From Cephalotus follicularis (lineage: Eukaryota; Streptophyta; Magnoliopsida; Oxalidales; Cephalotaceae): a stretch of 64,000 nucleotides of DNA. The notes under the pieces were generated by a model that ran no database searches, was not told the DNA's origin, and saw only the letters and a program-made list of their open reading frames with translations. The translations under genes and the position numbers were made by a program. Each line of letters starts with the position of its first letter. Positions within the stretch are counted from its first letter, which is position 1. This document shows, one piece after another, positions 1 to 64,000 of the stretch. The DNA is taken from NCBI GenBank assembly GCA_001972305.1, contig BDDD01002376.1, forward strand, positions 124,001 through 188,000, read 5' to 3'.

Positions 1-701
1 ATAAACTTGGCCTCATACTCGGACACTGTCATACTGCCTTATGTTAAGCTAAGAAATTCAGCCTCTCTCTTATCAACTTCAACCTTAGGATAATACTGCT
101 CATTGAACTCTGTTCTAAACATGTCCCATGAATTTGATATCCCTGATTCTTCCCAAGAGGCAGCAACCATGTTCCACCAATGTTTTGCTTCTCCCTGTAG
201 CATATAAGTGGCGAAGACAACTTTCTCAGAATCTGAAAATCCCAAACCTTGGAATATTTTCTCCATTTGCATCAACCATCTCTCAGTAGTAATAACATTC
301 GGGTCCCCTATAAAAGCTAGTGGATTTAACCTCAAAAACCTGACTAAAGGATTCTCCATGGGTGTAGGTAAATTAACTGATTTCCTTCCTGCTTTGTCAC
401 TCCTAGCGGACCTCACAACTGGGGTTTGCTCTGGTGCCTCTGCTGCACGCCTAACCGGCCTTGCAGCTGGGGTTTGCTCTACTGTAACAGCTTGACGCTG
501 CATGAACTCATTCATTCATTTCATCATGTTATACATCTTCTTCATTAAACCTCTATGTTCACTTTGGCCAGGATCGAAAAATTTTGTTTCTTGGCTCACA
601 TTTTGTTCCTCTTGTTCTTCAACATCTCTACTGGCTCGGGTAAGTCTAGTCAACGGCCCTGCCTTAGCTTTTCCTGCAGCTCCCCTTCGACGACCATCCA
701 T
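1..701 (-). pseudogene. gag: gypsy A gag, N-terminal two thirds, broken
   Basis: The product would be the capsid precursor of a gypsy element. The frame opens at the ATG at 701 with a basic, charged head. It meets an in-frame TGA at 516-518 and resumes at once with MNEFMQR. The retrotransposon gag core follows, with recognisable motifs FLRLNPLAFIGDPN, WLMQMEKIF, YMLQGEAKHWW and FRTEFNEQYYP. A stop at 39-41 ends that frame, but the family-typical continuation SMTVSEYEAKF is readable in another frame up to the window edge. At least one nonsense change and one frameshift are therefore present. No zinc knuckle is visible because the gene leaves the window. Confidence 0.9.
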
Positions 702-875
702 ATCTATGTTGTATAAGATACAAAAGTTAGCTATCTAATTTATAACCATAATTCCAAAATAGATACAACAACCAACAAACTTATCAATATATCTCAATTC
801 CAATAACAACAATCTTATCTATATCACTCAATTCCAATAGCCAAGGATCCTATCCTGGCATAGCTAACATAGTGT
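702..875 (-). other. gypsy A leader between PBS and gag
   Basis: This is the AT-rich untranslated leader of element A on the minus strand. I see no ORF or repeat in it. Confidence 0.6.
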
Positions 876-888
876 GGCTCTGGTACCA
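876..888 (-). other. Primer binding site of gypsy A (initiator Met tRNA type)
   Basis: On the minus strand the sequence reads TGGTACCAGAGCC. It differs by one base from TGGTATCAGAGCC, the usual plant PBS complementary to the 3' end of initiator tRNA-Met. It lies seven bases downstream of the LTR end, which fixes the orientation of element A. Confidence 0.85.
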
Positions 889-895
889 CCTAAAC

Positions 896-1715
896 TATCA
901 CGCCCCGAACCCCAAGGAAGATCCAAGGGCTCGACATGTGGCAGGTATGTCCACACGATCCATCACATACGTAGCATCATACTCCAAAATACGCTACAAT
1001 TTTAAAACTTTAATATACAACATGCATGCGGAAGATAAACATTCCATAGATGAACCCAACCATAACCATAAAATCAACACATATATCATAAGTGATGTCA
1101 CAAGCGGCAGGTCAAAAGATGAAAATACAAAATGTCTCTTATACATCCAAATTCATATATACAAGGTAGATGGCGGGAACTAAACTGCCATAAAAAATCC
1201 TGTGCTGGGATCTGGCCCGTCTGATCACTTCGAGGTTTCACCTACACCTGTCCTATTACGAGAATGGGTCAACAACCCATGGCTGTGTAGACTATACTAT
1301 ATGCTATGAAATACAACAGATATAACATATATATATGCATGACATGTTTTATGCATGAATGCCAATTACGGACAACTTCAGTATACTAATCGTCCCTAAG
1401 CGGTGGTATACTTGGCTAGTCCTAATCGCATCAAAGGCCATAGGCCTGTAGACACTCCATAAACAAATCCATAACCATCCATAGGGATAATCAATCCATA
1501 GGGTCAAGTACTTCTCTGCCACTCCTGCCCGAGATAGTACCCCCACCGTCTATACACTCTCCGTGCCATAACCATGTGGAGCATAGGATAACACCGGCCA
1601 TATAATCCATACCATGATACTAACCCCAAAGGTACTATCCCATAATACTAGTCCCGAATGTACTAACCCATAATAGAGATCTGCGCGATCTATGCCATAA
1701 TCTATGCCATATCCA
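896..1715 (-). repeat. LTR of gypsy A, 3' portion
   Basis: On the minus strand this portion ends in GGGGCGTGATA, a mutated form of the canonical GGGGYGTGACA end, next to the PBS. A short hairpin with arms ATGGGT/ACCCAT lies near 1265. The LTR is interrupted at 1715 by copia 1, whose 5-bp duplication uses the LTR bases 1711-1715, and it continues after that insertion. Confidence 0.8.
1711..1715. repeat. Target site duplication of copia 1, left copy
   Basis: ATCCA directly precedes the LTR start TGTTAGA and is repeated directly after the 3' LTR end. This shows that copia 1 inserted as a unit and that both of its outer ends are intact. Confidence 0.95.
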
Positions 1716-3862
1716 TGTTAGATATAGTGACCCGATAAGCCATTAGATGGGTTGTCATATTATATCTTACCATGTATGGAACAATATTATTCTTATATAT
1801 ATGATGTGTGCTAAATTTGTTATGGCTATATCACTTGTATTTTATCACATAATTGAAGTAGTTTAATTATTACCTACTTATACTAGTGATGCCCTGACAT
1901 AAGGTTGGATGCCTGGCATGGAGGCTGTGAGACTGGTTACCTTACTCCTTATGTCAAACTTGTTCCAAGTCATCGGTTCACTTTGTGGGCATTAGTGAAC
2001 CGGATAGACTTGCACGTATATTGCCTGCTCATGGAATCGGGGGATTGATTCTCTCACTACCATCTGTGTTGGACACTAGGGAAAATACGGGGTACGCGCT
2101 GGGAGCGTGTACACTGAACTGGACCCGAGTAAGAGACACTATTTGGATAGTCGCTATTCTCGTGTCAGTAGTGACTCCTGCTTGTTGCGGTTGGGTATGA
2201 GTGATTATCACTTAGCGAGTTCTTTAACTCGTCTGATCCTTAGACCTGAGTGACTACTCTATATTGTATGGAGACGATTATGCTTTGATCTCCACCTTAC
2301 CCAGTCCTTACGCAGGGCTGGCAATTGGGTGGTCTTTGGGTATGATAGAATCTATACGAATATAAGTGAGTGCGCAATAAGGGATTATCACACCGGAGCG
2401 AAGGTGATCGGCCCTATTATGGTCTGATTATACTTTGGACTTATGAAATCCTTGGCCAAGGTTGAGGTAGACTGGAAATTAGATTTTTGGAGAGTTTACC
2501 AAAGGTCCTAGTAATGATCAGATATTTTAGCCATTGAGGTACTATCTAGGGTTGACACATATCCTTACCCTAGACCTCAATCGGGGCCAAGCATGACAAG
2601 GGATTATAGTACACGAGAACCGAAGACTTAGAAAATCTATGGTTATTGAGGTGTGAGAAAATTAATTTTTCCATCTGGATAATATTTGGATATTATTCCA
2701 ATAGCATTTAAATTGGTCGAGGACCATTTAGAATGGCTAAACCGAACCCTAGGGGTATTTCGGTTAATTGAGAACACCTCTCGTATTAACTAAGATTTTA
2801 AAGGGTCCCTGCCTTATAATGATTAGATCTTTAATATGTTAGACATATTAAGTCTTGGTGTCAAATATCGGTTGCGTGGATTTTACATTTTGTGGAAACA
2901 CATATGTTTGATCTTACTTAACCAATATTCGAAGGATACATGAAACCATTGAAAGAGTTAGACTCTTCATGCTTCACTGGCCAAAAGGCGTCGATGTCCT
3001 TTAGAAAGACGTCGATGCTTTTCTCTGATAAATACGTCGATGTCTTTTAGAAAGCATCGATGTGATTTAGTGCCACGTTGCATAGGCGTCGACGTCCTTT
3101 GGAAGGAGTCGACGTCTTTAAGCAGAACGTGCAACCTGTGCACGATCTCACTTCGTGGGCACTACTTCTCTTTGATCCTTAGCTGGGTTCTGTTGTTTTT
3201 ACACGTTATGGAAATGTGGGATTCATGGCTTCGGACTCCCAGGGAGTGAAGGCCATGATCCTAAGTGAATGGGAGATTGGGAGAGAGAAATTGAGGCTGG
3301 TATTAAGCATTTCTGCAGAAAATGGAAATAAAGAGTAGAGACATTTTTTTTTTGCTGGGCAATTGACCTCGAATTCTTCTCTACAAGTGTGTGTTCCTTC
3401 ATCTGATATACACCAAGCAAAGGCTTATCTAGGGTGGATTGATTGTTGACTTCATTGGTCAAAATCAATACACCTTTTCTAAGCTAAGTGAGAGAGTGTG
3501 TGAGTTCATATAGTTTTTTTTTGCTGGTTGGATTGCTTGCTGTTCCTGAGGCTTGGAGAGCATCAAGGGAATCTACTCAAGCTTGTAGCGGCAAAGAAAG
3601 AAGGAGCCTTCACCCACTGGTATAATCTTTCGTCTCTCTTCTTCTTGCCATGCTTGTGTGTCACCATTGTGTGCAATGGTGACACCAATTCAATTCTGTA
3701 GATGTTGTGGTGATCCATATGGTCTATGGACGTGCCATAATGGATTGGTTTATGTTTTATTGGGTGTTCTTCCGCTGCATGATTGTATGTTTAAATTTTA
3801 TTCTACACCCTTACACCCTTTGTCCATTTTTGGCACCGGACTCGGTATTTCCGATTCCATCA
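1716..3862 (+). repeat. 5' LTR of copia 1 (2147 bp)
   Basis: The LTR begins TGTTAGATA and ends TTCCATCA directly before the primer binding site. It is unusually long for a copia element. It shares its middle part with the copia 2 LTR at 21.3-23.5 kb, including the block beginning GATGCCCTGACATAAGG. A short hairpin with near-perfect 8-bp arms (AGTCGCTA/TAGTGACT, at about 2148-2175) is kept in the sister LTRs, in one of them as AGTCACTA. About 770 bp (near 2449-3214), including the palindrome array, are missing from the 3' LTR of the same element. Confidence 0.92.
2988..3115. repeat. GTCGAC-type palindrome array in copia 1 5' LTR
   Basis: Six short dyads of the form RCGTCGAYG occur with dyad centres at about 2992, 3013, 3038, 3058, 3090 and 3110. 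The intervals are 21, 25, 20, 32 and 20 bp. Spacer sequences differ between units, so this is not a simple minisatellite. The array is absent from the 3' LTR of the same element because of a deletion. Function is unknown. Confidence 0.8.
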
Positions 3863-3863
3863 G

Positions 3864-3875
3864 TGGTATCAGAGC
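3864..3875 (+). other. Primer binding site of copia 1
   Basis: TGGTATCAGAGC follows the LTR end by one base and is complementary to the 3' end of initiator tRNA-Met, the usual copia minus-strand primer. Confidence 0.93.
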
Positions 3876-4667
3876 GTCCCACATCATCCTTAATTGAATA
3901 TGTATGCCTTAGATGATGTACTGATTAATAGTTTAATCAATGAATGTGTTTTGGGATCAAACTAAATTTTCTAAGTGCCTTAAAGAAAATTGCTTGAAAT
4001 TGGATTTCATTGAGTTTTTATGCTGGGAATTTTGTTTTAAATGTGTTTAGAATTAAGTTTGGAACATGCATAGTGCATTTTGGAATGCCATAATGGTATT
4101 CCATAGTCTAAACCATTAAATTCAGCATTTTTCGAAATGCAGAAAATGCCCATGGGGCTAAAGACGTCGACGTCCTTGGTAGACGTCGATGTCATGTTCA
4201 AATTCCCAGTAAAGACATCGACGTTCGTGATAGACGTCGATGTCTTGTTCATACTTTTGTGAAACGCGTTGATGTTCTTGTTGGACGTCGACGCCTTTTT
4301 CCAACTGTTCTTGAGAAACGCATTGATGCTCTGGTTTTGCATCGACGCCTTGTTCATATTTTTCCAGAAAACACGTCGATGCTTTTGGAAAGGCGTCGAC
4401 GTCTTTTATAAAAAAAAAAATTGTTTTTGATAAAATTGGATTTTATACATTTTGGCACTTGGAAGGTTGAAAATCATTGCTTGATTTAGTGGGAGTTTGA
4501 TCAATTAACAATCATTGAATTAAATTGAGTAATTGGTTATTATTTATGGCATTTGTTTTATATGTGGTTTTATTATATTGGATATAATATAGATCTTATG
4601 CACAATGGATGGTCCGAAAAGGACTTTGACCTAATTTATGGTTTTCTTTGTGTGGATGGATTTATTT
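3876..4667 (+). other. Untranslated leader of copia 1
   Basis: This non-coding stretch lies between PBS and the gypsy insertion and is homologous to the copia 2 leader (23542-24141 and 26707 onward), for instance around TTTAGTGGGAGTTTGA. It contains a large palindrome array. It ends where the gypsy LTR was inserted, so the copia gag start that should follow is missing. Confidence 0.75.
4163..4402. repeat. GTCGAC-type palindrome array in copia 1 leader
   Basis: Ten dyads (ACGTCGACGT, ACGTCGATGT, GCATCGACGC and similar) have centres near 4168, 4187, 4219, 4238, 4270, 4289, 4324, 4343, 4377 and 4397. The intervals alternate between 19-20 and 32-35 bp, so the dyads come in pairs. A second array in the leader, separate from that in the LTR, is also found in copia 2. 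The position downstream of the PBS means it would be part of the genomic RNA 5' leader. Confidence 0.82.
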
Positions 4668-6634
4668 TGTAATACCCTCTTCGTTCGTAAATGTATTTTT
4701 ACGGATTTTAATATGTGTTTTCGGGCTTCTAATTTCGTTTAAATTTAAAGTCCGGTTGCCCTATGATCGGGTTTATGTGAATTGTGCGGAATGATACCGG
4801 TCCGATATTTGGGTATGTTATGCTATGTTGGGTTTTATAAATTCTTATTTTAATCCAAAACTTATTTTATTAAAAACAAATTATTATTCTTTTATTTTAA
4901 TATTCCTTAATTCTTTTTATTATTATTCTTTTGTCTTTAAAATCCATAATTCCTTTTTCTATTATTCCTTTAATTTCCTTTTTTTCTTATTTTAGCATTT
5001 TCCTCAACTTTCTTCCTACTTCCTTCCACCATCTCCTTCTTTCCAGCAAATCCCACGATCAAATGCCATGTTAGAATCTCTCTTTTTCTATATCTAAATC
5101 CAGAAAAGTTCCCTTCTTCCTTTTTTGTCAAATCTTGTCTCCCCCTTTCTTCATTATTGAGTGTCATTGCCAGTTTTATATGATGCCACCATCCTTATTG
5201 CAAACCACCCCGAATTTGCCTTGTTATTGTGCAATAATCTACTGTGTAAATCATTCTTCAAAGTCCAAGCGGTAATCTCAATCCTTTAGTTGTTTCCTTG
5301 GATTAAATTCTCTTAGTTTGATATGTATGTCTAAAAATACCATGGTTTTGTATTCTTCTTTCTTTGTTTCTGTTCACAGCAGATTGTGTGTTTGTGCTTG
5401 TGATCTTCCTACTGTTTTCTGGGTTCTCTAACATCATTAAAGGTCAGTTAAATCATCCCCTTTAATTATAGTTTTGTTTCAATGGCTTACTTTGAGTTTT
5501 TGTGCTCTTGGTATCTTGGAGTCTTGGATTCTTGCCCAAACATGTTGCTATTGTGTTAGTGATGTTATCTGCAAGTTTTATGCACCTATATATGTCACAA
5601 ACTGAGTTTATAACATCTGCAATCAATTAGAAACAAAATCTGGACATGTTCATGCAATGTCTTCTTGCTTCCTTTTTGCAAGTTAAATCATTGAAAGGTC
5701 GTTTCCTTGTCAAATTTGTGTTTGTAAATCACCTACAAGTCATATATAATCATATGTTTATGTCCATATGTCTCTAGTTTATTGTAGAAATCATTTGAAC
5801 CATTTTCAGTAGCAAATCGTCGAATTTCCAACTGTTCTGTTGCCCAGAACAGCCGACTATCTGAGTGGACAGTCGACTGTATGAACGAATCCCATGAGGT
5901 GGATTTGTGGATCCGCTATGTGATAGAGGCGTATGAATCGATTCTAGTTTATGTGATCTGAGGTGAATTCAGATATATGGTCCGAAGTGTGATCGGACAT
6001 GTGTATGTGAGAATTGACTTGTGTAGTGCCATACACTTCAATTCTAGTGGGCACGTGGAATTAGCACCTCCCTTGCCAAATTTTATGACATGTGATATGA
6101 ATATGGCTCAGTATGTTTTAAACAATTATGATTTCGATGTTTCGTAATTGTTTCGAAATTATGCAACTGTCATTTGAATATGATTAAACTATTTTATTTG
6201 TTAAATATTTATGTTACGTTATTATTGAAATGATAATGTTTTTAAATTACCGTTTACTGTTTTAATTAACTTATCCATACTGAAGTTTGCTCAGCCGAGT
6301 TTTTGTTTTCATGCGGTAGGCTTTCTGGAGCAGCGGGGGAAAATGTGATTGAGTGATGACTACCCTATGTGTTGGATCCTTAGGAGAGTGATCCTTATGT
6401 TATGTTTAGTGGTCGGAAACATGAATTTTTATGTTTTATGTTTTAAATTGGAACTGAACTATGTTTTGAGTTTTCCGCAACTACTTAATATGTTAAATGT
6501 TAAGTTTTTAATGTTTTGATAAGACTCCCACGGTTTTGGCTGTTTTTGGCTAATAAAGCGAATTTATGAGTTTGTTAAGTTATGATATGTATGATATGAC
6601 CCTGTGACGACTCCCGCCGTCTGGGGGTGTTACA
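4668..6634 (+). repeat. 5' LTR of nested gypsy (1967 bp)
   Basis: The LTR starts TGTAATACCC and ends GGGGGTGTTACA, six bases before a primer binding site. The reverse complement of its end matches the left end of the minus-strand solo LTR at 24142, so the two belong to related families. Two dyads of the palindrome family, AGCCGACT and CAGTCGACTG, lie at 5851-5880 with centres 20 bp apart. Confidence 0.88.
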
Positions 6635-6640
6635 GAAATT

Positions 6641-6652
6641 TGGTATCAGAGA
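6641..6652 (+). other. Primer binding site of nested gypsy
   Basis: TGGTATCAGAGA, one base off the initiator tRNA-Met complement, lies six bases after the LTR end. Confidence 0.85.
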
Positions 6653-6813
6653 GATAGGTTTTGTTTCCTTAGAAGTCCTAACTAGGTTTGACCTGTGAGA
6701 TTGGGTAGACACCGAGTTAGGCTGTTTCGGTTATGATTTTCTGATATGTTTTCTATTTTTTGCTTTCTATTTTTGTTCCTTGTGATGTTTTATGTTTGAG
6801 CGCCTTTTCGTAG

Positions 6814-7765
6814 ATGGCACGTATAAGGAACGCTGCTCGGAGGACTGCACCCGTTGAGGCTCAGGAAGCTAGAAATGAGCCTACTATGGAGGAGCTTGTA
6901 CGATAAGCAGTTGCTCAGGAGATACGACGCGTGTTGAATGAACAAAATCAGAATCAGGACCGTAGGGAGCCGGTTGCTGCTAATGATGCTCCAGCTGATG
7001 TCCAGTTGGGAAGAGATGCTGGGAACGGGACTGTTACGCCCACTTATGTTTGGCTAGAGCGGTTCCAAAAGCAGAGACCGCTGTCTTTCAGCTCAGCCGT
7101 GACTCCGGTGGAAGCTGGGCACTGGATTGCTAATATGGACAAGATCTTTGATGTGCTTGGTTGCAGTGATGAACAGAAGATTAAGTTAACTGTATACAAG
7201 CTTGAGGGTGATGCTCATAAATGGTGGAAAGCTGTGATTTTGGCTAAGGGTGGCAACTATGCGGAGACTTTGACCTGGTCTGAATTTTGCGAGGTCTTTT
7301 ATCAGCAGTATTTTCCCACCGCTGATAAGGAGGCTTACGCCAGAGAGTTTATCAATACCAGACAGAAGGATGGAGAGTCGGTGACAGAGTTCTTGACCCG
7401 ATTCACTAGGCTTGCTGGTTTTGCTGGGTCTGCTGCAGGAACAGCATTGGAACAGGCAGAAAAGTTCAAGTGGAAGTTGCACTATCAGTTTTGGGGAAAA
7501 TTGATCAATACCAGGTTTGCTGATGTATCTGAAGTGGCTAATGCGGCTAAGAACATTGAGCTGGAAAGGTTAGATTTCCAGGCTACTCGACAGGAGTTTG
7601 ACAGAAAGAGAAATAGAGGTGGTTCTTAGGGGCAAGGTTCTGGACAGAATAAGAATATGAATGGCAAGCGTGGGAAGAGAAATGATTACCGGGGACAGCA
7701 ACATTCCGGTAATGACCAAAGGTAGACACAGGGTGCTGCGGATGTCCAGATTTCCAAATGTGAAG
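6814..7765 (+). pseudogene. gag: gypsy gag, truncated, with two stops
   Basis: The capsid precursor gene starts with ATG at 6814 (MARIRNAARR). An in-frame TAA follows at 6904-6906, then a long clear stretch with the retrotransposon gag core: WLERFQKQRPLSF, WIANMDKIFDVLG, YKLEGDAHKWWKA, FYQQYFP and VTEFLTRFTRLA. A second stop (TAG, 7627-7629) precedes a Gly/Gln/Asn-rich basic tail that would lead to the zinc knuckle, but copia integrase replaces it. The gag resembles chromovirus Tekay/Del gag. It is non-functional as it stands. Confidence 0.9.
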
Positions 7766-10034
7766 AGATAACGGAATTCTATCTCAGTGGACTCCTCCTG
7801 GAACACCACAGCATAATGGTGTGTCCGAAAGGAGGAATCGGACTTTGTTAGACATGGTTCGATCGATGATGTCTTTTGCTAACCTTCCTACCTATCTCTG
7901 GGGTTATGCCGTAGATACACCTGCTTATATCTTGAATCAGATTCCTTCAAAATCTGTGCCTTCTACTCCATACCAGGTATGGTCAACGAGGAAACCCAGC
8001 CTGAACCATTTGAAGGTTTGGGGTTGTCCTGCTTATGTCAAAAGGCTTGACGCAGATAAGCTTGAAGCGCGGTCGGACCGCTGCAGGTTTGTGGGGTATC
8101 CTAAAGAGACAAAAGGATACTACTTCTATCACACTAGCGAACAAAAGATATTTGTTTCGTGAAATGCTGTGTTTCTAGAGAAGGAATACCTTCTTGAAGG
8201 AAACAGTGGGAGCAAGGTGGAACTCAAGGAGTTGCCACAGGTAGAAACCACACAAGAGATGGAGGAGTTGGAGGTTAGACCTTTAACAGACACAGCTGAG
8301 ATTGGATCTCAGGCTAAGAATGGTTCTCAGTTAGGCAAAGCTCCTTTGAGGAGATTAGGCAGAATCCCATTAGCACCTGAGAGGTATGGTTTCCTCATTG
8401 ATGGTATTGATGAGATAAACGTCGTGGAAGATAACGAGCCTGCCAAATACTTAGAGGCAGTGCAAAGCACTGAATCTGAAGCATGGCTAGGAGCCATGAA
8501 ATCCGAGATGGATTCCATGTACTCCAACCAAGTATGGAATTTGGTTGAAGCACCCGAAGGCATAGTGCCTATTGGCTGCAAATGGATCTTCAAGAAGAAG
8601 ATGAATGCAGATGGAAGAATCGAGACTTATAAAGCTCGATTAGTGACGAAAGGGTATAGACAACGACATGGAGTCAACTATACTGAGACTTTCTCACCTG
8701 TCACCATGCTTAAATCCATTAGGATTTTTCTTGCTATTGCCGCTCATTACGATTATGAGATATGGCAAATGGATGTCAAGACGGCATTCTTGAATGGTCG
8801 TCTTGAAGAGGATATTTATATGTCCCAACCCGGGTTTACATCTTCCGAGCACCCGCACATGGTGTGCAAGCTCGAACGGTCCATCTATGGATTAAAGCAA
8901 GCATCTCGTAGCTAGAATCTACGTTTTGATGAAGCAGTCAAGGCTTTTGACTTCGTTAAAAATGTAGATGAGCCATGTGTTTATCGAAAGCAAGAGGGTC
9001 CTAGTATCACTTTCTTAGTACTATATGTAGATGACATTCTACTCATTGGGAATGACGTAGGGATGTTGCAATCTGCAAAGATATGGCTAACTAAGAATTT
9101 TTCCATGAAAGATTTGGGAGAAGCCACCTATATACTGGGTATTAGGATCTTCAGGGATAGATCCAATAGGTTGCTTGGGATTTCCCAAAGCCAGTACATC
9201 AGCAAGGTGCTGAAGAGGTTTAGCATGGAGAATTCCAACAGAGGCCTATTGCCAATAGGTGAAGGAATTCATCTTTCTTGAAAGATGTCTCCTCAAACAT
9301 CAGAAGAGAGAGCACGCATGAGTCGGATACCTGATGCTTCGGCAGTAGGGTCGATCATGTATGCCATGTTATGTACTAGGCCTGATGTCGCACTTGCCCT
9401 GGGTATGGCAAGTCGTTTTCAGTCTGATCCCAGTGAGAAGCACTGGGAAGTGATCAAGGGAATCCTGAAGTACCTTAGAAGGACTCAGGATATGTTCTTG
9501 GTCTATGGAAAGGATAGTGAACTGAAATTGGAGGGCTTCACAGACTCCTGTTTTGATAGTGATCCGGATGATCACAAATCTGTCTCTGGGTACGTGTTTG
9601 TACTTAATGGTGGAGCTGTGAGCTGGCGCAGTTCTAAGCTAGGAACTATTACAGATTCTACCATAGAAGCTGAGTACATAGCAGCCTCAGACGCAGCCAA
9701 GGAGGGTGTTTGGATGCGCAAGTTCATTACTTAACTGGGAGTTGTTCCATCCATTATTAGTCCAGTTATGGTATACTGTGATGATAATGGGGCTGTAGCA
9801 CAAGCCAAGGAACCACGGTCTCATCAGCGATCCAAACACATCGAGCGGTGCTACCATTTGATCCGAGAGATTATTGGTAGGGGAGATATACAGCTTGAGA
9901 GGGTCTCCTCAGAGGAGAACATAGCAGATCCACTAACCAAGGCTATGGGCACCAAGGCTTTGGAGCGTCATCGTGGGACGATGGGTCTAGGCTATAGGAG
10001 TTCATGGCTTGAGGGTCAAGTGGGAGATTGTTAG
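7766..10034 (+). pseudogene. pol: copia 1 pol remnant: integrase C-terminus, RT, RNase H
   Basis: One reading frame carries the 3' half of copia pol, interrupted by stops at 8160-8162 (TGA), 8913-8915 (TAG), 9279-9281 (TGA) and 9732-9734 (TAA). It begins inside integrase near the catalytic Glu (GVSERRNRTLLDMV) and continues through the GKPSLNHLKVWGC-type region. The RT has WIFKKK, MDVKTAFLNG and the YVDDILL active site. The copia RNase H ends in KHIERCYHLIREI and ADPLTKAM. The terminal TAG at 10032-10034 lies inside the first bases of the 3' LTR. All four stops can be explained by single base changes. Confidence 0.93.
10017..10028 (+). other. Polypurine tract of copia 1
   Basis: CAAGTGGGAGAT lies directly before the 3' LTR start TGTTAGA. 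This is the normal place and composition of the plus-strand primer. Confidence 0.8.
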
Positions 10035-11398
10035 ATATAGTGACCCGACAAGCCATTAGATGGGTTGTCATATTATATCTTACCATGTATGGAACAATCT
10101 TATTCTTATATATATGATGTGTGCTAAATTTGTTATGGCTATATCACTTGTATTTTATCACATAATTGAAGTAGTTTAATTATTACCTACTTATACTAGT
10201 GATGCCCTGACATAAGGTTGGATGTCTGGCATGGAGGCTGTGAGACTGGTTACCTTACTCCTTATGTCAAACTTGTTCCAAGTCATAGGTTCACTTTGTG
10301 GGCATTAGTTAACCGGATAGACTTGCGCGTATGTTGCCTGCTCATGGAATCGGGGGATGGATTCTCTTACTACCATCTGTGTTGGACACTAGGGCAAATA
10401 CGGGGTGCGCGCTGGGAGCGTGTACACTGAACTGGACCCGCGTAAGAGACACTATTTGGATAGTCGCTATTCTCGTGTCAATAGTGACTCCTGCTTTTTG
10501 CGATTGTGTATAAGTGATTATCACTTGGCGAGTTCTTTAACTCGTCCGATCCTTAGACATGAGCGACTACTCTATATTGTATGGAGACGGTTATGCTTTG
10601 ATCTCCACCTTACCCAGTCCTTACGCAGGGCTGGCAATCGGGTGGTCTTAGGGTATGATCGAATCTATACGAATATAAGTGAGTGCGCAATAAGGGATTG
10701 TCACACCTGAGCGAAGGTGATCGGCCCTATTATGGTCTGATTATACTTTGGACTTATGGTGGGATTCATGGCTTCGGACTCCCAGGGAGTGAAGGCCATG
10801 ATCCTAAGTGAATGGGAGATTGGGAGAGAGAAATTGAGGCTGGTATTAAGCATTTCTGCAGAAAATGGAAATAAAGAGTAGAGACATTTGTTTTTTTGCT
10901 GGGCAATTGACCTTGAATTCTTCTCTGCAAGTGTGTGTTCCTTCATCTGATATACACCAAGCAAAGGCTTATGTAGGGTGGATTGATTGTTGACTTCATT
11001 GGTCAAAATCAATACACCTTTTCTAAGCTAAGTGAGAGAGAGTGTGAGTTCATATACTTTTTTTTTGCTGGTTGGATTGCTTGTTGTTCCTGAGGCTTGG
11101 AGAGCATCAAGGGAATCTACTCAAGCTTGTAGCGGCAAAGAAAGAAGGAGCCTTCACCCACTGGTATAATCTTTGGTCTCTCTTCTTCTTGCCATGCTTG
11201 TGTGTCACCATTGTGTGCAATGGTGACACCAATTCAATTCTGTAGATGTTGTGGTGATCCATGTGGTCTGTGGACGTGCCATAATGGATTGGTTTATGTT
11301 TTATTGGGTGTTCTTCCGCTGCATGATTGTATGTTCAAATTTTATTCTACACCCTTTGTCCATTTTTGGCACCGGACTCGGTATTTCTGATTCCATCA
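10029..11398 (+). repeat. 3' LTR of copia 1, internally deleted (1370 bp)
   Basis: The sequence matches the 5' LTR at both ends but jumps from the equivalent of about 2448 to about 3214 at 10757-10760 (TTATG then GTGGGATTC). The homologous copia 2 LTR has the missing block, so this is a deletion here rather than an insertion in the 5' LTR. The palindrome array is part of the lost block. A short ATG lies on both sides of the breakpoint. Confidence 0.9.
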
Positions 11399-11403
11399 AT
11401 CCA
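11399..11403. repeat. Target site duplication of copia 1, right copy
   Basis: ATCCA follows the 3' LTR and matches 1711-1715. Confidence 0.95.
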
Positions 11404-11988
11404 TACCATACCATGTCGCTCCATAATGCGGTAATGCCCGTAGGTCACCCAAAAAGGGAGGATTACCATATCCATATAATATGTGGCCTACACCCATAAT
11501 TCTTCATGATGAAAATGAAGATTATAAATGGGTTATCCTGTTAGGTCTCAACCATAACAAACCATCAATCATATTCGTACCATACCCGTAGCCCATAACC
11601 ATATTTCTATTTAAAAGATAGGGACCTACCATAAAGGATCACATGGGATCCATCCGTCAAAACTATTTTCAAAAACCATTTCCATAACCATATTATTGGT
11701 CCCTATTGGAGTTGTAAAACGATGGAGAGGAAGTCCAACTAGGATATCCGCATCCAGATGTCCAAATTGAGCTATCCTAACCATTTTTGAAAACCATTTG
11801 CACAAAACCATTTCGTTGAAAATTCTTAAAGATTTACTTTGAAAGTCTATTTGAAGATAAAAGATGTTAAAGGAGGATTTTCATAGGCTACAAGGCCTTA
11901 GAGAGGCTTCCTTTGGAATCCATTTGAAGAGAAAACCATTTGGGATTGAAAAGGGAGTCAAAACAATGTAGTTTGGCTGAAACAACTA

Positions 11989-12180
11989 AGCGTCGACTGC
12001 TTTGTCCAAAGCGTCGATGGTTAGCGCCTAAGCGTTGACGCCTTTGTGCTAGGCGTCGACGGTTAAAGCGTTGTATCTTAAGCGTCGACGCATGCACTAA
12101 GCACCAGCCATTTTGTAACACATAAAGCATCGACGGTTCGCGCGATCAAATCGTTGACGCCTATAGCAAAGCGTCGATGG
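11989..12180. repeat. GTCGAC-type palindrome array in gypsy A LTR
   Basis: Dyads GCGTCGACTG, GCGTCGATGG, GCGTTGACGC, GCGTCGACGG, GCGTCGACGC, GCATCGACGG, CGTTGACGC and GCGTCGATGG have centres near 11994, 12015, 12036, 12057, 12086, 12131, 12155 and 12175. The first three intervals are exactly 21 bp. Variants differ mostly at CpG positions (CG to TG or CA). Confidence 0.83.
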
Positions 12181-12650
12181 TTTGACAGCAGTAAGCAGTT
12201 CATCAAATTGTCTATAAAATCCATTTTAAAACCATTTAAATCCGTTTAAATTTGATCCAAAGGCAGCTATATGTCCCTAAGGTAGATAGTAACATGAAAA
12301 CAACTTTAATCCTTTAGATCTGTATCCATAACCCATGAATCTATAGTGAAAAGAGATTAGGCCTGTAAACCTAAACTCTCAATTCTCTCTCCGATTCTCA
12401 TTTCAATCCGTTTTAATCCATAACAATTACTCTAGTCCATCCATCTAGCATGCATACAGCTATCCATAACAATAAAATCCATTCAATCCTTTTAAAAAGC
12501 ATAGATCTAAAGCAAATACGTAGAACCTACCTCAAAAGTGGCTGAGAGCGGAGAATCAATTTCTTGAATCCTTATTTTGTTTCTCTCTTCAGGTTCTACA
12601 CACTGCCACGATCCCAAAGACTCATTCCTTGCTTAATTTTGCCCACTTCC

Positions 12651-12659
12651 TATATATAG
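12651..12659 (-). promoter_or_regulatory. Putative TATA box of gypsy A LTR
   Basis: The minus strand reads CTATATATAGGAAG about 200 bases inside the LTR 5' end. Position and sequence suit the RNA polymerase II core promoter of an LTR. No start site can be proved from sequence. Confidence 0.55.
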
Positions 12660-12860
12660 ATGTAGGCTCATTTAGGCGAAAATCTCAAAAGCTACGGTCA
12701 GGTTCTATTGAACATCCACTATCCATAAACAGCCATAAAAGTGGAAAATAGTATATATCATATACAATCCATATCATCCATCAAAACAATATTGTATAAT
12801 ATTGTATAGATAGAACCAAAATACATACAATTACGTACATATAAAAATCTGGGGCTTACA

Positions 12861-13252
12861 CATATAACCATCTCACATACAATTTAAATATGGTCAAAGG
12901 TTGAGTGTAAGACACTCAAGACCTATGTGAAGGAATGGTTCAAAGTATGGCTACTCTTACATGGTGTAAGACAAGTACAGGCACAAGTATGGCTCATGTC
13001 ATTCTTGTCTTGTGTGGCCAGCCTTAAGGAAATAAAATTGAGAGAGTTAGACTCTCATAACATAATTTTGTTCTCTATCTCCTTTAGGCCAAAAGTCTCT
13101 CTCTTTAGTCTCTCATCTTCTACTTTTCTTCAAGACACCATTGGTAGCCATTAATGGTGAGTTTAGAGCTTTTAGAAGAAAGTTAAAACACACACATCTC
13201 CTCTCACTCTTTCCTTTGATCATTATAGGTTGAGTTACATTACACATTGTAT
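12861..13252. other. Unassigned spacer between gypsy A and gypsy B
   Basis: About 390 bp without a convincing ORF or element signature. It contains pyrimidine-rich runs (TCTCTCTTTAGTCTCTC) and may be a remnant of another LTR. I could not place it. Confidence 0.4.
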
Positions 13253-13443
13253 TGTAACTTTACCTTTCTTCAGTTAATGTATATTGTACGATTTATGAAT
13301 AAAATATACATCAAACTGAGATTAAATGTTCTATTATCATGTGAATTGTGGTTATTGAATGGTTTGAAGGATTAATTGGAAAGGAATTGGACTAAATTGA
13401 AATGAATTGGAAGTTAATTGAAATAATTGGAAAGGCTAAAGTC

Positions 13444-13555
13444 TGACGCATAGACATCGATGCCTAGAGCTAGACATGCATTTTCATACGTGTCAATCGA
13501 AAGAGAACTTGACGCGTAAATGTTGATGCCAAGTGAGGACGTCGATGCCATGAAC
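13444..13555. repeat. Palindrome motifs, proximal group, gypsy B LTR 1
   Basis: Degenerate dyads of the GCGTCGACGC family (ACATCGATGC, ACTTGACGCG, TGTTGATGCC, ACGTCGATGC) lie close to the LTR start. LTR 2 has the equivalent group at about 18921-19050. Spacing is less regular than in the distal group. Confidence 0.6.
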
Positions 13556-14370
13556 CCAGAAAATAGTTCAGATACGTGTCTGTTGCAAGTGAAGGAATGG
13601 CATGAGTGTCCTGAAACTTGGATAGGTGTGATGTTCGTGTTAAGGGCAAGGAGGATGTGCCAAACCCTGTAGAATCCAACCTGTATGTGCTAACTGCCAA
13701 CTGAAGAGGAAGCTTGGTATCCTAAGCCTGCAACCTGCAACTGAGCAGAAACAAACAGTGAGTTAATGGAGTTAGAGAGAGAAGAGAAAATGTTAGGAAC
13801 CTGAGTTAGAGAATTAAACGAATCTCTGAAGGATTCCTTTATATCAGATGTTAGAGAAGCTGAATTGGGTTAGGAACCTTACTAAGAAAAGGGTTCAGCT
13901 ACTGGTTGAGTGTACATATTGAATTGGAGCTCAAGGTTGGAAAAATAGAAGCTGGAATTATTGGTAAGCTTCTGTTTTGGAATTACATTATTGTTATAGT
14001 TATTCAGTAGCACATACATACTGATTTCAGTATGTATACCTACAATTAACGTGAAAATATAGATTGGTTCTAGAGTTGTAAAGTGGAGTTGAATTGAAGG
14101 AGTATTGGAACTTAGAGAGAAGAACCAACCAATTGGTTCTGGGATAAGCGATTGAGGTAGGGTTTATGACATGTATATGAAGATATAGCATGTATATTGT
14201 GTATGGTAGCTTATATGTGCTTGCATGTTGATGTTAAGCTAGAATCAATGCTTGCTTGGCTTGATTATGGACTGTATATCCTATTGCGTTTGATTTTCGT
14301 TCACACCAATAGATACACATTAATGCCTTACTGAGATAGTCGATAGTTTACCTGTTGGCATTTGATTCTT

Positions 14371-14583
14371 GTTGATGCCAATGAAGGATAACATTGACGT
14401 TTAAAGTTACGATCTTCGAAAACGTCGAAGCCAATAGGTAATGTTGACGCGTAAGGTCCTACCTTAACGCGTCGATGCTAAAGAGAAATGTTAATGCTAA
14501 AGGTTCCTACCTTGACGCGTTGACGTCTAAGTGAAACGTTGACGCCTATATACAAGTCGACGCCTAAAATACACGTTGACGCC
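14371..14583. repeat. GTCGAC-type palindrome array, gypsy B LTR 1
   Basis: About ten decayed dyads have centres near 14373, 14395, 14426, 14445, 14473, 14492, 14521, 14540, 14558 and 14577. The intervals are 22, 31, 19, 28, 19, 29, 19, 18 and 19. Most cores show CG to TG or CA changes (for example GTTGACGC). Confidence 0.75.
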
Positions 14584-15736
14584 ATACTAGAACAGTAGAT
14601 AGTTTTATCCTGTTTATGCTTGATTTACTCTTGAAATTGATTGAAGTGTTATTATGCATTGCATAGCATACAAAATGATTACTGTCACAAAGTAATTCAC
14701 ATAAATACTATTGTCTCAAGTGTTTTCCAAGATTGTTCAAAGTGTTTTTCCCAAAATGCGGAAAGTGATAAAATGATTGAAAGTGTTCAAGTGATTTCAA
14801 AAAGGGCAAGTGTACAAGTGTTCAAGTGTTTCTCTCTATAATGAGAATATGTGATAAGTGCTACTATGCCCTTAAGCAAAATGTTGCTTTACTGTTTTCC
14901 ACAGTGAATTAATGTTTATTGTTTTTCTCTACCAAAGAGAACATATTATATTACAGCATGTATATGTAATATCATTGAATTGATTGTGATTGAAGTGATG
15001 CTGACGGTTTAGTGATCGGAGTGTATCACTGACTACGGCGGTGAGCCTATACGCCCGGAGTGTGGACTAGAGCTTATACACTAAACTTATCTGTAATGCA
15101 GGTCGTGAGTGCGTGATTGCCCGCCAAGTGCCGGCAATAGTGTTTACCTAGTCTATCATTATCGGATTGCATGGTGGTAGTCAGGTGGTGCATCGGTTGG
15201 GTAGGAGGTAGCACTAGATGACACCCACCCGTGGTCTTCGGACAAAGTGAGTGATTGTTTGTACCCTTGTGCGGTATGATGATACATGAGTGAGTGTAGC
15301 CACTTGGCATGATTGATTTTATATATCTTTTCAAAATGATTAACTATCATGCATGATTGCATCTTTATATTCATTGTCATGCATACTTCCTACTTAGCCG
15401 AATGAGGACAAAGGCTAATACGTACTATTTCAGATTGAAGTGAAGGATTGGACTTGCTGATGAAGCCGTATTTGGAGGCTTCTCTATTTAAGGTTGTTAT
15501 TGTAAAATATTAAATTGTACTGTAATAAAGTCATACTCCGTTATGTTATAATTACATTTCCGATATGTAATATATAACTTGTATCGTACTTGGTAAGCAT
15601 GTAGTATGGGTTGCATGCAAATACTTTTAAATAATCCAGTATACTGAATGCTTCCGTAAATGTTTAAATTTTGGATTATTGTTGAATATTGGATTAAATT
15701 GATAACCATGTGTTAGAATGAAATCGGGGTATGACA

Positions 15737-16407
15737 ATTGGTCAGTGTTTGTATCGAACCTAACTGTGTATATAAATAATCTTTTTCCTGATATATGACA
15801 TGTGCTAATTTGTTTATATTATTTATGGCAATATCACTTGTGTTTTATCACATAATTGAAGTAGTTTAATATTTCCCTACTTACATTTGTGATGCCCTGA
15901 CATAAGGTTGGATATCAAGTATGGAGGCAGTGAGATTGGTTACCTTATCCCTTATGTCGAATTAGTTCCAAGTCATAGGTTCAATTTGTGGGCATTAGTG
16001 AACAAGACAGACTTGCTCGTATGTTGCCTGCTTTTGGAATTTGAGTATGGATTTTCTCACTACCATCTGTGTTGCGACACTAGGGCAAATACGGGGTGTG
16101 CGCTGGGAGCGAGTACACTGAACTGGACCCGCGTAGGAGATACTATTTGGATAGTCACTATTCTTATGTCAGTAGTGACTTCTACTTGTTGTGGTTGTGT
16201 ATAAGTGCTAGTCACTTAGTGAGTTTTTGAACTCGTCTGATTCTTAGACCTGAGCGATTGCTTTATTTTTTATGGAGACGGTTATGCTTTGATCTCCACC
16301 TTACCCAGTTCTTGCGTAGGGCTAACAATCAGGTGGTCTTTGGGTATGATCGAATCTATACGAATATAAGCGAGTGCACAATATGGGATTGTCACACCTG
16401 AGTGAGG
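15737..16407 (+). repeat. Copia-type LTR fragment behind gypsy B LTR 1
   Basis: The sequence matches the first third of the copia 2 LTR at 21255-21925, including GATGCCCTGACATAAGG and the hairpin with perfect arms AGTCACTA/TAGTGACT. It breaks off after CACACCTGAGTGAGG. The junction with the gypsy LTR is the same as behind LTR 2. No copia coding sequence is attached. Confidence 0.8.
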
Positions 16408-16722
16408 AATTTGTCCAAGTTCAAATCTCTCTGTTTTTAACCGGCGCCATGAGGGCTCTAGGCGTTGATGGTTACCTTCAAAGCGTCACCGCTTTAAGTG
16501 AAACCATCGGCGCTTTAGACATCTTCATCAATTCTTAACCTTTGAAATCGACGCTTTCAACATGACACACATCCAAAACAAATAACCAATTTCGATTTTC
16601 TTCCGACCCCGAACCCCCCGAGCGGTAGGGTCATATTACGGGACCCTTGAAATATTTGTCAATTTCAACAATGGTAACCATATTTCCATATAACTTTAAC
16701 AAAATTTTCCGATCATTATAGG
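16408..16722. repeat. Unassigned LTR-like fragment with palindrome motifs
   Basis: About 315 bp joins the truncated copia LTR to gypsy B pol. It has four dyads of the palindrome family (GCGTTGATGG, GCGTCACCGC, CCATCGGCGC, ATCGACGC) with centres near 16466, 16486, 16508 and 16549. The intervals are 20, 22 and 41 bp. It probably comes from yet another LTR. I cannot name the family. Confidence 0.5.
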
Positions 16723-18690
16723 GATGATGCTCGTGATGTAAGTTTCCAAGAGTTGAAGAGTCGGTTGATTGTGTTAGCATTACCTGAGGATAATGAGGAT
16801 TTTACTGTTTTTAGTGATGCTTCTGGGAAAAGCTTGGGATGTGTTCTCATGCAACGTGGTCATGTAATTGCATACGCATTGAGGAAGCTGAAACCGTACG
16901 AGGAGAATTATCCCGTACATGATCTTGAATTGGCGGCCATAGTGTTCGCTTTGCCAAAATGGAGACATTATCTCTATGGCGCCCAGTTTGAGATTTTTAC
17001 TGACCACAAGAGCTTGAAGTATTTGTTTTCTCAGAAGGAGCTAAACATGAGACACAGAAGGTGGGTTGAGTTCTTTAATGATTACAACTGCGACATTCAA
17101 TACCACTCAGGGAAAGCTAATGTAGTTGCTGATGCACTGAGTCGTAAAGCAATGACTGCTGGTGCAATGGTTTCACAGTGAAAGCTATTGGAGGATTTTC
17201 AGAGATGGAATTCATTCATTGTTTCCATAGGGGTTACTGTGGCTAATCTTAGAGCGCAACCGGAACTTCTTGATCGAATTCTGAATGCTCAGTTTAGTGA
17301 TACTGAATTGTGGAATATTCGTGAGAATTTAGATTCTGACTCTGAATTCTCCATACATGCTGATGGCATATTGAGGTTCCAAGGGAGGGTATGTGTTCTG
17401 GATGATGAGAGCATAGAATGAGATATTGCAGCAAGCTCATAAATCATGGTACAGTGTTCATCCAGGAAGCTCTAAGATGTGGCATGATATGAAAAGGAAC
17501 TATTGGTGGAGTGGTATGATGAGGGAGATTACTGAATATGTAGCAAGATGTTTGACCTTTTAGAGAGTGAAGGTTGAACATCAGAAACCTGCGGGATTGC
17601 TACAATCATTACCAGTGGTCGAATGGAAGTGGGAGCATGTGACCATGGATTTTGTATTAGGATTACCGAGGTCACAGAATCGACATGAAGTAGTATGGGT
17701 TGTTGTGGATAGACTCACCAAGTCTGCTCACTTTCTTCCGATGAACATGACATATTCTATCGAGAAGTTGGCTCGATTGTATATTCAGGAGATTGTAAGA
17801 TTGCATGGCATGCCGGTCAGCATTGTTTGTGACCGTGATGCAAGGTTTACTTCAAGGTTCTGGAAGAAGTTCCAAGCAGTGATGGGAATCACCTTGAACT
17901 TCAGTACTGCATTTCACCCACAGACTGATGGACAGTCCGAGCGTACCATTCAAACTCTAGAGGATATGCTCCGGGCTTGTGTTATTGATTTCGCTGGAAG
18001 TTGGGAGGATCATCTTTCACTGATTGAATCCTCCTACAATAATAGTTATCATTCTAGCATCGGGATGGCTCCTTATGAAGCCTTGTACGGAAGGAAGTGT
18101 AGATCTCCTATATGCTGAGATGAAGTGGGTGAAATACAAGTGCTGGGACCAAATCTTGTGCAAGAGACTACTGCCAAGGTCGAGATAATCAAGAAAAAGT
18201 TGCTAGCTGCACAGAGTCGGCAAAAGACTTATGCCGATAGAAGGAGAAGGAAGCTAGAGTTTGAGAAGGGAGATCATGTTTTTCTGAGGATCTCACCTTC
18301 GAAGGGAATGTACCGATTTGGCCTAAAAGGGAAATTAGCTTTGAGGTATATCGGACCTTATGAGATACTGGAGAGAGTTGGGGAAGTGGCATATTAGATA
18401 GCACTACCACCCAACTTATCGAATGTGCATAACATATTTCATGCATCCATGCTACTGAAATATGTACCTGATTCAACTCATGTGTTGAGATATGATTCGG
18501 GGTTTATCAGTGATAATCTATCTTATGAAGAAAGGCCAATGAGGGTTATTGACCGAAAGGAGAAAGTTCTGTGGAATAAGACTATTCCTATGATAAAGGT
18601 ACTGTGGCAGTTTCACGGAACTGAGTAAGCGACATGGGAACATGAAGCTGAAATGATGGAAATATTCCCTCATTTGTTCGGAATGTAAAG
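16723..18690 (+). pseudogene. pol: gypsy B pol remnant: RNase H, integrase, chromodomain-like tail
   Basis: The remnant begins at the RT/RNase H connection ([12 protein letters not shown]). RNase H follows ([33 protein letters not shown]). A stop at 17179-17181 and a frameshift near 17413 come before the integrase zinc finger. That finger keeps both His, but its second Cys has become Phe and the next codon is TAG. The catalytic core is readable, with Asp in TMDFV, Asp in CDRDARF and Glu in [15 protein letters not shown]. Further stops lie near 18118, 18397 and 18628. The end reads ATWEHEAEMM, typical of chromovirus tails. Confidence 0.92.
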
Positions 18691-18715
18691 GCTAAATTCA
18701 AGGAGGAATTTTGTA

Positions 18716-18729
18716 TAAGGAGTGGGGAA
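18716..18729 (+). other. Polypurine tract of gypsy B
   Basis: AAGGAGTGGGGAA directly precedes the TGTAATAAC start of LTR 2. Confidence 0.75.
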
Positions 18730-18920
18730 TGTAATAACCGCAATTTTCAGTTAATGTATATTGTACGATTTATGAATAAAATATACATTAAACTGAGATT
18801 AAATGTTCAATTATTATGTCAATTGCGGCTATTGAATTGTTTGAAGGCTTAATTGAAAAGGAATTGGAAAAAATTGAAATGGATTGGAAGTTAATTTAAA
18901 TAATTGGAAAGGCTAAAGTT

Positions 18921-19050
18921 TGACGCATAGACGTCAACTCCAACGAAGAACGTCAACACCTAGAGCTAGACATGCTTTATGATACGTGTAATTTGAAAGA
19001 GAACTTGACGCGTAAACGTTGACGCCAAGTGAGGACATCGACGCCATGAA
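18921..19050. repeat. Palindrome motifs, proximal group, gypsy B LTR 2
   Basis: The dyads ACGTCAACTC and ACGTCAACAC have centres 19 bp apart (18935, 18954). ACTTGACGCG, ACGTTGACGC and ACATCGACGC follow. They correspond to the group at 13444-13555 in LTR 1 but are better preserved in part. Confidence 0.6.
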
Positions 19051-19810
19051 CCCAGAAAAGAGTTCAGATACATGTCTGTTGCAAGTGAAGGAATGGCATG
19101 AGTGTCCTACAACTTGGACAGGTGTGATGTTCGTGTTAAGGGCAAGGAGGACGTGTGAAACCCTGCAGAATCCAACCTGCATGTGACGCCAGCTGCCAAC
19201 TGAAGGGGAAGCTTGGTGTCCTAAGCCTGCAATTAAGCAGAAACAAACAGTGAGTTAATGGAGTTAGAGAGAGAAGAGAAAATGTTAGGAACCTGAGTTA
19301 CAGAATTAAACGAATCTCTGAAGGATTCCTTTATATCAGATGTTAGAGAAGCTGAATTTAGTTAGAAACCTTACTAAGAAGAGGGTTCAGCTACTGATTG
19401 AGTGTGCATATTGAATTGGAGCTCAAGGTTGGAAAAATAGAAGCTGGAATTGTTGGTAAGCTTCTGTTTTGGAATTCCATTATTGTTATAGTTATTCAGT
19501 AGCACATACATACTGATTTCGTTATGTATACCTACTGTTAATGTGCAAATATAGATTTGTTCTAGAGTTGTAAAGTGGAGTTGAATTGAAGGAGTATTGA
19601 AACTTAGAGAGAAGAACCAACCAATTGGTTCTGGGATAAGCGATTGAGGTGGGGTTTATGACATGTATATGAAGGTATAGCATGTATATTGTGTATGGTA
19701 GCTTATCTGTGATTGCATGTTGATGTTAAGCTGGAATCAATGCTTGCTTGGCTTGATTATGGACTATATATCCTGTTGCGTTTGATTTTTGTTCATGCCA
19801 ATAGATACAC

Positions 19811-20075
19811 GTTAACGCCTTACTGAGATAGTCGATAGTTTACATGTTTACGTTTGATTCTCGTCGATGCCAATGAAGGATAACGTTGACGTTTAAAGTT
19901 ACTATCTTCAAAAATGTCGACGCCAATAGGTAACGTTGACGAGTAAGGTCCTACCTTAACACATCGACGCTAAAGCGAAATGTTAAAGATTAAGGTTCCT
20001 GCCTTGACGCGTTGACGTCTAAGTGAAACATTGACGCCTATATACACGTCGACGCCTAAGATACACGTTGACGCC
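19811..20075. repeat. GTCGAC-type palindrome array, gypsy B LTR 2
   Basis: Thirteen dyads can be marked between 19813 and 20069. Intervals are mainly 18-22 and 28-32 bp. The last three (20032, 20050, 20069) are ACATTGACGCC, ACGTCGACGCC and ACGTTGACGCC. The phase matches LTR 1. Confidence 0.75.
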
Positions 20076-20816
20076 ATACTGGAACAGTAGATAATTTTAT
20101 CCTGTTTATGCTTGATTTGCTCTTGAAATTGATTGAAGTGTTATTATGCATTGCATAGCATACAAAATGATTACTGTCACAAAGTAATTCACATAAATAC
20201 TATTGTTTCAAGTGTTTTCCAGGATTGTTCAAAGTGTTTTTCCCAAAATGCGGAAAGTGTTAAAATGATTGAAAGTGTTCAAGTGATTTCAAAAAGGGCA
20301 AGTGTTAAAGTGTTTTTCTCTATAATGAGAATCCGTGATACGTGTTATTATGCCCTTGAGCAAAATGTTACTTTACTGTTTTCCAAAGTGAATTAATGTT
20401 TATTGTTTTTCTCTACCAAAGAGAACTTATTATATTACAGCATGTATATGTAATATCATTGAATTGATTGTGATTGAAGTGATGCTGATGGTTTAGTGAT
20501 CGGAGTGTATCACTGACTACTACGGTGAGCCTATGCGCCCTAAGTGTGGGATAGAGCTTATACACTAAACTTATCTGCAATGCAGATCGTGAGTGCGTGA
20601 TTGCCTGCCAAGTGCCGGCAATAGTGTTTACCTAGTCTATCATTATCGGAGTGCATGGTAGTAGTTAGGTGGTGCATCAGTTGGGCTAGGAGGTAGCACT
20701 AGATGACACCCACCCGTGGTCTTCGGACAAAGTGAGTGATTTTTTGTACCCTTGTGCGGTATGATTGATACATGAGTGAGTGTAGCCACTTGGCATGATT
20801 GCTTTTATATATTGGC

Positions 20817-20838
20817 ATATATATATATATATATATAT
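20817..20838. repeat. (AT)11 microsatellite in gypsy B LTR 2
   Basis: An uninterrupted AT run is present where LTR 1 has only TTTATATATC. It is a local expansion after the two LTRs separated. Confidence 0.9.
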
Positions 20839-21254
20839 TACTATTTTCAAAATGATTAACTGTCATGCATGATTGCATCTTTATATTCATTGTCATGCAT
20901 ACTTCCTACTTAGCCGAGTGAGGACAAAGGCTAATACCTACTATTTCATATTGAAGTGAAGGATTGCACTTGCTGCTGAAGCCGTATTTGGAGGCTTCTC
21001 TATTTAAAGTTGTTATTGTAAAATGTTAAATTGTACTGTGATAAAGTCATACTCCGTTATGTTATAATTACATTTCCGATACGTAATATATATAACTTGT
21101 ATCATACTTGGTAAGCATGTTGTATGGGCTGCATGCGAATACATTTAAATAATCCAGTATACTAAATGCTTCCGCAAATGCTTAAATTTTGGATTATTGT
21201 TGAATATTGGATTAAATTTATAAACATGTGTTAGAATGAAATCGAGGTATGACA

Positions 21255-23528
21255 ATTGGTCAGTTTTTGTATCGAACCTATCTGTGTATATAATAGTCTT
21301 TTTCCTGATATATGACATGTGCTAATTTTTTTATATTATTTATGGCAATATCACTTGTGTTTTATCACATAATTGAAGTAGTTTAATATTTCCATACTTG
21401 CACTTGTGATGCCCTGACTTAAGGTTGAATGCCAAGTATAGAGGCAGTGAGATTGGTTACCTTTTCCCTTATGTCGAATTAGTTCCAAGTCATAGGTTCA
21501 CTTTGTGCGCATTAATGAATAGGATAGACTTGTTCTTATGTTGCCTGCTTTTGGAATTTGAGTATGGATTCTCTCACTACCATCTATGTTGCGACACTAG
21601 GGCAAATACGGGGTGCGCGCTGGGAGCGAGTACACTGAACTGGACCCGCTTAGGAGACACTATTTGGATAGTCGCTATTCTCATGTCAATAGTGACTACT
21701 ACTTGTTGTGGTTGTGTATAAGTGCTAGTCACTTAGCGAGTTTTTGAACTCATCTGATCCTCAGACCTGAGCGACTGCTCTATTTGTTTATGGAGACGGT
21801 TATGCTTTAATCTCCACCTTACCTAGTTCTTGCGTAGGGCTAACAATCGGGTGGTCTTTGGGTATGATCAAATCTATACGAATATAAGCGAGTGCGCAAT
21901 ATGGGATTGTCACACCTGAGCGAAGGTGATCGGCCCTATTATGGTCTGATTGTACTTTGGACTTATGAAATCCTTGGCCAAGGTTAAGGTTGACTAGAAA
22001 TTAGACTTCCGGAGAGTCTACCAAAGGTCCTAGCAATGATTAGATATTTTAGGCATTGAGGTATTATCTAGGGTTGACACATATTCTTATCCTAGACCTC
22101 AATCGGGGCCAAGTATGACAAGAGATTATAGTACACGCGAACCGATAACTTAGAAAGTCTCACGTTACGGCAGTGTGTAATAAATTATGAGAAAATTAAT
22201 TAGATTAATTTTTCATATGGATGATATTGGATATTAGTCCGGGAGCATTTAAATAGGTCTTGGACTATTTAGAATGGATTAACTGAACCCTACGGGTATT
22301 TCTTTAATTTATTAACACCACTGATTCTAACCGAGATTTTAAAGAATCCCTATCCGATAATGATTTCTTCATAAATATGTTGAAGATATTTAAGTCTTGG
22401 TGAAATTTATAAAATCAAATATCGGTTGGGTGGATCTTATAATTTGTGGAGACACATTTATTTGATCTTACTTAATCAATATTCGGAGGGGATATGTAGC
22501 ATCACTTGAATGGGTAGGACCTATTTATATGATGTAGTGGTTAACTTCTTGGAGAAGTAAACATGTGTCGTACAAAGAATGGATTAGACTCATTATTGAC
22601 ATGTGAATATGTCAACCTGGTTTAAGCGTCGACGCTTTTGGAGAAAGAGTCAACTCTAAACCATGCTTAAGCGTCAACGCCTCTTGAAGAAAGTGTTAAC
22701 GCTAAACTATGTCAAAGCGTCGATGCCTTTGTAGAAAGCGTTGACGCTTAGTGCACAACGTGGGTGCCCTAATTGGACACAAAACGTGCGCAAGTTTTCT
22801 CTCTCCCATTCCCAGCACTTTTCTCCCATCTGAGCACGATCGGGAGCACGTTTTGGATCATGGTTTCATGATTTCTTAGAGGAAGCAGCATGATCACATG
22901 ATGGGGAGTGGATGCGACATGTGAGAGAGTGAGAAAACAGGCTGGCATAAAACCAGAGGAAACAAACATTGCAAAGGATGGGTCTTTTGGCAGAGTTTTG
23001 TTGGGTAAGTCAGAGGTCGAAAGAGCCATTTACACTAAGCAATCCCTTCCTGATTTCTTCACTAAGCTAGGAGCTAACCTAGGGTGGATTGCTATTGATA
23101 ATCATTGTCAGTTTCAATCTTCTCTTTGTGAGATTTGTGAGAGAGAGAGAGCAAAAACAGAGACACTATTTTCTTGCTTGCATAACGTACCCGTTGCTTG
23201 GAGCTGTAGTAGTTCGGCTTGGAGAACACATAGGGAGTCTACTCAAGAAAGTAGAGGCAAAGAATGAAGGAGCCTTCACCATACAGTATAGACTCCTTGT
23301 CTCCCTCTATGTTGCCATGTTGTGTATCACTTTTGCATGTATGAGTGATACCAATTCAATTATGCCTATGATGTGGTGATCCTTGTGACCTACATTCCCT
23401 GAATTGGACTTGTTCCTTGGTGTTTAGAGGATATGCTTCCGCTGTTTTATAAACCAGAAAATTTTTGTTTGGTCCTTTAAGCACCTTAGTCTGGATACAC
23501 CTCTAGGGGATGGATACCATTCCCAACA
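21255..23528 (+). repeat. 5' LTR of copia 2 (about 2.27 kb)
   Basis: It shares the GATGCCCTGACATAAGG block, the AAATCCTTGGCCAAGGT block and the GAAGGAGCCTTCACC end region with copia 1, but differs enough to be a separate subfamily. It ends TTCCCAACA before the PBS. The first 60 to 80 bases are diverged or partly lost. Confidence 0.82.
22624..22748. repeat. GTCGAC-type palindrome array in copia 2 LTR
   Basis: Six dyads (GCGTCGACGC, GAGTCAACTC, GCGTCAACGC, GTGTTAACGC, GCGTCGATGC, GCGTTGACGC) have centres at about 22630, 22651, 22675, 22697, 22721 and 22742. The intervals are 21, 24, 22, 24 and 21. The second unit has both flanks changed together (GCG..CGC to GAG..CTC), which keeps its symmetry. 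Confidence 0.85.
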
Positions 23529-23529
23529 G

Positions 23530-23541
23530 TGGTATCAGAGC
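23530..23541 (+). other. Primer binding site of copia 2
   Basis: TGGTATCAGAGC lies one base after the LTR end and is complementary to initiator tRNA-Met. Confidence 0.93.
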
Positions 23542-23805
23542 CAACCACATCATTCATAGTTGAATTATGATGCCTAGTTTAATGACTAATTGAAGATTTA
23601 ATGTGTTGTTATGTTTTATGGATAATCTCATCCTATAGTGTTATAGTATGATTTAGTTGAAAAGTAATTGAATTGCATAGTGCATTTGATTTGGACTTGT
23701 TTTGGAAACTTGCATAGTGCAGTCTAAGGTATCCTAATGTTTACATAGTACAGATAATTGGATTGCCTAAGTCCAATACCTGGAAAACTGTTGTTTCCGG
23801 CATGG

Positions 23806-24087
23806 TATCGACGAACAGCAAGTTCGTCAACGCTTTTGGTCAAAGCGTCGATGCTTGTCCAAGTGACTTGTATTTTAGCGCTAAAGTTTGTGGTAAGCGT
23901 TGACGCTTTGTGGAAAACTGTCGACTCTTAGGCACTAAGCATCAATGGTTTTGTTCAAAACGTCGATGCTATAGGTTTAAGCATTGACGCTTTTAGTAGG
24001 CGTCGACTATTACCTCAACGCTGAAAGAAGTATTGAGCGTTGACAGTTTGTGGCAAACTGTCAACGCTTAGGCATTAAGCGTCGACA
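23806..24087. repeat. GTCGAC-type palindrome array in copia 2 leader
   Basis: Thirteen dyads have centres near 23809, 23828, 23849, 23901, 23922, 23943, 23964, 23985, 24004, 24016, 24041, 24062 and 24083. The intervals are 19, 21, 52, 21, 21, 21, 21, 19, 12, 25, 21 and 21. Seven are exactly 21 bp and one is 52, near five helical turns. Cores include GCGTCGATGC, GCGTTGACGC, CTGTCGACTC and GCGTCGACAC. Spacers differ. Confidence 0.87.
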
Positions 24088-24136
24088 CCTAAAACAAGAA
24101 ATTATACTATTGCTAAAATTTGGAATTTTTTGCATT

Positions 24137-24141
24137 AAGAC
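24137..24141. repeat. Target site duplication of solo LTR, left
   Basis: AAGAC, matched by 26702-26706. Confidence 0.93.
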
Positions 24142-25565
24142 TGTAACACCCCCGATGGTGGGAGCCCTTACAGGTCATAATACAAAACTGAAACATAACG
24201 GAATACCTAAACAATAGACTGATGTGAAACAAGTGTGGTGGTCTGAAAACATATCTTATAACAAACTGATATAAAACAGAGTCTGAAAATTTAACCAATC
24301 ATAACTAAAAACAAATCATAATCCGATATCCAAATACTGTTTAAGATGAAAGCATAACCGGAACAAAACGAAAATCTGAAAATGTTTTTACTGAAAACAA
24401 ATCTGATTCTACTGGAAAACACAAGGACCAACTCCTAGATAATCCTCTGACAAGTGGGTAACTCTCATCACACGTTTCCCCCATGCTCCTGAAAACCTAC
24501 CGCATAGAAACAAAAACGAGGCTGAGCAAACCTTAGTACGGATAAGGAATTTAAAACAGTAAACGGTAGACAGAATAATTTGAACTTTAAATTCAGTAAA
24601 GTAACATAGTAAATATTCTTGAAATGTAAAACAGAATATTTAAAAATGAGCAGTTATAGAATCATCATAACTTTATGAGAACATAATTCAAAACATTATC
24701 TGATTTCATAATTCCATAACAGAGAATTCTGACATACATACATATATAGGTGCAAGGGGTTCGCGAGGCCCACATGCTCTGACGGAAAAGTCGTGTATGG
24801 CACTACACAAACAATCCCAAATACCGAATTTCTGAATTCTGACATAACTAGAGTATACTCATACGCCTCAAAAGGATCCATATCCTACCCTCAGGATACA
24901 TATTTAAAAGAGACGCCGTAGACCAATCACACCGCCACGGTAGGTGTCATGTCCTCCGTGCCAAAGAACATGCCTATGATACCTCATAGGTAGGGTTTTT
25001 CTCTGTATGTTATTATGCTAAAATTTTGTTTTGTTCTAAAACGTACTTATGTAATCTGTCTCCAGACATATCTGAAATTATTTAAAAAGAATCGTAAACG
25101 TAATTTCATACCAAAATCAAAATCGAAATCCGATCTGTATCTGAAGTTCAACATACTCCCTAAAGTGGAAGCCATGTCCAAAACAATAACATACTTTCGA
25201 TAACAGAAAATATGCTTATTAATAATCAATATCCGAAGTAACAATGTTCAAATCCATTTCAGTAAGATTATTATCAAAATGAGAATATTCGTATCAAAAT
25301 ACGAGTTTTATTTCTAATAAAACCAGGAACATAAATCCGTTCAAGAAATTGTACAAAATCATCAATTAATGAAAGTTCAATCGAAGGAGTACCAAAGAAC
25401 GAAGAATCCGTACCTTAGCAGGTCAAAAATCTAAGCAATCTAGAATACCGGACAAAAGCACCCTAGAAGTGTCCTAAACTCCTCCACGAATGATATAAAG
25501 CCCTAGACATTTAAGCCCAAGCATCACATAACATAAAAAGAACGAAACATCCAAAACTGCCATAA

Positions 25566-25696
25566 AGCGTCGACAATTTATACTTAGGCGTCGACGGTTT
25601 CTCTGTATAAAAGGACAAAGCGTCGAGCAAAGAGTCGACTGACCAAAGCACAAAACGGTACAAAGCAGCGACGCTCAAGGAATAAGCGTCGACGGT
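25566..25696. repeat. GTCGAC-type palindromes in solo LTR, group 1
   Basis: GCGTCGACAA, GCGTCGACGG, GCGTCGAGC, GAGTCGACTG, GCAGCGACGC and GCGTCGACGG. Centres include 25571, 25592, 25624, 25636 and 25690. The intervals include 21 and 32 bp. Confidence 0.75.
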
Positions 25697-26446
25697 TTGC
25701 GTCAGACACAGAATACCAGTGCAGAAACTAGTTTCAAATCCATGATCAAATCTGATTTTTGATAACCACGATGCATAATTAACAACATGCAGGTTCAGTG
25801 ACATGTTATATTAATTCAAAAATGCCAGAATAACCCTATGATTTCATGCAAAGTATAAAATACGTTTTGAATTGAAATTTTTGGATATTTAAACAGTTTA
25901 TGCAAACCTAACTATAATCCGAATTTCTCTGTGTATAAATCCAAAAATCAGTGACATATATATATCTATAACATGAATTTGTTGCTTTAAACACTGGTGT
26001 ATCAATTCAAACATGTAAGGATGAGAAAAACATAATGAGTTCAAACAGCAGAAATTTAGTTTCAATAGGCCTCTAAAAACATGATCAAAATTAAATTCTA
26101 GCATGTTTCAATACGAATTAATGGGTGGTATAGAAACTACATAATACAAGCTACAATTTTCGTTTAGAAATTACCTTCAAAAGACGTCAAAATCAGTGTA
26201 GAAAATGCTTGCAAAGTTGCTGTTCGCGTTGGTTAAAAATGTGCAGATGTTCTTTCTCAAATAATATAATCAGTTTATAAATCAACAAAACGTGTAATAT
26301 TCATGATGAAATCGTGCAACTAATGAGTTTCCTTTCATGCAGATTCGGTTCCAAACAAAGAAGGAAAATCAGATCAACAAAAATGGCAAAAACCCCCTTT
26401 TCCCTAAACAGCCCACCGTCCAAACTGGTATGGAAAGCCAACCAAA

Positions 26447-26576
26447 GCGTCGACTGTTTACTTAAAGCGTCGATGGTTAAACACTTAAATACAAAACGCG
26501 TCGATGTCACACGTTTTGGCGTCAACGTGTCACTCAGCACCCAAAGCGTCGGCAGTTCTAATGAGAGCGTCGGCGC
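26447..26576. repeat. GTCGAC-type palindromes in solo LTR, group 2
   Basis: GCGTCGACTG, GCGTCGATGG, GCGTCGATGT, GCGTCAACGT, GCGTCGGCAG and GCGTCGGCGC have centres near 26451, 26471, 26502, 26523, 26550 and 26571. The intervals are 20, 31, 21, 27 and 21 bp. Confidence 0.78.
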
Positions 26577-26701
26577 TTTGTGCCCAGAAAACAAAAATAA
26601 AAAAAATTCAAAATAAAAATCAAAGCGTTCACAAACCATAGCATAAATCAAAAGGTATAAACCCAACATAAAACATGTAATCATAGAAACGGGATACTAC
26701 C

Positions 26702-26706
26702 AAGAC
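26702..26706. repeat. Target site duplication of solo LTR, right
   Basis: AAGAC, matched by 24137-24141. Confidence 0.93.
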
Positions 26707-27888
26707 ACTTAAAGGATAATTAATCATTGCTTAATTTAGTGGGAGTTTGACCTATAAACAACCTCTAATATTAAATTTTATAATTGGTTATTATAAGAAG
26801 CATTTGTGTATTGTTTTGAAGTAATATTAGATATGTACTTTAATACTCTTATGTATAATATATGGCCTATAAGGACAAGACCTAGTTTTGGTTTTTCTTT
26901 TGTAGATAATTTAATTTATCTTTTATTAAATAGTCTGTAATAAGGTGTCTGCGTGCACTATTTATTTATTTTTCCTCTTATGTATTTTGTCCTTGAAAAT
27001 TTTTGTATGTAATTTTCTTTTGAAAATGTAAAGTTCTTTTTGTAAATGAAGACCTTGCAAGGAGAGATGGACGAGAGGAGAAAAGATGTACAAGACCATT
27101 GAAGGCCATGTATGCATGGTTATAAATGTAATAAATAGATTTAATCATAGCACCTAGGAAGACCAAGTAGTGACTTTGGGCTCAAATCATTACTTATAGT
27201 GATATCCTTGCCATTCCATTGATTTGTTTTAGAAATAAATCCAAGATGCATAAGATGGATAGTTCAAATACACGTCATGCATGCAAAGCCGTAATTAATT
27301 GGAATTGGGTAATGAAACCAGTGAATTAATTAAATGCTTGGTAATTAAAATTTGAGACCGCAAATTCCCTCAACTAAATAATAAGTCTGAACGTAGGAAC
27401 CCTAGCTGAGGCTGGTAACCTGTGGAACACTATGTCAACGTCGGTGTTGGGCACCGCAAAGGGTGGCTACGTTTTAGTACTTGGACATGCCTATGTGTGG
27501 GTGTTAAAACTAGTGCATTCCAATGAAAATTATGGGTATTTGACTTATCATGATTCTATTGATTTGTTATGCCCTAGCTAAGGCCATATGGAATCTAAGG
27601 CCGAATTTTATGGTTGGATATTGTATTGAATGCAAATTGGCAAGATAGCCTACCCATTGTATATATTATGGTTTGTTGTGCCCTAGCTGAGGCCATAATA
27701 TTATTGCAATGGATTCCAATCCCTACTAGGAAGTTCAACTTCTCGAGTTCCATATAGGGGTATGAGATACGATTAGAATAGTGGGAGGAACCATAAGCAC
27801 TAAAGACCAAGTGTTATGGTTGTCATATATTAAAATTGGAATAAATGCTAACTCATCTTTATGTTTCCTTGTCTAGGTTTCTAGAAAA
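26707..27888 (+). other. Leader of copia 2, second part
   Basis: Non-coding leader up to the gag ATG. A GC-rich motif, GCCCTAGCTRAGGC or close to it, recurs near 27402, 27571 and 27684. GCC and GGC at its ends can pair, so each copy may be a small hairpin. No ORF of note. Confidence 0.55.
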
Positions 27889-28800
27889 ATGGCTTTTCAA
27901 TCTTCAATGTCCTTCATTCTAGAGACAAACAAGTTAGAAGGCCCTAATTTTTACGATTGGTATCGCAACATGTAGATTGTCCTAACGGCTAATAAGATGG
28001 CCTATGTGATGACTGGGGGGCCTCCTGCACTGGGTGTAAATCCTACTCCAGAGGAGTCGGGGTCTCTAGCCAAGTGGCAAGAAGATGACGAGCAAGCTCG
28101 ATGTCTTGCCCTTCTGGGAATGACACCGGAGCTGTAGCGTCAACATGAGAAGATGGATACCTTATCTGTTGTACTACTCCATCTTCAGGAGATGTATGGG
28201 GTTAAGTCTAGGACTCAGAGGTTCAATCTCTCACGTAGACTCTTCAAGGCGCAGATGCCAGAGGGAGCTTCAGTCCATGATCATAGATTGAAAATGATAA
28301 ACATGATTGAGCAGCTGGCTCAATTAGGGTTTGTCATGGACCACGATCTTTATGTAGATCTTATTCTTACGTCCATTTCTAAGTCGTTCTCACAGTTCTT
28401 AGTGAACTTTCATATGAACAAGATAGAAGTAACTCTTCCTGAGTTAATTGCTATGTTGAGGATGGTTGAGGCCGATTTGACTCTGGGAAGTCAAAGACCC
28501 ACTCCCTACTTCTTCCTTCTTCTAGGTCTGCCTAAGGAAAGGACAGTGCCTCATCTTCCTCTAAAGGGAAGGGCGTGCTCGGGCCTATCAATACAAAAGG
28601 CAAGGGTAAGAAGAAGAATAAGAATAAGAAGGGAAAGCTTAGAGCTAGTGGGAAAGTTGCCAAGAATCGTATGAAGCAGCTGGCGGCTGAGGGTGCATGC
28701 TTTCAGTGTGGTAAGATTGGACACTGGAAGAAGGATTGTCGAGTTACTGGTTCTGGAGTCTCTTATGATACTGCGCATGGTGCAAGTACGTCAGGTATGT
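27889..28800 (+). pseudogene. gag: copia 2 gag with CCHC zinc knuckle, broken
   Basis: The capsid and RNA-binding precursor starts with ATG at 27889 (MAFQSSMSFI). The UBN2-type gag core follows (NKLEGPNFYDWYRNM, LFKAQMPEGASVHDH, INMIEQLAQLGF, SQFLVNFHMNKIEVTLPEL). In-frame TAG codons at 27973-27975 and 28135-28137 interrupt it. A frameshift near 28510 moves the Lys-rich tail and the zinc knuckle CFQCGKIGHWKKDC (about 28698-28740) into another frame. A TAA lies just behind the shift. Confidence 0.93.
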
Positions 28801-29130
28801 TCATGATTGAACTTAATATAGCTTTGAATAGTAGTTCTTCATGGGTATTGGATACTGTATGTGAAACTAACCTTTGCAATTCATTGCAGGGACTAAGAAA
28901 AGCTAGGAAGCTTGGAGCTGGAAACTTGGACTTGCGGCTTGGGGATGGATCTAGGATCATCGATGAAGCTGTAAGGATTTGTGATGTTACTTTAAGAAAT
29001 GGTTATGTATTGACGCTTAATCCATGTTATTATGTTCCAAACATTATTAGAAATATTTTAAGTGTTTCAAACTTATGTAATTTGGGCTTGGAGCTCAAAT
29101 TCCAAGATATTCAATGTTTTATATTTTCTG
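28801..29130 (+). pseudogene. copia 2 protease, active-site motif changed
   Basis: This aspartic protease domain continues the frame of the zinc knuckle. The usual active-site triad Asp-Thr-Gly appears as Asp-Thr-Val (28851-28859, WVLDTVC). The catalytic Asp is present but the Gly is lost. The later LRLGDGSRI and YYVPNIIRNILSVSNL motifs are typical of copia protease. Confidence 0.85.
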
Positions 29131-30090
29131 ATAATGTTTGTGTAGGTAATAGTTTTATCGACAATGGATTATTTGTTTTAAATATTGTACAATCTAAAGT
29201 ACTATCCATAGAGCAAAGTAATAAGAAAAGACCAAGAGAAACTGAGCTAAATAAAACCTATACTTGGCATTGTAGACTTGGTTATCTTAGTGATGCTAAA
29301 CTTCCACAGTTGGTTAAGGATGATCTTCTAGATATCTAGGACTTGGAGTCCTATTCAACATGTTAATCCTGTTTATTGGGAAAAATGATCAAATCTCCTT
29401 TCTCTGGTGAAGGAGAAAGGGCAATGGACTTACTGGGGTTAGTCCATATCAATGTATGTGGTCCTATGTCAATCAGTGCAGGAGGGGGTTATGTCTACTT
29501 CATAACCTTTACTGATGATTTATCTAGGTTTGGTTATGTGTATCTGATGAGACAAAGTCAGAAATCCTTTGAAAAATTTAAGGAGTTCAGGCTTGAAGTA
29601 GAAAAGCAAACTGGTAAGTCAATTAAAATACTTCGGTCTGACCGAGGTGGCGAGTACTTGTTAGCTAAATTCCTAGGTTATCTTAGAGATAACGAAATTC
29701 TATCTCAGTGGACACCTCCTGGAACACCACAACATAATGGTGTGTCCGAAAGGATAAATCGGACCTTGTTGGACATGGTTCGATCTATGATGTCTTTTAC
29801 TGACCTTCCCACCTATCTCCGGGGATATGCCCTAGAAACAGCTGCTTACATCTTGAATCTGATTCCTTTAAAATCTGTGCCCTCCACTCCATACCGGGTA
29901 TGGTCAGGGAGGAAACCCAGCCTAAGCCATTTAAAGGTTTGGGGCTGTCCGGCTAATCTCAAGTGGCTTGACACAGATAAGCTGGAAGCGAGGTCGGATG
30001 GTGCAGGTTTGTCGAGTATCCGAAAGAAACTAAAGGATACTACTACTACCATCCTAGCAAACAAAGGATATTTGTTTCATGAAATGCTAT
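29131..30090 (+). pseudogene. copia 2 integrase, catalytic Asp replaced
   Basis: The pre-integrase region has TYTWHCRLGYLSDA, with Tyr where the zinc-finger His is usual. Stops at 29337-29339 and shortly after fall inside the zinc finger. The core starts at DLLGLVHINVCGP, where the first catalytic Asp is Asn (29452-29454). The second Asp (LRSDRGGEY) and the Glu (GVSERINRTLLDMV) are present. A frameshift near 30005 scrambles the C-terminal part. It is inactive on several counts. Confidence 0.9.
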
Positions 30091-31723
30091 GTTCCTAGAG
30101 AATAAATACTTTCTTGAAGGAAACAGTGGGAGTCAGGTGGAACTCAATGAGTTGACACGAGTAGAGACCATGCAGGAAATGATGGAGTTGGGGGTTGGAC
30201 CTTCAACAAACACAGTTGAGATTGGATCTTGAGCTGAGAATGAATCTCAGTTAGGCAAAGCTCCTTTGAGGAGATCAGGCAGGATCCCATTAGCGCCTGA
30301 GAGGTATGGTTTCCTCATTCATGGTACTGATGAGATCAACGTTGTTGAAGACGACAAGCCTACCAGCTATCAGGAGGTAGTGCAAGGAACTGAATCTAAG
30401 GCATGGCTAGGAACCATAAAATCTGAAATGGATTTCATGTACTCCAACCAGGTTTGGAATTTGGTTGAAGCACCCGAAGGAATAGTGTATATCGGCTGCA
30501 AATGGATCTTCAAGAAGAAGATGAATGCAGATGGAAAGATCGAGACCTACAAAGCTCGATTAGTGGCGAAAAGGTATAGACAGTGACATGTAGTCAACTA
30601 TACTGAGACATTCTCACCTGTCGCCATGCTCAAATCCATTCGGATTTTGCTTGCGATTGCCGCTCATTATGATTATGAGATATGGCAAATGGATGTCAAG
30701 ACGACACTTTTAAATGGGCATTTTGAATAGGACATTTATATGTCCCAACCCGAGGGGTTTACATCTGTCAAGCATCCGCACATGGAGTGCAAGCTCGAAC
30801 GGTCCATCTATGGACTAAAGAAAGCATCACGTAGCTGGAATCCGTGTTTTGATGAATCAGTCAAAGCATTTGACTTCATTAAAAATGTAGATGAGCCCTG
30901 TGTTTATCGGAAGCAAGAGGGACCAAATATCACTTTCTTAGTGTTATATGTAGATGACATCTTACTCATTGGGAATGATGTAGGGATGTTGCAATCTGCA
31001 AAGATATGGCTGACTAAGAACTTTTCCACGAAAGATTTGGGAGAAGCCACCTATATACTGGGTATTATGACATTCAAGGATAGATCCAATAGGTTGCTTG
31101 GGCTTTCCCGAAGCCAGTACATCAGCAAAGTGCTGAAAAGGTTTAGCATGGAGAATTACAAGAGATGCCTATTACCAATAGGTGAAGGAATTCATCTTTC
31201 TCGAAAGATGTCTCCACAGACTTTTGAAGAGAGAGCACGCATGAGTCGGATACCTTATGCTTCGGCAGTAGGGTCGATTATGTATGCCATGTTATGTACT
31301 AGGTCTGATGTTGTGCATTCCTTGGGAATAGCTAGTCATTTTCAGTCTGATCCCGGTGAGAATCACTAGGAAGTGGTCAAGGGAATCCTGAAGTACCTTA
31401 GAAGGACTCAGGATATCTTATTGATATATGGAAAGGATATTGAGTTAAAATTGGAGGGCTATACAGACTCCAGTTTTGATAGTGATCCAGATGATCACAA
31501 ATCTGTCTCCGGATATGTTTTTGTACTTGATAGAGGAGCTGTGAGTTCGTGCAGTTTGAAACAATGGACTATAGAAGATTCTACAACAGAAGCCGAGTAC
31601 ATAGCAGCCTCAGATGCCGCCAAGGAGGGTGTATGGATGCGCAAGTTCAATACTGAACTCGGAGTTGTTCCTTCCATTAGCAGTCCGGTTGTAATATACT
31701 GTGACAATAATGGGCTGTAACAC
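30091..31723 (+). pseudogene. copia 2 RT and RNase H, truncated
   Basis: One frame runs from GRIPLAPERYGFL through WIFKKKMNADGKIETYKARL, the MDVKT region, SIYGLKKASRSW, the active site YVDDILL and the RNase H motif DSTTEAEYIAASDAAKEGVWMRK. Stops occur at 30584-30586 (TGA), near 30728 (TAG) and at 31367-31369 (TAG). It breaks off after VIYCDNNG, where copia 1 continues, so the RNase H C-terminus, polypurine tract and 3' LTR are gone. Confidence 0.92.
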
Positions 31724-31762
31724 AATAATGGACAATAATGGGCTGCCACACATTAGCAGTCC
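31718..31762 (+). other. Rearrangement junction with copied filler
   Basis: Between copia 2 RNase H and gypsy C LTR A lies a 45-bp patch made of repeats of nearby copia sequence. GACAATAATGGGCTG occurs at about 31703 and again at about 31731. CATTAGCAGTCCGGT at 31675 returns as CATTAGCAGTCCCGGT at 31751, directly at the entry into the gypsy LTR. This is the pattern of repair with template switching. Confidence 0.8.
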
Positions 31763-32549
31763 CGGTGAGGCGTGATTTGGCCGGAATCGGCCGGAATGGC
31801 TTGACTGAGTCAACTCAGCGAGTCGACTCACTGTCGCCTGAGACGGCGCGTTTGGCGCCGAGTCTTGGCGAGTCACGGGCAGTGACGTGTAGGACTGGTG
31901 AATGTGTGGAGTTTTTGGGTGGTGATCGGACCTGTGGAGGTCCGGCGAGTTGACTCAATGAGTCGCAACTCGCTTCCGCCCGTGGCGTGGCGTTCGGCGC
32001 CGATTCCCGGCGAGTCTTGACCGGTTTTGAGTAGACCGTTCAATGTGGAACCCGTTGATGGGTGTTTCACCGCCTGGTTGTGTCGGTCGGAATCCGACCG
32101 GCGTTTCGGCGACAGAAATGTTTTTTGTGTTGAACATAACGGAAATGTGTTGTATGTGCAGTGTGTGAGTGGCAATTGGATTTGGCATTAAGGGACTTGA
32201 TCAATCGACAAGAACCGGCTTCGGTTCAACGGTTATCGAAAGGTTCGGCAGTTGAACGTGCAGCTCGACTGTACGGTTGTTACTGCTGTAACAGGTAGGG
32301 GATTTTATAAATGTGGTTTGAGTTCAATTATAATAAATGTTCATTGATGAAATGCGTGCACATTGTGTCTTGGAATGATTGTGGGCTGTGAATTGTGAAT
32401 TGTGTGATTGTGTTAGGGTTGCTATGAATAGTTAACCCGTCATGCATATTGTGTTTTACAATGAATGTAGATCGGATTGCATGTGTTGTATGCCTTGAAC
32501 TCGATCGGTTTTGAGACGTGTTGAAGGAACCATGTTTTGGTTCGCTCAA

Positions 32550-32647
32550 CCGTCGACGCTTAGGAAAGAAGCGTCGACGCTATAGATTGTTATACGGAGA
32601 ATGAGTACTGCTTCGAGATAAACGTCGACGCTTAGAGATAACGTCGA
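32550..32647. repeat. GCGTCGACGC palindromes in gypsy C LTR A
   Basis: Four nearly perfect cores (CGTCGACGCT, GCGTCGACGC, CGTCGACGCT, CGTCGACGCT) have centres near 32554, 32575, 32626 and 32645. The intervals are 21, 51 and 19 bp. These are the least decayed copies in the window. Confidence 0.85.
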
Positions 32648-32721
32648 CGCTATGATTCGTTGTGTGTTAGAATGGGTTATAGCTTTGTTTTGCTGCTGTT
32701 TTTCTGCACTGTCTGCAGAAT

Positions 32722-33010
32722 CCAGCCGACTGCTCGAGTGCGCCAGTCGACTATTCGGTATGAACAGCCGACTACTCAATGGATCCAGTCGACTGTGCTT
32801 GGGAGCCAGTCGACTGTCCATGTGTGTTACTGAGAAATGCCTGCAGAGGCTTGAGTAGCCGACTGCTGTAGGCCAGCGGCCGACTGTTGGGTATAAACAG
32901 CCGACTGTCAAGGATGACAGCCGACTGTCGAGTGTGGACAGTCGACTACCAGTTTAGGACAGCCGACTGTTGAAGGAAAACAACCGACCGTCAGTGAGGG
33001 ACAGCTGATT
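32722..33010. repeat. CAGTCGACTG array with 21-bp phase in gypsy C LTR A
   Basis: Thirteen dyads of the form CAGYCGACTG have centres near 32727, 32748, 32769, 32790, 32811, 32860, 32881, 32902, 32922, 32943, 32964, 32985 and 33006. The intervals are 21, 21, 21, 21, 49, 21, 21, 20, 21, 21, 21 and 21 bp. The 10-bp core is conserved while the roughly 11-bp spacers are not. The core is CAG..CTG here, not GCG..CGC as in the neighbouring group, so the flanks have changed symmetrically. The array is missing from LTR B. Confidence 0.93.
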
Positions 33011-33182
33011 GTTTGTGTCTGTCTTGCATTGTGGGCATGTGCATGCATCTTGAATTGTGATTGTGAACTGTTGTATCATTCTTTTTGAAGTGCATTCATG
33101 ATCATTATAAATCATTATTTTACACGAAAATGTATGTTCAAGCAAATATATATTTTCAAAGGACTGTGAAAATGGCTTCCAA

Positions 33183-33286
33183 ACATCGTGAATTGAGTTT
33201 TGTGAACATCGTGAACTGAGTTTTGCAAACATCGTGAACTGAGTTTTGTAACATCGTGAATCGAGAACCGTGACATCGTGAAAATG
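33183..33286 (+). repeat. 23-bp tandem repeat in gypsy C LTR A
   Basis: Five units beginning ACATCGTGAA and followed by CTGAGTTTTG occur in a row. LTR B has six units at 37958-38084, so copy number has changed between the LTRs. A related run of GTGATATTGTG and GTGACATCGTGAAC words follows at about 33610-33690. Confidence 0.85.
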
Positions 33287-34196
33287 AATTTGTTTTCAAG
33301 TATCTTTGTTTTATAAATTTACTTGGAAAATTGATTGAGCATCGAGATGATTGTGATTGTGATGATTGACTGTGATATTGATTGTGATTGTGTTTGTGGC
33401 CGTACTAGTTGCGTGGCGGAGATGCCAGCGATGGCTAGTGGCAGGGTCGAACCCAGGGTCCAGGAGATGGCTGGGTGACCCACTGTACCATGACCTGCTC
33501 GCGCTTCCAGGGGTTGGGGGCCGATGTCAGGATGTACAACGTCGGGGCCAGGAGTTGGCGACGCTCTTCGTACCTATCGAGATCCGTGTGATCCCTTTGT
33601 GGACCGTGAAATGTGATATTGTGTTATTGTGATATTGTGAACCGTGAAATGTGATGATGTGTTATTGTGACATCGTGAACTGTGACATTGTGGATGGGTA
33701 TATATATGTATATATATGTATCGGGATATAGTATGTATTGCATCATGTTGCATTCATCACATAGCATTCTTTATCGTTGACCCCAAATCATGTTTATAAC
33801 TTAGCCGAGTGAGGACAAAGGCTAACCCCCCCTACAGTTTCAGATTGATTTCAGGTTGATGCAGCGGATTGCTACCGTTGAGCTCCGTGGAGCAAAGTGG
33901 AGTTTATGTTGTTTCTACTTTTGAGAAACGTTAATGGATCTTTGAAATAAATGAATCGATGTATTGATGAATATTGTTCACACTCCGTTTGTGGGCAGTT
34001 AACTTTGATGATGTTTTTTGTTGTAGCATGTAGTATGGGATGCGTGATACGTTTTAATTCGGCTTATATTTAAATGCTTCCGCAAGTTGTTTATGGCATT
34101 GGAAAGTTTTAAATTTATGGTAAATTGCATAAGCCGGATTTATATGTTGATTGCCACCACTTTTATTGTTGTTATGGGAACGGGGTGTGACAACAG

Positions 34197-34208
34197 TGGT
34201 ATCAGAGC
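34197..34208 (+). other. Primer binding site of gypsy C
   Basis: TGGTATCAGAGC, complementary to initiator tRNA-Met, lies four bases after LTR A. Confidence 0.92.
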
Positions 34209-34357
34209 TTATATTCCTTTTATAAGCTATCGCTGGGATACTATCCTCGACAAGTAAATAATTGGATGAAGGAACTTGTCCAGGCTAATAAGTTCCTTGG
34301 CAATTAACGATTGTTTCCTCGAGATGAACCATGACATCTTTCCTTATAGGAAACAAA

Positions 34358-34870
34358 ATGGATGGAAGGAGAAAACGCGGAAGGCCTTGAGCCGCTGATG
34401 GAAGTGTTCCTGAGGAAGTGAATGACATAACGGACCGTATAGCGGATTACTTCCAGCAGCAGATGGCTGCCAATGCTGCAAACATGGAGGATGTGTGTCG
34501 ATTGTACGCACAAGCATAACCACAGCACATGGTTCCAAACCATGTTGCGCGGCATGATGGAAACCATTTTGGAAGAGCTTGATATGAACGCAGATACCTA
34601 GAGTGATGACGTCGACGCCTAAGGGATGGTGTTGACGCCAATAGCCCTGTTTTGGTGAAACTACCCAGTTTTCCATGGATCTTGATTCTGATTGAGATCA
34701 GGCTAATGTTTAAGCCTCTGAAATAGCGCCTAAGGCTGCTGAGCAGTTTAGACTTTCCCGGAAGGCTGACCTCGAGACGGCAGACCTCCCGAAATCCTGC
34801 GGGATATATCGAATGAAGTGACAATGAGGGCTTTGAAGTCCGAAATGGTTAAGTGACCAACCGAATAAGT
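34358..34870 (+). pseudogene. gag: gypsy C gag start, decayed
   Basis: From the ATG at 34358 the frame reads MDGRRKRGRP, stop, then VNDITDRIADYFQQQMAANAA and EDVCRLYAQA, with further stops. This resembles the N-terminus of a gypsy gag (basic head, then a helical region). No capsid core or zinc knuckle follows. Two palindromes of the GCGTCGACGC type (centres 34613 and 34633) lie inside it. The identification rests on position and style, not on a clear domain. Confidence 0.5.
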
Positions 34871-35030
34871 CGTAATGGCTAAATGGTCGATCGGATGAGC
34901 CGAAAGGCATAAGTGTTGTCAGAAAAGTTTCCGTATCGAATAGTGGTTTATCAGAATAGAATATGAATGGTCATTGCGAATGGCTAGTGTATCATCATGG
35001 ATCGTATCGTATCGTTATCGATCGTATCAT
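34871..35030 (+). other. gypsy C internal, non-coding
   Basis: Short stretch of degenerate sequence with repeated GATCGTATC words leading into the 30-bp repeat. No gene is visible. Confidence 0.4.
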
Positions 35031-35240
35031 GATCGAATGAACCGTTGTTGAGCGGTTAGCGATCATATGGGCCGTTGTTGAACGGATAGTGATCGTTTGA
35101 ACCATTGTTGAGCGGTTAGTGATCGTATGAACTGTTATCGAATGGTTAGTAATCAAATGCATCGTTGATTAATGGATAGTGACCGAATGGGTCGTTATCG
35201 ATCGGATAGTGGTCGAGTGGACTGTTATCGAATAGATGGG
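35031..35240 (+). repeat. Seven 30-bp tandem repeats in gypsy C internal region
   Basis: Seven units of exactly 30 bp, each starting with a form of GATCGAATG and ending in GGTTAGT or GGATAGT, lie without gaps. Most units contain short complementary arms (for example AACCG and CGGTT, CCGTT and AACGG) around a loop. Unit length is constant although sequence differs by up to a third between units. Confidence 0.88.
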
Positions 35241-36387
35241 CATTGCTTGGATGCGCGAAATAGGTTGTGAATGAACCGATGGGGCGGCCAACTACTTATA
35301 TGTGCTGGTATGGGACAGTATATATATTTACCCGACCGTTAGATGACAACTACATATGTTGTTAGCCTCTAGATTCCTAGTAGAGGGTAAACGGATATGA
35401 AAAGGGATGGATATAGCATGGTCATGGGTTGATACGGGACGAAAGGCCCCGGATGATAGTATATGGTAGATTTATTGATGACGTATTGTGTTATGACTTG
35501 TATAAATGTGAAATGACATTGTTCACACTGGTTATGCTATGTACGCATCTCACATGATTGACATTACACATATATCTGCTACACCCTGGCACGCATTCAT
35601 TGCATTTGTATATTGTACACAGCCATTGGCTGCTGACCGTTTCATTGAAATGAAGTGGGTCAGGTTCAGGTTCATATGACAGCTACAGTGATTAGTCAAG
35701 ACAAGCGCGTGGTAAGAAATTACATTTCTCCAGCCTATCTTGTGTTATATGAATAAAGTAAGGGAACTGATATTTTGAACCTTGTTATTGTACATTATAT
35801 GACCTGCCGGCTTGTGGCAGTGCTGCAAAATAAATGTGTGTTGATGTATTGGACCTGCCGGTATGTGGCAGTGCATCATTTGATCGATGTATGATATTAT
35901 TGGGTATGATCAGACCCATCTTTTGAGGTTTTGACGTGATTATCCTTTTCATGCGTATGGTATTATTGGATATGATCAAACTCATCATTGAGGGTATTGA
36001 AAGGATTGTCCTTTGCATGCAAACGATATATTTGGATTTAGTTGAGATGTAGTCTGGCGTGGGCGGAGCCCCCAGCATATAGATTGTGATGAGATATGAG
36101 GGTTAAACCCCAAAACATATAAACTGTGGTTTATCAGGTGGCATAGAGTCCGATAAACGAATACTTCGTGCCAAAATTTTGAGAAATCTTAAGAGTTTGA
36201 TTTTAATGGACTCATCACTTGAGATATTAGAATGATGATTCGGATCTAAATTGTGGTTTGATGAGGGCTGAGCCCGTTTATGACTGTTGGTTCCTCCTTC
36301 GGGAGTGTGGACATATAAATTGTGTTTTCTTTACAGAGCATTCTACCTTCACATGTTTAATCTAGGGAATCTCGGGACGAGATTTCT
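35241..36387 (+). other. gypsy C 3' untranslated region
   Basis: About 1.15 kb of non-coding sequence. The phrase GACCTGCCGGYWTGTGGCAGTGC occurs twice in diverged form near 35802 and 35851, and a GGATATGATCARACTCATC-like phrase occurs near 35905 and 35967. No ORF of note. Confidence 0.5.
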
Positions 36388-36402
36388 TTAAGGAGGGGAG
36401 GA
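36388..36402 (+). other. Polypurine tract of gypsy C
   Basis: TTAAGGAGGGGAGGA directly precedes the TGTAACTCTCCG start of LTR B. Confidence 0.88.
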
Positions 36403-36718
36403 TGTAACTCTCCGAATTTCATAAATAATTATTATGAAATTGGTGCGTGTACGATCGTAATAAAATCGATAGAGGCCCGGAGTAATAAAAAGGCATTACG
36501 CATTTAAGTCGTAATTGTGTTAGCCAAAACGGCTAATAAAGCCTATTTTTAATGCGCGATAATAAAGCCCAAATGTTCGTATTTTTATTGCGATTATTTT
36601 GGTGGCTGTTCGGATAATTTATGTCGCGATTCCCGGAAAAATCGGGACCCCGACCTTGGTATTTTGCCAGTAAATACGAAGGACGAAAGCATTTTACATA
36701 AGGGAGAAAGGCAGAGGA

Positions 36719-36741
36719 CACGGGCGCATCACGCGCCCGTG
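36719..36741. repeat. GC-rich hairpin in gypsy C LTR B
   Basis: Arms CACGGGCGC and GCGCCCGTG are perfectly complementary (9 bp) around the 5-base loop ATCAC. A second, weaker inverted repeat (GGCGCA/TGCGCC) follows near 36760. Both lie upstream of the GA tract. Confidence 0.85.
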
Positions 36742-37957
36742 CAAAAAGAAAGAGAGCGGGCGCACCAGGCACCTGCGCCAGAGAGAGAGAGAGAGATTGG
36801 GAGAGAGTGCGGTAGAGAGATCGGGAGAGGTCGCCGGAGCCAGCTACTGGACCGGGAGAGCACGCCGGTCAACCCAGACACGCCAACGGACGGTAACTCC
36901 TCCTTCCCCCTTCTCTTTGCTCTTCTTTTTCTTCTCTTTTGCCACCACTGTCGCGCCTCCTTCCGGCGTTTCCCGGCGCCGTTAGCGTCGCGGATGGCGT
37001 GGGTTATGGTGTAGAAGGTCCGCTCTACCCATTTCCACCACCGGTGAGGCATGATTTGGCCGAAATCGGCCGGAATGGCTTGACTGAGTCGACTCAGCGA
37101 GTCGACTCACTGTTGCCTGAGACGGCGCGTTTGGCGCCGAGTCTTGGCGAGTCACGGGGCAGTGACGTGTAGGACTGGTGAATGTGTGGCGTTTTTGGGT
37201 GGTGATCAAACCTGTGGATGTCCGGCGAGTTGACTCAGTGAGTCGCAACTCGCTGCCGGCCGTGGCGCGGCGTTCGGCGCCGATTCCCGGCGAGTCTTGA
37301 CCGGTTTTGAGTAGACCGTTCAATGTGGAACCCGTTGATGGGTGTTTCACCGCCTGGTTGTGTCGGTCGGAATCCGACCGGCGTTTCGACGACGGAAATG
37401 TTTTGTGTCGAACATAACGGAAATGTGTTGTATGTGCAGTGTGTGAGTGGCAATTGGATTTGGCATTGAGGGACTTGATCAATCGACAAGAACCGGCTTC
37501 GGTTCAACGGTTATCGAAAGGTTCGGCAATTGAACGTGCAGCTCGACTGTACGGTTGTTACTGCTGTAACAGGTAGGGGATTTTATAAATGTGGTTTGAG
37601 TTCAATTATAATAAATGTTCATTGATGAAATGCGTGCACATCGTGTCTTGGAATGATTGTGGGCTGTGGATTGTGAATTGTGTGATTGTGTTAGGGTTGC
37701 TATGAATAGTTAACCTGTCGTGCATATTGTGTTTTACAATGATTGTAGATCGGATTGCATGTGTTGTATGCCTTGAACTCGATCGGTTTTGAGACGTGTT
37801 GAAGGAACCATGTTTTGATGCATCTTGAATTGTGATTGTGAACTGTTGTATCATTCTTTTTGAAGTGCATTCATGATCATTATAAATCATTATTTTACAC
37901 GAAAATGTATGTTCAAGCAAATATATATTTTCAAAGGACTGTGAAAATGGCTTCCAA

Positions 37958-38084
37958 ACATCATGAATTGAGTTTTGTGAACATCGTGAATTGAGTTTTG
38001 CGAACATCGTGAACTGAGTTTTGCAAACATCGTGAATTGAGTTTTGTAACATCGTGAACCGAGAGCCGTGACATCGTGAAAATG
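37958..38084 (+). repeat. 23-bp tandem repeat in gypsy C LTR B
   Basis: Six units of the same ACATCGTGAACTGAGTTTTG type as in LTR A, which has five. Confidence 0.85.
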
Positions 38085-38990
38085 AGTTTGTTTTCAAGTA
38101 TCTTTGTTTTATAAATATACTTGGAAAACTGATTGAGCATCGAGATGATTGTGATTGTGATGATGGACTGTGATATTGATTGTGATTGTGTTTGTGGCCA
38201 TACTAGTTGCGTGGCGGAGATGCCACCGATGGCTAGTGGCAGGGTCGAACCCAGGGGCCAGGAGATGGCTGGGTGACTCACTGTACCGTGACCTGCTCGC
38301 CCTTCCAGGAGCTGGGGGCCGATGTCGGGATGTACGACGTCGGGGCCAGGAGTTGGCGACGCTCTTCGTACCTATCGAGATCTGTGTGATCCCTTTGTGG
38401 ACCGTGAAATGTGATATTGTGTTATTGTGATATTGTGAACCGTGAAATGTGATAATGTGCTATTGTGACATCGTGAACTGTGACATTGTGGATGGGTATA
38501 TATATGTATACATATGCATCGGGATATAGTATGTATTGCATCATGTTGCATTCATCACATAGCATTCTTTATCGTTGACCCCAAATCATGTTTATAACTT
38601 AGCCGAGTGAGGACAAAGGCTAACCCCCCATACAGTTTCAGATTGATTTCAGGTCGATGCAGCGGATTGCTACCGTTGAGCTCCGTGGAGCAAAGTGGAG
38701 TTTATGTTGTTTCTGCTTTTGAGAAACGTTAATGGATCTTTGTAATAAATGAATCGATGTATTGATGAATATTGTTCACGCTCCGTTTGTGGGCAGTTAG
38801 CTTTGATGATGTTTTTTGTTGTAGCATGTAATATGGGATGCGTGTTACGTTTTAATTCGGCTTATATTTAAATGCTTCCGCAAGTTGTTTATGGCATTGG
38901 AAAGTTTTAAATTTATGATAAATTGCATAAACCGGATTTATATGTTGATCGCCACCACTTTTATTGTTGTTATGGGAACGGGGTGTGACA

Positions 38991-40092
38991 TACATACAGT
39001 AATTTTAATAACAGATCAAAAAGTAATAATATCATATCAGAAACAAAATTGGCAGCAATCAATTAAGCATGTACACATCCAATAATATCATATCAAAATC
39101 ATATCAGATCAGAAAGTAATAATATCATATCAAAAAGTAATAATATCATATCACATTTCCAGAATTTAATTAAACATGCACTACCCATACACAATCAATA
39201 TCAGATTACTTATAGCAAGCGTATATGCTTTAATTATAATCAGTTCATATCAGATTAAGCATTAATTATAATAAAATCAGATGAGGTGTAATACAGGGCA
39301 CTAAAAGCAGTCCAGTAATATCAGCACAAGGCATCAGATTTTGGCAGCAGATTATACATTAAATTAATATACAAAGCTTCAGATTATACATTAATTAGAC
39401 TAAATATACAAAGCTAATTATAATCAGATTATATCATATTCAATATGGCATTAAACATATTATATTGCTACAGTATAATATTTAAAGATAAAAGAAAACC
39501 ATTTAGGATTCTTAACTACACTCCAAGCTTATGTGAAGTAGTATTATGTAATACATGTTTGATGCTTCTTCAAAGCCATTTTTTTAATCTTGGATGCTCT
39601 CAAATCCTATAATTTCCAATGAATAAGTCTTACATTCAAACTTTTTAGTGTACAGAGTCTTAATAGAATAAAAAATTGAAACAAATGCAGTTGAAATATA
39701 TTCAGATATACGAACTTAATTTATAAAGATGAAATTCCAACATGAATTACAAGTTACAAAGTAGTATAATTAAATATACAACATACTGTTCATTTCAACA
39801 GTATAACAAGTTACAGAAGAAACATGACATATCAGAAATAAAAAATTTCATGCACAAAGCATATTGTTATAAGCATACTGTTATGGATGCATAGAGAATT
39901 ACCCAAAATGGTGTATAAAATCCTTAAACCTGATTTTAGGACAAATTGTTACATTATGAACTGTTGTGTTTATATGTACCATGTGACATGAAATTAATTG
40001 GACATGATGAACTGCTGTGTTTAAGTATTTTAGATTAATTATAGATCAAATTAGATTAATTACAGATAAGATTAATTATAGTCAAGAACAGA
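38991..40092. other. AT-rich spacer 3' of the MULE gene
   Basis: About 1.1 kb of AT-rich sequence with no convincing ORF. Words such as TAATAATATCATATCA recur between 39025 and 39150. This is the 3' flank of the MULE transposase. I could not find a terminal inverted repeat. Confidence 0.5.
39025..39150. repeat. Imperfect ATATCATATCA repeats
   Basis: The word AATAATATCATATCA appears four times in a short AT-rich stretch, with irregular spacing. Confidence 0.6.
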
Positions 40093-40718
40093 TTAGATCA
40101 TAATACTGTGTGCTTCACCACTTGGTCCAGTCACCCCACCTTGTTCTCTCCCCCCACTTGCCCTTGTTCCTTCACTTTCAGGTACTCGAGGAGGCTGAAC
40201 ATGACAGTGACAACACATAAACAAGCAATTACAAAATTTAAAATATTAAATGTTAATAAATTCTTATTGGGAACATATATGGACATAAGCATGGGTGTAC
40301 AAAGCACTTACATTCTTGCACCCTCTCTTGTTAAGGCCTTGAGAACCACATTTGGTACAGGCCATCTGTCTTCCTCTCCTGGACAGTGAGCCAGGCTTTG
40401 TCTGCACTTTCTTTGGCTCCAATGGATCTTTCCTTCTCATTCTCCTTGGCCTCCCAGACATAACCCTAAATGGTGGTGCTAGTATTGCTTCCATTCCTTT
40501 CTTTGGCCAAAAATGTGAGCTTGTAACAGATTTTATCTTGTAGTTGTAAGCCCTTAGACAGACTTCCTGTACCATTGATGAATGCACTCTTCAACAGGGT
40601 TTCAGAATTCATGACACAAATTGCTTGGGGACATGGTATCCTTGTGAGATCCCATTCCTTGCATGAACAACTTCTGGCTTGGAGATTTACAACATGTCTA
40701 TGATCCCCATGAACCACC
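40093..40718 (-). pseudogene. MULE transposase C-terminus: SWIM finger, zinc knuckle, tail exon
   Basis: The SWIM finger reads VVNLQARSCSCKEWDLTRIPCPQAI. Its final His is Gln. After a frameshift near 40570 come HFWPKKGMEAI, SGRPRRMRRKDPLEPKK and MACTKCGSQGLNKRGCKN. An intron with GTAAGT and TTCAG ends (40195-40311) joins in phase to a tail exon rich in Gly, Ser and Arg that ends with TAA at 40093. The tail is intact. The copia 3 LTR starts directly upstream of the SWIM part. Confidence 0.9.
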
Positions 40719-42440
40719 TGTTAGGGATAAGTCCTGCAAGGTAGATTATCTTGTAATAATAATAGTTTGTAATAAACATTATAGTTCAATAAAGGATGTT
40801 CATTATAATCAATGATAATTGTTCATTTATGTATATTTATATATATAATTAATGAATGTCCATGGAATAAAGTTTGATAAAGATCATACTATAAGACTTA
40901 GTATATCGGTAAGCTGTATTCTAGAAGCTTCCTAGTCATATACTTAGACATATGTTATTCGGATTGACTAACACATTGTACTCCTGCTCGTTAAAGAGGT
41001 TGGCTGTTCTCGCAAGTCATCATGTAGTGACTATATGGCATATACGTGGGTGCTCATTGTTTTATGAGTTCACTGAAGTGGCTAGCTGTAAGAAGACTTG
41101 TATGGAGTTTTGCTTACATGTCAGACAGGCTTCTTGTATTGCAGTAGTGTGAGTGGTCCTTAGACCTGAACCACCACCAAATGTCTTGTGTATAAGATAT
41201 CATACTTTGATGATACTTAAGTACATTTTCTAACCATGAGGAGTATACAGGTATTAGTTGGGTATGGTAGATTATGCATGGAGATATGTGAGTGAACAAG
41301 ATGGAATCTACCGCTCCCAGTAAAAGGAGTTTATGCTTAAGGCTATTAGCTATAAGATTTCCTGGCCAGGATGAAAATGTATTGGAATGTTAAGTCCAAT
41401 ATTAGAGATCAAAAAATTAGAAAGGGTTTCTAATTAGATCATGATAGCTAATTACATGCGATATCGTTTTAATGAATGAACTATTAGAGCATGACATGTT
41501 CCTTACCCTAGGTTTAATTCGAGTATTGCCAGTAGAAGGACTATACGTACACGTAACAGTAGTTCTATGTTCAAGGTTATATTCATGTTACCTGGGGGTC
41601 AATATGCATTGCTAGATGTCGATGTTGATCATTAGAATAACCAAAATTAATTAATTATTAATCACGTGTGACAAAGAATTAAAATCAGGGTTTAACTTTT
41701 TTATTTCGATTATAAGTTTCTAATGTGATTAAGAATGATTAATTGGACAATCATAAGTGTTATGATTAATCCTGTATCTAGCAAAATTATGAACCCATAG
41801 AGTCATACACAATACAAATGTGAGAATGCAAGAGAATTGGAGAGATGTAATTAATTAAAGAACTAATTAATTATACTAAAGTGGTTAGTTTAATTGAATT
41901 AGCTTATGAGATAAGCTACATGATTAATGAGATTAATCATGTTGTCTATTATCATGACTTATTTACCTTTGACTTGGGGAAGTCATAAGGTAATAAGCTT
42001 TGACCATCACTTACTATATATATAGGAAGTGTATTATGAGAAAGACTTAAGAATTCATTATAAGGAAAAAGGAGAATAAGGCATTAGGGACTAGCATCTC
42101 CCCTTGGTTCTTTTTCTCTTAAGGGTCAAAATTTCTACTCTCTTTATACACTCACTCTTGCTTCTCTCTTTGTGTGGATCATCTTAGAGATAGCATACCC
42201 TTTGCTATTCAAAGTGCTTTGAGGTGAGATAGGATCCGAAAAGATTTGGTGGAGTAAAGAAAAGTTGAAGTGTTATTTTCATCTTTGTCTTCTCATCTTT
42301 ACATTTATTTTGGTATGTCAAAGTGTTGATCAAAGTGATCTAGGCATTAGGTTTTGTTTATAATAAATCCTTTCCGTTTAGGGTTTGCTAGTTTGGGTTA
42401 GATTAAGTGTTAATCTAGCCACTTTTTAATTAAACCAACA
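40719..42440 (+). repeat. 5' LTR of copia 3 (1722 bp)
   Basis: It runs from TGTTAGGGATAAG to AAACCAACA, followed by the PBS. A TATA element (42015-42024) precedes a pyrimidine-rich R/U5 region. Its last 190 bases belong to a 294-bp tandem duplication that continues past the PBS. Confidence 0.88.
42015..42024 (+). promoter_or_regulatory. Putative TATA box of copia 3 LTR
   Basis: TATATATATA followed by GGAAGTG sits about 420 bases before the LTR end, with TCT-rich leader sequence behind it. This suits the LTR core promoter. Confidence 0.6.
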
Positions 42441-42442
42441 AA

Positions 42443-42454
42443 TGGTATCAAAGC
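42443..42454 (+). other. Primer binding site of copia 3, first copy
   Basis: TGGTATCAAAGC has one mismatch to the initiator tRNA-Met complement (A for G). Confidence 0.85.
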
Positions 42455-42735
42455 CAATTTTGATCACACTTTGATATATTTTTGTGTTGTAATGAATGTA
42501 TGAGTAATGAGTGTCATTGATGTAAAAATTTCTTGTTTTGAAGTGGAGTAAAGAAAAGTTGAAGTGTTATTTTCATCTTTGTCTTCTCATCTTTACTTTT
42601 ATTTTGGTATGTCAGTGTTGATCAAAGTGATCGAGGCATTAGGTTTTGTTTATAATAAATCCATTCCGTTTTAGGGTTTGCTAGTTTGGGTTAGATTAAC
42701 TGTTAATCTAGCCACTTTTTAATGAAACCAACAAA

Positions 42736-42747
42736 TGGTATCAGAGC
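42736..42747 (+). other. Primer binding site of copia 3, second copy
   Basis: TGGTATCAGAGC is a perfect match, 293 bases downstream of the first copy, produced by the tandem duplication. Confidence 0.85.
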
Positions 42748-42836
42748 CAATTTTGATCACACTTTGATATATTTTTGTGTTGTGATGAATGTATGAGTAA
42801 TGAGTGTGTCATTGATGTAAAAATTTCTTGTTTTGA

Positions 42837-45034
42837 AGACCTAAATGTTAGTACAAGGTTAAGCATTATAATGATGAACAAAAGAGTTTTGTTTTGATTT
42901 TTGAGGACACCAATATGATTGTATATGTAGTGGGGACATTTTTCTCTCTTGGACCTAAGCCAAAAAATCAAGCTAACCATCTCTAAAAATTGCTTAAAAT
43001 TTTTGGCCAAGATAACTTCATTCTCTGTTAATGGAGTTTGTTTGAAGCTCTTAAGTCATCTTAATAAAGATGATGATAAAGGCCATTTAAGATATTAATA
43101 TATTATATCTTTTAAGCTATAGTATTTGGAACATACACGATATTTAACCAATCTCACATATTTGTCACATTAATGTCATATACTTTAATGTATGTTATAT
43201 ATTAAAAATTTATTATATAGTTTTAATGAAAGCATGGCATTTAACGTGAAATGTAAAAGTTATGAGTGATGTGAGATGAAGGTTGAGTGTGAAAGTGGCA
43301 AAGGGTGGGGCGTCAATGGGAGCTTTAATGGGAGGTTGGAGTGTGGTATAAGTGTTATGACACTCCTTATGACATTTTTCTTGATTTAAGGAAGCTTGTC
43401 TCCTCCTTTAATAAAGTAGACTATTATGCAAGATTCAATCTTAACCCTTGGATCAATCCATGAGATGGATGGCTATAATTTGATCTTGACTTTTAGGGTT
43501 GAAGTTGTCTCATGAGATGAAAGGTTGGATTGAGGGACAAGTGGCATGTGTGGATGGACGACACATGGCACTTGTTAGGGTTTTTACTAAACCCTAATTA
43601 TCCCTAATCCTAACCCTAACTCCAACCCTAATTAAATGATTGGATTATGAATAGTTATTAAGGCCCAATTCTTGATAGGCCCTAACCCATGATGAATAGT
43701 AACTAAGGCTCAATTCTTGGTGGCCCATAATGAATAGTTACCTTAATCCAAATATTTGAAATTTTTTTCAAGAGTTGATTATAGTCTTGTCTGGACATAG
43801 ACTTACTTTTTGTTCATTAATGCTCATACATTTATCATTTATACAAGAGTTGTTTTTATTCAATGAAATTGCATTGTTTATACATGATGGTAGTTCATGG
43901 ACTTCAGGCTAGATGAATGGTTTTATTTATTCAAGTATTGAATGTATAGTAGATTTATTGCTTTAATGGTGGGTGTTGTAATATTATTTTAATTAAGGTT
44001 TTCATGCATCTTTTCTCCTAATATGTAATATGTTTAAACATTCTTTTTCCCTTTGTAAATCCCTCAATTTGAAATCGAGTTTCTTTTTAATTCATAAGTA
44101 GAAGTAGTTTGTTTAATTGGCGAGAGTCGCAGCGAAAGACTAGAGGAGAAGATAGAAAACTTTAATTGTAATATTTTTAACACCCATGGCTTGTATGGGA
44201 TATTAGCACTATTGTAATAAACTACCTAGGATGAGACTATTAGTTTACAAGTCCATAATTACCATTAGGATAAGATGTATGAGATGCATGCTTAGTGTAA
44301 ATATGCCATGATAGAGATTGCAACGATCTCTCCATATTATCTGTCAACCGGACTAATAATGGGATGACTAATCTTAAAAACTTTAAAACCCTTCTAATCA
44401 ATTCAATATAAAGTGATAATGAACACGAACATAAGCACGTATCCGATCGTTGCCTTCCATCACTACTATATTGATATGAGGAACCTTGTCAAGTGCTCAT
44501 AACTTGTTGGGTAAACCCAAGGTTTGCTTAAGATAAGTTTTCATATATCAATTGAATATGAGATATGCATTAGTGATGGACTATTGATCGAGCCTTGTTG
44601 GGTAAACCCAAGGGTTGTATCCTTAGTCCACCATAGTGGTTAATGATGGGTTCAACTTGAAATAACATACTTATGTCTTGATGAGTAAACTCATGGCCAT
44701 ATAATACCTATAGGCTAAAACAAAGATTGGGAATTTTATGAGATAAAAATGGCAAAGAGTTTTGTTTAACCATAAGAAACATCACACTTGTTGGGTAAAC
44801 CCATGGTGTTGATGTACATGTTATGGGATTCTAATCACTCCTAGGAAACAACTTAAGATGAGATCATTCTAATTAAATGTTTCCCGTCTTCCATACTTAA
44901 GGGCTATGGAATTTGCGCAAAATAGTGGGAGGTTATACTTAAGATTTAAAGATCAAATCTTTAATATTTTGATAACATAATTTGAACCATATGCTAATTG
45001 TCTTTCCTTTTCTTTTATATATGTAGATAATACA
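42837..45034 (+). other. Leader of copia 3
   Basis: A long AT-rich non-coding leader. Features are a short degenerate CCCTAA-like run at 43587-43634 and four hairpin motifs at 44507-44804. No ORF of note. Confidence 0.65.
44507..44804 (+). repeat. Four TTGGGTAAACCCAA hairpin motifs in copia 3 leader
   Basis: The 14-base motif occurs at 44507-44520, 44598-44611, 44681-44694 and 44791-44804, each preceded by CTTG. The third copy is ATGAGTAAACTCAT, in which both arms have changed together so that the 6-bp inverted repeat stays perfect. Confidence 0.85.
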
Positions 45035-45925
45035 ATGGCACCAAACCCGCTCTCTAATATACTGGATACAAACAAATTGACCGGTCCAAATTTTGTGGGC
45101 TGAATTCGCAACCTACGATTAATACTCTCTGTCGATCGTAGAGGCTGTGTACTTGAGGGTAACATCCCCACAAGTGTTGCTGAGGATGCTAGTGATGAGG
45201 AGAAAGCAACATTTCTAAAATGGAAGGAAGACAATGAGATTGTTAGATCCTGCATGATAGCACCAATGAGCTATGACCTGCAACAGCATGAGCACATGTC
45301 TGACCTAAGAGCTATCTTGCTTCACCTAATGGTAAGAAAAGTAGGACCGCTAGGTATCAACTCTCCAAAGAGCTATTCAGCACCAAGATGCCAGAAGGAG
45401 CATCTGTCAACGATCATTGTCTGAAAATGATCAGCTGCATTGAGTAGCTTGCATCTTTGGGTTTCATCCAAGATGCAGAGTTAAGCACGGATGCAATCCT
45501 TCTGTCACTTCCTCCTTCCTACTCTCAGTTTATCATCAATTTCAACATGAACAAAGTTGAGGTCTCTCTTTCTTAGCTCCTCAACATGTTGACGGATATT
45601 GAGATTCACCTCCCAAAGTCCAAATCTGTTTTGCACTTGACCCACATTTCCCAGAGCAAAACAAAGGGGAAGAATGTCTTTGCGGAAGGCAAGGGCAAGG
45701 GCAAGAGCAAGGGCAAGCAGGCAAGGCATAGGGTAGTGCAGCCTTATGCAAGGCCACAGGCAGTTGTACCCACGCAAAGGGTGGCACCTGTGGTGACAGA
45801 TGTAGCCTCTACTTCAACCGAGCCCCCTCCTAAGCGCCCGTGTTTTTACTGTAGTGTAGTAGGGCACTGGAAGAGGAACTGCAAGAAGTTCCTATCTTCC
45901 ATTGGCAAACCTCAAGGCAAATGTG
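45035..45925 (+). pseudogene. gag: copia 3 gag with CCHC zinc knuckle, broken
   Basis: ATG at 45035 gives MAPNPLSNILDTNKLTGPNF, the usual copia UBN2 gag start, with TGA replacing Trp soon after. A frameshift near 45360 and further stops follow (FSTKMPEGASVNDH and INFNMNKVEVSL are still readable). The last 110 residues are open: a Lys/Gly-rich stretch, then CFYCSVVGHWKRNC. The sequence passes into MULE DNA a few codons later. Confidence 0.9.
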
Positions 45926-46159
45926 AGTTTTCTATAGTATCCACCCATTAAATGTCTCAGCCAGATTATTGTCAATGATGTCACATCTTGGGATCATGCT
46001 AAAGTAAGCCTTGCACCAGAACTTAGGGTTCTTCTTCATCATGTCTTCACAAGCTTTCCCACCGTTATAGCCTTTAATTATTTCCATGTTCATCTCAAAG
46101 GTGGGGATGTTAGTAGACTTTGATGCAATCCAAAACAGTCTCTTCAGCTCACCACCAAC
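45926..46159 (-). pseudogene. MULE transposase core, second part
   Basis: The frame continues across the solo LTR (GGELKRLFWIASKS, MEIIKGYNGGKACEDMM) to CDIIDNNLAETFNGWIL, the conserved C.. DNN.SE.FN motif of MULE transposases. Then copia 3 gag begins abruptly at about 45925. Confidence 0.88.
46155..46159. repeat. Target site duplication of solo LTR, left
   Basis: CCAAC, matched by 48169-48173. The MULE reading frame is continuous when the LTR and one copy are removed. Confidence 0.93.
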
Positions 46160-46350
46160 TGTAACGCCCCAACCATCCCCCTTATCGCTTTAGCATTTAT
46201 TGCATCTTTTCGTCATGGTATCCAGATATATTGAATAATTATTGTGCATATGGATATTGATGGAGTGGAGTATTTCCCATACTTATATGGATTGATTGTA
46301 TGTTTGTTTATTGTATTGATAGTGCATTGGGGTAGAGTTAGTGAGAAACC

Positions 46351-46358
46351 TATAAATA
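46351..46358 (+). promoter_or_regulatory. Putative TATA box of solo LTR
   Basis: TATAAATAG lies about 190 bases into the LTR and is followed by a TCTCTCC-rich stretch, as in active plant LTR promoters. Confidence 0.65.
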
Positions 46359-46600
46359 GAAGTCTAAACTCTATTTCATTTAATTTTCTCTTCTCTCTCC
46401 TCTCTCTACCCAAAATCACCCAAAACACCCATATTGACTATTTGACACGAAAAATTGAAGGGGAAGAGTTATAGATTGATCAGAGACTTGATTGACACAA
46501 AATTGGATCTCCACAAACCAAGATCTAGGATGGAAATGATTTGAAGAAAAGAGTTGAATTTGCAAAGTTTTTGGCAAGAACCCTAGTTTCTGTTGTGCCA

Positions 46601-46850
46601 AGCGTCAACGCCCACGTTCAAAGCGTCATCGTTTAGCCTTCTTTCATAAAGGAAATCGTTTTCAAACTGATGGCGCTTTGCTTCTTTGGGAGTGCTTAGC
46701 CTAAGCGGCGACGCTTAGTCCTTAAACGTCGCTGCTTAGTCCAGCTTTCCAAACTTTCTTTCAGCTTTGTACCAAAGCACTAACGCTCACAACTTAACTG
46801 ACGACGCTTTAGCGCAAAGCGTCGTCATTTAAGACCAAGACGTCGCTGCT
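46601..46850. repeat. GCGTCGACGC-type array, diverged, in solo LTR
   Basis: Units such as GCGTCAACGC, GCGTCATCG, GCGGCGACGC, ACGTCGCTGC, GCGTCGTCAT and ACGTCGCTGC have centres near 46606, 46627, 46709, 46730, 46823 and 46844. Three pairs are 21 bp apart. Many units have GTCGNC or GTCGCT instead of the strict palindrome, so symmetry is weaker than elsewhere. Confidence 0.7.
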
Positions 46851-47023
46851 TTGGCAGGCAGTTTTTCGTAACTGATTTCAAAACATATTTTTCAAAGGAT
46901 TTTTCTACCGGGACCTTTCCTATGCTCGTGTACAGTGATAGCTAGATTTCTTTCCAGGTTTTAAAGATAGTATAGCATGGGAAAAAGGTAGTGATCATAG
47001 TAGAGTCTAGTCGAGTTTCATGA

Positions 47024-47480
47024 CTAACCTAGAGCTGTGTGCAACCTTCGAGAGGTTAGATTTCCCCGTCCTAGAGTTGTGTACCACCTTTGGGGGACCT
47101 AAGACTCACGTTAGCTGCTATCAATGGAACGATTGATCTAGAGTTGTGTGACACCTAGGGGGGATTTAGACTTGTATAACCCTAGAGTTGTGTGCCGCAT
47201 TCTAGAGGGTTATGCTCATGTGTAGTGAAGCCATGTAACTAACCTTAGAGTTGTGTGTCACCTTCGGGAGGTTATCGTTCTTGTCTTAAAGCTGTGCACC
47301 ACATTGGGGGACTTGAGACTTACGTGAGCTACAGAATTGATTGATTGAGTGAATCCGTAACTAGTCGAGTACCTATGGGTTACACATAGGCGATTAGTTC
47401 TGTTTGGAGTTACCGTCTACGATAAGCAACTGGATGTTCTAAATATTGAGCTGTGTGCCACCTATTTATGGGGTGTAGAC
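47024..47480 (+). repeat. Seven-copy hairpin repeat family in solo LTR
   Basis: The phrase CTAGAGTTGTGTGCCACCTT (with variants) occurs near 47029, 47071, 47138, 47181, 47244, 47286 and 47447. It is framed by short arms that are complementary but differ between units: CTAACCT/AGGTTAG, GTCC/GGAC, ATC/GAT, ATAACCCT/AGGGTTAT, TAACCT/AGGTTA and GTC/GAC. The seventh copy has no clear arms. Confidence 0.82.
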
Positions 47481-48168
47481 TTACGGATATTGATTGTTGG
47501 TTAACTACTTATATATACTGGTATGGGACAGTGTATATATCCAGTCAACCGCTCGTTTGTTTGATAGATTGATGAATAGGGGTGTATGATTAGTTTAATG
47601 GTCTATATATATGATGGTATCGGATAACTATATATGTGGATTTGTTAATCGTAATTGTACATGTATATTACTATGACATGCCTTGATAAAATATGTTATT
47701 TGTTCATATCATCAATATAGGGGTTGAGTTTCTACAAGGCCTTTGAGCTGACCCATCCTTTGGGATGGGGCATTTATATATGTTCACGCACAGATAGATT
47801 AGGGGCTAATGGCTGTGGACATGGACAGGGAGATAACTAACAGTACAAATGCATGGAGCCTGGACGCATAGATGCCATAGATTATGGTTTATCGTATAAG
47901 CTATGCATTGTATTGAACTGTTTGCATTGTAAGGAATTGTAAAAGATTGTACGGATTTTTATGGAGCAGTAAGAATTGTTATGTATTGTTATCGAATGGT
48001 TTAATGTTTAGAATAATTGAATGGATTACGCACATATTGTTAAAGTTTTAAGTTTCTATGGATTTATGCTGTATAGGGTAGGCTTTAACTAGTACCAAAC
48101 TCATGGATTAAGTGACTGATCATACGTTAGTAACATCTTGGGACCCCCTACGGGTTCAGAGTGTCACA

Positions 48169-48173
48169 CCAAC
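48169..48173. repeat. Target site duplication of solo LTR, right
   Basis: CCAAC, matched by 46155-46159. Confidence 0.93.
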
Positions 48174-48817
48174 ATGTTTATTACACCAGTTATGGTACAC
48201 ATGTCTCACACATAACCTATGCTCAACATCAGGTATCAATTCTTCAAGTACATTCTTCAAACCCTGACAACGTAAAGGAAAAAAACAAGGAAAAAAATTT
48301 AGTAGCAACAAAAAACATCATTTCTGGTCAAATATAAGTAGAAAAAAATAAATAAAAAAACAGAGGAAAAAAAACAGGTTCAGATTTTAATACATTTGTC
48401 TGGCCAGATATGATGGTCAATCCTTGCCCAGTGGTGCTTCCAATATCATCCATCAACAGCTCAATGAACCATCTCCATGAATCTATGCATTCAATTTCAA
48501 CCATAGCTCATGCAATAGAAAATATTTGGTTGTTTCCATCCCTCCCTATTGCAGCCAATAGCTCACCCTTACATAACCCCCTCAAAAATAATCAATCCAC
48601 CCTAATGATGGGTCTACAACCAGCCCTCCATCCCATCTTGCAAGCACTAAAGCATATGTAAATTCTTTTAAACAACAAGGGTCCATCAGGATTGCCACCA
48701 ACGCTTGAAGTTTGTATCGTAACTGTACTACCAGGATTTGTCCTAGGCAACTCTTCCCCATAATCTCTAAGCATGCCAAATTCAGCTCTATGGTTACCCT
48801 CCATTTCCTTAATCACC
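48169..48817 (-). pseudogene. MULE transposase DDE core, first part
   Basis: Readable motifs are RAEFGMLRDYGEEL, CRPIIRVD, KGELLAAIGRDGNNQIF, DSWRWFIELL and, after an intron (48264-48393, GTATTA...TTGTCAG), GLKNVLEELIPDVEHR and CVRHVYHNWCNKHV. The first catalytic Asp (IIRVD) is present but a stop follows it. The second, normally in ISDQQKG, is Gly here (ISGQ). The exon ends at the solo LTR target site. Confidence 0.88.
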
Positions 48818-50146
48818 CTAGACCTGGCCATAGTACATTTGGTATGCTTGACAAACACATTGAGTTCTTTCTATGTTTGGTGAAGCTATTATCCTATCCT
48901 TATATTCTTTTACAATGAATTTCTCTATTACTCTTTTGTTTCTAAACTTGTGACTGCACACATGCTCATTGTGGTATGTTTGAATTTGGAATTGATTGTT
49001 ATTTCTTTCTATGCGTGCATACACAACCCATGGACACTTCTTAGGATCAACACACTTTGTTTGCACTCTATGCGTGTTATTAATAGTTAAATTTATATCA
49101 ACCCTTCTAGCAATAGAGTATTTTGTCAAGGCATGCCTAAACTGCTTCACACTTTCAAATATCATGCCTACTTCAAAATGGGGTGTCTTTTCAGTAGGAT
49201 TATAATGTAGATATCTAGGCTTCCTCTTAAAAGGTTCACCATCTTCACTATCTTCGGTGAATTCTCCCATAGCATCAGATGAGTAGTATTCACTCACAAA
49301 TCCATCTTCTTTGTTGCTACTGCCATCATCTAATATAACATCAACACTACCAGGTTCAGCTCCTACATCACCGTCATTATGTGCAAAAATTATGGGCCTA
49401 AATTGTATGTTAGTCTTAACTCAACAAGATGCCCAGCTCTATTCTCTGAACGTATAATTTCTTGGTCACTATTGTCACTTCACAACTCCCCTTCCTCTAA
49501 AATTTCATCATCTTCACCACTAACCTCACCAACATCACTCTCAACAGCCCCCTCATAATGAGTGACAACTTCTACAAAGTCTACATGACTAACATGTGCA
49601 TTTAAAGCATTTTCAACAAAGTCGGTAGTATTTAAGACACTGCAAACAACTACATCTACACAATTTAATTCATTGTAGACTAAGTCAATGGTGATATCAT
49701 GGACCGCCACATCATATAGGCCATTATGGACTAAGCCATCAATTGAGTCATGATGGTCCACAACATCACTTAAGTGCTGGTCATGGGCAAGTAACATCAA
49801 GGGGTCACGGACCACTATATTTGGGACTTCATCTTGATTTTCAAAGTAAACCTTTAGGTTCACAAGCTAAGAAATTCCTTGTGGAATTAGTAGCACAGTC
49901 ATTATATATCAGCCTTAAAACCTTATGCAACTCCAAACCAGGGACCTTATAGTGCATCTTTACACCATTTTCATAGCCTAAATCTTTAGCTATCCCAATC
50001 AATTCAAAATAAGAAATACGATCAACATAATACTCATCATATGTAGTGTCCATTCCGTTTTCATACTCTCACCTATCGTCTGAAAGCCATCCCCCATGGA
50101 AAAACTTTAGAGAAACTTCCTCACAATTGAGTTGGTGCTGCACCAT
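48818..50146 (-). pseudogene. MULE transposase N-terminus: PB1-like, acidic, MuDR domain
   Basis: The start at 50146 gives MVQHQLNCEEVSLKFFHGGWL. After an in-frame TGA the PB1-like sequence DRISYFELIGIAKDLGYE and KVPGLELHKVLRLIYND follows. A frameshift near 49855 leads to VYFENQDEVP and a long acidic stretch. After more lesions comes the MuDR domain: FEVGMIFESVKQFRHALTKYSI, KKCPWVVYARI, HNEHVCSHKF. It probably binds the element ends. Another frameshift near 48850 leads into the catalytic part. Confidence 0.9.
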
Positions 50147-51116
50147 CCCTGCGTAAAATTTCAGCAAATCAGATAGAGAATAAGTAATTAGTAGAACAAG
50201 AGAGTAATATGTGAATTATTTATACAATCCGATAGACAAATATTCCCTAGACCCGATGCATCCACACACTAAAAATCACACTTCCATTGAAATCTCATCA
50301 TGATTAAGATGGTGGTTCAGTTAATGATGGGACATTGGATGCTCAATACATTACATATTTACATTAACAATGCTGTGAGTGCCTTATTTTAGGTGTATTA
50401 CATATTTACATATTTATTGCATATATATACATTAACAAAGCTAAGTGACAGGTGATAGAATTGTGTTTGTCAATGTCATTAAAAAACTACAAAATTAAAG
50501 AAGAACCAAGATTCATTTTGAGAAATTCAGGCATTATTATTTTCTTTTACTTTAAACCGCATCAATTGGTGATTTGGCACTAAAAATAAACAAAACTCAA
50601 TTTAGGGCAATGTACTTGATCCCTTTACCAAAGTCTTTTATACCATATATTGTAGATAAAAAAGTTGACGGCAACATCAAGAAATTAATCACAGATCAAT
50701 CACCCCACTACTATTGCCAAATAAACTGCTACGTCATTAGCACATTATTGATTTAGTAAAGGGTTTTCTTTACCATTTGGAAAAAAAAAAAACTTAATCA
50801 GAGAAACTTCGTACGCCAAATCTAGGGAACTATACATACATCAAAAAAGGAGTGAAGACCAAAAAAAAGAATGATAAGCACAAACAAAGGAATCACTAAA
50901 ACAACAATCAATCAAAATTCAAAAAGACAAATTATTTTATGGTTCATATTGACTTTAGCCTGAATTTTTTATATTTATACTTAATTATGTTAACTGTGAG
51001 TTAATTACCTCATTGCTTAAAGATCATAGAGATGCGGCAAACTCAACTTGTTTCAAATTAAATTTTTTTTACCTCTGAAAATTTCTCCACAAAGTTTCGA
51101 TAGAACTACATAAGGC
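50147..51116. other. 5' flank of the MULE gene
   Basis: AT-rich sequence upstream of the transposase start, with no convincing ORF. A MULE terminal inverted repeat would be expected somewhere here but I could not identify one. Confidence 0.45.
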
Positions 51117-51275
51117 ATATATACTAAATTGGTATCTCAATTTTTGCTCCATTATGCAATCAAATATATGAACTTTTGATATCATCATATAGGTATATAA
51201 ACTTTGGATATCATCATCATATTATTATTATTATTTACCTCTGAAAATTTCTCCACAAAGTTTCAATAGAATTAG
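51066..51275. repeat. 40-bp direct repeats around the left inverted repeat
   Basis: A run beginning TTTACCTCTGAAAATTTCTCC and continuing through CACAAAGTTTC occurs at about 51067-51106 and again at about 51234-51273. The two copies bracket the left terminal inverted repeat of the PRP19-exon element. They are too long to be a transposon target duplication. Confidence 0.7.
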
Positions 51276-52930
51276 ATTAAAAAAAAAAGTGATTTGGCAA
51301 CGACTAATCAGAATCCAAGTTACTGCATGTCTAGGAATTGCAATTCTTTTATAGAACCTTTGGAAAAGAACATCTAAAAAAGAGTACATATTTGCCTGGT
51401 CAAGTGTTGAGCAATAGAAAATCCCCACTAGACATAAGAAAAAAAAAATGTATTTGTAATAATTTGCATAAAAGAAGGGTATGCCATCATCCAAGAATCA
51501 TACAGAGATACTAGGAAATTTAGTTTTGCAACAATGTTGTACTTCTATATCATAAGATATAAAGATTGTTGACTATTGGTATCAACACAAGTAGGTGCTA
51601 GAAATTTATTTCGTGCATCTCTTCAAAAGGAAAATGCAATCAAGAACGCAAATCCAGCTTGTATTAACCATTAAAGGAACACAACCTTTTTTTTGCTAAT
51701 TTCCACCAATAATTTGAGCACTAAAAGAATTAAAATGGTGTATTAAATGACGTAAATGATGAAACTATATGTACTTTTTAAGTATTCTAATTTTTGCAGT
51801 GAGGACTATCAAATTATAAGTTTCAAGTGCGTGTAAATGCATTTGGGTATCAAGATGATTGCGAAAAAAACATATATTTGAAATTTAGACTCATAATGGC
51901 TTGCCTTATCTACTGAACCCATCAAAACTAAATCGCCCTGAACTACAAATTTTACACTATTAACCTACACAAAAACAATGTGCAATCAGCCAAAAATTCT
52001 AAAGAAAATACAGGACAGTGTATTAAACAAAAAGCTTTAAAAAAATAAAAGAAATTAAAAAACCTGCTTCGAGTGACCACTAAGCGTAGACACGATCTGT
52101 CCTGATGGTCGATCAAATAGAACAACATTCGCGTCAACCCCTCCAGTTGCAATGATGTCCTAATATCCAGAAAGAAGAACACAAAGTTTTAATCCTGGCA
52201 ACAAAATTATGAATAAGTCGATAATCATCACCAGTGGGCATCCTAGTTACAGATCATTACACCATATTCATAATTAGACCACAATCACAATTTAAAGTTT
52301 GGTTTATAGGATATTCTCGCTATTAAAATTGATAATAAGTTAAAAATCTATGAAATATTTTTACATATGGACAAGAGATTGAAAAAAAAGAGAGACTCAA
52401 GGGTTTAACAAACTGATCACCGCAACAAAGTAACCACTCCAAATTGTGATCGATTTCAAGGAATGATCAAGTAGCCTTCATATGTTTGTGATTTCGAACA
52501 CCAAATTGTGATCGATTTCTCCCTGTTCAATCAAACATGGATTAAGAGGTTCTGAAATGGGGGTTTTCGATGTAGGGTATTTAGGGGATTTTCATGATTT
52601 TGGATTAAGCGCAATTCATAGGATTGTGTCTTGTTTGGTGGGAGATATCAATGAATCATGATGGAATTATGTTTTTAGATTACCTAAAATTCATGGAATC
52701 GTGTTTTTTTAAAAGCAAAGTGTTGTCACGTGGCAATCTATCCCAGTTAAAGTCAGCAACGACAAGTTACGTCAGTAACTGATAGTCTCTTTTGTATAAT
52801 TTAACAGTAAATTAATTGAGCTACTGATTTTAACTTATTTTAAAAGTTCATATGCCTATACGGTGATACTCAAAGTTCATATATTTAATTGTATAATGGA
52901 GCAAAACTGAGGTACTAATTTAGTATATAT
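51117..52930. mobile_element. Inverted-repeat element carrying a PRP19 exon (Pack-type)
   Basis: Arms of about 89 bp (51117-51204 and 52842-52930) are inverted copies: the left begins ATATATACTAAATTGGTATC, the right complement ATATATACTAAATTAGTACC, and similarity runs to ATRAACTTT. The 1.6 kb between them contains one exon of a cellular gene with its splice borders. The arrangement resembles a non-autonomous DNA transposon that captured a gene piece. The superfamily is not clear: no 8-11 bp or 2-3 bp target duplication could be set with confidence. Confidence 0.65.
52064..52159 (-). pseudogene. Captured exon of PRP19/MAC3 (WD40 region)
   Basis: The minus-strand translation is [17 protein letters not shown] then [15 protein letters not shown], 32 codons. 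I recognise this as a WD40 blade of the plant pre-mRNA processing factor 19 (MAC3/PRP19, a U-box E3 ligase of the spliceosome-associated NTC). It is bordered by ATATTAG before and CAG/GTTTTT after, which are proper splice sites, so it was taken from genomic DNA, not from mRNA. No other exon of the gene is visible within 1 kb. It may be spliced into transcripts but cannot make PRP19. Confidence 0.85.
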
Positions 52931-53140
52931 CCATTTTTTAATATATACATTGTATTATTGTTTGGATCATTAATTTTTATACGACATATTTGTAATTATT
53001 ATCTAATAAAATATAAGTTTACTAAATAATTTATACCCATTGATGTGGAAAAAATTAAGTCGAAAACAACACGTGTCCTCATGCAAGCACTGCCAGATGT
53101 CCAAGTGACAAGGATTGATGAATTAAAGGCAGAGGAAGCC
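52931..53140. other. AT-rich spacer
   Basis: About 210 bp between the Pack-type element and the Tat element LTR. Nothing recognised. Confidence 0.5.
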
Positions 53141-53178
53141 TGTTGATCAACAAAACAGTGACATAAGGAGGATTTTGT

Positions 53179-53289
53179 CTCGGCATAAGTGCCGAGGACC
53201 CGACCAGTAACTCCAGTACAAAAATCATTCTCCTCGGATCCACTCCGAGGACACCATTTGAAGCAACCCAGCCGAGGATACCCTCGGCC
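53179..53289. repeat. Three CCGAGG hairpins in the Tat LTR
   Basis: Perfect inverted repeats are CTCGGCA/TGCCGAG (53179-53196, loop 4), TCCTCGGA/TCCGAGGA (53232-53252, loop 5) and GCCGAGG/CCTCGGC (53272-53289, loop 4). They stand in U3 about 400-500 bases upstream of the TATA box. Confidence 0.85.
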
Positions 53290-53693
53290 ACATAATGGGA
53301 CCTCTATTTCAAGTGCGTATCCGTGGAAGAAGAGGACTTAGAAGCCAAGCGCTGACTATCTCGTTAGCCTCACAGCAGCTCATTTCCTCGGACAGGAGGT
53401 CTCCTCCTCATTTACGGAATGAGGACAGGGAGTTAGCCTAAATTCCAGGGATCCTTATCTTCTAAGTATAGAAGATAAGGATGACTATCAACAAATATGG
53501 AAGATAAGATAAGGATAACGATCGATAAGGAAAGGAGATAATTCAGGTAGAGATAGAATCACAATCAACTGCAAATAAAGAAAAAACGCGACATTATAGG
53601 CGGAGATAAGGGGAATGACCGAGATCCTCGGCATTTCCCTAGGGGATAACAATCACATCCGAATTACACGCTCTAAGAGTTACCCAACATCAC

Positions 53694-53701
53694 TATAAAT
53701 A
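53694..53701 (+). promoter_or_regulatory. Putative TATA box of Tat LTR
   Basis: CACTATAAATACAAG is a near-consensus plant TATA element about 250 bases before the LTR end. Confidence 0.7.
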
Positions 53702-53948
53702 CAAGTTCAACATACTAAACAAAGGTCAGCAATTTTTACAGAGCATTATTTTCATCTGCACCTTGTCTAACTTGAGCGTCGGAGTGTCCCCGGGAGAACA
53801 ACCTCCTGGACTTCCACCATTGTTGTTACCTTGTGCAGGTGTCCGAGATCAACATCTTCCTCAAGGCATCATTGACAAGTGTTTCTCTCTACAAATAAAA
53901 GTCCTCCACGTAGGATACTGTTGAGAGAAGGATTTCTGTATCAACAGT

Positions 53949-53966
53949 TGGCGCCGTCTGTGGGAA
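53949..53966 (+). other. Primer binding site of Tat element D (not Met tRNA)
   Basis: TGGCGCCGTCTGTGGGAA follows the LTR by two bases. This start of the internal region is typical for Tat-group elements and differs from the TGGTATCAGAGC type of all other elements here. I do not assign the tRNA. Confidence 0.8.
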
Positions 53967-53990
53967 ACGCTGAAAAAGTCATCAATAACC

Positions 53991-55859
53991 ATGCCTCCGA
54001 GGAAGAATACCCTAGTTGGAGCCAGTGGCAGCCAACAACTCCAGGAGGTCATAGTTCCTCCACCAGAAGCCGTTCAAAAAGTGGCTCAACAACAAGCTCC
54101 CGTTACAGGGGAGCAACTCAATCAGTTCCTGCAAGGATTGGAACGTGTTACTGATCGGTTGGTCACAACTCTATCCAACCAACAACAGCAAGCAGGGCCC
54201 GCTCAGCAAGTGGCCGGAGGAGTATCTGGCCCCCATAGGCCAGAGGTGGAGACAAGGCACCCACGTGGTGCCAGGCGAAACCCGCCGAGGGGAGATGAAC
54301 TTCCCCTTGGGCGGTCAGGGGACAATAATCCCCTGGGAAGGAGGCCTGAGATCAATGCATCTCATAGAGCAGAGTCCTCGACGGCCAGGGATCACCCCAA
54401 CGATCCCAGGAGAATGCATCATCAGCACCAGCCTATGGACGTGGATCCTCGGCAGGACTCTAGGGGGGCAGAGGAGGCACAGGTGCGCTCCAATGCTTCA
54501 CGCAGAGCTGGCACGGCCCGAGGCAGCAGGGTCAATCCCCCAGCTTCATTGGCTGGTGGGTCACGTGTTTCTAGCAAGGTCAGGAACATTGAAGAGGTAG
54601 AGCAAACAGTGCATAGAAGGCTTGCTGACCTGGAAAGAAGGTTTGGAGGAGTGGAACAGCATAGGGGGCACCTACCCGAGGTGCAAAATATTAATGCACA
54701 CCCCTTCACAGCCGAAATCATAGCAGAGCAAGTCCCTAGTGGGTTCCGAAACCCAAACCTTGATAAGTACGATGGGTCCACGGATCCTATCCAACACGTA
54801 CGATCATACATCCAGGCTATGTGGATGTATCAAGCCTCGGACGCCATGCTCTGCCGAGGATTCCCAATGACCCTGATTGGGGCTACCCAGGCCTGGTACT
54901 TTACCTTGGCAAAGAATTCAGTGAAGAGCTTTGATAAGTTCACGGAACTGTTTGTCACAAAGTTCCTCAATAGCACCACGCAGAGGAGAAACTCCACCCA
55001 CCTCATCAACGTGGTGCAAGGCAAAGATGAGACATTAAGAGATTACCTCACTAGGTTCAACAAAGAATCTCTTACAGTGAAGGACCTGGAGCCATCCTTT
55101 GCTCTTGCAGCCTTGAATAATGGGCTGAGGAGCAACTCAAAGTTCACTTTCTCCCTACTGAATAAACCGGCAAAGGACATGGCAGAGTTGCTGAAAAGGG
55201 CAGAAAGATATGTTAACGCCGAGGAAGAGATGTTGGACAGGAAACAAAAGACACCTTGGACTGGCCAACAGGAGGAGAGAAGGGAGCATTCACGAAATGC
55301 TCCCGAGAGAAGAGAGAAGAGGAAGGAGAGGTCAGACCTGTCCAAGGGAGACCTCAGACACAAGCTCTCCAGGCGAGAAGGCACATCCAGGGGTGGGGCA
55401 CCAATACTATCTTACAATACTTTTGCCCCTCTTCTGGACACACATACAAAAATACTTGCAGTGGAGCAAGATAAGGTCCCTTTCCAATGGCCTGAGAAGA
55501 TGAGGGCCCCGACAGAGAACAGAAGTGTGGAGAAGTACTACCGTTATCATCGTGACCACGGCCATGGTACAGAGGAGTGCAGGCAATTGAAAAATCAGAT
55601 TGAGGATTTGATTAGAAAGGGACACCTGCGCAAATATGTTGACAGAGATGCTCCCCAAGGAAGAAGGGAGCAGAGAAGAGAAGAGGCTCCTCGGCAGCAG
55701 GAGCAACAACAACAACAACAACCCAGAGGTGTTATCCACACCATATCTGGGGGGATCGCGTCTGGGGGCGACGATTCTAATGCAAGAAAGGCCTATGGGA
55801 GACAGTCCCTTGCTGTGCAACAAGTCCCTCACAGCAAAAGGCTCAGAACTGGAGGAGAT
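53991..55859 (+). CDS. gag: Tat element D gag
   Basis: The frame opens at ATG 53991 (MPPRKNTLVGAS) and is clear through gag into protease. A Gln/Arg/Pro-rich head of about 230 residues precedes the retrotransposon gag core: GFRNPNLDKYDGSTDP, WYFTLAKNSVKSFDKF, LFVTKFLNST, LRDYLTRFNKESL. A charged stretch follows, with ENRSVEKYYRYHRDHGHGTEECRQLKNQIEDLI near residues 515-550, the knuckle-like C-terminal motif of this lineage. A Gln run (near 55710) follows. This is the longest undamaged coding stretch in the window. Confidence 0.9.
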
Positions 55860-56400
55860 GAGGAGGTGATATCCTTCTCGGAGGCGGACTATGAGGGAGT
55901 ACGTCTTCCTCACGACGATCCAGTGGTGGTGACTCTTCTGGTGGAACTCTTTACCATGAAGAGGATCCTCCTTGATAGTGGCAGCTCGGCCGATATCTTG
56001 TACAAACATGCTTTTGATCAGCTCAGGATACCGGCCGACCAACTAAAGCCTGTTAAAACCCACTGGTTGGCTTCACAGGTGAAACGATCCATCCTCTGGG
56101 ATCTATCAACCTGTCCATGGTTGCAGGCACAGCCCCACGTCAAACTCAGGTCGAGATGACATTCCTGGTGGTGGACACCCCAAGCCCGTACAATGCTATA
56201 ATAGGGCGACCAGGTCTGAACTTGTTGGAGGCCATAGTATCTACGAGACACTTACTGATGAAGTTTCCCACAAGGTTTGGCGTGAGGGAGGTCCGAGGAG
56301 ATCAAGAGGTGGCGAGGAGATGTTACAAAACTGCCATCACTGACAAGGGTAAAGGCAAGGTCCTTACCATAGCAAATGTGGAGCTCAGAGGAGACGTAGA
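55860..56400 (+). pseudogene. Tat element D protease, frameshifted
   Basis: The aspartic protease begins EVISFSEADYEGVRLPHDDP and has the active site DSGSSADILY (55976 onward). Near 56055 the frame changes: [12 protein letters not shown] leaves the family pattern, and the expected continuation is found in another frame from about 56060 and is open from 56117 ([32 protein letters not shown]). One indel explains it. The lesion separates gag and protease from the rest of pol. Confidence 0.9.
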
Positions 56401-57890
56401 ACCAGAGCGTCCACACCCAGTAGAGGACGTCCTCCAAGTGCCCATAGAAGAAGGCAACGAAGAGAGAGTACTCCAAGTTGGCTCACAACTTGGAGAGGCG
56501 GAGAAAGAGGAATTAATAACATTCCTCCGAGACAATAAGGATGTTTTCGCATGGTCGGCAGAGGAGGTCCCTGGCATCAATCCAAGTGTAATGGTTCACA
56601 AGTTAAGTGTGGATCCAGCCAGACCTCCGATCAGACAAAAGAAGAGGAATTTTGCCCCTGAGAGGCAACAAGCAATAGCTGAGGAGGTGAGCAAGTTGTT
56701 GCAGGCAGGTTTTATTAGAGAAGTGCATTACTCGCACTGGCTAGCAAATCCTGTATTAGTCAAAAAAGCTAATGGAAAATGGAGGATGTGCATAGACTTC
56801 ACAGACCTCAACAAAGCCTTCCCAAAGGATCACTTTCCTCTCCCAAAGATTGACCAACTGGTGGACGCGACCTCGGGTTATAGAATTTTGAGCTTCTTGG
56901 ATGCTTACTCGGGGTACAATCAGATCCCCATGTACAAGCCAGACGAGGACAAGACAGCTTTTATAACTGACCGAGGAATGTAATGTTACAAGGTGATACC
57001 CTTTGGCTTGAAGAATGCAGGGACCACCTATCAGCGCCTGGTCAACAAGATATTAGAACCTCAGATTGAAAAGAACATGGAGGTGTACATAGACGACATG
57101 CTAGTCAAGACCATAGCCAAAAACCCTCATGTAAAAGACTTGGAGGAGACATTTGAAGTATTGAGGAAGTACAATATGAAGCTCAACCCCTCCAAGTGTA
57201 CATTCGGGGTCACCTCAGGGAAGTTCCTCGGATTCATGGTCTCTTGCAGAGGATTAGAGGCCAATCCAGAGAAGATCTCGGCGATTCAAAGCATGAAACC
57301 ACCACAAACCATCAGGGATGTGCAGAGATTGAATGGGAAGATTGCAGCCTTGAGTAGGTTCGTGTCCAAGTCAGCAGAGAAGTGCCTTCCCTTCTTTAAG
57401 ATACTTAGATATCCCAAGGGATTCTCATGGTCCGACGACTGTCAAGCAGCCTTTGAGAAGTTGAAGGAATACTTGGCTTCTCCTCCCCTGATCTCAAAGC
57501 CTAAGGATGGACAAGACCTGTATTTGTACCTTGCAGCCACCTCGGGCGCAGTGAGTGCAGTGCTGGTCCGAGAAGAGGACAAAGTTCAAAAGCCTGTGTA
57601 CTATGTGAGCAAGGCTTTAAGCGATGCAGAGGGGAGGTACCCAGAGGTGGAGAAATATGCGTACGCTTTGATCATCTCGGCCAGGAAATTGAGGCCATAT
57701 TTTCAAGCCCATACAATCAAGGTTCTGACTGACAAACCACTCAAACAAGTCCTTGCCAAGCCTGACACCTCGGGCAGGCTAATCAAGTGGTCAGTCGAAC
57801 TAGGCGAGTATGATGTGAAGTTCAAAGCCAGACCATAAATCAAATCACAGGTACTGGCCGACTTTGTTGGAGATAATACACCTACGGAGT
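56401..57890 (+). pseudogene. Tat element D reverse transcriptase and RNase H 1
   Basis: The RT begins with the [19 protein letters not shown] region, then [23 protein letters not shown], a TAA after ITDRGM (56981-56983) where Tyr is usual, PFGLKNAGTTYQRLVNK and the active site YIDDML (about 57086). RNase H follows (LYLYLAATSGAVSAVLVRE, YYVSKALSDAEGRYPEVEKYAYAL, LTDKPLKQVL). A second TAA stands at 57836-57838 after FKARP. All catalytic residues seen are intact. Confidence 0.92.
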
Positions 57891-58556
57891 GTATGGAGGA
57901 GAACCCTTCCGAGAGCGAGAAGGGAATGTGGAAGTTATCAGTCGATGGATCCTCCTGCCTCACTGGCAGTGGGGCAGGGTTAGTGTTGACAAGTCCGGAT
58001 GGGTGGACATTGGAGTATGCTTTGAGGTTCAAGTTCAAGGCTACAAATAATGAAGCTGAGTGGGAAGCTGTGATAGCTGGACTGACAATTGCAAAGCACT
58101 TGGAGATGCAGAGGATTGAAGCCTCAAGTGATTCTCAGCTGGTGGTTGGTTTGGCAAATGGGTAGTATGAGGCTAGAGAAGACCTTATGACAAAGTACTT
58201 GTCCCATTTTCAGGGCATGAAGTCAGCCTTCGAAGTGTTGAGAATAGTGAAGGTGCCAAGAGCAGAGAACGTCAGAGCAGACCAACTCTCAAAGCTAGCA
58301 ACAGCAGAGGAGCTGGAGAAAAATCAAACAGTGCTAGTTGACTACCTGGAGCGTCCGACAATCTCCCAAGCAGAGGTAATGGACATTGATGATCTACAGG
58401 AGCCAAATTGGATGACTCCCTTTATTATTTGGCTAAGGGACGGGATCCTGCCCGAGGGTCCCGTGGAGGCAAGGAAGCTGGTGTACAGGGCCAATAGGTT
58501 CTAATTCCGAGATGGGATCCTCTACAAAAGGTCTTTCTCATTCCCTTGGCTGAGAT
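57891..58556 (+). pseudogene. Tat element D second (archaeal-type) RNase H and linker
   Basis: WKLSVDGSSCLTGSGAGLVL, ATNNEAEWEAVIAGL and EASSDSQLVVGLANG have the Asp, Glu and Asp of an RNase H of the RVT_3 class, a second copy specific to Tat elements. A TAG (58163-58165) replaces Gln. VPRAENVRADQLSKLA closes the domain. A stop at 58502-58504 lies in the linker before integrase. Confidence 0.88.
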
Positions 58557-59644
58557 GTTTGAATCCCATAGAGGCCGACTATGCTCTAAGGGAAGTTCAT
58601 GAAGGGATTTGTGGCAACCATACTGGGGGCAGAACTTTGTCCCACAAGCTTCTAAGGCAAGGGTATTACTGGCCGACTATGCATCAAGATGCTATAAACT
58701 TAGTGAGGAAGTGTGACAAGTGTCAGAGGAACGCCAACATAAGTAGAAGGCCTTCTCAACCTCTGACATCACTTACGGCCCCGTGGCCCTTCGCGCAGTG
58801 GGGAATGGACTTCGTCGGACCATTACCTATGGCAACAGGCCAGAGGAAGTTCCTCATTGTAACGGTTGACTATTTCACTAAGTGGGTGGAAGCAGAGCCC
58901 TTGGCCACGATTACAGAGAAGAACACAGAGAGTTTTGTGTGGAAGTCAATAATTTGCAGATTTGGAGTTCCGAGAACCATTATCACAGATAATGGTAAAC
59001 AGTTTGATTGCCAAGCCTTTCGGGACTTTTGCAGAGAATGGAGAATAGAGCATAGGCTCGCCTCAGTAGCCTACCCTCAAAGTAATGGCCAAGCTGAGGT
59101 AATCAACAGAGAGATCATCTCGGGCTTGAAAAAGTGATTAGAAGACAGCAAAGGAAGGTGGACCGAGGAGTTACCAAGTGTATTATGGACTTACAGAACT
59201 ACTCCTCGGACTACGACAGGGGAATCCCCATACAGCTTGTGTTTCGGAGCAAAGGCTATGATACCAGTGGAGGTTGGAATGCAATCACCAAGAGTTGTGC
59301 ACTTCACCGAAGACAACAACGAAGAATGGCTGAGATGCCTCCTCGACCTTGTGGGAGAGCTCAGAGATAAAGCTGCGATCAGAGTTGCAGCCTACCAACA
59401 AAGGGTTAGTCGCTACTACAACAAAAAAGTAAGCCCAAGACCACTAAGGCAAGGAGACTTAGTTCTACGGAACTCAGCCGTTGCAGACCCCACTGGCACC
59501 AGAGGAAAGCTAGCCCCTGCCTGGGAAGGGCCATACAAGATCAAAAGGGTCCTTCGCCCAGGAACATTCAAACTTGAAACTTTGGGGGGTAGGGAGATTG
59601 CCAGAGCTTGGAATGCCGAGCATCTGAGGAAGTACTATCAATGA
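58557..59644 (+). pseudogene. Tat element D integrase
   Basis: The HHCC zinc finger is complete (REVHEGICGNHTGGRTL with two His, KCDKCQRNA with two Cys). The core has Asp in WGMDFVGPLP, Asp in IITDNGKQFD and Glu in YPQSNGQAEVINREI. A TGA (59135-59137) follows GLKK where Arg (CGA) is likely. The C-terminal part (LWTYRTTPRTTTGESPYSL, FGAKAMIPVEVG, GDLVLRN, WEGPYKI) reads on in the same frame to a natural TGA at 59642. Confidence 0.92.
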
Positions 59645-60858
59645 ATGTAAGATATTTTCAATGAATGTTTGAAACTTTTCAAGATTTGGGTTCTACATTA
59701 TAGTTCCAAGTTTTCAAGGGACCGGAGGTCCAATGTTCAAGTCCTCAAACCTCTGAACAGCCACCGATCAGTTCCCTCAGTTCTACATTAAGCATCTCGC
59801 ATCATGCCCCCAAGGGGGCATCTCGGGATCTAAAAAGTTTCCTAAGCCTTACGGAGGCTGATTCTCAAAAGGAAAACTAACAGAAGCCGAGGTCTCAGAC
59901 AGACCAGCGAAACAGGCGTCCAAGAGCATCCAAGGATGTGCACACAAAAAGCCTCCTTCCGAGGAGCATACTAAAAACTCCTTCCGAGGAGAACCTATAC
60001 TTATCAGCAAAGACTCCCAAGGGAGCAAGAACTGGTTGACAATACCATGGGAACTTGTCCAACCAGACTTAAAATCGTGACTTGAAAGGCGAATCCATGG
60101 GAACTCGCAACGATCAAGCTCGTCGGACTGAGCACTTTAATACAAGTGTCTCTACGAAGACTGAAAGCTCAGCCGACCTGTCCTAGAACATCCTGGGTCA
60201 GACGATATTCTCCTCGGCAAACCCATGGGAACTTGTCCGAGCAGACCAAGAACTCAACCTGTGAGTACAAAAGCTTTCTTATAACTATTTAAGCATTTTT
60301 ACAAATGAGAGGTCCTATGAGGACTGTCAAAGCTTGAGTGACCTCGCCTATGTAAGGTTAGTGATTCGAGCCAAGTTAAGAGTTCTAAGGAACTACCAGC
60401 ACATATATATACTTAAAGCTCAAACACATATGGAATCAATTAAGTCCGAGAATACAAGGGATTGTTATTACTGATCAAGTTACTTAAGCCTTTTTGGAGT
60501 TGGTTGCTTATTTATGAGGAATCCGAGGTCAAGGCGAGAATAAAATTCCTAAGGGAGTTTGCCAATTGAAGATGAAGACTGAGGAGGCAAAGTCTCTTTT
60601 ACTCATATTTGTGTTAAGTTACTTAAGTTACTTAAGTTGCTTTTAAGTTATTTTGGAGGAGTATCTGCTTCTACGGGAAGTCAGAGGTCCCAAGGGGCCA
60701 AATCCCTAAGGGGATTGAAAGCATACAGTCTAAGTGTAGACACACAAGCCCACAATACAAAAAACATAAAGATAGCAGAGGATGCAAAAACTTCTCTTTA
60801 TTCATATAAGAAAAATTACAAGTAAAAGAAGAGATTATTACAACAAAGAAAGAAAAAG
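59645..60858 (+). other. Tat element D spacer between pol and antisense gene
   Basis: About 1.2 kb without a sense ORF. Phrases CCATGGGAACTTG or CCATGGGAACTCG recur near 60047, 60095 and 60224, CTCCTTCCGAGGAG recurs near 59951 and 59977, and (ACTTAAGTT)n lies at about 60613-60640. It forms the 3' flank of both pol and the antisense gene. Confidence 0.6.
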
Positions 60859-63713
60859 CTAAGCTAAGTCAGGAGGATCGGCGGAGGTGTTGTCCTCGGG
60901 ACGAGGAGGCACAAAAGGCCCAGTTGGAGGAGGAAGAGGAGTAGTAGTCTCTGAGGCAGGATCCTCAGGGCCAAGCTCAGCTTCTGGTTCCACTTCACCA
61001 GCTTCTGGTTCAGCGTTTCTTTCCAAGGCCTCCTCGGCTCTCTCTTCCTCAGCCTCGTATCCGTCTGGATAAAAATCGAAGGCCTTGACAGCAGAGCAAA
61101 AAGTGACCTCTTCCAGGGGAACCTCTGGGTGCAAAGCCTGGACCCAATTCCTACAAGTATAGAACCCCCGACGATAGTTCTCAGCAGATTCCTTGACGAT
61201 CTCCTCGCCAAAGGCATCAGAAGCCTTGAAGTCCTCTACGGAGGCTTCCATCAAGCTAAGGAACTCATCAGAGGATCTAAACTCGTCAAGGGCCTCCTTT
61301 AAAGCCTTGGCTTTCTCCTCCTCACGTCTCTTCATGGACTCCTCGTACTTCCTCAAGGTCTCCTCGTGTTGTTTCTGCAGAGATTTGAACAAGTATTGAG
61401 CCTTAGCAAACTCTTTTTGGGCTTGGTCTTTCTCCAGCACAGCCCTGTTCCTCTCCTCAACAGTGGATTCTTGAACCTTGAGGACCTCTTCCAATTGAGC
61501 CTTGGCGGCCCGAGAAGTTTCCTTCTCCTCCATCACCTCCGACCTCAGCTTGTCGTTCCTCTCCAATATGATTGAGTAGTTCTCAACCAAGAGGTGGTTA
61601 TTATTCAAAGCCTGCAGAGAAGAATGAAGTCAGAACAGAAAACACAAGTATAAATTGTATAAGCAGAGGATCTCCATTTACCTCAAACTGGCTTTGCAGG
61701 CACTTATGTACAAGGTCCTTGCTGGACCAGTCCTCCTTCTCCTTCAGCTCGTCCAGGAAGAGACAGAGTGAGCTAAGGGCGAAAGGTAACCCTTGAGTAT
61801 TTAAGCTAGAGGAGCCCTTCCCAACTCCCTCCAGCTCTTTGATCATCCTCTCCACATCCCGAGAGGGAGGCAGGATGATGGGGACGTCTGCAGTTCGTCC
61901 AAGGATGGAGTCCAGCTCGGACTCAGTGATGAGTCTGCCCCTTTTACTTGGAGGATTGTCAGAGGAACGTTCACCGGCAGGGCGTTTGGCCCCTTTGCCC
62001 TTGGCAGTAACTCCTGCCTTCTTCAGCTGCTTGGCCCCAACCAAGGCATCCTTGGCCCTTTGCCTGGCCCCCTCTGCAGCCTTTTTCTTAGCTGCCTCCT
62101 CGGCGATCTTTTGTCTGGCCGCTTCCACGGCAGCCTTTCGCCGGGCATCTACCTCGGCAGCCTTTTGTTTCTCTGCTGCAGCGTCAGAGGAAGACTTAGA
62201 GCCCTTGCAAGCACCGAACAGAGTATCGAACCCTCGCCGAGAAGACATGGCTGTGCAAGCAGAGATCAATAATGTCAGTAACTTAAAATTAAACAAGTTA
62301 GAAGAAATATGAAGACAGAAAAGGACGGAGGAGACGAAAGCTTTATACAGTTTTCCCCCATCTCTTGGGGCATGGATTGGACAGGGGACCCTTCGTCCCC
62401 TGAGGCTTCCTCGACCTCGGCCGAGTGTGACCCTTGGCTTGGAGCCAGACTTAGTCCAGCCCGTACCAGACGCTCCTCGGCGATCACGGAGTTCACCTCC
62501 TCGGGCTCCAATTGGATGAGCTTATGGAGGTCCAGGTCCTCGGCCGCGGTCAATGTAGGCCTACTATTAAGACGTGTGGTGTCCAAGGAATCACACCACA
62601 CGGGGGGGGTGAACCCCTCGAAGTTTTTTATGAGGAAATACTTAGTCCTCCAGTGTTTGATGGATTGGGTTGGTTTGGTGAGGATTTTGGCAATGCNNNN
62701 NNNNNNNNNNNNNNNNNNNNNNNNNNNNNNNNNNNNNNNNNNNNNNNNNNNNNNNNNNNNNNNNNNNNNNNNNNNNNNNNNNNNNNNNNNNNNNNNNNNN
62801 NNNNNNNNNNNNNNNNNNNNNNNNNNNNNNNNNNNNNNNNNNNNNNNNNNNNNNNNGGGGACCCCTCGTCCCCTGAGGCTTCCTCAACCTCGGCCGAGTG
62901 TGACCCTTGGCTTGGGACCACACTTAGTCCAGCCCGGAGCAGACGCTCCTCGGCAACGACGGAGTTCACCTCCTCGGGCTCCAATCGGATGAGCTTACTA
63001 AGGTCCAGGTCCTCGGCCACGGTCAAAGTGGGCCTCCTATTTAGACGAGGAGTATCCAAGGAGTCACACCACACGGGGGAGGTGAACCCCTCGAAGTTTT
63101 TTATGAGGAAGTACTTCGTCCTCCAGTGTTTGATGGATTGGGTTGGTTTGGTGAGGATTTTTGCAATGTCAGGACGTGACTTAAAAAAGTAGCCACGCTT
63201 CCCTGGCGAGGACGAGATGACGTGGAATTGTTTAAACAATCCCACTGTGGCGGTCACCTCGGACTCGTGACATCTAACAAGGAATCCTATGATGAAACTC
63301 CATGATTGGGGCTGAAGGAGAGAAGGATGGACTTTGAATGTCTCCAAAATCGACAAGGCAAAGGTAGGAATAGGGATCCTCAGACCAAGAGTAAGAGCCC
63401 CCTCGAAGACAACAAAAAGGCCCTTTTTACTCTTAGTGACAGTCCGAGGATCCTTGGGGAGATGGAATCTCAACCTAGAGGGGAAGTTGAATTTGGTGGT
63501 TAGTTCAACCACGTCCTCCTGTGAGAGAGCACTAACACCAAAGCCATCAGGGGCAGAGGAGTCAACCTCGGTGACGGGAAGGGTTGGTTCACCCACTGCA
63601 GCCCCCAAACTACCCTCAGATGGGAGGGGACCCTCAGCAGGGGGGATCACCATGGCCAGGGGTTCAACCTCCAAGGGAGGAGAAAGCCTAGCAGTGCGTT
63701 TGGTTCTAGCCAT
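60859..63713 (-). CDS. Antisense gene of the Tat element (spliced, three exons)
   Basis: The minus strand has an ATG at 63713 (MARTKRTARLSPPL). Its first exon includes a domain resembling the plant putative gypsy-type transposon family (LRFHLPKDPRTVTKSKKG, ILETFKVHPSLLQPQSWSF, KHWRTKYFLIKNFEG) and runs to about 62348. Introns are inferred at about 62250-62347 (GTATAA..GCACAG) and 61612-61681 (GTAAAT..CTGCAG). Both join frames correctly. Exon 2 is Ala/Lys-rich, exon 3 a long coiled coil with an acidic Pro-rich end. Function is unknown. Antisense ORFs at this place are known from some Tat elements. The N gap and a repeated block sit in exon 1, so the true protein is uncertain. Confidence 0.75.
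62384..63168. repeat. 312-bp block repeated on both sides of the assembly gap
   Basis: 62384-62695 and 62857-63168 begin GGGGACCC(T/C)TCGTCCCC and end GGTGAGGATTTTKGCAATG. They differ at roughly two dozen positions by eye. The gap lies exactly between them. Confidence 0.9.
62697..62856. other. Assembly gap (160 N)
   Basis: A run of 160 N. The reading frame of the antisense gene appears open through it only because N cannot be translated. Confidence 0.99.
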
Positions 63714-63930
63714 TTAGGTCAAGGTAAACGAAGGAGACGAAGAAAGAGTAACGAGAAAACACAAGAATCAGTTCAAGAACAGTAGAAAGATCACAAACTT
63801 ACTCAGAAACTTGGTTGAAGATGATTAGAAGACGAAGGTACGAGGGTTGAAGAACTGTAAATCTCAAGAATTCTCAAGTGATAGCAAAAAGCAAGAAGGC
63901 GTAAAAGAATGGATAAGTGATCTAGGGTTC

Positions 63931-63939
63931 CTTTTATAG
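63931..63939 (-). promoter_or_regulatory. Putative TATA box of the Tat antisense gene
   Basis: The minus strand reads GGGACTATAAAAGGAACC about 220 bases upstream of the ATG at 63713. It is a near-consensus TATA element and gives the antisense gene its own promoter candidate. Confidence 0.65.
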
Positions 63940-64000
63940 TCCCTGGCCTTAATCCTGGCCACCCACCAAGTTAAAGATCCAATGGCTAAGAATTCAACCG

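Follow-up and report, generated by a model that had tools for sequence, protein, structure and literature searches.

In the gypsy element of Drosophila, the cluster of Su(Hw) sites lies in the leader. That insulator holds 12 clustered sites for a host protein, Su(Hw), within a retrotransposon (PMC2374998, available portion). According to the accessible part of PMC5735166, one VANC protein also acts on an unrelated repeat, and the VANC21 motif is YAGTATTAY. A 2016 maize study, as cited in the available part of PMC10760457, described palindromic LTR clusters with strong predicted hairpins and the motif CACCGGACNNNGTCCGGTG. The nearest precedent for the arrays described here is the palindromic LTR box of the Sireviruses. 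In the accessible portion of Bousios et al. 2010 (PMC2829016), Sirevirus RM boxes are palindromic, number 8-32 per element, and are clustered in the LTRs upstream of the TATA box, with some also in the non-coding internal region. They are reported there as Sirevirus-specific, with a CGG-CCG core in all but one; the Sirevirus Tnd-1 is given as without that core, and the Vitis box, CGGTCGACCG, has the core GTCGAC. The Sirevirus definition in that portion includes the junction CA/ATTGG before TATCAGAGC.

The window analyzed here is a stretch of 64,000 nucleotides from Cephalotus follicularis (contig BDDD01002376.1, positions 124,001 to 188,000, forward strand). Its elements include the following.

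1716..11398, + strand: Ty1/copia element 1, with a nested insertion inside (self-BLAST, ends and target-site duplication, Pfam)
1716-3862 and 10029-11398: 5' LTR and 3' LTR of copia 1
1711-1715 and 11399-11403: target-site duplication ATCCA of copia 1
after 3862: primer site of copia 1, tRNA-Met-type
8163-8912: RVT_2 of copia 1 (Pfam)
16678..18394, + strand: coding part of Ty3/gypsy B, with RT_RNaseH, rve and SH3_Tf2-1 (Pfam)
24143 to about 26703, - strand: reversed solo LTR

The region once listed as a separate copia 3 (28536-31366) probably belongs to copia 2 as its coding part, since 29685-31725 is an 87% match by self-BLAST to the copia 1 pol. The gypsy label originally given to two other regions finds no support. 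Element C ('gypsy C') has no recognized coding domain in the four scanned of its eight listed frames, which leaves its superfamily label unsupported, and the 'gypsy A' region gave no domain match in the one frame scanned.

Two palindromic site classes, RCGTCGACGY (A-type) and CAGTCGACTG (B-type), occur in enormous numbers. Exact GCGTCGACGC is present at 73,186 places in the 1.577-Gb assembly, against 121 for the reversed word, and exact CAGTCGACTG at 197,377, against 939. Both words tested are in 200- to 600-fold excess over reversed words, and exact B-type pairs number 48,687 genome-wide versus 166 for the reversed word. Positions 1-38000 of the window hold 33 copies of GTCGAC where 3.64 are expected, the top observed-to-expected ratio among 64 palindromic 6-mers. 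Dyad arrays were found at the places originally named, and degenerate dyads in the window number 136, against a mean of 40.3 and a maximum of 57 in 100 Markov shuffles. The individual arrays are as follows.

2989..3114, + strand: six A-type dyads in the copia 1 5' LTR, in three pairs (21, 20 and 20 bp)
4165..4401, + strand: ten A-type dyads in the copia 1 leader, in five pairs at 19-20 bp
5850..5879, + strand: in the nested element, a pair of B-type dyads at 20 bp
11991..12179, no strand assigned: eight A-type dyads in the 'gypsy A' region
13455..13547, + strand: minor group of three dyads in the left copy of the gypsy B flanking repeat
14370..14581, + strand: array in the left copy of the gypsy B flanking repeat, a decayed relative of 19862-20073
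19810..20073, + strand: right copy of the gypsy B flanking repeat, with ten A-type dyads
22627..22746, + strand: six units in the copia 2 LTR (TRF period 46)
23806..24087, + strand: 12 dyads in the copia 2 leader (fold z -7.2)
25568..25694, - strand: four dyads in the reversed solo LTR
26448..26575, - strand: six dyads in the same reversed solo LTR
32551..32649, + strand: four exact A-type dyads in the element C 5' LTR, at 21, 51 and 19 bp
32724..33010, + strand: 13 B-type dyads in the element C 5' LTR, counting exact and degenerate forms (CAGTCGACTG/CAGCCGACTG)
34610..34637, + strand: two dyads, 20 bp apart, in the element C leader
46603..46850, no strand assigned: diverged hairpin units in the solo LTR from 46160, for example TGACGACGCTTT-agcgc-AAAGCGTCGTCA

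Arrays thus occur in copia LTRs and leaders and in the repeats on either side of Ty3/gypsy coding sequence, which bears out the claim that copia and gypsy contexts share dyads. The solo LTR at 46160 agrees in part: its units are present but diverged (CGGCGACG, CGTCGCTG, GACGACGC, GCGTCGTC), without exact dyads. Copia 1, copia 2 and element C are arranged alike: in each of them the LTR holds an array upstream of a TATA-like word, and the leader holds a further group. The TATA-like words of copia 1 and copia 2 are weak and lie about 190-200 bp downstream of the LTR array (in copia 1, TATTAAG at 3301, about 190 bp away), and TATAAAT (33106) lies about 96 bp downstream of the LTR array of element C. 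The B-type array of element C, upstream of that word, has a step of 21 bp in 10 of its 12 intervals, and the copia 2 LTR array consists of three tandem 45-46-bp repeats with two dyads each at 21-22 bp. Arrays beyond the window were sampled from one contig. Grouping by 250-bp flanks gave 29 groups among 54 arrays, a rough family count only; a count with 700-bp flanks was dropped because nested elements chained into one group.

Neighboring dyads prefer a step of 19-22 bp, and intervals of about 27-31 bp form a second class. Among ten hand-listed window arrays, 46 of 69 neighbor intervals fall at 18-22 bp. Exact CAGTCGACTG pairs 10-40 bp apart, among the 69 matches listed, stand at 19-22 bp in 57 cases and at 27-28 bp in the other 12, with none elsewhere in that range. 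Over 55 arrays, 134 of 252 intervals are at 18-22 bp, six at 9-17 bp, and just one at 13-17 bp. Base preference reaches 4 bp either side of the 8-bp core, and the lower edge of spacing fits the footprint of about 16 bp seen as this preference. The original prediction had spacings near two, three, four and five helical turns; the two-turn step stands, but the longer ones do not, as an array-level score for one helix face gave p 0.64 in the window and p 0.37 in 55 arrays when far intervals were randomized. Phasing beyond two turns was rejected. In the window 23 intervals above 22 bp give R 0.18 (p 0.47) at 10.5 bp. For the 111 intervals of 23-80 bp in the 55 arrays, p is 0.039 at 10.5 bp with the phase shifted by -1.35 bp, and lower, 0.016, at a period of 11 bp. 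The sites do not all lie on one helix face at 10.5-bp phase; only the 19-22-bp step fits two turns.

The palindromy of the dyads is constrained, as originally claimed. Outer bases are symmetric (C..G or A..T) in 250 dyads and mixed in 14, where 118 mixed are expected. Palindromic 10-mers around GTCGAC make up 79 of 166 at the C1 loci (44.7 expected) and 10 of 33 in the window (6.7 expected). Between homologous arrays, dyad CpGs differ in 221 of 1479 cases (15%) and other CpGs in 147 of 383 (38%), while dyad T/A positions differ in 99 of 736 and other sites in 1817 of 8493; the 53 homologous pairs behind this comparison share arrays and so are non-independent, and finding dyads by similarity favors conserved ones. 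In A-type dyads a change in one half is not mirrored in the other (601 paired versus 617 permuted, z -2.8). This lack of mirrored changes may be an artifact of the score threshold, which limits how many changes a dyad can carry.

For several arrays the claim of spacers without shared sequence does not hold. Spacer identity is 0.47 within arrays versus 0.35 between them, a level reached by none of 5000 label permutations, and is 0.72 and 0.77 within the two copia LTR arrays. The claim nearly holds for adjacent spacers of exactly 21-bp units, at 0.33 versus 0.31 between arrays (12 adjacent pairs only), with identity of about 0.25 at middle spacer positions; all within-array pairs of such units (n=59) average 0.41 versus 0.31. 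TRF reports periods of 19, 21, 42 and 46 in several arrays, and whole-length unit homology holds for the copia 2 LTR and parts of other arrays. The copia 2 leader has a duplicated stretch of about 60 bp (within 23890-23968 and 24030-24108), whose copies differ by changes resembling arm-onto-arm copying. Some arrays are partly tandem duplications, so part of the regular spacing is inherited.

It is close to an even call, in our judgment, that the arrays are cis-regulatory clusters of palindromic sites for a putative dimeric, sequence-specific DNA-binding protein, most likely made by the host plant. Two dimers, on one helix face and two turns apart, would bind cooperatively; promoter-proximal and leader arrays may raise transcription or shield the element from silencing. 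The candidate factor would be common to unrelated elements, which by this proposal share sites because the same factor is used, and the hairpin complementarity of some neighboring sites would be secondary, since palindromes lying close together pair with one another and a reverse transcriptase or DNA polymerase that switches template can copy one arm onto the other. In favor of binding sites stand the genome counts, the 19-22-bp step, the symmetric outer bases, the lower divergence of dyad CpGs and T/A positions, the lack of compensation between dyad cores, and the like layout of copia 1, copia 2 and element C. The 27-31-bp class is not a whole number of helical turns and counts against binding sites, as do the unmirrored half changes in A-type dyads and the tandem duplications. 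The main rival, which we think rather unlikely, is a row of RNA hairpins, with neighboring dyads as the two sides of one stem-loop of about 24-38 nt; rows in the leader and near the transcript 3' end might serve RNA dimerization, packaging or stability, or be a small-RNA source. The window favors it. Where dyads stand 18-22 bp apart, their inward arms pair at 122 of 230 positions versus 98.6 by permutation (0 of 20,000; z 4.8), both in copia (p 0.0003) and in gypsy plus solo arrays (p 0.0008), and independent binding sites need no such covariation; far intervals (p 0.60) and the arms of a single dyad (p 0.90) show no pairing excess in the window. The fold of the copia 1 leader array puts a hairpin at each pair (z -7.1); that of the copia 2 leader array reaches z -7.2, and a perfect hairpin lies there at 24036-24068; the minus strand of 46590-46860 folds at z -6.0. 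Of seven double changes at dyad T/A positions, three keep pairing, and the solo LTR at 46160 supplies two of the three. However, outward arms in copia lean the same way (p 0.026; p 0.13 over all window arrays), and dyad cores across a pair show no compensation (z 0.05; p 0.08 in a separate test). Outside the window the better powered test retains a weak excess by permutation (z 2.4-2.9), but per-cluster Wilcoxon p values are 0.15, 0.04 and 0.23. A test by dyad type gives p 0.096 for A and 0.038 for B, the p value for 24 distinct spacers between exact CAGTCGACTG pairs is 0.56, and the within-cluster arm test at independent loci is null (p 0.27, 99 intervals). Across those clusters the arms reach z 3.9, but single-dyad arms reach z 7.0, so the signal is family-level symmetry. 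The B-type array of element C folds weakly (z -2.6) and has, on the sense strand, 24 A-C versus 7 G-U mismatches. G-U to A-C counts are 36 to 19 in copia, 67 to 59 for all window pairs, and 149 to 164 outside the window, where the orientation of loci is undefined; this strand test gives no consistent RNA signal. Hairpins would also allow spacings of 13-17 bp, nearly absent here. Fold energy relative to shuffled spacers, with a mean z of -2.2 in 10 window arrays and -2.5 in 45 others, was discounted, since shuffling breaks up the extended palindrome arms too. Self-complementary RNA, an option in the original prediction, thus fits the window arrays through their arms and copia leader folds and is weak or null outside; as a general explanation, hairpins were favored from the window arms and then weakened by the outside tests and the null cores.

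We consider improbable an account in which the arrays are a mutational by-product: a minisatellite-like unit, 21 or 45-51 bp long, multiplies in LTRs by tandem duplication without selection, and template switching between inverted copies keeps the palindromes perfect. The TRF periods, the raised within-array spacer identity and the copia 2 leader duplication speak for it, and template switching that homogenizes inverted-repeat arms is on record (PMC8604942, available part). The same words and spacing nevertheless recur in unrelated elements, dyad CpGs are less diverged than other CpGs, adjacent 21-bp spacers are near background while their dyads persist, and both words have the genome excess given above. 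Very unlikely, to our mind, are sites for a trans-acting protein encoded by a transposable element, such as a VANC-like anti-silencing factor, exploited by other families; the motif arrays are of the same general kind as VANC targets, but the available part of PMC5735166 describes VANC21 motifs in the same orientation, and 'palindrom' is absent from its main text. Returning to binding sites, a more specific form is a possibility we hold with less assurance than the general one, namely that one putative dimeric protein, host or element-encoded, reads a common code and that copia and gypsy elements independently acquired and amplified its sites. The code would consist of CGTCGACG or AGTCGACT sites separated by two helical turns. 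Such a system would span more than 270,000 exact sites in one plant lineage, as a genome-wide regulatory network of transposable elements.

A search of IMG/VR found no relative of the copia polymerase and no match to exact CAGTCGACTG pairs; GCGTCGACGC pairs occur in two viral contigs, in which the 300-350 or so bases inspected in each are GC-rich and contain no such array. The pattern AAGCGTCGACGCTTN{2,8}AAGCGTCGACG has no exact match in prokaryote genomes. The literature covered, which excludes most subscription papers, yielded no account of arrays like these in gypsy elements and no usable lead on GTCGAC-binding factors. Both the spacing rule and the occurrence of the dyads in more than one superfamily appear to be new. 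The dyad arrays look like a shared recognition code by which the cell reads or regulates the elements. Should one factor prove to read the same palindromic arrays across unrelated retrotransposons, one gene could govern whether much of a large plant genome is active or silenced; the arrays would also offer a ready-made series in which to test how site spacing sets cooperative binding. Even if they are RNA hairpins, a feature reported as Sirevirus-specific extends to a Ty3/gypsy context.

Among the known systems, the Drosophila gypsy insulator differs in having a different, non-palindromic site, in an animal element and in one family, as far as the available source goes. VANC targets, in the accessible part of PMC5735166, are VANDAL DNA transposons with a known binding protein and the motif YAGTATTAY. 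The maize LTR clusters are like these arrays in being palindromic with strong predicted hairpins and unlike them in their motif, CACCGGACNNNGTCCGGTG, to judge from the available citing text. Sirevirus RM boxes come closest. The Vitis box has the same GTCGAC core as the dyads here, and at least eight palindromic copies are clustered: copia 1 has 6 in its 5' LTR plus 10 in its leader, and element C has 4 + 13 dyads in its 5' LTR. The words here are GCGTCGACGC and CAGTCGACTG, in contrast, and the CGG-CCG core is absent. The junction differs as well, reading CA|GTGG-TATCAGAGC in copia 1 and AACAGTGGTATCAGAGCC in copia 2. Unlike RM boxes, the dyads described here also flank Ty3/gypsy coding sequence and follow a 19-22-bp spacing rule.

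The window contains nested LTR retrotransposons together with MULE-type sequence carrying a MuDR transposase domain.

LTR-retrotransposon regions of the window
1716-11398: copia 1, with LTRs at 1716-3862 and 10029-11398, target-site duplication ATCCA at both flanks, tRNA-Met-type primer site
16678-18394: gypsy B, with RNase H, integrase and a Tf2-type SH3 domain
from about 21285: copia 2, with LTR and pol related to copia 1
from about 31750 and about 37030: LTRs of element C
53925-59134: second gag/RT/integrase element

The polymerase domain of copia 1 is RVT_2, and the named relatives among the best 120 protein matches to the copia polymerase are nearly all flowering plants; matching records named Escherichia coli (C5P26_25665) and Weizmannia coagulans are probably contamination. 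Copia 2 is 83% identical to copia 1 in the LTR (21308-22489 against 1797-2935) and 87% in pol. Gypsy B is flanked by two repeats, 92% identical and likely to be its LTRs, each of which holds one array of dyads. Copia-LTR-like sequence continues from both repeats (15775-16405, 21285-21923) at a shared junction. Relatives of the gypsy B integrase occur within array-holding 10-kb stretches at two outside loci, L018 (67-88% identity) and L019 (76%). No recognised coding domain was found for element C in the frames scanned (four of the eight listed). The 3' LTRs of copia 1 and element C lack the array-holding stretch, which corresponds to window 2446-3215 and 32540-33042 respectively; in element C the missing part starts 11 bp ahead of the first dyad and ends about 32 bp past the last one. 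Both repeats flanking gypsy B retain the array. Direct duplications were also seen at 42249-42838 (about 295 bp, adjacent) and 62384-63168 (312 bp).

The dyads fall into two classes, A-type, with a consensus of about WAAGCGTCGACGCTTW and CpG transitions, and B-type, CAGTCGACTG, with CAGCCGACTG. GTCGAC occurs 33 times in window 1-38000 against 3.64 expected, a 9.1-fold excess, and all 33 places fall within that part. Assembly-wide, exact matches number 73,186 for GCGTCGACGC and 197,377 for CAGTCGACTG, compared with 121 and 939 for their respective reversals. Because each reversal loses one CpG, it should, if anything, be more frequent in CpG-poor DNA, so the comparison is conservative.

Beyond the window, sampling covered twenty 10-kb regions of contig C1 picked around exact A-type matches (196 kb, one region being shortened because it overlapped), and these gave 56 clusters with at least three dyads. 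Adding 20 short B-type stretches, loci L027 and L030, and window 1-38000 raised the number to 89, from which removal of clusters sharing more than six 14-mers left 55 arrays. This set holds no window B-type cluster and lacks the window array 32724-33010, apparently owing to an overlap between the flank of that array and the one at 32551; with all outside loci on one contig, it is not a random genome sample.

The original prediction had dyads phased over two to five helical turns. A preferred spacing near two turns is borne out: the interval between neighbouring dyads measures 18-22 bp in 46 of 69 cases in the ten window arrays listed by hand, and in 134 of 252 cases in the 55 arrays. In the latter set, 6 of 252 intervals are 9-17 bp and 22 are 28-31 bp. 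Exact B-type pairs 10-40 bp apart number 48,687 in the genome against 166 for the control. Among the matches listed, all from contig C1, the 69 distinct pairs comprise 57 at 19-22 bp and 12 at 27-28 bp, with none elsewhere between 10 and 40 bp; collapsing similar spacers leaves 32, 24 and 8 respectively in the two classes. The 27-31-bp class corresponds to a non-integer number of turns, and phasing beyond two turns, with all sites on one helix face, is unsupported. In several of the B-type pairs spaced 27-28 bp apart (for example contig C1 184236-184272, 1101114-1101151 and 1429353-1429389), a common inner word resembling ATGCGTGTTGTG, or a similar one on the opposite strand, may represent a second site.

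Symmetry extends to the outer dyad bases: of 307 dyads, 161 carry C..G there and 89 carry A..T; mixed bases (C..T or A..G) occur in 14 against 118 expected, and other combinations make up 43. Changes in one half of A-type cores are unmirrored in the other (z -2.8), possibly a score cut-off effect. Over 53 homologous array pairs of 70-94% identity, which are not independent, 221 of 1479 dyad CpG sites differ compared with 147 of 383 other CpGs, and 99 of 736 dyad T/A sites compared with 1817 of 8493 other sites. At A-type outer CpGs in the 55 arrays, transitions are commoner on the inner base (44+32) than on the outer (18+21), which suggests that constraint is strongest on the outermost C and G.

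Tandem duplication has contributed to the arrays, as spacer identity of 0.47 within arrays against 0.35 between them and TRF periods of 19, 21, 42 and 46 indicate; the copia 2 LTR array consists of three tandem units of 45-46 bp. The proposal that spacers share no sequence thus fails for several arrays, and nearly holds for adjacent spacers of exactly 21-bp units, whose identity of 0.33 (12 pairs) is close to the between-array value of 0.31 while their dyads reach 0.83; all within-array spacer pairs of such units average 0.41 (59 pairs). Where duplication is old, dyads and their spacing seem to outlive the spacer sequence. In the duplicated stretch of the copia 2 leader (23890-23968, 24030-24108) the second copy is a perfect hairpin, and the copy differences look like one arm copied onto the other, which template switching would produce.

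Hairpin formation is clearest in copia. For window pairs 18-22 bp apart, facing spacer arms are complementary at 122 of 230 positions against 98.6 by within-array permutation (z 4.8), significantly so in copia and non-copia arrays separately; the same permutation gave no excess for far intervals or arms of single dyads. Outward arms gave p 0.13 over all window arrays and 0.026 in copia. RNA-fold z scores are -7.1 and -7.2 for the copia leaders, -2.6 for the element C B-type array and -6.0 for 46590-46860, and a copia-like LTR stretch at locus L014 has three hairpin-type pairs aligned with those of copia 1 and 2. The top fold outlier among 847 150-nt windows, plus-strand 41851-42000 (z -7.7), has no listed dyad. 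In independent loci, the within-cluster test of facing arms was null (p 0.27); a better powered permutation gave z 2.4-2.9, yet Wilcoxon p of 0.15, 0.04 and 0.23. Splitting by dyad type gave marginal results, with p 0.096 for A and 0.038 for B, and no arm signal came from 24 distinct spacers of exact B-type pairs. Compensation across pairs was absent in dyad cores, and 3 of 7 double changes at dyad T/A positions were complementary. Hairpins are therefore a feature of some arrays rather than a general rule.

A dimeric DNA-binding protein whose footprint spans roughly 16 bp would account for the symmetry of the outer bases, the sharp lower spacing limit and the two-turn preference, as well as for CpG conservation and sharing among unrelated elements. 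The arrays lie upstream of a presumed promoter and a second time in the leader, positions that would agree with an enhancer or anti-silencing role. GTCGAC-type sites are attributed to AP2/CBF proteins; literature on GTCGAC-binding factors yielded no usable candidate for the putative factor.

No account of such arrays was found in the literature searched, a partial library. The nearest known kind are the RM boxes of Sireviruses, which PMC2829016 describes as palindromic, clustered in LTRs in up to 32 copies, mostly with a CGG-CCG core but one with GTCGAC, and as Sirevirus-specific. The present arrays differ in that the Sirevirus primer junction is absent from copia 1 and copia 2, and in that gypsy B, with arrays in its flanking repeats, is not a copia element.
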